From a virus, in IMG/VR virus record IMGVR_UViG_3300050821_016501, positions 1 through 33,368 of that record: 33,368 bases of DNA. One strand, given 5' to 3'. This document shows, one piece after another, positions 1-33,368 of this stretch. The stretch's first letter is position 1, and each line of letters begins with the position of its first letter. Made by a program: the position numbers and the translations under genes. The notes beneath the pieces are model-generated. The model did no database searches. It worked only from the letters and a program-made list of their open reading frames with translations, and was not told where the DNA came from.

Positions 1-122
1 GCGGGTTCGGATCCCTTCGGGACCATCGAGGTAAAAGGTAAATTTTTCGCATCAACAGTTGCGATCACGTCGGCAAAATCCTCGCGTTTACCGACCTGAT
101 TAATTTCAAGTAATCCGGCCAT
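1..122 (-). CDS. Major capsid protein, N-terminal fragment (runs off window start)
   Basis: Reading leftward from an ATG at 122, the frame stays open to the window edge and gives 40 residues beginning MAGLLEINQVGKREDFADVI and continuing through a TVDAKNLPFTSMVPKGSEP-type segment. The pattern 'R-E-D-hydrophobic-x-D-V-I ... D-A-x-x-x-P-F-x-S-M-x-x-K-G' is characteristic of the N-terminus of HK97-fold capsid proteins of the SU10/DUF5309 type. The position fits: it is the next gene after a scaffolding-type protein in a terminase-portal-scaffold-capsid order, 27 bp after that gene's stop. No Shine-Dalgarno is visible in the 20 bases upstream, which is odd for what should be the most highly expressed gene. 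The family assignment rests on 40 residues and on gene order. Confidence 0.7.
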   Translation of the reverse strand, partial: MAGLLEINQVGKREDFADVIATVDAKNLPFTSMVPKGSEP

Positions 123-149
123 TTTTGAAGAAAATAGGGTTTCTAAATT

Positions 150-1145
150 TCAGGAACCCTTGCCGATTAAGCTCTCGGAAAATGCGTCCAAAGCAGTTCG
201 ATCCGTCGCTATTCGGTCAAGGAGATTCCGACTCAGCACGGTTTTCTGGCTCACTTTGTTGCCGCTAGAAGGATGAGGCGCGGCGAGAGGAGGATTAACC
301 TTTGCGGCCGGGAGCTTCCCGTTGGCGGCTTTCTTCGCCAAACGAAGTTTCTGACCGGTCAAAGCATCTGCGATGATAATTTGGAAATCGGGAAACTTTC
401 GAACCTCTGGGAATATCTTCACCCAGGTTTGCAGCACCTTGTTGTACTCCGTCCCGACTTTGTACAGGTCAGGATAGTACGAACGCGCCTCTGTCTCGAA
501 TGTGTTCCGATCTTGCAGATACTGCCGGCGTTGCGGCCCATGAACGGTCAGGAGCGCTTCAGACTGCGACAGGAGTTGCTTCACGCGATCCCCTGGCATC
601 ATGTAGCTGCCGCCTTTGCCGTCTTCCACTTCGCCACCGTCCAAATGCTCTAAAGCCCAAAGCTTGACGCGTTGAGCGGCACTTAAACGTTGATCAAGTG
701 ATTGAACGTCATCGATATCGTTGAGCGGCGATTCAGGCGTTGGGGCGAGTGGAGCGTTAGCTTGCGCTTTCGCTTCGAGCTCGGCGACCTTGGCCTGGAG
801 CGCTTCGGCTCGCTCGGTTGCCTCATGCTTTTGGGCAACCAGCTTATCGATCCGTTTCTGGACTGCTGCCGGAACAGGCTCTTTTTCTTTTTCCTTCTCT
901 GCCTCGTCTGCTTCTAGAGCAGGTTCAGCTTCGACAGCCGGCGGTTCCTCAACGGGAGTTTCTGCACTCGCAGATTCCTCAGTGGGTGCCGGTTCTTCTG
1001 AAGGCTTTTCACTATCCCCGAAATATTTATCAAGCCCTGGAATTCCAGACAGCAAACTGTCGAGATTGTCTTCAGAACCAATCTCTACTGTTTGCGGTTT
1101 CGCTTCGGGAGCGGGTGCGGAGGCTGTATTTTCTTCGTCTGCCAT
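150..1145 (-). CDS. Scaffolding-like capsid assembly protein
   Basis: This 331-residue protein starts at ATG 1145 and lies between the portal group and the capsid gene, the usual position of a scaffolding protein. Residues 1-90 are very acidic and rich in Ala, Pro and Glu. Residues about 90-130 form a predicted coiled coil (KRIDKLVAQKHEATERAEAL and following heptads). The middle is helical. The last 60 residues are basic and helical, like the capsid-binding tail of scaffolds. No enzymatic motif is seen, and no catalytic Ser/His/Asp pattern suggests a fused prohead protease. Scaffolds diverge fast, so the call rests on composition, size and position rather than on a recognised family. Confidence 0.7.
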   Translation of the reverse strand: MADEENTASAPAPEAKPQTVEIGSEDNLDSLLSGIPGLDKYFGDSEKPSEEPAPTEESASAETPVEEPPAVEAEPALEADEAEKEKEKEPVPAAVQKRIDKLVAQKHEATERAEALQAKVAELEAKAQANAPLAPTPESPLNDIDDVQSLDQRLSAAQRVKLWALEHLDGGEVEDGKGGSYMMPGDRVKQLLSQSEALLTVHGPQRRQYLQDRNTFETEARSYYPDLYKVGTEYNKVLQTWVKIFPEVRKFPDFQIIIADALTGQKLRLAKKAANGKLPAAKVNPPLAAPHPSSGNKVSQKTVLSRNLLDRIATDRTALDAFSESLIGKGS

Positions 1146-1151
1146 CTGACA

Positions 1152-1167
1152 TTGGTTTACTAACCAA
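1152..1167. repeat. Inverted repeat upstream of the scaffold gene
   Basis: TTGGTT-TACT-AACCAA, six-base perfect arms with a four-base loop, lies seven bases before the scaffold start codon. It could be an operator or an RNA hairpin at the ribosome entry site. The function is inferred only from position. Confidence 0.35.
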
Positions 1168-1170
1168 AGG

Positions 1171-1190
1171 AAAAACCGGTGAGGTCACCG
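1171..1190 (-). terminator. Candidate weak terminator or attenuator before scaffold/capsid genes
   Basis: Read leftward, the sequence is CGGTG-ACCT-CACCG followed by GTTTTT. This is a five-base GC-rich stem, a four-base loop and a T5 tract. It sits between the gene ending at 1234 and the scaffold gene. The short stem suggests partial termination or RNA processing that sets capsid/scaffold levels apart from portal levels. Confidence 0.35.
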
Positions 1191-1233
1191 TGATGCGAAG
1201 AGATACTAAATCCACTAAAAAGGCAAGATTGTC

Positions 1234-1605
1234 TTATTCGGCAGGTTCCGGGAACAACTGGTCATGCGGAGTATTTCGCCAGGTTTCGTAGTTGGCGATC
1301 ACGTAATCCGCATAGCTCGCGAACCCTGCCAGGTAAGCCAGGCGCCCGTGCTCCGTCGCCACCGCTTCATCCCGAAGGAGGGACTCCGCTTTGTACTTGG
1401 CCTCGAGCAACATCTGCTTGACCGCACCATAAGCTTTTGGCGAAAGATCACGAATCGCATCCGCAAGCTCTTCCGGTGACAATTCCGGTTCAGCTTCTTT
1501 AACCACCACCAACCAGGGCTGAGTCACCGGCCGAAAGAAATACTTGAACGGGTAAACCTCTTTAGGAGTCCCGGTGATGGGATCGTCACTTGATTTGCCA
1601 GGCAT
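1234..1605 (-). CDS. Hypothetical virion-module protein, 123 aa
   Basis: The function is not recognised. The start ATG at 1605 overlaps the stop of the upstream gene (TGATG), so translation is probably coupled. The first 45 residues contain an aromatic segment (VYPFKYFFRPVTQPWLVVV). The rest is predicted alpha-helical, with an acidic stretch (EAEPELSPEELADAIRDL) and an amphipathic helix rich in Ala, Glu and Lys. No membrane span, signal peptide or metal site is seen. Its place between an Ig-like protein and the scaffold suggests a minor head or connector role. Confidence 0.7.
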   Translation of the reverse strand: MPGKSSDDPITGTPKEVYPFKYFFRPVTQPWLVVVKEAEPELSPEELADAIRDLSPKAYGAVKQMLLEAKYKAESLLRDEAVATEHGRLAYLAGFASYADYVIANYETWRNTPHDQLFPEPAE

Positions 1606-2054
1606 CAGGTTGCGATAAAGTTCACCGAATTACTGGCGGCAACGCCACCAGGCGCCTGGATAGTCACCGCAATAGTCCCGGCATTGGCATACGCTGCCGG
1701 ATTCACCATCGCTTGCGCGTGATTATCGGTGATGTAGGTGATCGGTCCAGTGGCACTGCCAAAATGGAGAATTGATCCTGCCACCAAATTCGTCCCGACA
1801 ATATCGAGTTGGAAAGCCGGGCCTCCATGAAGCTTGGTGGTTGGCGTAATGGCAGTGATGGTTGCCGGCACGAAGACGTGGGTTCCCGCATAGGTCTGAC
1901 AAAGTGCCAGCAGGAAATGCATGAACGCCACGTCGCCTTCGGGACTCGCTGGACAGAGTCCGCGCGTTGCGTAGAAAGCATTGAGAAAATCCGTAGGAAA
2001 ATTCCAATCGACATTGGGATCATTTTGCAAAACTGGTTCTTCGAGATCAGGCAT
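1605..2054 (-). CDS. Ig-like (IPT/TIG-type) domain protein near the portal
   Basis: The chosen start is ATG 2054, five bases after the portal stop. A TTG at 2102 would add 16 residues but overlap the portal gene. The 149-residue product has a helical N-terminus (1-60) and a beta-rich domain from about 62 to 149. That domain follows the IPT/TIG pattern: 'ITAITP', a Gly pair, 'IVGTNLVAGS', a short hydrophobic strand, then 'TIAVTIQAPGG..AASNSVNF'. Ig-like domains in phage head genes are often surface decorations or connector parts. No homologue can be named. The stop codon overlaps the next start. Confidence 0.65.
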   Translation of the reverse strand: MPDLEEPVLQNDPNVDWNFPTDFLNAFYATRGLCPASPEGDVAFMHFLLALCQTYAGTHVFVPATITAITPTTKLHGGPAFQLDIVGTNLVAGSILHFGSATGPITYITDNHAQAMVNPAAYANAGTIAVTIQAPGGVAASNSVNFIAT

Positions 2055-2058
2055 GATT

Positions 2059-4134
2059 TTAAGTTCCGGTAGCGGTTTGGACGGGTGAAGGAGCGACGCC
2101 AAGTTTTCCGATCTGGGCGTTCTGTTGCTGCTGCATTTGGAATTGGTACGCTTTGATCCGTCGATCCAAACGTTCCTGAGCGAGCGGATTTGCTCTGATA
2201 AAATTCACGAAATCCTGAGCTTGCAACGAGTTCTGGATCACTTGCATGGCAAGTTGCGGATTGGATTGATTCCCTTCAGGAATCGGCGGCTCGATCCCGG
2301 TGACGATCTGCGACATCGCACTTTGCTCCTCGGTGACCTGTTGCTCGGTTACCTGGGCTTGCGGCCGAATGATCCGTTGCGCCAAAGCAGGATCCAGAGC
2401 TCGCGTCGCGTACTGAGTAAGGCCCGCCCAATCCAATACACCGGCCTTATCAGTCTGCGCGAGGACCGTGGTGATCAGGTTCATCTTCTCGGTCAGATAC
2501 TCCATGTTCAAATCGCGCGCGTCATATTCCAGAACCAGGCGCAGATTGTTCTGGATGGTTTCCCGATCGGTGGGCATCACCAAATCTGGAACACCCGAGA
2601 TTTGGACCCATTGATCCGGCGGAAAATACTGCTGGCAGAGTTGAAAAATCTGGATGAAGACCTCGCGATTCTCGCCCAACCAGCAATCGATCAGGCGTTG
2701 GGTGCGTCGAAGAATTTTGTTAGGATCGACTCCCTCCTGATTCTTGCCGAAATAGTCGGCTGTATCTCGGCGAATCGAATTCTCTGTATCAAAGCTTGTG
2801 TTATCCATTGGGGGAGGGTTGAGCCACCCAATTTCGCCTGGCCGCAACACTCCGAGTTGACTCGCAGGTCCGAGTTTGTACTGCTGTTTTCCGCGTCCCA
2901 GAGGAACGAGAAGCGGTGGAATGGTTGAGATGGAAGTGCGGTCATTGCGAGAATCCCGTTGGGTTTTGATTTCGGCCTGAGCGGTATCCGCGATGTCGCC
3001 AACGCCGCGTGATTCCAAGACACTGCGCGAACGGTTTTCTCTCCTGCAAAGCACAAAGGGATACTTCCCGTGGTAATACGGCAATGGAAGTTGCCGGCCG
3101 ATTTCGTCAGTGCCTGGATGAAAAATGCAAACCTGAGTTTCCCGGGATCCAGTGGGCGATTCGCCGCGATAAAACCCGTAAAAGACCTCGTGCAAATTCT
3201 GCATCTCATCGATGTAGATGCGGTCGTTGTATCGCGACGTGGTGTCCTTCGACATCTGCCAGATAACGCTCCCACCACCAGTATTCAGGATAAACTTGGT
3301 GAATTTCGGATCCCATTGCTCGAGCTTGGAGCGATCCTCGACCTGGGGCTTGTTGAGCACGTCGCGTCGAACCACCCAAGGCGCCCGCTGAATATCGAAG
3401 GTAGTGCGGAAAAAGAAGACGTCCTGATAAGTTCTGTAGGCAGTTACACAGGGCCGATTGGTGCGAACGTACTTCTTCGGGTATTGAAATTGGCCCGTCT
3501 GCATCAACTGCTGGAACGCCGCCCGCGGATCCACGTTTGGGAAATATTGCTGGAACGCTTGCGTCGCCGCGGCCAGGTCATCGCCGCTCAAGCGTTGCAT
3601 ATTCTGTACAAGGTATTGGAGCAGGGCACCGAATTGCGGATCCTGTTGGGCGATCTGCATCAGATCCTGCACGGTCACCGTGGCAATTTCGGTATCCTCC
3701 TCGTACAACCAATCGATGCCGATGACCGAGCTGCCGTAATGCTGGCGCCATTGCGCGGCCAAGTCCCGCTCACGATCGAGCTCCTCGACCAGCAGAGTTC
3801 GCGCGATGTAATCGAGGACTGAGGTGGTAGCGCGCGCCAGGTCATCATTTTGCGAGTTCGCGGCCAGCGTCTGCATATGACAATTTTTGTCTGCCGCCCG
3901 CATGATATCGACATCGTCATTGATGATGTTGTCGACGTAGTAGGGCCTGATATCGGAGGCGCCTTCCCACGGGAATGCGGCCTTTTTCAAAAACTTGCTG
4001 TACTTACGGCCGTCATCGGATTGACCGTTCCAACGGCAGTACCGGCTGTCATCCAACCTGGTGGTGAGACCGAAATACGCACTCCCCTCTTCAACCGAGG
4101 ATTGGAATTGCTGCTTTACTTCCTCAACAGTCAT
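2059..4134 (-). CDS. Portal protein
   Basis: This 691-residue protein has the length and features of podoviral (P22-like or T7-like) portals. Its start is ATG 4134, two bases after the TerL stop, with GGAG about ten bases upstream inside terL. A TTG at 4218 would extend it 28 residues and is less likely. The early segment 'RKYSKFLKKAAFPWEGASDI' with 'YVDNIINDDVDIMRA' is typical of phage portals with an N-terminal 'W.G.SD...P'-type motif. The middle holds helical stem segments with Gln-rich stretches (DLMQIAQQDPQFGALLQYLVQ), and the C-terminus is Gln/Pro-rich (FQMQQQQNAQ), as expected for the crown or barrel. It forms the dodecameric DNA gateway and binds TerL. Confidence 0.9.
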   Translation of the reverse strand: MTVEEVKQQFQSSVEEGSAYFGLTTRLDDSRYCRWNGQSDDGRKYSKFLKKAAFPWEGASDIRPYYVDNIINDDVDIMRAADKNCHMQTLAANSQNDDLARATTSVLDYIARTLLVEELDRERDLAAQWRQHYGSSVIGIDWLYEEDTEIATVTVQDLMQIAQQDPQFGALLQYLVQNMQRLSGDDLAAATQAFQQYFPNVDPRAAFQQLMQTGQFQYPKKYVRTNRPCVTAYRTYQDVFFFRTTFDIQRAPWVVRRDVLNKPQVEDRSKLEQWDPKFTKFILNTGGGSVIWQMSKDTTSRYNDRIYIDEMQNLHEVFYGFYRGESPTGSRETQVCIFHPGTDEIGRQLPLPYYHGKYPFVLCRRENRSRSVLESRGVGDIADTAQAEIKTQRDSRNDRTSISTIPPLLVPLGRGKQQYKLGPASQLGVLRPGEIGWLNPPPMDNTSFDTENSIRRDTADYFGKNQEGVDPNKILRRTQRLIDCWLGENREVFIQIFQLCQQYFPPDQWVQISGVPDLVMPTDRETIQNNLRLVLEYDARDLNMEYLTEKMNLITTVLAQTDKAGVLDWAGLTQYATRALDPALAQRIIRPQAQVTEQQVTEEQSAMSQIVTGIEPPIPEGNQSNPQLAMQVIQNSLQAQDFVNFIRANPLAQERLDRRIKAYQFQMQQQQNAQIGKLGVAPSPVQTATGT

Positions 4135-4136
4135 TT

Positions 4137-5762
4137 TTAATACGCTCCACCTTCGACCAGGGTTAACTCTTGAGCATCGAAATCGACCAGCTTCCCGACT
4201 GCCATGTACCTGAGACAATCCACCGGATCTTTACTGGCGCCGTGCGGCCCGTCTTTCCCGGTCCAGATTTTGAGCGCAAAAATGGTGTTCAAACATTCGG
4301 ACGAGATATAGAGGTGCGGTTCTTTGCGGTTCGCCGGATCTTCCGTCTCCTCATAATCCAAAAGCGAATTGATCAGCGTGACACCTTCATTGATCGGATC
4401 CAGGGGCGCCGGCTGAAAGATGACACCCAGATCCATGAACTCCTCGATGATCGTTGTACTGTGATCGGCTTTCTGTGAAGGCGTGTTGCCGAAACGACTG
4501 TCCATCCAACGCTCGGCCAGGGTCTCGTCGCCTTCCAGTCGTTGCATCTCTTCGTAATAACGTTTGAGCCCCCACCCGAGCCCCAACTGAGCAGGGCCCG
4601 CCTTGCCATCCGCGAGCTTGCCATCCGCTTCGGCCCATTGCCCGAGATCGCCGATTCCCGGGATGTACTGACCTGGACAGGGCCATTCGCGATAGACGTA
4701 ATGCCGGCCCATCGGATCGATCCGCACCCAGATCATGAACCAGTTTTTGTTCCCGGCAGGATCAACGATCTGATAGTTGGTGCCGATCTTGGGGATCTTG
4801 TCAGGAGGGATGACGTGGACGGCGTCGCGGAACTTTGGGAAGCGTTGAACAATGGCGCGAGTAGGGACTCCGTAGGCTCGACAAAGAATCTCTTCCCGGG
4901 AGGCACCCTCCAAGGTCTCCTTCATCGTGTCATAACCTTCGAACGGGTTATCCGAAGTATGAAAATAGATGATGATCGCGTTCTGCCGTTGCGGCTGTTG
5001 AACGCGCGGAACCATGTTATTGGCGACACCGAGATTGCCTTTCGGCAAGAGAGGCCCGGGAACCTTCTCCACAGTCGTCGCGCCGTGCAAATACTCTTGC
5101 ACTGTATGCGTCCACCCATCTTTCGGCGTAAAACTGATCAGGAGAATCCCGCGCCTGGTGATCAACCGATAGCGGAGCGTTTCCAGGATGTTGAGCGGAA
5201 CGAGCTCGTCGCACCAGATCAGATCGCAATTCCCGCCCTCAATCAGATCCAATTTCTGGCTGTAATGCCGAAAAACGCACTCAGAAGCGTTCGGTAAAAT
5301 GAACTTGGAATCGCTGAAACCGTGCTTCTGAGAGAAGCTGACGTTGGTAATTTTGCCCTTTTTGGCGTTACGAAATTCCGGCGGCAGGTATTGAAAGACA
5401 ATCGGCTGTTGCATCTCGACCGAATTGGCGTCGGTGCTCTGGAAACACCAAACCATCTTCTTTTCGCCCGCTAAAAGGGTCTGAACGACTTTATGGGCGC
5501 AATAGAACGATTTAGTGGCCCGATTCCCGCCCAGGATGAGCATTTCGCGTTTTCCAGCTTCCAGATACCCGTCCGCAAGCTTCCAGATTTCCGGTTCGTA
5601 ACCGTACCTATACGGATCCTCCCGTTCGAGCAGGATCCTCTGATTGCGAATGATCAGATAAGCTTCAACAGCCGCCGGATCGGTTTTGTACTGAGCTGCC
5701 GAAGGCAGAGGGTAAAGCGGGTGCGGAAGAAGCTTGAAATCGTTCTGGTGATACTCCTGCAT
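4137..5762 (-). CDS. terL: Terminase large subunit (TerL)
   Basis: This 541-residue packaging motor and headful nuclease starts at ATG 5762, immediately after the upstream stop (TAAATG). The ATPase domain shows a deviant Walker A GGNRATKS (78-85, Thr in place of the usual Gly before Lys), Walker B LIWCDE (181-186, catalytic Glu186) and a coupling motif SFTP (210-213). The RNase H-like nuclease domain shows Asp334 (QIVDPAGNKN), Asp421 (RWMDSRFGN) and Asp515 (KDPVDCLRYM), the expected three-acid set. The length is normal for the family. It translocates DNA through the portal encoded next to it and cuts concatemers. Confidence 0.95.
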   Translation of the reverse strand: MQEYHQNDFKLLPHPLYPLPSAAQYKTDPAAVEAYLIIRNQRILLEREDPYRYGYEPEIWKLADGYLEAGKREMLILGGNRATKSFYCAHKVVQTLLAGEKKMVWCFQSTDANSVEMQQPIVFQYLPPEFRNAKKGKITNVSFSQKHGFSDSKFILPNASECVFRHYSQKLDLIEGGNCDLIWCDELVPLNILETLRYRLITRRGILLISFTPKDGWTHTVQEYLHGATTVEKVPGPLLPKGNLGVANNMVPRVQQPQRQNAIIIYFHTSDNPFEGYDTMKETLEGASREEILCRAYGVPTRAIVQRFPKFRDAVHVIPPDKIPKIGTNYQIVDPAGNKNWFMIWVRIDPMGRHYVYREWPCPGQYIPGIGDLGQWAEADGKLADGKAGPAQLGLGWGLKRYYEEMQRLEGDETLAERWMDSRFGNTPSQKADHSTTIIEEFMDLGVIFQPAPLDPINEGVTLINSLLDYEETEDPANRKEPHLYISSECLNTIFALKIWTGKDGPHGASKDPVDCLRYMAVGKLVDFDAQELTLVEGGAY

Positions 5763-6254
5763 TTACCACCTTCCATAACTGCGCGGCAAGGCACGCAAGA
5801 TCCGGCGCCGGCCGGCGGCATCGGGAGGCGAGATTTCGTCCTCCTGAATGATCATGTTCCGCTTAAAATTGCGATGATTCCGCACAAAGAGGTACATGCA
5901 CTCCGCACTCCACTGGTTCTCGACCAGAACCAGGCGCGGATTGGGCGGAATGCGAATGACTTTCCACCGCTTTTTCAGTGCCAGATCGACTGCGATATCG
6001 TCGACCACCACCGGCTCCTTTTCCTTGACCTGGCCGGTTTTGAGACCTTCCTGGATCAGGTCTTTGAGCCGTTCAACGCCTTCGTGGGTGTACTTGACGG
6101 TGTACCCCTCGATATCCCAATGAAATTTGCGCCGAAGTTTGGTCCTGCGCATCGAGGCAAGTTGCTTGACTGGAATCCGCCAGGAATCGGAAATCGACTT
6201 TTCGGTGACGAGATCCTGTACGACTTCTTCAGAAACAGAGGCAGTATCAGGCAT
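5763..6254 (-). CDS. Candidate small terminase subunit or DNA-binding protein
   Basis: This 163-residue protein starts at ATG 6254 and ends directly against the TerL start codon. It is basic and mostly helical at the N-terminus (EEVVQDLVTEKSISDSWRIP, then MRRTKLRRKF). It has a middle helix (EGVERLKDLIQEGLK) and a beta/aromatic C-terminal part (WSAECMYLFVRNHRNF). Position suggests the TerS role of DNA recognition, but no clear helix-turn-helix is visible. A second TerS-like candidate exists at 12971-13486. It could equally be a conserved phage protein of unknown function. Confidence 0.5.
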   Translation of the reverse strand: MPDTASVSEEVVQDLVTEKSISDSWRIPVKQLASMRRTKLRRKFHWDIEGYTVKYTHEGVERLKDLIQEGLKTGQVKEKEPVVVDDIAVDLALKKRWKVIRIPPNPRLVLVENQWSAECMYLFVRNHRNFKRNMIIQEDEISPPDAAGRRRILRALPRSYGRW

Positions 6255-6267
6255 TTAAAAACGCACA

Positions 6268-6414
6268 TTACTCGTCCTTCTCACTGCGCGGCAATTCTTT
6301 TCGTTCCCGACAGGCGTCGAGGAGCTCGTAAACCATCCGAGCAAAGAAGTAGCCGCACGCTGCCGCGGCGAAGGAAAAGAAGAGGCTCAAGAAGTATTGG
6401 GCAAGGATTTGCAC
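6268..6414 (-). CDS. Small single-pass membrane protein, 48 aa
   Basis: The frame opens after an in-frame TGA, and the first plausible start is GTG 6414. Residues 4-27 are strongly hydrophobic (LAQYFLSLFFSFAAAACGYFF), followed by a charged tail (ELLDACRERKELPRSEKDE). This gives one membrane span with a cytoplasmic charged end. It lies 13 bases upstream of the next leftward gene and is the first gene of the packaging group. Spanin- or holin-type accessory roles are possible, and nothing specific can be assigned. No Shine-Dalgarno is seen, which lowers confidence. Confidence 0.5.
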   Translation of the reverse strand: MQILAQYFLSLFFSFAAAACGYFFARMVYELLDACRERKELPRSEKDE

Positions 6415-6579
6415 TTGATGAACAGAGCAGGTTTCGATTCAAATACCGGCCAACAGCGTATTCCTAACCCAAAGTGGGAGTGTCGTTAACTTGTGACCGG
6501 CGACTCGCTGCCCCTCGTGTGAGGTGAGCAGATAAGAGCCGCCGGTTTTTTTGTTCCATGCGAAACCTTGAATAACTCC

Positions 6580-6608
6580 TTTATCTTTACCGAGATTGTG
6601 CGTATACT
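6580..6608 (+). promoter_or_regulatory. Candidate sigma70-type promoter for the rightward genes
   Basis: TTTATC (6580-6585), a 17-base spacer, then TATACT (6603-6608) gives a five-of-six -10 box and a weak -35. Transcription would start near 6615, so the ATG at 6638 is preferred over that at 6614. The site lies between leftward and rightward genes. Confidence 0.45.
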
Positions 6609-6621
6609 CTAGTATGCACAA
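6596..6621. repeat. Imperfect inverted repeat over the -10 box
   Basis: TTGTGCGTATACT and AGTATGCACAA pair as arms with one bulged base and embrace the TATACT box. A dimeric repressor bound here would block the rightward promoter. The operator role is inferred. Confidence 0.4.
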
Positions 6622-6637
6622 TCGAATTAACCCAAAA

Positions 6638-6823
6638 ATGAAGACCGGTGAAAGCCGGGAGTTCCAAGGCGGCATTACGGTCGTAAAACAGCCTGGCCGT
6701 TTTTACGAGGTCTTTTACTCCCCGATGTCTTTTGGCGAATCGTTTAAAGCCCTGATGTCAGTTGGAGTTTTTGAAGCTTCAAATGCAGTCGAAGCAATCA
6801 AGAAGGCGAAGGAGGCAGTCTAA
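6638..6823 (+). CDS. Hypothetical small protein, 61 aa
   Basis: The function is not recognised. The likely start is ATG 6638 (protein MKTGESREFQGG...). An ATG at 6614 would add eight residues but falls at the predicted transcription start. The short product has a beta-like middle (GITVVKQPGRFYEVFYSP) and a C-terminal Ala/Lys helix (AVEAIKKAKEAV). The stop TAA directly abuts the next ATG, and an AAGGAGG ribosome-binding site for that gene lies inside its last codons, so the two are co-translated. Confidence 0.6.
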   Translation: MKTGESREFQGGITVVKQPGRFYEVFYSPMSFGESFKALMSVGVFEASNAVEAIKKAKEAV

Positions 6824-7186
6824 ATGAACATTCTTATTTTTCTTCTCTGCGCCTGGCTGATAATTCCCTTGATTCGCCCAGTCCTGATCTTGAGCATCTG
6901 GCTATTGACCAGGCGCGTCTTCTGGATCGGCGTTGCCGTACTCGTCGTCTTCAACGTTTTCCTGTACCAGGCTCAGTTAAACCGCCAACCGGCGTTACTG
7001 GCAGTTGACGTAGGAGCCTATTCAAGAATCCAGGAGGCGCCCGTTCGCGTTGTGGCGCCAACGCCGGCTCCTGCACCAGTGATCAGCGCTGAAGAGCAAT
7101 CGCAAAAGGCTGTCGACGATTTTGCCGCCAAAATTAAGACGATGAAATTCGAGAAATTAACTCTCCCAACCCTTCCCAATTCATGA
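6824..7186 (+). CDS. Two-span membrane protein with Pro/Ala periplasmic region
   Basis: This 120-residue protein has two hydrophobic segments at about 3-25 (ILIFLLCAWLIIPLIRPVLIL) and 32-50 (FWIGVAVLVVFNVFLYQ). A linker rich in Ala/Pro/Val follows (VVAPTPAPAPV), then a charged helical tail. The start is firm: an AAGGAGG site precedes ATG 6824 by eight bases, one of the best Shine-Dalgarno sequences in the window. The stop overlaps the next start (ATGA). It may be a lysis accessory or envelope-modifying protein, but no family is recognised. Confidence 0.7.
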   Translation: MNILIFLLCAWLIIPLIRPVLILSIWLLTRRVFWIGVAVLVVFNVFLYQAQLNRQPALLAVDVGAYSRIQEAPVRVVAPTPAPAPVISAEEQSQKAVDDFAAKIKTMKFEKLTLPTLPNS

Positions 7187-7392
7187 GCACCCACGGAGGA
7201 GCTCGCCGCGGTGCCGGTAGGCCGCGGATTCGTGGTGGAGACCGGCGTCAGATCATCAACTTCACACTTTCCCCCAGAACGCTGAAAGCGCTCCGCGAAG
7301 CGGTGCCGGAAGGCGAACGCGCCAGGTACGTGGAGCGCGCCATCCTCTTCAAGCTGGAATTCGACCAATGCGGGCAAATTGGCCCGCATTAA
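7183..7392 (+). CDS. Ribbon-helix-helix-like DNA-binding protein with AT-hook-like start
   Basis: This 69-residue protein starts at ATG 7183, overlapping the upstream stop. Residues 5-17 read GARRGAGRPRIRG, a Gly-Arg-Pro core like an AT-hook. Next come a strand (QIINFTLSP) and two helices (RTLKALREAV and ERARYVERAILFKLE), the RHH layout of small repressors such as CopG/Arc. Basic 'GARRGAGRP...' starts before an RHH are common in phage and plasmid regulators. It probably binds an operator such as the inverted repeat over its own promoter (6596-6621), which is an inference. The end of the gene folds into a hairpin (7367-7390). Confidence 0.65.
   Translation: MSTHGGARRGAGRPRIRGGDRRQIINFTLSPRTLKALREAVPEGERARYVERAILFKLEFDQCGQIGPH
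7367..7390. repeat. Hairpin between convergent genes
   Basis: AATGCGGGC-AAATTG-GCCCGCATT has nine-base perfect arms and overlaps the last codons and stop of the RHH-like gene. It faces the end of the leftward cluster at 7415. No T-run follows on either strand, so it is more likely an RNA-stabilising 3' hairpin than a classical terminator. Confidence 0.45.
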
Positions 7393-7414
7393 TCCCCAGT
7401 CGATTTGTCCTGTT

Positions 7415-7648
7415 TTATAATTTCGGGTTTTCATAGGGAACCCGTTCGGCCTGGCCGGAAGCACTCGCAGTCGTTTTGTCCTGCTCTTTGGCGAAGACCT
7501 CGATCAAAGTTTTCCCCTGAACCCTGCTTCGCTTTTTCCGCGCCAACCGCTCCTCCTCACAAATCCGGCAAACCCGCGTGCCCCGATACCACTTGGTATT
7601 GCGCGCGGTGTAGAGATGCCCTCGCCGACAATGAGTTTTACCGTCCAT
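7415..7648 (-). CDS. Small zinc-binding protein (HNH-associated C-x-x-G-H type)
   Basis: The start is ATG 7648, and a TTG at 7660 is less likely. The product has 77 residues. Residues 7-33 carry C-R-R-G-H ... C-R-I-C, with the arrangement 'C-x2-G-H-x(n)-N-T-x-W-x(n)-C-x2-C-x4-R'. This occurs in many phage proteins related to HNH endonuclease zinc modules. The catalytic HNH histidines are not visible, so it is probably DNA-binding rather than a nuclease. The rest is basic then acidic and disordered. It overlaps the upstream gene by 11 bases. Confidence 0.6.
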   Translation of the reverse strand: MDGKTHCRRGHLYTARNTKWYRGTRVCRICEEERLARKKRSRVQGKTLIEVFAKEQDKTTASASGQAERVPYENPKL

Positions 7649-7862
7649 CTTCAACGACAAAATCGAGATCCCGCGGATGCGTGGCGTAAGGGGAATACTT
7701 CATGAAATCGTCCCAATTCCCGTCGCAATTGTAGACCACAAAGATCCATCCCTCGTTCCAGCTTCTGATCCGGCCCATCTCTTTCTTCGTCCAACCTTCC
7801 CGGTTGTAGACCACCCAACGACCGACATCTTCGGGATCTTTTAAATGCTCAATTTCGATCAT
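7638..7862 (-). CDS. Conserved-type small phage protein, 74 aa
   Basis: ATG 7862 overlaps the stop of the holin-like gene (ATGA). The product is a compact beta protein with the pattern 'W-V-V-Y....G..E.GRI.SWN.GWIFVVYNCDGNWDDF..Y...A..P.DLDF'. This pattern is familiar from many uncharacterised small phage proteins. No catalytic site is evident. The recall of the pattern is from memory and no family name is claimed. Confidence 0.65.
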   Translation of the reverse strand: MIEIEHLKDPEDVGRWVVYNREGWTKKEMGRIRSWNEGWIFVVYNCDGNWDDFMKYSPYATHPRDLDFVVEDGR

Positions 7863-8137
7863 GCTTTTTCCGGCGGCTTTTTGGATCCGCCATTTTTCTG
7901 GTCCACGTACCGATCGACGGAACGCAAGCCGGCCAACCCGAAAACCAGGGCTGTCACCGACTGGAAAAAGGGCCCGATGAACTTGAATTCGTTAATGTGA
8001 TTGCGGATCGACGGGAATTGATCTGCCATGATCAACAGACCAATTCCCACGATCGGCACCGTAAAGAAAGTGAACACGGCGCCCCAGCAAAGGAGCACTT
8101 TCCATCGCGGTTCGTCGGTCATTTCCGCTTGAATCAC
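7859..8137 (-). CDS. Holin-like two-span membrane protein
   Basis: The first start is GTG 8137 with a GAGG sequence about six bases upstream. ATG 8122 is the alternative (five residues shorter). Two hydrophobic spans are seen at about residues 15-38 (LLCWGAVFTFFTVPIVGIGLLI) and 53-70 (FIGPFFQSVTALVFGLAGL), followed by a charged tail with DQKNGGSKKPPEKA. The 'ALVFGLAGLRSVDRYVDQKNG' ending resembles class II/III phage holins ('GLRT.EK..G'). If so, it forms the timed lesion in the inner membrane for lysis, but no endolysin is visible next to it. Confidence 0.5.
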   Translation of the reverse strand: MIQAEMTDEPRWKVLLCWGAVFTFFTVPIVGIGLLIMADQFPSIRNHINEFKFIGPFFQSVTALVFGLAGLRSVDRYVDQKNGGSKKPPEKA

Positions 8138-8144
8138 GAACGCC

Positions 8145-8312
8145 TCACAAAGGCAAGATTTTCCGTTTTTCGGTCAGTTGCTTGGCTTTCCAGAAACACT
8201 CCCAATGGAAATATTCATCGTCAACGGCAACCGACTCGCCCGAATGGCGCACCTTTAAACAGATATACTCGCCTTCCAGGACCGGTTCCCCACAGAAAAC
8301 GCAAGTTATCAT
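8145..8312 (-). CDS. Small zinc-finger-like protein, 55 aa
   Basis: A short frame from ATG 8312 to TGA 8145 encodes MITCVFCGEPVLEGEYICLK... with C4-x2-C7 and H36-x2-C39 (FHWECF). This spacing makes a treble-clef or LIM-like zinc site. Its start overlaps the previous gene's stop (ATGA), which strongly supports it as real. It may be DNA-, RNA- or protein-binding, and the function is unknown. Confidence 0.65.
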   Translation of the reverse strand: MITCVFCGEPVLEGEYICLKVRHSGESVAVDDEYFHWECFWKAKQLTEKRKILPL

Positions 8313-8764
8313 GCCTGTTCTTTCTCCTTGGCGTTGGCTCTCTTCTTGTCGGCCAGGATTTGCTGCATCAGGCGAAACCTGCGCAAATTTTCCAGTTCAT
8401 CTTCGGGATAAGGCGCCAAGGTGATCAGGCGAAGAAAGAGAGCAGCATGGAAATTCTTGAAAAACTCCATGAAATCCGGCGGGAGATAATCGCCGTGCTG
8501 ATAATCGGGATCGTTGCTGTCGGTCCCGCTCGGATCATCGAGAAACTTGGCTCGAGCCAGATTCCGCTGTAGCTCCTCCTTTTTGAAGAGATAAAGAAGG
8601 CAAGCAAGACTGAAATAATCGCGACCGCGATGCGGCCGCACCATATGATTGTTTTCGTAGAGCTTCTGCCAGGAAGGTTCCAGGGATTCGCGATCCAGAT
8701 AAAGATCGTCACCGTCGAAGAACAATTGGTGTTCCATATTTCTAGGCTGATTTTGGTTATTCAT
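8309..8764 (-). CDS. Hypothetical helical protein, 151 aa
   Basis: The chosen start is ATG 8764 (MNNQNQPRN...). ATG 8737 (MEHQLFFDGDD...) is equally possible, and neither has a Shine-Dalgarno. Acidic and aromatic segments alternate with helices (DYFSLACLLYLFKKEELQRN). The C-terminus is Lys/Ala/Glu-rich. No domain is recognised. The stop overlaps the start of the zinc-finger-like gene. Confidence 0.6.
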   Translation of the reverse strand: MNNQNQPRNMEHQLFFDGDDLYLDRESLEPSWQKLYENNHMVRPHRGRDYFSLACLLYLFKKEELQRNLARAKFLDDPSGTDSNDPDYQHGDYLPPDFMEFFKNFHAALFLRLITLAPYPEDELENLRRFRLMQQILADKKRANAKEKEQA

Positions 8765-8800
8765 GCAGGGGAAAAATTCGAGCAAAAAAGGGAAACGCCT

Positions 8801-9433
8801 TCAAGCATCTTTTTGCGATCTTTCGGCGTAAATCCTGGCCAAGACCCGCGAACTAGCCTGCATCGGATCGACCTCGATGGAGCGCAGAAAACGCAGGAAA
8901 ACGGTTTTCTCCTCCTCGGTGGGAAGGAGAACCCCTAACCGCCGAAGTGCTCGATGGGCTTTCCCCATCTGACCGCGACTAAATTCGGGAGGAGGCATCG
9001 GGATGACATTACCAGGTTGCCTGGCGGCACGGCGCCGAGCTTCCCTTTCATAACTCAATTTCGACATCAATTCCCGAGCTTCCGCACTCCGTTTCTTGCC
9101 GTACCAAGGATTATTGGCGCCGCTTTTGGCGGCAGACATCCGGCGCCTGGTTTCATCGGTGAACGGTTTCCGCTTCTTGCCGAGCTTGGCCAGAGCCATC
9201 TTTTGCTTAACCTCCGCGGTTAAAACCGCTCCGCTCCGATTACCTGGCCCGTCGTAGTAAACGACTTGCTTGTGCAGCTTGGCAATCATCTCCTCCAGGT
9301 GCGGATGTTCTCCTCCGTCGCCCGCAGCGATGCGCAGGAGCCAAATCGAGAGCCGATAACGCTGGGTCCAAGGCATCAGAACGCCTTGATCAAACTCAGG
9401 ATCGCCGATCCCGAAAGGGTGCGCTTCTTGCAT
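8801..9433 (-). CDS. Orphan NUMOD3-type DNA-binding protein
   Basis: This 210-residue protein starts at ATG 9433. Residues about 63-126 carry two to three copies of the NUMOD3 pattern of homing endonucleases: 'LTAEVKQKMALAKLGKKRKP', 'FTDETRRRMSAAKSGANNPW' and 'YGKKRSAEARELMSKLS'. These are the helix-turn elements that contact DNA in GIY-YIG and HNH homing enzymes. Neither a GIY-YIG nor an HNH catalytic core is visible in residues 1-60. The C-terminal 80 residues are helical and basic. It may be the DNA-binding remnant of a homing endonuclease or a repurposed DNA-binding protein. It is the first gene of the leftward cluster. Confidence 0.65.
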   Translation of the reverse strand: MQEAHPFGIGDPEFDQGVLMPWTQRYRLSIWLLRIAAGDGGEHPHLEEMIAKLHKQVVYYDGPGNRSGAVLTAEVKQKMALAKLGKKRKPFTDETRRRMSAAKSGANNPWYGKKRSAEARELMSKLSYEREARRRAARQPGNVIPMPPPEFSRGQMGKAHRALRRLGVLLPTEEEKTVFLRFLRSIEVDPMQASSRVLARIYAERSQKDA

Positions 9434-9434
9434 G

Positions 9435-9452
9435 ATACGCCTTTTTACGCCC
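9435..9452 (+). promoter_or_regulatory. Tandem TTRCGCCT-type repeat (site A)
   Basis: ATACGCCT (9435-9442) and TTACGCCC (9445-9452) are direct repeats spaced exactly 10 bp apart. They lie in the 59-bp gap between the divergent NUMOD3 and beta-helix genes. This is one of four such sites in the window and a probable regulator-binding element. Confidence 0.5.
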
Positions 9453-9492
9453 CAGGCTTGCTATCGGGAAGGATTTTCTGGAACCTGTTTCT

Positions 9493-11244
9493 ATGTATAT
9501 GAAAATCAGTCTCTTTTTACTGCTCCTGGCGACATCGGCCTGGAGCGCAACCAAATACGTAACGCCAAATGGGAGCGGAAACGGAGCAAGCTGGAGTACG
9601 GCCGGCGGGCCTTCCCTGGTCAGTAACGCGGCAGCGGGAGACATCGTCTACCTGGCAGGAGGTTCCTACGGTCCAGGCCTGAGCGTCCCGGCCAGCGGAT
9701 CGGCCTCCGCACCGATCATCGTCAAGCGCGCTACCGCGGCCGATCACGGCTCAGACACCGGTTGGAGTGCCAGCATGGACGCACAAGCCGTTTTCAACTC
9801 CGGTTGGAGCATTACCGGCAAATTTGTGACAGTTGACGGCAACTGCTGGAAACCGCCGGGATTGCCCACCAAGTTCGGGATCAAGATCAGCCACGCATCG
9901 GGCGCCAAGGGGATAGATGCCGGCGGATCGCCCGGGAACCTGACGGTACGGAACGTTGACGTCAACGGTCCCGGGATCAACTCGAGCAAAGCGGAGGCAG
10001 ACGGGATCCACTTTCCGTCGAATTCGACGATTTCTGGGGCGAGCGTTCATGATACAGACGCTCTTCTCTTTGCCTGGAAAGGGAACACGGGAAGTACAAT
10101 CGAGTACTCCTATTTATATAACGCGTCGAGCAATATCGTCTATTCCGGCAATCCCCAGGATCCGCACCCAGACGTGATCTACAGCGGCGGAATGCTCTAC
10201 CAGGGAACGATGCGGTGGTGCGTGGTGGCCAACGTGACTTCTGAGGGAGTGTTCTTCGATCAGGAACAGCCTGGCGACAACATGCTCTTCTACGGCAACA
10301 TCATGTGGCAAGGGGATTGCCAGACCGGGAACACCCCGATCCAGCTCCAGAACGGAGCGAGTTTCGGCAAGGTTTTTCTCTACGGGAACACCTTCTGCGA
10401 CTTCAACAAATCGAATTGCATCGGCCCGGGAACGAGCACGGCCAATGGATCCGCGGTGGTGAACAACTTGTTCATCAATTATCTCCCGAATTGGGATAAA
10501 GGCGTTAACAACAACGGGTTCAGTTCCACCGGGATCGGAACCAACCAGATCATCAATTCCGCTTCACCGTTCGTTACTTCTGGCGATAAGACCTGGGTAA
10601 AAGGTTCCGGCAACCCGCCGGCTACCCGGGTGACCACGGGAGCACCAACCGGCTACTCACCAATCGGCTATGAAACCGCATTCAAACTCGCATCCAACTC
10701 CTGGGCAATCGGGAAAGCTGTCGCTGTACCCGCTGGCTACAATACTGATCTTAACGGCGTTTCTGGGAACAATCTCGGAGCTTTCCAGTCCGGTGGATCC
10801 GCTCCCTCGCCCACTCCATCTCCAAATCCCACCCCAACTCCCACCGCTACACCCGCACCTACCCCCCCTGCCGCCAAGTTCGCGCCTGGCGACACGGTAA
10901 CGCCCACCGCGATCGTTAACGTCCGCAACGCGCCTGGCGGATCGGTGATCGGCCAGCATAACCCAGGCGACCTCGGAACAGTCCAGAGCGGGCCAGAGAT
11001 GGCGCCGTTACCACAGGCAACCAATGTCGCCTGGTACGCAATCTCCTGGAGCTCGGCGCCGGCTGAAGGTTTTACCGGCGATGACGACCTGGCGAAAACC
11101 ACCGCACCACAACCAACGCCAACGCCGGCGCCTACCGCAACGCCAACGCCTAAACCGGTCTCCTGGACGGAATGGACGATCAAGCTGAACGCCGCGCAAA
11201 GCGATTGGATTCAAAAACATCCCCCATACCCTGACGGAGAGTAA
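9493..11244 (+). CDS. Secreted parallel beta-helix protein with SH3-like domain
   Basis: The start is ATG 9493 or ATG 9499, giving 583 or 581 residues. An N-terminal signal peptide is clear (MKISLFLLLLATSAWSA, probable cleavage after Ala). Residues about 25-430 follow the right-handed beta-helix pattern of pectate-lyase-like and tailspike proteins: an opening 'YVTPNGSGNGASW', then repeated N/G-rich short strands such as 'LTVRNVDVNG', 'NMLFYGNIMWQGD' and 'KVFLYGNTFCDF'. A Pro/Thr linker (about 437-460) leads to a bacterial SH3-like domain (about 461-535, 'GDTVTPTAIVNVRNAPGG'). A second PT linker and a short charged tail end the protein. It would be exported and may act on or bind host surface glycans. 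The two-linker layout is typical of bacterial secreted proteins, suggesting acquisition from a host. Confidence 0.75.
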   Translation: MYMKISLFLLLLATSAWSATKYVTPNGSGNGASWSTAGGPSLVSNAAAGDIVYLAGGSYGPGLSVPASGSASAPIIVKRATAADHGSDTGWSASMDAQAVFNSGWSITGKFVTVDGNCWKPPGLPTKFGIKISHASGAKGIDAGGSPGNLTVRNVDVNGPGINSSKAEADGIHFPSNSTISGASVHDTDALLFAWKGNTGSTIEYSYLYNASSNIVYSGNPQDPHPDVIYSGGMLYQGTMRWCVVANVTSEGVFFDQEQPGDNMLFYGNIMWQGDCQTGNTPIQLQNGASFGKVFLYGNTFCDFNKSNCIGPGTSTANGSAVVNNLFINYLPNWDKGVNNNGFSSTGIGTNQIINSASPFVTSGDKTWVKGSGNPPATRVTTGAPTGYSPIGYETAFKLASNSWAIGKAVAVPAGYNTDLNGVSGNNLGAFQSGGSAPSPTPSPNPTPTPTATPAPTPPAAKFAPGDTVTPTAIVNVRNAPGGSVIGQHNPGDLGTVQSGPEMAPLPQATNVAWYAISWSSAPAEGFTGDDDLAKTTAPQPTPTPAPTATPTPKPVSWTEWTIKLNAAQSDWIQKHPPYPDGE

Positions 11245-11247
11245 GCC

Positions 11248-11275
11248 CTGCGCCTGTTTGCGCTTTATTACGCCT
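11248..11275 (+). promoter_or_regulatory. Triple tandem TTRCGCCT-type repeat (site B)
   Basis: CTGCGCCT, TTGCGCTT and TTACGCCT begin at 11248, 11258 and 11268, an exact 10-bp period. They fill the gap between the beta-helix stop and the next rightward gene at 11301. This is the clearest copy of the motif. Confidence 0.55.
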
Positions 11276-11300
11276 TGCTCATGCCGTATTGATCCAGGGT

Positions 11301-11501
11301 ATGCCAAACAAGCTGCCATTCGAAAACCGCCCGGGTTGGGCAATCCTTTACCCGCCGAAAAACAAACAGGATTGGCAAGGCGATTACCTCGGCGTGACCG
11401 CGATCAATGCCGAGAAATATTGGATTACCGCCTGGGAGAAAACGACCGAGCAAGGCGATCGCTACCTCCTGATCAATCTCAAACCGAAAGAAGGTAAATA
11501 A
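11301..11501 (+). CDS. Conserved-type small phage protein, 66 aa
   Basis: ATG 11301 has CAGGG directly upstream. The 66-residue product has the pattern 'GWAILYPPKNKQDWQGDYLG ... YWITAWEKTTEQGDRYLLINLKPKEG'. This resembles a widespread small phage protein type with 'G.L..N..K....PDY.G....dG..Y.l.aW.K....G.kylsl...PK'. It is beta-rich with an OB-like feel and could bind ssDNA, which is an inference. It is the first gene of a rightward run of small genes. Confidence 0.6.
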   Translation: MPNKLPFENRPGWAILYPPKNKQDWQGDYLGVTAINAEKYWITAWEKTTEQGDRYLLINLKPKEGK

Positions 11502-11504
11502 CCT

Positions 11505-11867
11505 ATGCCAAACAACATCCAAACCGATGAGCAATGGCGGGAAACCGTCCTGGAGCTGATCACCAACCCAGAAGCCGCCGGATTCGCGCGAGAGGTCCTG
11601 GGATTCCAAACCGTCACCGAATTACGCAAACTGGTGCGCCACTTCCGCTCGATGCGCCAGAAGCCGGAAGTCACCGGATTAACGGTTGCCGGCCTGAACA
11701 AGGCGGCTTGCATCGACTGGTTACTGGGAACGCCGGGAGTCGAGTTCAAGAGCCATCAATACGTTCCCGAGAAGAAACCTGCCTTGGGCGATCAAATCAA
11801 AGCTGCCTACGGCAGCGAAAAGCAGGAGATCAACTGGGATTCCCTCTTCCAGGGAATGTTGCGATGA
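11505..11867 (+). CDS. Hypothetical helical protein, 120 aa
   Basis: ATG 11505 lies three bases after the previous stop, with AAGG upstream. The sequence is helical throughout (ELITNPEAAGFAREVLGF, ELRKLVRHFRSMRQKPEVTG), with a segment 'AGLNKAACIDWLLGTPGVEF' that looks like a small DNA- or protein-binding helix pair. No family is recognised. The stop overlaps the next start (ATGA). Confidence 0.6.
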   Translation: MPNNIQTDEQWRETVLELITNPEAAGFAREVLGFQTVTELRKLVRHFRSMRQKPEVTGLTVAGLNKAACIDWLLGTPGVEFKSHQYVPEKKPALGDQIKAAYGSEKQEINWDSLFQGMLR

Positions 11868-11947
11868 AAAATAAAGATCATCTCCTGATCGCCAGCGCAA
11901 TCGGCGCCTTCTTGGCCGGCGTTCTCCTCTACTTCATCGGCTTATGA
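11864..11947 (+). CDS. Membrane microprotein, 27 aa
   Basis: MKNKDHLLIASAIGAFLAGV followed by LLYFIGL is one hydrophobic span with a short positively charged N-terminus. Both start and stop are ATGA-coupled with neighbours, which supports it as a real gene despite its size. The role is unknown. Confidence 0.55.
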   Translation: MKNKDHLLIASAIGAFLAGVLLYFIGL

Positions 11948-12144
11948 GAACCAGAAACCCTCAGACCATCGACGAATATCGCCGGCGAGCGCACAATCAC
12001 CAAAACAAAGTGCGCGATTTCCATCGCCTCCTGGCGATGACCGAGACAGCAGAGCGCTTCAGTCAACTAAGCGGGCAAGACCTCTACATCACTCAGCTCT
12101 ACAGCGAATTGCTGGGAAAAATACGAAACCACACGGTGTCATGA
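11944..12144 (+). CDS. Hypothetical basic helical protein, 66 aa
   Basis: ATG 11944 overlaps the previous stop. The product is rich in Arg, His and Gln (TIDEYRRRAHNHQNKVRDFH) and then amphipathic (FSQLSGQDLYITQLYSELLG), predicted as two helices. No domain is recognised. It is coupled to the next gene by ATGA at 12141. Confidence 0.55.
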   Translation: MRTRNPQTIDEYRRRAHNHQNKVRDFHRLLAMTETAERFSQLSGQDLYITQLYSELLGKIRNHTVS

Positions 12145-12293
12145 AACCCTTCTTCTGGTTCGCAATCAGAATCGGCAACTGGAAGTTCGAAAGCGGCAAG
12201 TTCTTCCATTACCGGAAGATCACCGCGCGCAGCGGCAACCTCTCATGGGAACAATGGGATCGAATCTACTTGTTCGGTCCTCCCCCTGATTAA
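12141..12293 (+). CDS. Hypothetical small protein, 50 aa
   Basis: ATG 12141 to TAA 12293 encodes an aromatic-rich peptide (MKPFFWFAIRIGNWKFESGK, later WEQWDRIYLFGPPPD). It is ATGA-coupled to the preceding gene and is the last gene before the terminator at 12316. The function is unknown. Confidence 0.5.
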   Translation: MKPFFWFAIRIGNWKFESGKFFHYRKITARSGNLSWEQWDRIYLFGPPPD

Positions 12294-12315
12294 AGAAAAC
12301 CTACTTGAACTAAAT

Positions 12316-12360
12316 AAGCCGTTTAGTGCGAAATACCGCGCTAAACGGCTTCTTCTTTAT
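12316..12360 (+). terminator. Rho-independent terminator
   Basis: AAGCCGTTTAG and CTAAACGGCTT form an 11-base perfect stem, extended inward by GCG/CGC, and are followed by CTTCTTTAT. It ends the rightward run 11301-12293, 23 bases after the last stop. Confidence 0.75.
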
Positions 12361-12517
12361 GAACGAAATTCCCCCAGGCTCAATCCTCCAATTCTACGGA
12401 GATACTCCCCCACCAGGTTGGCAATGGTGGTCCTCCGCACCAACTGCCAACGAATTCGGTGTCCCTTACCCTAAACCAATCTGGATTATCAAAACAGCAT
12501 ATTACAGGTTACCTTGA
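12359..12517 (+). CDS. Mini tail-collar-like peptide, 52 aa
   Basis: ATG 12359 to TGA 12517 encodes MNEIPPGSILQFYGDTPPPG with WQWW after it, ending in 'PKPIWIIKTAYYRLP'. 'P-G-S-I-x-x-F-x-G-x-x-P-P-G-W' is the hallmark start of phage tail-collar/fibre-tip domains (Phage_Collar), and 'P-x-x-W-I-I-K-T' is the usual end of such fibres. Only these two ends are present and the body is missing. The start codon abuts a terminator and has no ribosome-binding site. It may be a deletion remnant or a tiny fibre-tip peptide. Confidence 0.45.
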   Translation: MNEIPPGSILQFYGDTPPPGWQWWSSAPTANEFGVPYPKPIWIIKTAYYRLP

Positions 12518-12763
12518 ATAGCAGCTATAGGGGTTTCATCACGGAAAGTGGTTGGCATGAAAATATTTTTTGTCGATATCAGACCGGTCCTGGCCTTACC
12601 CACTCCCCCGATTCATACCCCCCTCCCCCCTTCTTTTGCTTCGCGCGCGTGCGCGCGGTGTTACACTATATACAATAGTGTAACATCTTGAACTGTTGTA
12701 ACTCGTTCATAATCAACACTTGAAACAAATTGGCTTAAATTACCATAATTCGCGTTATGGTTT
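12518..12763. promoter_or_regulatory. Non-coding, structure-rich control region (candidate origin)
   Basis: No convincing gene is seen. Four elements follow each other. 12599-12630 has four C-tracts on the plus strand, giving G-quadruplex potential on the minus strand. 12642-12657 is a 16-base alternating CG/TG run with Z-DNA potential. 12659-12685 is an 11-base-arm palindrome. After that comes an AT-rich stretch to about 12840. This mix, placed between oppositely oriented gene groups, fits an origin or a transcription switch, but no iterons are evident. Confidence 0.4.
12659..12685. repeat. Perfect 11-bp inverted repeat
   Basis: TGTTACACTAT-ATACA-ATAGTGTAACA is a perfect palindrome with a five-base centre. 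A half-site-like TTGTAAC lies 10 bases further on. The size fits a dimeric repressor operator or a replication initiator site. There is no T-run, so a terminator is unlikely. Confidence 0.6.
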
Positions 12764-12901
12764 TTAGAAGTTTAACCTTTGATCTTTGTAATCACGCTGC
12801 AACAATTGCTCACCTTGATTGCGTAATATTGAGCTTGTTGTTTTAAGCTTGACTTCTTCTCGTGAACTAGACTCTTTGGAACTCGTTCTTGAGTTGCTCA
12901 T
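12764..12901 (-). CDS. Possible small Ser-rich protein, 45 aa (doubtful)
   Basis: ATG 12901, with AGGTG eight bases upstream, opens 45 codons ending at TAA 12764 (MSNSRTSSKESSSREEVKLK ...). It lies in the AT-rich part of the control region and has low-complexity composition. A chance open frame cannot be excluded. It would be the last gene of the leftward VWA group. Confidence 0.25.
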   Translation of the reverse strand: MSNSRTSSKESSSREEVKLKTTSSILRNQGEQLLQRDYKDQRLNF

Positions 12902-12970
12902 TCGAGCACCTGATTCACGTAGCAATTACACACAGCACTCTCAATTTGCCCGAATGCAAGGCATTGCTTT

Positions 12971-13486
12971 TCATTGCGTGCTTGGAATTGGCTCTGGATC
13001 TGCCGATGGCAGCGCATCGAACATCGCTTTCAGATCCTCCGGTTTGGGTGCGGAAATGTGTTCTTGCCGGCTTGTCACGCCACCAGTAAGTAGTGCGTGT
13101 TTTTCGAGCAGGATAGCAAGGTTCTGCGCCACCTTGTCGATTCCGAGAGTTGCGCCTTCGTCGACCAGGCGATGCGAAAACAGGAGCGACGCTTCTTCGA
13201 GGTTGTGAATGATTTGTTGCCGGCCGGCGTGCAGCAGTTCCGGGAACATCCGGCGAACTTGCAACACGGCATCGTATTGGACCGGGAATTTCGAATGAAC
13301 AACTGCTGGCGGCAAACCGGTCAATAACGCCTGGTAAACTTGCGCGAATAGCGCCGGCTCAGTTTTGAAAAGATGCCGAGCATATCCAAATGCGGCCTGA
13401 TTGGGGAATTCGTGCAGGGGCCGATCGAAAACCTGGCCGAGCTTAACCGCGAACTCGACCAGTTTAGCTTTCTCATCCTCGTTCAT
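12971..13486 (-). CDS. TerS-like or DNA-binding helical protein
   Basis: ATG 13486 gives 171 residues. ATG 13543 would add 19 residues but overlap the upstream gene by 32 bases. The N-terminus looks like a helix-turn-helix region (AFGYARHLFKTEPALFAQVY, PPAVVHSKFPVQYDAVLQVR). It is followed by a helical section ending 'NLAILLEKHALLTGGVTSRQ'. That resembles the 'alai..dK..ll.Gepts' ending of many phage small-terminase-like and HTH proteins. It may recognise DNA for packaging or act as a regulator. It lies far from TerL, which argues against a simple TerS call. Confidence 0.55.
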   Translation of the reverse strand: MNEDEKAKLVEFAVKLGQVFDRPLHEFPNQAAFGYARHLFKTEPALFAQVYQALLTGLPPAVVHSKFPVQYDAVLQVRRMFPELLHAGRQQIIHNLEEASLLFSHRLVDEGATLGIDKVAQNLAILLEKHALLTGGVTSRQEHISAPKPEDLKAMFDALPSADPEPIPSTQ

Positions 13487-13511
13487 TGGGACGGGATTAA
13501 GCCGCAATAGT

Positions 13512-13769
13512 TCAGGTGGTGCCTTTGCCCTCTTCCTTCTCATCGTTGTACGCACGGTAGCGAAGCGTACTGGGATCGATCGCATCGGGCAACACCTGAC
13601 CGAATTTATGCAACAACGCGTAGAGCCGGTTAGTGATTTCGTGGAGCTCCACACAATCAGCCATCATCTGGTTCCGCACCCTTGGATCATTGAGCTCCGC
13701 GGATTTCCGGTTCAAACGCTCGGCATAAGCGACTGTTCGCTCGAGGTAGGAAGCGATCTGTTTAGTCAT
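13512..13769 (-). CDS. Hypothetical helical protein, 85 aa
   Basis: ATG 13769 lies two bases after the previous stop. The protein is almost fully helical (QIASYLERTVAYAERLNRKS, then DCVELHEITNRLYALLHKFG) with a charged tail (DEKEEGKGTT). A coiled-coil dimer is likely. No family is recognised. It is co-transcribed with the VWA gene. Confidence 0.6.
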   Translation of the reverse strand: MTKQIASYLERTVAYAERLNRKSAELNDPRVRNQMMADCVELHEITNRLYALLHKFGQVLPDAIDPSTLRYRAYNDEKEEGKGTT

Positions 13770-13771
13770 CT

Positions 13772-14053
13772 TCAGTTATTCTCGATTGGGACTGCCTGGA
13801 CGACTCCGTTGGACATTGCCCACAAGGCGTCGGCAAATCCGCACTTCCATGCCATTTCGGCGAATTCATCCAGGAACTTCTGAAAGTTTTCGGCTCTCAC
13901 CAGTGGGTCAGTTTTCACCTCATCCCTCAATTTCTCGACCTGTTCGACCATGTGTGAGAGGAGCGATTCGGTCAGCGAGGTTGCACGGACTTCCTGGATT
14001 GTTTTCCAATACCGTTCTACGGCCTGATCAGCGGTGATCGATTGTGTAGGCAT
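13772..14053 (-). CDS. Hypothetical helical protein, 93 aa
   Basis: ATG 14053 lies two bases after the VWA stop. Several amphipathic helices are seen (ADQAVERYWKTIQEVRATSL, MVEQVEKLRDEVKTDPLVRA). The segment 'FAEMAWKCGFADALWAMSNG' is conserved-looking, with one Cys. The function is unknown. It could partner the VWA protein. Confidence 0.6.
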   Translation of the reverse strand: MPTQSITADQAVERYWKTIQEVRATSLTESLLSHMVEQVEKLRDEVKTDPLVRAENFQKFLDEFAEMAWKCGFADALWAMSNGVVQAVPIENN

Positions 14054-14055
14054 GA

Positions 14056-14724
14056 TCAATTTTTCTCCTTCAGTAAGAACCGAGCGAAATTCCGATCGCC
14101 GAGATAAAACGCACCTACCGCGGCCTTCACACGCTCCAGGAGCGAGCTCAAGGATGCTGGATCCTCAAAGGAGGCAATATGGGTCGAGGGAATCCCGAGG
14201 CGCAACCCGTAACCGGTATCGGCACTAGTCAGGTAGAGGAATTGCCAGGAACAACTGATTCGCCGGTAAGCGACCGTTTGCCGGATATCCTCCAGGTTAA
14301 ACCGGTGCGAGGCGTTCTCCATGCCGTCGGTCAGCAGTGCAATGATCACCCGCGGCTTGTTCATTTTCGAAGGCGGATCATAAACTTTGGCGACCTCCTC
14401 AATAACCGCACCCATTCCATCCAGGAGCGCGGTTCCGCCCAGGAACGGGTAATCTGCCTCGGTCATCGGTAAAAGTGCCTCAGCGGGGCTATTACGAACG
14501 GCAACCGACACCCTGGTGCCAAACATCACCCTGGTGACATTGGATTGAGGATTGCCGGCCACTAATTGGTTGGACCCTTGAACAACCGCACCCACCAACC
14601 CTTCCATTGAAGCGGAGGCATCGAGACAGAGCCCGAGCTGATTAGGTGGACGGTTCATGAAGGCCAAAGCATCGGCTCTTTTAGCCAATGCGGTCTCCGT
14701 ATCTGTTTGTATGTACTTAGGCAT
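14056..14724 (-). CDS. VWA (von Willebrand factor A) domain protein
   Basis: The chosen start is ATG 14724 (MPKYIQTD...), giving 222 residues. Upstream ATGs at 14772 and 14781 fall inside the operator-like repeats. The metal-ion-dependent adhesion site is complete: Asp35-x-Ser-x-Ser39 (DASASM), Thr98 (FLGGTALLDG) and Asp133 (ALLTDGMEN). The rest alternates strands and helices as in a Rossmann-like VWA fold. Phage VWA proteins are often cytoplasmic and of unknown role. VWA proteins elsewhere partner MoxR AAA ATPases, but no such ATPase is nearby. It heads a group of four leftward genes and has its own control region. Confidence 0.85.
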   Translation of the reverse strand: MPKYIQTDTETALAKRADALAFMNRPPNQLGLCLDASASMEGLVGAVVQGSNQLVAGNPQSNVTRVMFGTRVSVAVRNSPAEALLPMTEADYPFLGGTALLDGMGAVIEEVAKVYDPPSKMNKPRVIIALLTDGMENASHRFNLEDIRQTVAYRRISCSWQFLYLTSADTGYGLRLGIPSTHIASFEDPASLSSLLERVKAAVGAFYLGDRNFARFLLKEKN

Positions 14725-14760
14725 AAATCGTATTGCAGTGCAGGATAAGGTAAGACGGTT

Positions 14761-14804
14761 TCTAATTACCATAGAGTGCATCTAATTTCCATAGAGTCTC
14801 TATG
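14761..14804. promoter_or_regulatory. Tandem operator-like repeats upstream of the VWA gene
   Basis: TCTAATTACCATAGAGT (14761-14777) and TCTAATTTCCATAGAGT (14781-14797) are direct repeats, 16 of 17 bases identical, with a 20-bp period. The second copy continues into the palindrome CATAGAG-T-CTCTATG (14790-14804). Two sites one double helical turn apart suggest cooperative binding of a repressor or activator in front of the gene starting at 14724. Confidence 0.6.
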
Positions 14805-14903
14805 CATAAGTCGTTGAAAATCAGTAAAAATCGGATAGGCTTTAAACGCTCCAGGATGCCCCAGGACGCGCATTGCAGTCGGACCTTGGTCATATGATTA
14901 CTT

Positions 14904-14921
14904 TTGCGCCTAATTACGCCT
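14904..14921 (+). promoter_or_regulatory. Tandem TTRCGCCT repeat (site C)
   Basis: TTGCGCCT (14904-14911) and TTACGCCT (14914-14921) are spaced 10 bp apart. A 19-base stretch here matches site B at 17 of 19 positions. It lies in the 274-bp gap upstream of the VWA gene. Confidence 0.5.
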
Positions 14922-15002
14922 CAAAGCGTCCTGCGAAATCTCCCACATTTTAAAAGTCGTGTTATGATTAATAGAAATTATAAGGGCGAAGGGCGAGGTC
15001 AT
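14910..15002 (-). CDS. Possible 30-aa peptide (doubtful)
   Basis: ATG 15002 overlaps the stop of the 20-aa microprotein (ATGA) and runs 30 codons to TAG 14910. The start is MTSPFALIISINHNTTFKMW and the end is ...SQDALRRN. The coupling supports it. The overlap with regulatory site C and the lack of any motif argue against it. Confidence 0.25.
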   Translation of the reverse strand: MTSPFALIISINHNTTFKMWEISQDALRRN

Positions 15003-15061
15003 TTGGTTTGCCACACGTAAACCACGAAGATCACCACGATCGCCAGAATGAGGTAGTTCAT
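14999..15061 (-). CDS. Membrane microprotein, 20 aa
   Basis: MNYLILAIVVIFVVYVWQTK is a single short hydrophobic helix with a charged end. Its start overlaps the stop of the 51-aa gene (ATGA), the pattern used throughout this genome, so translation is plausible. Confidence 0.45.
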   Translation of the reverse strand: MNYLILAIVVIFVVYVWQTK

Positions 15062-15213
15062 TTGTGGTGCCTCGGTCCCGGCAAGAGCATAAAGGTTGGC
15101 GTGAAGGCCGGCGACATCGCAACGAACCCGAGCGATCGGCGTATCTTCATCGCCCGATTCTCGCGAACCTTGCGCCTGGTCTTCGGTAAGAAGCTTTTAG
15201 TTTTGGTGCTCAT
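15058..15213 (-). CDS. Hypothetical basic protein, 51 aa
   Basis: ATG 15213 overlaps the stop of the nuclease gene (ATGA). The first 26 residues are very basic (MSTKTKSFLPKTRRKVRENR, then AMKIRR). The rest is hydrophobic/Pro-rich (SLGFVAMSPAFTPTFMLLPG). It may bind nucleic acid or the membrane. The function is unknown. Confidence 0.55.
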   Translation of the reverse strand: MSTKTKSFLPKTRRKVRENRAMKIRRSLGFVAMSPAFTPTFMLLPGPRHHK

Positions 15214-15794
15214 TGAAACCTTTCTGAGCGTGCGGCCTCATAAGCACGAAGCAACCTAGGTGAATCAGGATTGATTCCGTGATGACGAAATTGCCCAGGT
15301 GAAACCTCCCATTTGTTGCCCTCGCAACACTTGAATTGCTCTGTTCGCCCATTAAACGCGATTCCTAATTGGCCGCAACAAGGACACTCACACCACCAAT
15401 GAGCGTTATCCTGCCAGTGACCATCAAATCCACCAGTGGGATCAGGACAAACCAGCAATGCGCTTTCGCAGTAATCTTCTGCTGGATTGCTTCTTGGAAT
15501 ATCTCCGTAAAAGAGAAATCCACATTTAGCTCTCAATCCTTCTGTTGCTATTCGAAGTTTCTGAATCTGAATTCCTTCCTCTTCTTCGGAGGGATACCCT
15601 GGCTTAATCTCAATCACGAACTGAAAGGCAGGGAGCCAGAAATCTGGCAGATACCAACCCAAATCGAGGCAATCGAAACCTTCTGGTTCGTAACGCCAAT
15701 CGATTCCCAAGCAATCGTAGAAAACCGCCCACCGTGCTTCGAGCCGGCTACGGAAAAGACACCCAGCGTATCGAGTTTCAATAGGTTGAACCAT
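15210..15794 (-). CDS. PD-(D/E)XK nuclease-like protein with C-terminal zinc ribbon
   Basis: This 194-residue protein starts at ATG 15794. The N-terminal 70 residues follow a common phage/restriction-like pattern: 'RYAGCLFRSRLEARWAVFYD' (Glu19), then 'WYLPDFWLP' (Asp51), then 'VIEIKPG' (Glu62-x-Lys64). Together these are the E...D...ExK site of PD-(D/E)XK nucleases. The C-terminal half has clustered cysteines (WWCECPCCGQ at about 133 and a CC pair about 20 residues later), a likely zinc ribbon. It probably cleaves or resolves DNA in replication/recombination. The next gene couples by ATGA. Confidence 0.75.
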   Translation of the reverse strand: MVQPIETRYAGCLFRSRLEARWAVFYDCLGIDWRYEPEGFDCLDLGWYLPDFWLPAFQFVIEIKPGYPSEEEEGIQIQKLRIATEGLRAKCGFLFYGDIPRSNPAEDYCESALLVCPDPTGGFDGHWQDNAHWWCECPCCGQLGIAFNGRTEQFKCCEGNKWEVSPGQFRHHGINPDSPRLLRAYEAARSERFQ

Positions 15795-15795
15795 A

Positions 15796-16149
15796 TCAGT
15801 CCTCGATCGTTAAAATGCTCTTCAGTGAAGGCTTCTCACCAGGCGTGAACACCCAAATCTCCATCTTGGTGGGTGTCAGTAACAGCCCATAGGTGTAAAC
15901 GATCTGCCAATGATCGACCAAAATCTGGTTGGTGCGCAGAATCCATTTGCGATACGCCTTGGCGATTTTTTGGGTAGGTCTCCCGTCCCAATAAAGATTT
16001 GGGGCGAAACCGGATCCAGGTTTAGGCGCCTGGTCCAGAACGCGCAGGGTCACTGTCAGATCCGGCGCGAACCGGTGGACAAAGGTCAGATATCCAGGTT
16101 CCTGTTTCCGCTTCGGCTCTCGCTTCTCTTGTTCATTCATCGAGTTCAT
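15796..16149 (-). CDS. Hypothetical protein, 117 aa
   Basis: The likely start is ATG 16149 or ATG 16140 (MNEQEKREPKRK...). Upstream in-frame sequence as far as a TTG at 16368 runs through a GGT-repeat hairpin and is probably not translated. The protein has a Lys/Glu-rich start, then a beta/alpha body (YLTFVHRFAPDLTVTLRVLD, KIAKAYRKWILRTNQILVDH, LLLTPTKMEIWVFTPGEKP). No motif is recognised. Its stop lies one base before the nuclease start. Confidence 0.6.
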   Translation of the reverse strand: MNSMNEQEKREPKRKQEPGYLTFVHRFAPDLTVTLRVLDQAPKPGSGFAPNLYWDGRPTQKIAKAYRKWILRTNQILVDHWQIVYTYGLLLTPTKMEIWVFTPGEKPSLKSILTIED

Positions 16150-16272
16150 TTGGGGTTTTTTAGTTTGTGCATTTTGGGGATAAAAGTTTTCGCCAGGAAA
16201 ATCGCGCGTGAAGGACGGGAGGAATTCATGCGCACAACAGGTTGCCCCGAAGGTGGTGGTGCGGGAGCGTAA

Positions 16273-16319
16273 ACCACCAACCACCATCCTTATATTTATA
16301 TAAGGTGGTGGTGGTGGTG
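16273..16319. repeat. Long imperfect hairpin with GGT/ACC repeats and a palindrome
   Basis: The left arm (ACC-rich, from 16273) and the right arm (GGTGGTGGTGGTGGTG, to 16319) pair over about 20 bases with one bulge. The centre is the perfect palindrome CCTTATAT-TT-ATATAAGG (16288-16305). It lies in the 215-bp gap after the primase-helicase gene. It may stop or pause leftward transcription, or serve as an origin-like or operator element. No T-run follows. Confidence 0.6.
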
Positions 16320-16364
16320 CGAAGCACCCCTGGTGGGCGCCATGAATTCTGCCCGTCCAGGCTT

Positions 16365-18455
16365 TCAATGCGGTGTATTCCCCCAGGCTGTTGCCTGAGA
16401 CGGACTCAGGTGGAATTTGTCATCCAGCGTTGATTTGAAGATCAGTCCTTTCTTGGTCAATTCCGTCATGTATCGGCCAAAAGTAGTGTCACCGATTCCG
16501 CTTGCCGCTTTCAGGCAGCGCACAGTAAGCCCATCCGGCTCAGTGACGCGCAATGCGCACATTAAAGCGTTCAATCTCTCCTCTTTGCGCGCCTGATCGA
16601 TTTTCGGTTGTGCTGCCGATGGTGGAGTTGCCAGGTGTTTCGGATCCAGGTTCTGGTCGATTTCCATCAGGGGATGTTTGCGTCGGACCACAAACGAGTC
16701 GACCAGGGGAAAATCGCGCACGATGAAATCTACCGTGAAACACTGTGGTTCCCGGTGCGGAGTGAAGATGATCGCCGCACCTGGTGCTCGGCCTGAGAGC
16801 ACGCCGGCGCCCGCACCGCGATCAATCGGATCCTTCATGAAAGCGCTTCCCTTGGCGAAGTGATGCGTTGAAGCGAACGAGGAATGGGTTTCCCGGCAGA
16901 TAAAGTCGAACCCCATGAAAATGTCGGTCATCGCCGAATTGGAATTCTCGTCTGCACCGTTCATCACGTGTGACAAAGGATCCGCACCATAAATTCCGCA
17001 CCCGAGATCGATCAACATCTTGACCATCACCTTTTGCACCTTGGGATCCGTGAAATCTGTGCGCACAGTCCCGAGCCGGCCTTTAAATGAACTGATTCGC
17101 AAAAGGTCGAATGCTGTCGCTGCATCGAGTCCATGTGCCTTCGCTATAGCCTCAAAACGGTGTCTGATGCTCGCCTCCAGGCTCTCGAAATCCATGTAGA
17201 GACAAAGCACCTTGTGAGTCGGAAAACGCCCCAGAAACGGGATTCCGTTCGCCACACAGACGAAGATATCCATCAAGGTCCAGGTCTTGAACGATTTCGA
17301 TGGGCCGATCAGACAGATCTTCTCTCCCTGGTAAAGTAATCCTTCGATCAATTGTGGCGGATAGTTCTGGCTGAAATCAGCGATTTTTCGCGGCGAATAA
17401 AACTTGGCTAATTCTTCCTCTGTAGAATCCACCGTCCACTTGCGTTCCCATTCCTCCCAGGACGCTTCACCGATATCGATCGCCAGAAGCTCCTGTCGGC
17501 CGATTCCAATAAATTTGCCATTGTCGTAGAGTCGTCGATTAACCCCTGGCACTCGTGAATAACGACTAGGAGTCTTATTTTTGAGGCAAATCCAATGTCC
17601 TTCCAAAGCGCTTAACGCCAGGGCATAACGCCGGTCGTACTCTTTACGATTTGGCGCATCGAGAACCACAATCCCGTGAATCGACCGATCACCAGAATCC
17701 ACGATGAAACGGCAAGGAAGATGCGAATTAACAAGTGCTGCGTACTGCTCTTCTTTCGGAACCGGCTTATTGGCAGCGTCTTTGTCCGCTTCGAAAAGCC
17801 CATGCCGGAATGCGGTTACCTCTGAATCGTGCGAACCGGTGGTAGGATTGATCCGAATGAAAATACCCTCGTCGCCTGGGTAGTATTTCTGAACCGGCTT
17901 AATGGCAAGCTTTTGCAACCACTCTTCACGGGTATGTAAATCGCCGCGGCCGGGATCTCGTTTACCATCAGGGCCGATATTTGTCCCGCTGATTGATACT
18001 CCTTCGCCAGGCTGAAACCCTTTCTCCAGATAGATTTTCAATCCAGCAGGAATTGGTGGTGGAACCGGCATCGAGAACGGTCGAGTGCTCGATGGACCAG
18101 GAACAAATTTCCGCGGTTGCGGTGCTGAATGAGGTTGATGAGGTTGATTCCTATTCTGGTGTCCGTTGGCGCCATTGGCGCCGAGCGGATCTTTCTTTTG
18201 ACTGTTAAACGCACTGGTGATCGTCTTCTGAGCTTCAGCGGTGGATAATCCATCAGCCACCGCGCGAGCAATCAGCAAAGGTGCGATATCCGGTTCCGCG
18301 ATGCCGGCGTGCAGATATTGCGCGGCGACTTTGAACAAGGTGTCGTTGCGGTCACCTTTTTGTGCTCCATAAGCGAGATAATCATGAACGAACTGTGGGA
18401 GGATCGGGCCTTGTGCAGCCCGAGGTTGATAGGCTTTTTGGGTGTATTTTGGCAT
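16365..18455 (-). CDS. Primase-helicase (PriCT/AEP-like plus RepA-type helicase)
   Basis: This 696-residue protein starts at ATG 18455. Residues 20-85 resemble a PriCT-type helical domain (KGDRNDTLFKVAAQYLHAGI). Residues about 195-330 resemble an archaeo-eukaryotic primase core, with 'CRFIVDSGDRSIHGIVVLDA' (the S/D-G-x-x-S-x-H signature at 253-260) and 'YSRVPGVNRR' (299-308). Residues about 370-600 form a RecA-like hexameric helicase/AAA_25 domain. That domain has a deviant Walker A GPSKSFKT (384-391), Walker B 'GIYGADPLS' (Asp492) and a sensor 'FASTHHFAKG' (His531/532). The C-terminus (about 630-690) looks like a winged helix. It would prime and unwind phage DNA. A Pro/His/Gln-rich linker at about 95-135 joins the parts. 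Confidence 0.85.
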   Translation of the reverse strand: MPKYTQKAYQPRAAQGPILPQFVHDYLAYGAQKGDRNDTLFKVAAQYLHAGIAEPDIAPLLIARAVADGLSTAEAQKTITSAFNSQKKDPLGANGANGHQNRNQPHQPHSAPQPRKFVPGPSSTRPFSMPVPPPIPAGLKIYLEKGFQPGEGVSISGTNIGPDGKRDPGRGDLHTREEWLQKLAIKPVQKYYPGDEGIFIRINPTTGSHDSEVTAFRHGLFEADKDAANKPVPKEEQYAALVNSHLPCRFIVDSGDRSIHGIVVLDAPNRKEYDRRYALALSALEGHWICLKNKTPSRYSRVPGVNRRLYDNGKFIGIGRQELLAIDIGEASWEEWERKWTVDSTEEELAKFYSPRKIADFSQNYPPQLIEGLLYQGEKICLIGPSKSFKTWTLMDIFVCVANGIPFLGRFPTHKVLCLYMDFESLEASIRHRFEAIAKAHGLDAATAFDLLRISSFKGRLGTVRTDFTDPKVQKVMVKMLIDLGCGIYGADPLSHVMNGADENSNSAMTDIFMGFDFICRETHSSFASTHHFAKGSAFMKDPIDRGAGAGVLSGRAPGAAIIFTPHREPQCFTVDFIVRDFPLVDSFVVRRKHPLMEIDQNLDPKHLATPPSAAQPKIDQARKEERLNALMCALRVTEPDGLTVRCLKAASGIGDTTFGRYMTELTKKGLIFKSTLDDKFHLSPSQATAWGNTPH

Positions 18456-18501
18456 TAAAAACCATCCTGGTTTTGTTTAGGGGATACCTCTGAGTAAAAT
18501 C

Positions 18502-18873
18502 CTATTTGGCCTGATTCAGAAAGCCCTGAATCTGCATTGCCAAGGTCGCCATGCTCCTGGCGCGTTCTGGATCCTCGTTAATCCATCGGAGCGAGGAGAT
18601 TAGGTCCGAGGGTGGAATATCCATGAACATTTTTCCGAAATGCTTGCTCTTGCGCCAGGGCATGACGCACATCCCGAAATCCGGCGCCGATTTGATCGGA
18701 GGAGGAGCACCGGATCCGTTCAGGGATCCGATGCCCTCGGTGAACTGACCGATCCCGACACCACGTTTGCGCAGTGAGCGGAAAAACAGCACCGCTGCAT
18801 TGTCCGCTTCACCTGGCAGCGAGCCGGCGTTCAACGCGAGCTCGAGGAACTTCTGTTCGCGATCGGTCAGCAT
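18502..18873 (-). CDS. DUF3820-like small protein
   Basis: ATG 18873, 123 residues. Residues about 68-100 read 'MCVMPWRKSKHFGKMFMDIP' followed by 'PSDLISSLRWI'. This matches the DUF3820/ExoX C-terminal-type motif 'mPfGKhkG..l.diP.dYL.Wl'. The N-terminus (DREQKFLELALNAGSLPGEA, NAAVLFFRSLRKRGV) resembles a separate short helical module found in phage proteins. DUF3820 is often fused to or next to exonucleases and probably binds nucleic acid. That fits its location between the SSB-like gene and the primase-helicase. Confidence 0.65.
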   Translation of the reverse strand: MLTDREQKFLELALNAGSLPGEADNAAVLFFRSLRKRGVGIGQFTEGIGSLNGSGAPPPIKSAPDFGMCVMPWRKSKHFGKMFMDIPPSDLISSLRWINEDPERARSMATLAMQIQGFLNQAK

Positions 18874-18897
18874 AAGTGCCTCACCTTCAACGACTTA

Positions 18898-19374
18898 TCA
18901 AAATGGTATGTCGTCAGGCGCCCCATCCGCATCCTTCCCTGGATTCGGGTTGGGTTGGCTGAACTTTGGCGCAGGTGGTGCGGTGGGTGGAGGCGCCCCG
19001 GTGCCGCTGGCGGCTCCTCCTGGTGTATTCGGCAACAAATAGGCATCAACCTTATTACGGGTTCGCCCATTGTATGTTTCTGTCACGATGCTGCATTGCC
19101 CTTTGCGGCCAATGCAATCTTCTGCTTCCAGGTTTGCTTCCACGGTTCCTTTGAGGATTTCGCCGCTCGACAGCCGAAAGGCGTCGATCCGCCAGGAGGC
19201 GCCGGCCGTGAAAGTCAGGTTATCGAAAACCTTCACCCGATCTGGACCCACCTCCAGAACGAGCTCAAGTTTCTGATTGTTGTTCTGACTGGTCTTTTCA
19301 GACGCACCCGTTACCTCCCAATCGTAGATTCCGTCGGGTAACAGGGTTTGTTCTTTTGATATGTATGAGGGCAT
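18898..19374 (-). CDS. DUF669-type single-strand-binding protein with SSB-like tip
   Basis: ATG 19374 gives 158 residues and is preceded by a purine-rich stretch. Residues 1-115 follow the DUF669 pattern (LPDGIYDWEVTGASEKTSQN, KLELVLEVGPDRVKVFDNLT, then LEAEDCIGRKGQCSI..). This is an OB-like beta protein common in phage recombination modules. The C-terminal 40 residues are Pro/Gly/Asn-rich and disordered, and end in DDIPF. That is exactly the type of acidic tip by which SSB proteins recruit partners. It lies in the same run as the Sak4-like ATPase and exonuclease. The ssDNA-binding function is a strong inference. Confidence 0.75.
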   Translation of the reverse strand: MPSYISKEQTLLPDGIYDWEVTGASEKTSQNNNQKLELVLEVGPDRVKVFDNLTFTAGASWRIDAFRLSSGEILKGTVEANLEAEDCIGRKGQCSIVTETYNGRTRNKVDAYLLPNTPGGAASGTGAPPPTAPPAPKFSQPNPNPGKDADGAPDDIPF

Positions 19375-19433
19375 TCGCTTTTTTCTCTCTTTCTCTTTTT
19401 TGGTTTCTAATCCTTCCTTGAATCCTTCTTTTC

Positions 19434-20195
19434 CTAATAAAACTGAATTTCTTCGGGAGCCGGCTCGGCCCTGATGCCCTTGGGCGTTCCTGCAAGGCTC
19501 GCAGCGATGTTTTTCGCCTGGTCTGGTGTCCAGAACGCACCCATCGACGCCGCGAGCTTCCAGGCCAACCACAGATCGTTTCTCAGGTATTGAAGTGCCG
19601 CCTCGCGATCGAAGCGCAGCAGTTCATGAAATTGGGCGCCATCCCCCGTTTTCATCCCGATTTCAAAGAATCGCGCCAAGGTGTCCAGGCTGATCCGATC
19701 CGGCGGGTATTCGCACAAACGCCAGGTGTCGAAGAGATCGGTGAAAACGATCGGCAGATACCGGCCGAGCATCAGATCAGGCACCCCGATCCCGTGTTTC
19801 CAGGCGCGACGAATGATGAACGGGAGATCGAAATTCCTGATATAAAACCCTACCCATTGCGTCGGGTTATTCTTCTGTGATTCGGTGAAAATCTGGAAGA
19901 AGTTTCGCAAAACCACGTCTTCCCGGTCGACCAGGAGCTCGACAATTGGCGGCTTGCCGGGATCCACCTCGCGCATGATCCCAATGGCCAGGATTTCGCC
20001 GGTAATCGCCGAGAGTGCGGCCGTCCGCTGAAACCTGGTCATGTGTTCGGCCCGGGCCTTCTCGATCTTCTCCTTGGCCTTCTCCTCGCCCAGGTTGCCG
20101 GTTTTCACGCTCTCAGGGTCGAAGTCAGGGATGATCCCCTGCAACCGGTCCAAACTTTGCGGGCCCGTCTCAATGTCAAAGACTGCCTTACGCAT
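19434..20195 (-). CDS. DEDD-type 3'-5' exonuclease (PolB proofreading-like)
   Basis: This 253-residue protein starts at ATG 20195 and overlaps the ATPase gene by eight bases. Exo I is VFDIETGP (Asp7, Glu9). Exo II is 'WVGFYIRNFDLPFIIRR' (Asn121, Asp123). Exo III is 'YLRNDLWLAW' (Tyr203, Asp207), the DEDDy set. It is a stand-alone exonuclease domain, since no polymerase palm motifs follow. It probably trims or resects DNA in recombination or replication together with the adjacent Sak4-like ATPase and SSB-like protein. Confidence 0.85.
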   Translation of the reverse strand: MRKAVFDIETGPQSLDRLQGIIPDFDPESVKTGNLGEEKAKEKIEKARAEHMTRFQRTAALSAITGEILAIGIMREVDPGKPPIVELLVDREDVVLRNFFQIFTESQKNNPTQWVGFYIRNFDLPFIIRRAWKHGIGVPDLMLGRYLPIVFTDLFDTWRLCEYPPDRISLDTLARFFEIGMKTGDGAQFHELLRFDREAALQYLRNDLWLAWKLAASMGAFWTPDQAKNIAASLAGTPKGIRAEPAPEEIQFY

Positions 20196-21030
20196 TGGGT
20201 GTCCCTCCGTTGGTGGTGGGTTCAGGCGGGATGATGGGTGCGGGTGGAGGCTCGGCGGGTACCCCCATAGGTGCGACAGGCATATAAAACGCTTTCACGT
20301 GAGCACCGAAATTCTTCCAATCCAACGGCATCTCGAACGGCAACGAGAACCGGTTCTTGGCCTCGAACGCCGGCCGGCTCTCGGTGTACATCACCCGCTC
20401 GGTGCCGCCTTTGCCTTTGCCGGATTGTCCGCCGGCGCCCGACTTTACGTTGACGACCTTGGTCCTATAATTGGCGAAGAGCACGCAATCGACAGCCTGG
20501 CGCATCAAGGCCGCGGCTTTTTCCTGGAGACTGACCAGGTATCGGTCGTAGCTCGCCAACTGTTCTGGATCGTCGAACTTTTTGATCAGTGTGTGGGCGA
20601 TCAGGATGACGTGCATCCGGCGCTGAATTGCCATCAGTTCCCGCACCACCTCGCGCCAATAATCGAGAGCTCGGACGTAGCCTTTGCCGTAACCACCCTC
20701 AAATTTCTCGATCGAAACAACGTTCGCTTCCTGACAGATCTTTGTCCAAATCAGCGGTTCCAACCAGTCGAGGCTGTCGACGACCAAGGTTTTGTGGTTG
20801 TGCGTTTCCACCCGCACCGCGGTCAGTTGCTGAAGGAATTCCTGATAGCTGCCAGGGGTTGGCAGTCGGGTGACGTCGAGCTGATTGGTGCCAGTCTCCA
20901 GTCCGAGAAAGAGAGGGGTAGGCGCCTGAGAAGCGAAGGTGGTTTTACCGACTCCGTCAACCCCATGAATCAGGAGGAACACAGGCACCGGTCGTTTACC
21001 GGAAGTCGCAGTTTGCAAAATGGATGTCAT
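20188..21030 (-). CDS. Sak4-like RecA-fold ATPase
   Basis: The start is ATG 21030, which overlaps the upstream stop (TAATG). ATG 21054 would add eight residues. The 280-residue product has a canonical Walker A GVDGVGKT (23-30), Walker B TLVVDSLDWL (Asp85), and a strand with 'VILIAHT' (141-147), as in AAA_24/Sak4 phage recombinases. A Gly/Lys-rich loop (GAGGQSGKGKGGT) follows. The Pro-rich C-terminal 30 residues are disordered. It is expected to anneal or exchange DNA strands with help from the SSB-like protein. Confidence 0.8.
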   Translation of the reverse strand: MTSILQTATSGKRPVPVFLLIHGVDGVGKTTFASQAPTPLFLGLETGTNQLDVTRLPTPGSYQEFLQQLTAVRVETHNHKTLVVDSLDWLEPLIWTKICQEANVVSIEKFEGGYGKGYVRALDYWREVVRELMAIQRRMHVILIAHTLIKKFDDPEQLASYDRYLVSLQEKAAALMRQAVDCVLFANYRTKVVNVKSGAGGQSGKGKGGTERVMYTESRPAFEAKNRFSLPFEMPLDWKNFGAHVKAFYMPVAPMGVPAEPPPAPIIPPEPTTNGGTPNA

Positions 21031-21392
21031 TATTTTTTGGTTGGGCACTGGCATTCGCCAATGCGGTATAGGCTGTTATCGCGATTAAAACAGAGAGTGC
21101 AGATCAGCACCTGGGCCGCGGAAGCGTGACAACATTCCCGGGCCATTGGGTAAGTTTCGCGGATCTTGTTGCAGTTGGTGCAACGCCAGTAAGCTTTGCC
21201 GTGCCCGTCGGGCACCAGACCGCCGATCCGTTTGGTCATCTGGTAACGAACTGAGGCGTAACTACTGGCATTCTCGCTCGCCTGGTTAGCGATCGAGTTC
21301 TTGGGTTTCGGGAGCACGGGATCCGCCGGATCGGTTGGCTCAAGAACCAGATTCGGCGGTTCCACCTTTCGGAGCGTGGACTTCCGTTTCAT
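21030..21392 (-). CDS. Zinc-ribbon-containing small protein
   Basis: ATG 21392 overlaps the upstream stop (ATGA). The 120-residue product has a disordered Pro-rich N-terminus. Its C-terminal half carries several Cys pairs (WRCTNCNK, RECCHASA, ICTLCF, ECQCP), probably one or two zinc sites. It precedes the Sak4-like ATPase with translational coupling and may help recruit the recombination proteins to DNA. The specific role is unknown. Confidence 0.6.
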   Translation of the reverse strand: MKRKSTLRKVEPPNLVLEPTDPADPVLPKPKNSIANQASENASSYASVRYQMTKRIGGLVPDGHGKAYWRCTNCNKIRETYPMARECCHASAAQVLICTLCFNRDNSLYRIGECQCPTKK

Positions 21393-21583
21393 TTTCGTTG
21401 GCGCGAAGGTCTGCCATTAGCGTCCCGCACCACATAAGGCATCCGCTCGATTTCCATCCGTCGATTGACCCGCTGAAGAAGACGGATCGTATGGATAAAA
21501 AGGAACGTGCTGATGAACAAACAGAGAATGCAGACCACGGTCATCGTGACTGCCAGGTCTTCGAGGGAGATTTCTGCGAGCAT
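21389..21583 (-). CDS. Single-span membrane protein, 64 aa
   Basis: ATG 21583 begins MLAEISLEDLAVTMTVVCIL, with a hydrophobic span at about residues 11-33, followed by a basic cytoplasmic tail (RVNRRMEIERMPYVVRDANG). It is coupled to the gene downstream by ATGA and lies three bases after the VRR-NUC stop. A membrane protein inside a recombination operon is unusual. The function is unknown. Confidence 0.6.
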   Translation of the reverse strand: MLAEISLEDLAVTMTVVCILCLFISTFLFIHTIRLLQRVNRRMEIERMPYVVRDANGRPSRQRK

Positions 21584-21586
21584 ATT

Positions 21587-22021
21587 TTAGAGATAGAGCT
21601 TGTAGGTTTGGGTGATGATGTCGCTTGCCTCCTGCAAGGCAACGCCAGGTGCGGTTTCGAGGATGACGTGGACCTCGTTGGCGTTTTTAAGAAGAAAATT
21701 GATGTAGTCGGTCTGCTCTTTGCGGAGCGGATTCGGTGGGATCTTGAACTCGATGTAAACGCCGATTCGGCCGCGGGTAACCAGGAAATCCGGATGCCCC
21801 GTGGCGATCGAGCTCTTCTTGGTGGGATCCGAATGGACGTAGGGGAGCTCGTGCCGGCGAAGGAAGGAGATGAATTGGTCATGGATCTTTCGCTCGCTTT
21901 TCACGTAGTTGGCATGAGCGATTTCCTTCTGGGTGCGGCCGGCTTTTCCGAGGCGTTGGCGATCCTTCGGATCCATGATTTTCAGATATTTTTCAGGGAC
22001 GACAGAATGAAAGTTGGGCAT
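21587..22021 (-). CDS. VRR-NUC domain nuclease
   Basis: The chosen start is ATG 22021 (144 residues), and a TTG at 22075 is an alternative. The C-terminal half has the VRR-NUC/PD-(D/E)XK site: 'GHPDFLVTRGRIGVYIEFK' with Asp78, Glu91-x-Lys93, then 'KEQTDYINFL' (Gln103). Stand-alone phage VRR-NUC proteins are associated with Holliday-junction or branched-DNA cleavage. It is the first gene of the leftward replication and recombination run, so its upstream region (22022-22136) should hold the early leftward promoter. Confidence 0.8.
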   Translation of the reverse strand: MPNFHSVVPEKYLKIMDPKDRQRLGKAGRTQKEIAHANYVKSERKIHDQFISFLRRHELPYVHSDPTKKSSIATGHPDFLVTRGRIGVYIEFKIPPNPLRKEQTDYINFLLKNANEVHVILETAPGVALQEASDIITQTYKLYL

Positions 22022-22136
22022 TGGGTGCGGATGGTTTGTGGACAACGATTTTAACGGGCGCCATGTAAATGCCAAGGTCTAAAGAAGATTTTTTATCGAC
22101 TTCGAGGCGCAATGCGGCATACTTTGAGGCTCTAAT

Positions 22137-22361
22137 ATGTCAACACCTAAACGCAAATCCCGCGGCAAGACCAAGGCGCCGTACCGCACCAACCTGGGCT
22201 CCCTGAAGCTGGAGGCGCCCCTGGACGAGGAGTTTAAAGAAGCCCTGCTAACCTACGGGTTCGAGAGCGTTCCGGCCTTTATCAGGCAGTGCGCCTTCAC
22301 TTTGCTGCGCCAGAAAGATGCCAAGCTGATCCTGCCGCTGGAATTCAAGGTAGCGAATTGA
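22137..22361 (+). CDS. Small RHH-like DNA-binding protein, candidate early regulator
   Basis: ATG 22137 has GAGG about nine bases upstream, one of few real Shine-Dalgarno sequences here. The 74-residue product begins with a basic tail (MSTPKRKSRGKTKAPYRT), then has a short strand (SLKLEAPLDE) and two helices (EFKEALLTYGFESVPAFIRQ, CAFTLLRQKD). This is close to a ribbon-helix-helix repressor. It is transcribed alone, divergently from the replication operon, and ends at a strong terminator. These are features of a phage regulatory gene. Confidence 0.65.
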   Translation: MSTPKRKSRGKTKAPYRTNLGSLKLEAPLDEEFKEALLTYGFESVPAFIRQCAFTLLRQKDAKLILPLEFKVAN

Positions 22362-22371
22362 GGGAAAATAA

Positions 22372-22403
22372 AAAACCCCATCCCGGTGAGGGGATGGGGT
22401 TTT
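22372..22403. terminator. Strong bidirectional Rho-independent terminator
   Basis: AAAACCCCATCCC-GGTGAG-GGGATGGGGTTTT has 13-base arms including a GC core of nine, with T4 on either strand. It separates the convergent genes ending at 22361 (rightward) and 22429 (leftward). Confidence 0.9.
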
Positions 22404-22428
22404 GTTGCAGTTTAGGATTCTGTGGAAT

Positions 22429-22638
22429 TTAGGTTGTCAGGTGAGCTCCCGGTTGCTGGAGAAGCGCAGCGATGTTGTTCTCGGCTTTTTCGATTGCCTG
22501 GGTGCAGCGCACCCGGGCTTCGCAGCTGATGGTGTGGCCATAGGTCTGGCGTTCCGTATCGATCAGCGCGATGCGCGCCGTCTCCTCGGCGATGATGCGG
22601 ATGTTCTTGGCGATTGCCTTGGCGAACTTGGCTTGCAT
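22429..22638 (-). CDS. Hypothetical helical protein, 69 aa
   Basis: ATG 22638 overlaps the upstream stop (TAATG), which fixes the start. Helical pattern (QAKFAKAIAKNIRIIAEETA, VRCTQAIEKAENNIAALLQQ). It has two cysteines with no zinc spacing. The function is unknown. It is the last gene of the leftward virion side before the terminator. Confidence 0.6.
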   Translation of the reverse strand: MQAKFAKAIAKNIRIIAEETARIALIDTERQTYGHTISCEARVRCTQAIEKAENNIAALLQQPGAHLTT

Positions 22639-22844
22639 TATTTGGCCTCCGGGTACTCGATGCGCGGATATTTGGACTTCCAGAATTCCACATCGGTGGG
22701 TGAGTTGACGGAGTAAGCGATCATCTGATCGACGTGCTCGGTATCCTTTTTCAGGTAGGCCAAGGCTTCGTCCACTGGCATCCAGGCCGGCGATCCGTTG
22801 CAACCTGGGATGTAGCGACAGAATTTAACTCGTTTTTTAGGCAT
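22638..22844 (-). CDS. Hypothetical small protein, 68 aa
   Basis: ATG 22844 (MPKKRVKFCRYIPGCNGSPA ...). It has a basic start, a Pro/Asp turn region and an acidic helix (DEALAYLKKDTEHVDQMIAY). No family is recognised. It lies six bases downstream of the preceding gene and overlaps the next. Confidence 0.6.
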   Translation of the reverse strand: MPKKRVKFCRYIPGCNGSPAWMPVDEALAYLKKDTEHVDQMIAYSVNSPTDVEFWKSKYPRIEYPEAK

Positions 22845-22850
22845 AATAGT

Positions 22851-23057
22851 TTAGGTGCTGAGTCGGATTCCTGATTTCTCGTTGAGCTCGATCGCTTTTT
22901 CCTTGGCTTCTGCCATCACCCGATCCAGATCGATGCTGAGAGTGCCGCCTTGCGGCAACCACTCCTGGATCTTCTGGCACTCCTCGAAAGAGAGGACAAT
23001 TTTCGGAACGTGACGGGTGATCCCGTCGATAGTTTTCAGTCCGGTAGAAGCTCTCAT
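22851..23057 (-). CDS. Hypothetical small protein, 68 aa
   Basis: ATG 23057 directly abuts the previous stop (TAAATG). The sequence shows a beta-turn start (MRASTGLKTIDGITRHVPKI), a helix (SFEECQKIQEWLPQ) and a second acidic helix (DLDRVMAEAKEKAIELNEKS). No motif is recognised. Confidence 0.6.
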   Translation of the reverse strand: MRASTGLKTIDGITRHVPKIVLSFEECQKIQEWLPQGGTLSIDLDRVMAEAKEKAIELNEKSGIRLST

Positions 23058-23252
23058 TTAGGCTTTCTGGAAGGCTTCAATAATCTTACCGTCCGATTTG
23101 CGGATCATGGCGACGCTTTTCACGGCTTCTTTGCCGTCTTTCCACTCGACAAACTGCGAACCTGAGAAAAAGCGGAAGGCTCTTCGGGCGGTTTGTGCAG
23201 CGTCTTCTGAGAGTATTTTTCCGTTTATTACTGTCTGATATGTTTGATGCAT
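23058..23252 (-). CDS. Hypothetical small protein, 64 aa
   Basis: The likely start is ATG 23252 (MHQTYQTVINGKILSEDAAQ ...), and ATG 23273 would add seven residues. It is a mixed alpha/beta sequence with 'SDGKIIEAFQKA' at the end. No family is recognised. It starts a run of four small leftward genes, divergent from the 40-aa membrane protein. Confidence 0.55.
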   Translation of the reverse strand: MHQTYQTVINGKILSEDAAQTARRAFRFFSGSQFVEWKDGKEAVKSVAMIRKSDGKIIEAFQKA

Positions 23253-23339
23253 AAGACGCAACCTATACACCATCTTTGCAGCACAATAAAGCGTTTTCTC
23301 CTTTATTTTTTTCAAGAGGGTGCTTAGATTTTGCGTTCT

Positions 23340-23462
23340 ATGTTTCGCCTTACTCAACAAGAACGGACGCTTCTCATCTGGATTCTGGCTATCCTTGCCT
23401 TAACCTTAACGGCCGCAATCGCTTGCGGTCACTGGCATTACTGGGTGCGGTGGGATTTCTAG
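23340..23462 (+). CDS. Membrane microprotein, 40 aa
   Basis: ATG 23340 to TAG 23462 encodes MFRLTQQERTLLIWILAILA plus a further hydrophobic stretch and an aromatic C-terminus (CGHWHYWVRWDF). The N-terminal 'L-T-x-Q-E-R-x-L-L' followed by a span recalls small membrane proteins common in Verrucomicrobia. It is the only rightward gene between 22361 and the window end. No Shine-Dalgarno. Confidence 0.45.
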   Translation: MFRLTQQERTLLIWILAILALTLTAAIACGHWHYWVRWDF

Positions 23463-23546
23463 GGAAAAATTGGCGGTTTCGGCGGCACATGCTTCCGTCG
23501 ATGGAACCACCACCAGACTGTGCTGACAAAATTCGGGATCATAATT

Positions 23547-24785
23547 TTAACATCCGGTGTCTGCGGCCCATTCCCCAAGAACGCTGAGACCTCCTGTAGC
23601 TGGTCCAGCGGCAGTTAAACTTATCGAATTCACCTCTGTTTCATTGGAGACGTAACTCTGGACAAATGCAGCGGCGGCTGAAGCATCCAGATAAACTGCA
23701 TTGGTTGCGGCAGTTAAACCACAAGTCTGGATAGAAGGAGTTACTGCCATCCGTTTTGGGAAACGAATACCGACACGCACGGCAGTTGTACCCAAGAGAA
23801 AAATACCCAGAAACGACTGTCCACCTTGCACTGGTTTGACAGCATAAGAAGCAGATTTCGCGTAGTATCTTTGGCACTCGTCTAGGTTTTGGGCGAACGG
23901 TTTGTCGATCAGGGTGGTACAAAGCGGTCCCGGCTCGTGCTGAACGAAAGCGATATCGAAAGTTGCGTTAAGAGTCGCCGCGAAATTGCTCATTCCTGGC
24001 GCACCCATGAAATTACCATTCTGCCAAGTATCATTGGCCGGTGACATATAACTAGATCCGCACGCCAACATGATTCTCAACAAATAACCTACCACCCCTG
24101 GTGCAGAGGTAAAACTCCCGCCACTTGGCCAAGCAGGAAGATTAGGAAACTGGACTAAGGTCCAGACATTGGCGGCTAAAGCAGGACTGAGCTTGGTCAA
24201 CGATTTTGAAGTTGTCCCGGGATCATTTAAAGCTACCCCAAAACGGAGACCGGCAACGGATGGACGAACCAAAAGCTGCAACGAATGAACGTCGTTCATC
24301 AATTCGCGAAAATAAATTCCTTCCACGTATTGTTGAAGAAACAGGTAGTCTCCGGCCCCCATCGAGGCTTGTGCAATATTGACGGAAATGCGCAAGGCAC
24401 TTTGGGAAATTCTATAATTGGTTCCCGGCACCAAGGCATCACCACCTACGCCAGTCCCTAAACCCGCTTGCTGAGTGTTAATCCCCATCGGAGTTCCCGA
24501 TCTGGCAATTTGCCAGCGATCCAGAGAAAATGGAGCACCTACATTAAGTAAAGCCGTACCGACATTGCGCTGATCAACCTCGAATGTCGGATTACCCATC
24601 GCGTTGAAACTCCGAAGGCGCACTGAGGTAATGACCGGCGTCGGATCCGGTACGTAGATCTTGTTGTCACTCCCGAAAGTCGCCTGATTGCCAGCGTCCG
24701 AGCTGATCGCATTAGGGCCAGGAATCCCCTGCTGGCCTCCCGGGCTGATCAGAACACCACTTGCGACATTAGTTCCTGCTGGCAT
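23547..24785 (-). CDS. Tail fibre / receptor-binding protein, short-stalk paralogue
   Basis: ATG 24785, 412 residues, three bases after the previous gene. Residues 1-50 hold a short collagen-like remnant (PGGQQGIPGPN) and a 'SDAGNQATFGSDNKIYVP' linker. Residues 55-412 form a jelly-roll-like receptor domain of a type common in phage fibres: '[16 protein letters not shown]', a 'DRW' strand, 'SNFAATLNATFDIAFVQHEP', then '[16 protein letters not shown]' and the terminal '..GEWAADTGC'. The neighbouring 632-aa fibre contains the same domain. It is likely a second adsorption protein arising by gene duplication. Confidence 0.8.
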   Translation of the reverse strand: MPAGTNVASGVLISPGGQQGIPGPNAISSDAGNQATFGSDNKIYVPDPTPVITSVRLRSFNAMGNPTFEVDQRNVGTALLNVGAPFSLDRWQIARSGTPMGINTQQAGLGTGVGGDALVPGTNYRISQSALRISVNIAQASMGAGDYLFLQQYVEGIYFRELMNDVHSLQLLVRPSVAGLRFGVALNDPGTTSKSLTKLSPALAANVWTLVQFPNLPAWPSGGSFTSAPGVVGYLLRIMLACGSSYMSPANDTWQNGNFMGAPGMSNFAATLNATFDIAFVQHEPGPLCTTLIDKPFAQNLDECQRYYAKSASYAVKPVQGGQSFLGIFLLGTTAVRVGIRFPKRMAVTPSIQTCGLTAATNAVYLDASAAAAFVQSYVSNETEVNSISLTAAGPATGGLSVLGEWAADTGC

Positions 24786-24788
24786 AAG

Positions 24789-26687
24789 TCACCATCCGGT
24801 GTCTGCAACATGCTGCCATTCCATCATATTAAGTGCCGTGGGCACGGTGTTAAGACTAACCCCACCATACCCGTATTCACCAGGATACCATATTCCACTA
24901 ATAGAATGATCGGCTGAAGTGCTATAGTTGCGAATCGTGCCTGTCGCACCGCTCACCGGATTCCAGACCGATAACGTGGGCACTTTTGCCATCCGTCTTT
25001 TAAATGGAATATGCGTAACCGGATGAGTATTAGCTGCGCAATATAAGACCACTCCACCACCGTTGACGGCTTGCCCTAATGCATACTGGTAATCGCAGGT
25101 TTTCTGATAGTACCGCTGACACTCGTCCAGATTCTGACTGAACGGCTGGTCGATCAAGGTCGAGCAGACCGGTCCCGGTTCGTGCTGAATAAACCCGATA
25201 TCGAAGGTAGAATTAACTGGGTTGGCGCAAAAGTTGCTTTGCCCAGTTGCCCCCACGAAATTCCCGTTCTGCCAAGTGTTGTTGGCGGGCGACATATAAG
25301 TCGATCCGCTCATCAAGCAAATTGAAAGATAATATCCTAAATTTCCTGGCAAGGGATTGTAGGTGCCCACCCAAACAGGCAGATTTGGAAAGGTCAACAA
25401 TATCCAAGTATTGGCCGTTGGAATGGTTGCCAGTTTAGTGAGGGTTTTGGCGGCTGCTGAATCGGTTAAAGCAACGCCAAATGTTCCAGCTACACTGCTG
25501 CGAACCAAGATCGAAACCGAATGAACATCGTTGGATAACTCCCTCCAGCATGGACCTTCTACCGATTGGACAACTTGTAAATAATTTCCGGCTGCTGGCG
25601 AAGCGAGTTGTCCGGTTAAGGTAAGACGAAAGAAGGAGCGAGAAATTCTGAAATTCGTGCCGGGAAGACAAAGATCAGGAAGGTTAGCTACCTGCTGACC
25701 CATATTAACCGTATACCCACCTGCCCCACTGTAGGTCCAGCGATCGATAATTACTCCAGAATTAGGATTAGTCAGTGTCTTACCGACATTCCTCTGATCG
25801 ACCTCAAAATTTGGGTTACCCACGCTTGAGAACGACCGAAGACGCACGCTCCAGATCGTCGGTTGAATCGCGGAAGGCGGCAGGTAAAGGAGCGAGTCGC
25901 TCCCCAGCGTCAAGAGGTTCTGGGCGTCGCCGCTCGGTGCCATCGAACCAATCGGCGGGTTGAGTAGCGTGAGACTCGTCGAGGTCTTAGACTGGATCTG
26001 CAAGGCCATTGGCGTATTCGCGTTGCCTCCTGCTGTCGCTACCCAGACGTACTCGCCAACCACTGCCCAGGTGGTGTCGTTGACGTTGACCGAGGCAGTT
26101 GATCCTACCGGCGGCACCGTGAATCCCGAGGTCGTTAACGTCCAGGCGGGCGTTCCTGTCGGTCCTGCTGGTCCTGGCACCGTGGAAGGATTTCCTTGCG
26201 GGCCTTGTGCTCCCGCCGGTCCTTGAACGCCGGCCGGTCCCTGCGCTCCGTCAACCCCTGCCGGGATTTGGAAATTGAGAATTGCCGCTGAAGGAACACC
26301 AGTATCAGTGACAGTTGCCGGCGAGCCGGGAGCTCCCGTAACCGTGGTGCCAACTGTGATGGTTGCAGCTTGACCAGGGTTGCCTGGTGCGCCTGGTGTT
26401 CCGGCCGGTCCCATCGGGCCGATCGGGCCTGGAATAGTTGAATCATTTCCCGGCGGGCCAGGAACACCTTGCGGGCCTTGCGGGCCAACGCCGGCCGGCC
26501 CCATCGGGCCAACTGGACCTGGTTCGCCTTGAATTCCTTGATCGCCTTTCGGTCCCTGGCCGGCGATCGAGATCGCTTCGAGCGTGACATCGGACTGAAT
26601 TATCTCGACATCGAACGCGGATTGGCAGATTGCGACATCCAGGTTGACTGGTGTCAGGTCAACTTCAATCGCGTCACATGTTGCCAT
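24789..26687 (-). CDS. Tail fibre with collagen-like stalk
   Basis: ATG 26687, 632 residues. The N-terminal 40 residues are a beta-rich attachment region. Residues about 43-107 and 144-180 are Gly-X-Y collagen repeats ([20 protein letters not shown]), expected to form a trimeric stalk. Residues about 181-245 match a common fibre beta-domain ([20 protein letters not shown]). The rest is the receptor domain with '[15 protein letters not shown]', '[15 protein letters not shown]', '[16 protein letters not shown]' and the end '..WQHVADTGW'. It binds the host surface. The pattern of shared C-termini with the downstream gene shows the two are paralogues. Confidence 0.85.
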
Positions 26688-26700
26688 CTTTCCTCACTTC

Positions 26701-27156
26701 TCAGGTCACGGCATGCCGTGCGGATGTCGGTTGAATGATCGTAAAAACGCCTTTGACCAGTGGCGTGACCACTCCTCCCGCACTCACCATCCGCACCTGG
26801 TGCGAGTAACCAACGGTCTGCATCCCTCCGGTGATATCGGCCGACACCACCAACCAGGTGTATCCCTCGAGCGAAGTGGCCGTCTCCTGCCAATCAACCA
26901 TCACGGTGGTGGGCGCATCGTCCGCATCATTGGGATCGAGCTTGGCCGTGAACTGGAACCAGGCGCCGGTCAAGTCGACGGGCAGACCGTTGAGCGTGAG
27001 CGTGATTTTAGTTGAAAGCGTGGCGCCTTGTTCGACCTGGAGATTGTAGGTGCGAGCGCACGAACAAGGATCCGTAGAAGGAGTTTGAGTAGTTGGTGCG
27101 TAAGACGCACGAGGAGCGAACTTTGCCAAAACCTGGGCTTGTGTCGCGGCGAGCAT
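26701..27156 (-). CDS. Fibre-adaptor-like protein (BppU N-terminal-type beta domain)
   Basis: ATG 27156, 151 residues, 13 bases before the collagen-like fibre gene. Residues about 38-145 follow the Ig-like pattern seen in BppU/DUF2479-type baseplate and fibre adaptors: 'LQVEQGATLSTKITLTLNGL', 'PVDLTGAWFQFTAKLDP', 'YTWLVVSADITGGMQTVGYS', 'TPLVKGVFTI'. It probably joins the fibres to the tail. The Cys-x-Cys at about 32-34 is of unknown meaning. The family call is by pattern only. Confidence 0.6.
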   Translation of the reverse strand: MLAATQAQVLAKFAPRASYAPTTQTPSTDPCSCARTYNLQVEQGATLSTKITLTLNGLPVDLTGAWFQFTAKLDPNDADDAPTTVMVDWQETATSLEGYTWLVVSADITGGMQTVGYSHQVRMVSAGGVVTPLVKGVFTIIQPTSARHAVT

Positions 27157-27256
27157 GCCGTGCAGCGTAATAGGAAATCTGTTGACCGGCTAGTTCATTC
27201 TTGCGACGGTGCATTGCGGTCCTTTTTAGGCGAGGATCTGTTGTTTGTGCATAAGA

Positions 27257-27299
27257 AAGGCCAAGGAGTGTATGTCCTCCTTGGCCTTGTCTCTTTTTT
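27257..27299. terminator. Rho-independent-type hairpin upstream of the fibre genes
   Basis: AAGGCCAAGGAG and CTCCTTGGCCTT form a 12-base perfect stem with an eight-base loop. On the plus strand GTCTCTTTTTT follows, an excellent T-tract. On the minus strand, along the direction of the flanking genes, only TTTCTTAT follows. It lies between the proline-repeat gene and the fibre module. It may attenuate leftward transcription and block antisense reads. Confidence 0.7.
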
Positions 27300-27312
27300 G
27301 GGAGTGGAAGTT

Positions 27313-27861
27313 TTAGTTTTGCGGCACGCCGGCAACAGGTTTCGGCGCCGGCTCAGTGGGTGGTGGAGTTTCTCCAGTTGGCGGCAACGGAGTGCCAGCG
27401 GTTGGTGGTGGAGGTTTAGTGCCCGCTTCCGGTGGAGGAGTCGGCAATCCTTGATCAGGATGCCCTGGCGGGCGCGGCAACCCTTGATCAGGATGACCAG
27501 GCGACGGAGGCAATCCCTGGTCAGGATGCCCTGGTGGGCGAGGCAACCCTTGATCGGGATGCGGCGGAACCAGAATCGGAGGCCACACTTCCGGCGGCAA
27601 AACGATCGGAGGCGCAATGGTTCCTGGAGGTCTTGGCAAACCTTGATCAGGATGACCAGGAACACCTGGCAACCCTTGGTCAGGTCGGCCGGGAGGTTTC
27701 GGCAGATCGTGACCAGGTCGTGGAGGCGATCCTGGAGGTTGTGGCAGACCTTGGTCAGGTCTCCCTGGAGGTTGCGGCAAACCTTGATCAGGTCTGCCAG
27801 GGGCAGCGGGAGCCCCAGGCTCACCGCTGTAATACCAGATTTCAATATGAACTAATGCCAT
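27313..27861 (-). CDS. Proline-rich tandem-repeat protein (PDQGLP repeats)
   Basis: The chosen start is ATG 27861 (MALVHIEIWYYSGEPGAPAA...). A GTG at 27891 adds ten residues. After about 20 residues the 182-residue protein is built from eight copies of P-D-Q-G-L-P and one variant G-H-D-L-P, each in a frame such as PGHPDQGLPRPPG of 10-12 residues. The tail is rich in Pro and Thr. Such repeats form extended, flexible polyproline-like rods. The DNA repeats are imperfect at the nucleotide level, so the repeat is maintained at the protein level. It lies just upstream of the fibre module and could be a spacer, decoration or host-interaction protein. Proteins with PDQGLP/PDNTLP repeats are recalled from other podophages, with no function known. 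Confidence 0.65.
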   Translation of the reverse strand: MALVHIEIWYYSGEPGAPAAPGRPDQGLPQPPGRPDQGLPQPPGSPPRPGHDLPKPPGRPDQGLPGVPGHPDQGLPRPPGTIAPPIVLPPEVWPPILVPPHPDQGLPRPPGHPDQGLPPSPGHPDQGLPRPPGHPDQGLPTPPPEAGTKPPPPTAGTPLPPTGETPPPTEPAPKPVAGVPQN

Positions 27862-27900
27862 GACGAGAAGCACCTTACGCTCCTCTGGCACGATTTGTCA

Positions 27901-28119
27901 CTAATCGTCTTGCTCGGTGCTCGTCGGATCCGAGACGGGAGGCCCTGAGTAGGGAGCGGGTTTCGGCCCGAGCCCAGCGTTGTGAATGAGAACCTTCTCC
28001 AGGTAATCGTGCGCTTCAGGAGGCAGATCGTCGTAGTGCGACTGTGCGACGTCGAGATCGCCTTCGTGAAAAACGTGCTTCAGATCCAGCTTGTTTCCCT
28101 TTTTTCGTGTTGATGGCAT
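27901..28119 (-). CDS. Hypothetical acidic protein, 72 aa
   Basis: ATG 28119 (MPSTRKKGNKLDLKHVFHEG ...). Basic start, acidic helical middle (DLDVAQSHYDDLPPEAHDYL), Pro-rich acidic tail (SGPPVSDPTSTEQDD). No domain is recognised. Regulatory repeat site D lies just upstream (28131-28158). Confidence 0.6.
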   Translation of the reverse strand: MPSTRKKGNKLDLKHVFHEGDLDVAQSHYDDLPPEAHDYLEKVLIHNAGLGPKPAPYSGPPVSDPTSTEQDD

Positions 28120-28130
28120 AAGGGTTTATA

Positions 28131-28158
28131 TTACATCCAATTACGCCTCGGTGCATCT
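28131..28158 (+). promoter_or_regulatory. Tandem TTRCGCCT-type repeat (site D)
   Basis: TTACATCC (28131), TTACGCCT (28141) and a weaker GTGCATCT (28151) keep an exact 10-bp period. The site fills the gap between the 51-aa membrane protein gene and the gene starting at 28119. Confidence 0.45.
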
Positions 28159-28312
28159 ACAATCGGTATCCAAAGAGATAAAGAATCAGGATGATCACCA
28201 GAACCAGGACGAGCACGCCACCGATTCCGCCGGATCCGTAACGCGGGTAAGCCCAATAGCCTCCACCACCCAGGAGGATGATCAAAAGGATGATGATGAG
28301 GATCGTTGGCAT
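28157..28312 (-). CDS. Small two-span membrane protein, DUF3309-like
   Basis: ATG 28312, four bases after the giant gene's stop. The 51 residues form a hydrophobic span (TILIIILLIILLGGGGYW), a short 'AYPRYGSGGIGG' turn and a second span (VLVLVLVIILILYLF). The layout closely resembles DUF3309 proteins, tiny membrane proteins of unknown function in bacteria. It may be a holin-like or injection-related membrane protein. Confidence 0.6.
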   Translation of the reverse strand: MPTILIIILLIILLGGGGYWAYPRYGSGGIGGVLVLVLVIILILYLFGYRL

Positions 28313-28316
28313 GATT

Positions 28317-31300
28317 TTATTTCTTCGGTGCGGTTGGTTCTGCTGGTGGGCGTTCGCCTGGTTGAGCCTTGTACCCGTATTTCTGCCCCAAAGCATACGC
28401 GCCATCCAAATAATCAACGTTGTCGCTACCTTTCCCGAGCACGCCGGCCGCATCGAAAAGTTTCTGTTCACGATACCAGGTCAACGCCTGGAGATCGGCG
28501 TTAGTGATATCGATTCCGGCATCCTTCATGTTGTCTTGAGCGCGGCTATAGATGTCTTTGATGCGGGTGCGATCTTCGACGCCGCCGGGATCGTCGCTAA
28601 TCTTATTGACCCCTTCGTCCAGGCTCTTGGCCGTTCGCTTCGACGGTGTCCCGTCTTTGTAACTTCCGCGACCAGGAATGTTTTTCTTGTACGCGTCATG
28701 AACCGACTGCGCCCATTGATCAATTGCTTTACCGCTTTTCTGAGCTCGTTCCCGCGTCAGGGTTCCCGGCTTGAGTTTTTCCAGGGCATCGATCTGCCTC
28801 AAGATCTTAGTGCGTTGACTAGGTGTCATGCTGCCAGGCGGCACCTCGTCGTTGTTGATCTGATCCTTTAACGCACTGAGTTGACCGCGGTATGCGCTCT
28901 CGGAGAACTTGAACATCTCGCCGCTCATCCGGTGGATGCCCCTCGCGAGCCAGAGATCCATCGTAATCGGGTCAAAATTTTTGTTCAGGTTGGCAAAGAA
29001 CGCACCGACCTTGGGCCCCAAAATTTTCGATCCTATTACCTGTTCGTCCGCGGCATCGCCACCCATGCTGACGTCGTAGCGACGCGCCAGGTCACCGGCT
29101 TTATGGTTGCTGTTGAGGAGCTCGCTGAACCCTTGAGTCCCGAGTTGATCGTGCAACCGATTGATCTTGGCGAAATTCGCTTCCATCGCTTCGGCATCCT
29201 TGCCACCTTTGGAAGGACCGAAATCCGCGCGGTTTTCCGGCATCTTGCCGTGTTCGTCAAAATAATTGAAGACGTGGTAAGCGCTTTCAAAATTCGGGTG
29301 GACCTTTTGCCCTTGACTGGTCACGGCCAGACCGAGCTTGAACATCATCTCGTTCTTCGGGTTGGCAGTGATCGCAGGATTAACCTTCGACACCTCGTTC
29401 ATCGCGCGATCGACAGTGTCATCGTACCAACCCAAGGCGTTGCCATCCTTACTCAACGCACTCATCACGTCGTAAGTGAAGGCGTGCGCCATCTGTTCGC
29501 GCACGGCAGGATCGGCAACGTCGACCTTCGGATGATTGGCGTTGATGTACTCGCCCAAGTCCTGGTTGTTCTCCATCTTCGGGATCGGCCGATCGCCGCT
29601 CAGATAGGTCTCAGTCGACATCAACGGTGCCGGTCCCGCGTCCTTCAACCAGGCCTGCGCCTTGGCTTGCACATCGGCGATCTGTGCCTGACGTTCAGGT
29701 GTCTGAACCCGCATCTCGAGCGGCGCCTTTACTACCGGCGTTTTCGGCAGGTAGTTGCTGTTCATCAATTGGTACTGCGCCTCGGAGATGAACGGTCGAA
29801 TTGCGCCCGTTGCCATCATCTGACTGGTCCGATCGGTTCGATACGATTTGATGATCGACTGAACGCTCTTGGGCATTTTTTCGACCAGTGGATTGGTGTC
29901 CTTATGCTCCAGAGTTCCAAAATTTCCGAGAGCGTTGATCGCGTTCCGCTTCTCTTCACCGAGCCCACCGTCTGCGCCTGGCCGGCCTTGTGCGTGATTG
30001 GTGAAATAGGTATGAGAATCCTGCACGAATTGGTCTGGCGAACTCCAAAGATCTTTGTACGGTGCGCGACCGCGGACCTTCAGATAGTTGTTGGTCAACT
30101 GATTAAAGTCGACGCTCTTGACGTTGACGTTGCCGTCCTTGGTTATCTCGAACCCATACGGCACGGCAATCTTTTCGCTGCCTTCAAATTGTCCGTACTT
30201 CTTTTTCGCAGTGAGTGCTTTGTGATAGAAGAGACTAACTTCTGCTCCAGGGTTTCCTTTATCTGCCAGGATATTGGAGACCATCCGTAACGAGGCGATC
30301 TGGTGCGGATTGAACTGATTATTTTTTGCGACCTCATCCAGGACGTCGTTCGGCAGATAACGCACGAAGGTGTTGCCGTCGCCACCCGCATGATATCCGA
30401 GATCCGCCAGGCGTTCCGGCGGCAGAGATTCGATTCCTTTGCCAATCGCCGCGGCGAAATCGGCATTGTACTCTTTAACTTCGGCCGGCGACCGATAAAC
30501 CGGGAGGCCCGTATTCGGATCCCGCACCACGTTGCCGTTAGTGTCGCGCTTGATTTCCGGCGCGTTCTGCAAAGCGGTTTCGGCAACGTTAGGATTTTGC
30601 ATATCCTGTTTGCTGAAACGTTTGGTGGGCATCTCTTCACTGGCAATCGCGCCCTCATGGAACCGCTTTTGAAAATAGGTTGTCGCAAGCTTCCCAAGGG
30701 TTGGGTTGCGCTGCATATCGGTGAAGAGCCCCGTGCCGGTCACCGTCCCGCCAGTCGCTTTGTTAGTCGGCAACTGAAGATTCCCGGCGTTATCGAAGGT
30801 GTACCCGATCTTGGCCAGGGCAGTCTTCACTGCCGCTTGCGACATTAACCCGCTGCGAAACGATGAAGTGGAGTCAGTGACCGCACCTCCGCTCATCATA
30901 TAATCGACGCCGTGTTCCGCATAAATCTCTTTGGCGATATCCAGAGGCCCGAGGTGCGACGTCGGGATCCCGCTCTGACCGAGCGCACTGGTGTATTGAT
31001 TGGAGAGATTATTGAACTCTTGCTTGGGTTGATAATAACCGGTGCGCGGATCGATCCCCACCGGCTTGCCTTGGGCATCCAGTTGAGTGTATTGCCCTGG
31101 TTTGCCAGTCTTCGGATCGCCGAGCAGAGCCTTGTAGATGTCGGGTAATTGGCCGTGCGTAGCGACGTTGTGAGTGAGCTCGTGCGCCATGATACCGGCG
31201 ATCGCGCTCTCAGGGTTAGCCAGGTTAACCTGGATATTGCTTCGGCCTTGCGGATCCACGTAATGCATTCCGCGCGGCCCATTAGGCTGATTGACGTAGC

Positions 31301-33368
31301 GAACGTTGAGTGCCGGAAAGTGCTGCATCGATTGGCCGATGATCAGTTGATTGGCCGGCGAGAGTTGATCGAAACTTTTTTGTTCCGCGACCGGCAAAGT
31401 GTCCCGATACCGTTTCCAATCGCCGCGCGCGGCTAACAGATATTGGCCAGGCTCCTTGAACCGTTGCCATTGACCGAATCCCGCACCCGCCATCCCGAGG
31501 ATTCCGCCCTGGGCGGCCCCACCCACCGCGCCTCCAGCAGGGTTGAGCGGGTTAGAGAGGGCACCGAGAGCGGCATTCGTGGCGCCTCCTACGACCGCAC
31601 CCCCTACCATCTGTTGCGCGGTCTGCACTAAAGGCGAATCCAATGCCGCGGCCAAATTCTTCGGCATGTACTTGGTCTGTTGCGCAACGCGCGTCCAGTA
31701 AGGAAGCGTGGTTTGACCGTACCCGAGCTCCTTCCCCATCGCTGAGACCACGCTGCCAACCTGGTGCCCGATTTCTGGACCGTGTTCGATAACTGCCGAG
31801 ACTCCCGCACCCACCGGTCCCATATGCTCGAGGAGCTCGCCGAAAATCGCTTTGTCGAACACTGAAGAAAGAACTTTTCCAACCAGAGGATTCCCTCCGC
31901 TCGCCCATCGGCCAAATTGTTCTGGAAAATCTTTGAGCAACTGAGCGGTTTCTCCTACACCCGAGATCATTTTGCCGCCGGTCTGGATGACGTTGCTTAA
32001 AACGCCCATTGCGGTGCCGGGATCCGCCGAGGTTTTCCCGAGCCTGGTTAATTGTGCGGCCAGGTCGTTCTGGGTTTGAGTAACGGCTTGCGCGGCCGCG
32101 GCTTGTTGCGGCTGAAATTGCAAGCGAGCATTTTGCGCTTCCGAATAGCCCGGCGTGTTCGCGAATTGGGTAACGTTATCGGGAACGATTTGCGTGGAAT
32201 CGAGTGCCGCCTTCTTGGCTGTCGCACCCGCTACTTCTTCGCCGAGATTGAGCACCCGCTCGAAGGAGATCGGCTTGAAGGCGTTCACTGCTTCCAAACC
32301 TTCGGCGATCGGCAAGACATTCAGCGGATTGGCGAGCATCGCCGTCCCGGCAACCACGTTCGGATCCGGCGTTGCCTGATTAATTCTCTCAGCCTGATCA
32401 TGGAACCCAATCTGTGCATAAGCATGCGCAGAAAGTTGCTGCGCCGCTTTGGCAAGCCCTGAAACCTTTTGCTGGGTAGCAGTGACCTCCTGAAGGTTTC
32501 GCGCGAACATCCGATCCGTTTGATCGCGCGCAGCAGGATCCGAAATCACGGCATCCATAATCGGTTTCGGCAAAGAGAGGATTCCGTTATAAACGCCGGT
32601 GACAAAATTGTAGGCATCCGAGGCGCCTTGCCCGATCCCTGCTGCAACCGAGGCTTGTCGTTGTGCGAGATCTTGCTTGGTCTGCAAAGGAGTGGTGTTG
32701 TCGCCGGCCGGCCCGAAATCCGAGCTCGTGCCGGTCACCGATTGATAGGCGAGCTTCGCCTGATCGTAAACGCCGGCAATAGCATTACCGGCCGCGGCTC
32801 CCACGTTCTGGATGGTTTGCCAGATTCCCGGCGCAATGTTCTGCACCGCTTTATTGAACTGCTCGCCTATTGACTGGTTTTGCAGCGGTTTGTAAACCAA
32901 TCCGTAAAACTCCTCGAAGTTTTCGGGTTTACTCAGGAAATTCGGATCCTTGGCAATCGCTACCGCAAGCTTGTCGTAGACGGGAACGTTGTCGGGATTG
33001 CCTCCGTTATTTACAAATTGATCGTACTTCTGAACATCTTCCGGTGCGGCAACGCGCATCCCGAAAGCCGCCGGCTTTTGTGAGGCCTCCTGATTGCCTT
33101 GTTGCGAGAATTGTGGAGCGTTAGCGTCAGGCCCGAATTCCTTGTTTGGATCAAAAATATCGAATCGCGCATCGGAATACCTTTCCGGCACCTTGTCGCC
33201 ATACCGCCAGGTACGACCGGCGTATTGAAATTCCGAGCCTGGTTTCGGGTTGCCCACCTTAGCCGCGGCTGCGGCGTTCATCGCGACGTCGTAGCCTGGT
33301 TTCAGTGCGCCTGGCGGAACATAAGCTCCGTTCCATTTTGCGCTCTCGGAGTCGAGGTACTGGTCTCC
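28317..33368 (-). CDS. Giant internal virion (ejection-type) protein with metallopeptidase motif, N-terminus outside window
   Basis: The frame is open to the window end. 1683 residues are visible and the true start lies beyond 33368. Numbering here is from Met at 33281. Residues about 557-600 are Gly/Ala-rich and hydrophobic (GGAVVGGATNAALGALSNPL, GGAVGGAAQGGILGMAGAG), a glycine-zipper type membrane segment. Residues 700-704 are HELTH in 'IAGIMAHELTHNVATHG', the HExxH zinc site. A candidate third ligand is the Glu in 'LDIAKEIYAEHGVDYM' about 90 residues on. Residues about 1300-1455 ('GLAVTSQGQKVHPNFESAYH' to 'GPKVGAFFANLNKNFDPITM') resemble a conserved block in large phage internal/polyvalent proteins. 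It probably enters the host with DNA and could open the envelope or cleave host proteins. Confidence 0.75.
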   Translation of the reverse strand, partial: GDQYLDSESAKWNGAYVPPGALKPGYDVAMNAAAAAKVGNPKPGSEFQYAGRTWRYGDKVPERYSDARFDIFDPNKEFGPDANAPQFSQQGNQEASQKPAAFGMRVAAPEDVQKYDQFVNNGGNPDNVPVYDKLAVAIAKDPNFLSKPENFEEFYGLVYKPLQNQSIGEQFNKAVQNIAPGIWQTIQNVGAAAGNAIAGVYDQAKLAYQSVTGTSSDFGPAGDNTTPLQTKQDLAQRQASVAAGIGQGASDAYNFVTGVYNGILSLPKPIMDAVISDPAARDQTDRMFARNLQEVTATQQKVSGLAKAAQQLSAHAYAQIGFHDQAERINQATPDPNVVAGTAMLANPLNVLPIAEGLEAVNAFKPISFERVLNLGEEVAGATAKKAALDSTQIVPDNVTQFANTPGYSEAQNARLQFQPQQAAAAQAVTQTQNDLAAQLTRLGKTSADPGTAMGVLSNVIQTGGKMISGVGETAQLLKDFPEQFGRWASGGNPLVGKVLSSVFDKAIFGELLEHMGPVGAGVSAVIEHGPEIGHQVGSVVSAMGKELGYGQTTLPYWTRVAQQTKYMPKNLAAALDSPLVQTAQQMVGGAVVGGATNAALGALSNPLNPAGGAVGGAAQGGILGMAGAGFGQWQRFKEPGQYLLAARGDWKRYRDTLPVAEQKSFDQLSPANQLIIGQSMQHFPALNVRYVNQPNGPRGMHYVDPQGRSNIQVNLANPESAIAGIMAHELTHNVATHGQLPDIYKALLGDPKTGKPGQYTQLDAQGKPVGIDPRTGYYQPKQEFNNLSNQYTSALGQSGIPTSHLGPLDIAKEIYAEHGVDYMMSGGAVTDSTSSFRSGLMSQAAVKTALAKIGYTFDNAGNLQLPTNKATGGTVTGTGLFTDMQRNPTLGKLATTYFQKRFHEGAIASEEMPTKRFSKQDMQNPNVAETALQNAPEIKRDTNGNVVRDPNTGLPVYRSPAEVKEYNADFAAAIGKGIESLPPERLADLGYHAGGDGNTFVRYLPNDVLDEVAKNNQFNPHQIASLRMVSNILADKGNPGAEVSLFYHKALTAKKKYGQFEGSEKIAVPYGFEITKDGNVNVKSVDFNQLTNNYLKVRGRAPYKDLWSSPDQFVQDSHTYFTNHAQGRPGADGGLGEEKRNAINALGNFGTLEHKDTNPLVEKMPKSVQSIIKSYRTDRTSQMMATGAIRPFISEAQYQLMNSNYLPKTPVVKAPLEMRVQTPERQAQIADVQAKAQAWLKDAGPAPLMSTETYLSGDRPIPKMENNQDLGEYINANHPKVDVADPAVREQMAHAFTYDVMSALSKDGNALGWYDDTVDRAMNEVSKVNPAITANPKNEMMFKLGLAVTSQGQKVHPNFESAYHVFNYFDEHGKMPENRADFGPSKGGKDAEAMEANFAKINRLHDQLGTQGFSELLNSNHKAGDLARRYDVSMGGDAADEQVIGSKILGPKVGAFFANLNKNFDPITMDLWLARGIHRMSGEMFKFSESAYRGQLSALKDQINNDEVPPGSMTPSQRTKILRQIDALEKLKPGTLTRERAQKSGKAIDQWAQSVHDAYKKNIPGRGSYKDGTPSKRTAKSLDEGVNKISDDPGGVEDRTRIKDIYSRAQDNMKDAGIDITNADLQALTWYREQKLFDAAGVLGKGSDNVDYLDGAYALGQKYGYKAQPGERPPAEPTAPKK

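Follow-up and report, generated by a model that had tools for sequence, protein, structure and literature searches.

Short direct repeats recur between the genes of an uncultured phage, and their placement raises the question of whether they are the operators of a common regulator. The window analysed here is the whole 33,368-base record of a virus contig, in which an earlier note described the octamer TTRCGCCT in tandem with a 10-bp period and suggested that it marks a phage regulon with its own regulator. Regulons of uncultured phages are rarely known. Genes of the contig encode a terminase, a portal-like protein, a primase/helicase, a Sak4-like annealing protein, a PolB-type exonuclease and collagen-like tail proteins. 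The portal-like gene lies beside the terminase gene, is conserved in relatives and has no family match; its identification as the portal is our own and is based on this context. The contig is probably incomplete, as no major capsid gene was recognised in it. Rfam and tRNA scans of the window were empty and so lent no weight to the presence of a known RNA element.

A 10-bp-phased direct repeat in five intergenic regions

Because the motif had been picked after it was seen, we used a motif-blind test. For every 8-mer, the test counted the places in intergenic gaps at which two copies occur at spacing d with up to 3 mismatches in 16 positions. Over spacings of 8-30 bp, the best 8-mer at d = 10 was ATTACGCC with 5 places, whereas the best 8-mer at any other spacing reached at most 3. 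A rerun of spacings 8-24 bp with automatic gene calls gave the same result. None of 6,973 dinucleotide shuffles of the gaps reached 5 places at a spacing of 10, and 11 of them reached 4, so that the pairs go beyond what shuffled sequence yields. When up to 3 mismatches were allowed, the doubled pattern gave 8 matches compared to 0.80 ± 0.93 in shuffles. When both strands of the whole window were scanned, exactly five places with no more than 3 mismatches in 16 were found, and all five were intergenic, in agreement with the confinement to gaps described before. Gaps make up 8.4% of the window, and the chance of finding all five places within them is about 4 in a million. These results confirm that the 10-bp-phased repeats are real.

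Each site consists of two or three copies of a unit that are one helical turn apart. On the strand that carries GGCG, the unit reads RGGCGYAAWN; it has no internal symmetry, and the copies are therefore arranged head-to-tail. The core GGCG.AA is invariant in unit 1 of all five sites, which are as follows.

S1, 9435-9452, minus strand: GGGCGTAAAAAGGCGTAT; two 10-bp units (GGGCGTAAAA and AGGCGTAT on the GGCG strand) in the 59-bp divergent gap between 8801-9433 (minus) and 9493-11244 (plus), its last base 1 nt from the minus-strand ATG at 9433.
S2, 11248-11275, minus strand: AGGCGTAATAAAGCGCAAACAGGCGCAG; three units (AGGCGTAATA, AAGCGCAAAC and AGGCGCAG) in the 56-bp gap upstream of 11301-12293 (plus).
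S3, 14904-14921, minus strand: AGGCGTAATTAGGCGCAA; a perfect site with 0 mismatches (AGGCGTAATT and AGGCGCAA) in the 275-bp gap upstream of the minus-strand VWA group.
S4, 28131-28148, minus strand: AGGCGTAATTGGATGTAA; one good and one degenerate unit (AGGCGTAATT and GGATGTAA) in the 37-bp gap upstream of 27901-28119 (minus).
S5, 22105-22122, plus strand: AGGCGCAATGCGGCATAC; two units (AGGCGCAATG and CGGCATAC) in the 115-bp divergent gap between the minus-strand replication group (first gene 21587-22021) and 22137-22361 (plus).

All of the repeats listed in the earlier note were found where it had placed them. It had treated the minus-strand copy at 22105 as single, but a degenerate partner (GTATGCCGCATTGCGCCT) lies 10 bp away, which brings the number of paired sites to five. 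The third unit that it had suggested at 28151 was unconvincing, and the site at 28131 includes a degenerate unit. Its statement that TTACGCCT always has a partner was correct for the plus strand but not elsewhere, as an unpaired exact copy is present in a gene at 21254-21261 on the minus strand. Further unpaired copies of TTGCGCCT were found at 13150, 14198, 15170 and 27610.

Position of the sites relative to genes

The sites had been said to precede genes of several modules, and all five do lie upstream of genes. S1 and S5 occupy divergent gaps, S2 to S4 lie between co-directional genes, and convergent gaps contain none. Apart from the genes next to S5, the following features lie behind the sites.

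8801-9433, minus strand: directly after S1; first gene of a minus-strand group extending down to 7415, NUMOD3/homing-endonuclease-like.
11301-12293, plus strand: small-gene group that S2 precedes, with a terminator-like hairpin behind it at 12316-12351.
12971-14724, minus strand: VWA-domain gene group downstream of S3.
14762-14893, minus strand: possible 43-aa ORF with its start 27 nt away from the first base of the S3 repeat.
27901-28119, minus strand: 72-aa gene that immediately follows S4 and heads the tail/fibre-side minus-strand genes.

Orientation is less mixed than reported before, S2 being the sole site that points away from the gene that it precedes. At the other four sites the GGCG direction runs toward an ATG, with distances from the first GGCG base of 18 (S1), 27 (S3), 28 (S4) and 31 nt (S5). 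These positions point to a DNA-level element that is close to, or overlaps, start regions. No clear sigma-70 promoter was paired with the sites, and promoter-like matches were no more common than in shuffles. A sigma-54 promoter was rejected by eye, GG-N10-GC being absent at the repeats.

Candidate regulators

Two proteins of the contig have a ribbon-helix-helix-like pattern, and both had been named before as DNA-binding candidates.

22137-22361, plus strand: candidate regulator, a 74-aa ribbon-helix-helix-like protein encoded by a single plus-strand gene.
7183-7392, plus strand: second candidate DNA-binding protein, GGARRGAGRP followed by a ribbon-helix-helix-like pattern.

The 22137 protein had no family match in Pfam, PHROG or NCBIfam. 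Two AlphaFold models were obtained with pLDDT values of 58-61, and Foldseek matches were not significant. The prediction places two helices after a likely strand segment, and the homologue in G046, the nearest full-size relative, has the same pattern; by our own reading of this pattern the fold would be ribbon-helix-helix. A terminator-like hairpin (22372-22403) lies behind the gene. Together with the isolation of the gene and the presence of S5 in front of it, this is the layout that a self-regulating repressor would have.

The sites have the form bound by ribbon-helix-helix regulators of the omega/ParR type, asymmetric units repeated directly at a fixed spacing, and S5 provides the 22137 gene with a site in its own upstream gap, as omega has. 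Direct repeats one helical turn apart are also what Xis/Apl/BldC winged-helix regulators bind. Homologues of the 7183 protein were found in G046 (L290), G047 (L293) and an unrelated contig (L048), and no site adjoins its gene. We therefore favour 22137 over 7183, since a site lies in the upstream gap of the former. That 22137 acts at the sites is a tentative assignment, possible rather than probable.

Related phages

Relatives were found by portal and terminase searches, the nearest having 55-63% terminase identity (L210-L217). One scan of genome contigs with the terminase returned no relative, and the primase, Sak4-like and 22137 proteins retrieved no close relative when used as queries. Conservation in related phages had been proposed as a test of the regulon, and the available relatives did not show it. 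The doubled motif occurred 2 times in 1.69 Mb of relatives compared to 3 times in the reversed control, and 33 whole related records, with up to 63% terminase identity, gave 20 matches compared to 35 in the reversed control; neither search showed enrichment. Low-complexity sequence apart, the gaps of the relatives contained no comparable spacing-10 signal. A regulon is not refuted by this result: operators of this kind can evolve rapidly, the one near-identical relative (L005; 98%, 4.4 kb long) spans none of the sites, and no relative with more than 63% terminase identity covers the gaps.

As in the window, the 22137 homologue in G046 (L212:186-410, 38% identity) is encoded divergently from genes that run to a homologue of the nuclease behind S5, although the nuclease match is weak (E 0.006). 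Tandem 10-bp units of another sequence (GTSSTTAAAK) are present in two gaps of G046, at 988-1008, just before an HTH_17 gene, and three such units recur at 40926-40946. An 11-bp array, TACGYAAACTA x3, lies at L212:885-915. These units hint that the architecture is kept while the repeat sequence changes. We treat them as a hint and not as evidence, because the motif-blind scan of G046 found only 3 places at d = 10, a level also met in shuffles.

An exact-pattern scan of viral contigs returned 43 stretches, nearly all of them single-site and unrelated. They give no evidence of a shared regulon, since many are ribosome-binding regions that precede an ATG. Also set aside were arrays of tandem GGCGYAA-like units in L021/L027, L033 and L048, unrelated phages that were found because the pattern was searched for.

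Discussion

We consider it probable, without being certain, that the five sites serve as operators at which a single sequence-specific DNA-binding protein acts cooperatively. One protein would bind the asymmetric 10-bp unit head-to-tail, and the 10-bp phase would place neighbouring subunits on the same face of the helix. Five gene groups would thereby come under joint control through S1-S5. The reversal of one site, and the location of all of them only tens of bases from start codons, make repression the probable mode of control. The 22137 protein might also control its own gene and the divergent replication genes through S5. Binding, cooperativity, the direction of control and the identity of the regulator are what we infer here. 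The idea of a phage regulon is upheld in part: the repeats are above chance, confined to gaps, spaced one turn apart and upstream of several gene groups, but conservation was not seen in the available relatives. The lack of conservation of the exact motif in these relatives, the reversed orientation of S2, the lack of a clear sigma-70 promoter and, for 22137, the absence of any family match or significant Foldseek match count against it. A different regulator may lie outside the contig, since the contig is probably incomplete. A wider scheme would have a phage ribbon-helix-helix master regulator govern at least five gene groups (replication, accessory and tail-side) through 10-bp direct-repeat operators, with relatives keeping the architecture and changing the repeat sequence, as in phage immunity groups; we regard this scheme as rather unlikely.

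The next candidate for the binding protein is a MerR/Xis-like winged-helix protein (HTH_17; cf. 186 Apl, lambda Xis and BldC) that is encoded in the missing part of the genome and binds head-to-tail. It is next in line because in both G046 and G049 an HTH_17 gene lies immediately before the homologue of the nuclease behind S5, and G047 encodes an HTH_17 protein as well. One-turn direct repeats are a hallmark of this binding mode (PMC7498355, PMC5859096), and the gap upstream of the G046 HTH_17 gene contains both 10-bp and 11-bp tandem repeats. However, no HTH_17 homologue was found in the 33-kb contig, in which the gene is missing from its usual position before the nuclease, and an integrase was not recognised among the proteins scanned. 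We consider this explanation unlikely. Activation by a lambda CII-type tetramer, with TTRC-N6-TTRC flanking the -35 region of the activated promoters, is very unlikely. TTGC-N6-TTAC is present in S2 and S3 and is near the CII target TTGCN6TTGC (PMC2629481), but none of the sites contains the exact target, and the strongest conservation, CGCC, falls mostly outside it. Moreover, S3 and S4 have no downstream gene in the TTRC direction, and neither a CII homologue nor lysogeny genes were recognised among the contig proteins scanned. Direct repeats at one-turn spacing are bound by some response regulators. A host transcription factor of this kind, for example an OmpR/PhoB-type response regulator co-opted by the phage, would accord with the sites, response regulators being an example of direct-repeat binding (PMC5859096). 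Among the window proteins scanned, no OmpR/PhoB-type regulator with a receiver and a winged helix was recognised, and nothing tied the sites to the OmpR-like or sigma-associated factors invoked in the earlier note. The location of S5 before a phage DNA-binding gene favours a phage factor, and we judge a host factor to be improbable.

Two further explanations do not involve a transcriptional regulator. If the GGCG units near start codons were ribosome-binding or translational-control elements, this could account for the same-strand ATG found 18-31 nt downstream of the first repeat base at four of the five sites, and for the many doubled-8-mer matches directly before an ATG in unrelated contigs, some with AAGGAGG. 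However, ribosome binding needs no 10-bp phase, and the GGCG units of S2, the sole three-unit site, are antisense to its gene. Of the genes preceded by a site, only 9433 and 22137 have a Shine-Dalgarno-like AAGG/GAGG no more than 18 nt from the start. A role in translation is highly improbable in our view. Replication iterons, that is, binding sites of a replication initiator, are the least probable explanation. One group of relatives does have a single, origin-like CCTCCGCAAAA cluster downstream of a helicase-like gene, with some copies 11 bp apart, but the sites of this phage, each of 2-3 units, occupy five gaps across 19 kb and form no single-origin cluster. We therefore retain cooperative operators of one DNA-binding protein as the preferred reading. 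From one genome alone, the analysis has yielded a statistically firm set of proposed operators, defined their 10-bp unit and named a candidate regulator that can be tested. One purified protein and five short DNA fragments would suffice for a test of this control circuit in an uncultured phage.

Comparison with known systems

We found no record of the motif sequence, the site set or the regulator; the kind of arrangement is already known. Three kinds of regulator are known to target short asymmetric units in tandem direct repeat: some ribbon-helix-helix proteins, winged-helix proteins of the Xis/Apl type together with BldC, and CII. The ribbon-helix-helix protein omega (ParB) of plasmid pSM19035 binds non-palindromic 7-bp direct repeats that overlap the copS, delta and omega promoters (PMC9499535). 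It resembles the proposed system in its asymmetric direct repeats, cooperative binding and action at several promoters including its own (PMC9499535). However, omega sites contain 7-10 copies of the 7-bp unit in mixed orientations and serve plasmid partition, whereas the phage sites have 2-3 copies of a 10-bp unit and no ParA was seen. ParR is likewise a ribbon-helix-helix protein, and the direct repeats that it binds number two of 10 bp in plasmid pB171 and at least two of 11 bp in R1 (PMC9426499). Its centromere is in one place and ParM is its partner; in contrast, the phage sites are dispersed and no ParM was seen.

Recombination directionality factors, among them Apl of phage 186 and lambda Xis, have one-turn direct repeats of short units in common with the phage sites and show the head-to-tail cooperativity that is proposed for these; Apl also represses phage promoters (PMC7498355). 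Their units are 6 bp in length and form arrays of 5-7 at att and pR-pL, whereas no winged-helix protein or integrase was found in the contig. The Streptomyces protein BldC is similar in being a small regulator whose head-to-tail direct repeats, variable in copy number, are found at many promoters (PMC5859096), but its AATTXXXX(C) units and bacterial developmental regulon are unlike the phage sites. Lambda CII recognises TTGC-N6-TTGC, itself a 10-bp-phased direct repeat (PMC2629481). The conserved core in this phage is instead GGCG/CGCC, with no exact TTGCN6TTGC and no recognised CII gene.

Additional repeats in the window and in other phages

Two further elements lie in gaps of the window. The sequence CTAATTWCCATAGAGT, distinct from the TTRCGCCT motif, occurs twice as a direct repeat at 14762 and 14782 (span 14762-14801), immediately 5' of the VWA gene, with the copies spaced by exactly 20 bp, i.e. 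two turns. An imperfect palindrome, GATTGTGCGTATACTCTAGTATGCACAATC (6594-6623), heads the plus-strand group at 6638-7392 within a 365-bp divergent gap that contains no 10-bp repeats. This palindrome looks like an operator of another regulator.

The VWA-domain protein itself (14056-14724) is encoded on a phage contig of just 33 kb; nearly all of its distant homologues among those listed in the phage collection come from far larger phages (98-170 kb). Tandem repeats are also present within coding sequence at 27430-27834, where the 33-bp unit (family D1) adjoins genes for collagen-like tail proteins.

In the relative G046, three tandem copies of an 11-bp unit, TACGYAAACTA, occupy the gap preceding the gene for HTH_17, a MerR/Xis-like winged-helix protein (L212:885-915). 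Other relatives (L083, L087, L091, L221, L226, L229, L234 and L237) share a conserved gap of ~180 bp located 3' of a helicase-like gene, for example:

L237, about 6410-6580: repeat-packed conserved gap

This gap is dense with CCTCCGCAAAA repeats, three at 11-bp spacing and others inverted, and resembles an origin of replication or a control region. In two unrelated phages, numerous GCGCAACA or GGCGCAAA repeats are found in both orientations within a single gap, close to the terminase gene in L048 (1230-1530) and to a helicase-like gene in L033 (4240-4500). The repeats in these two phages are iteron-like.
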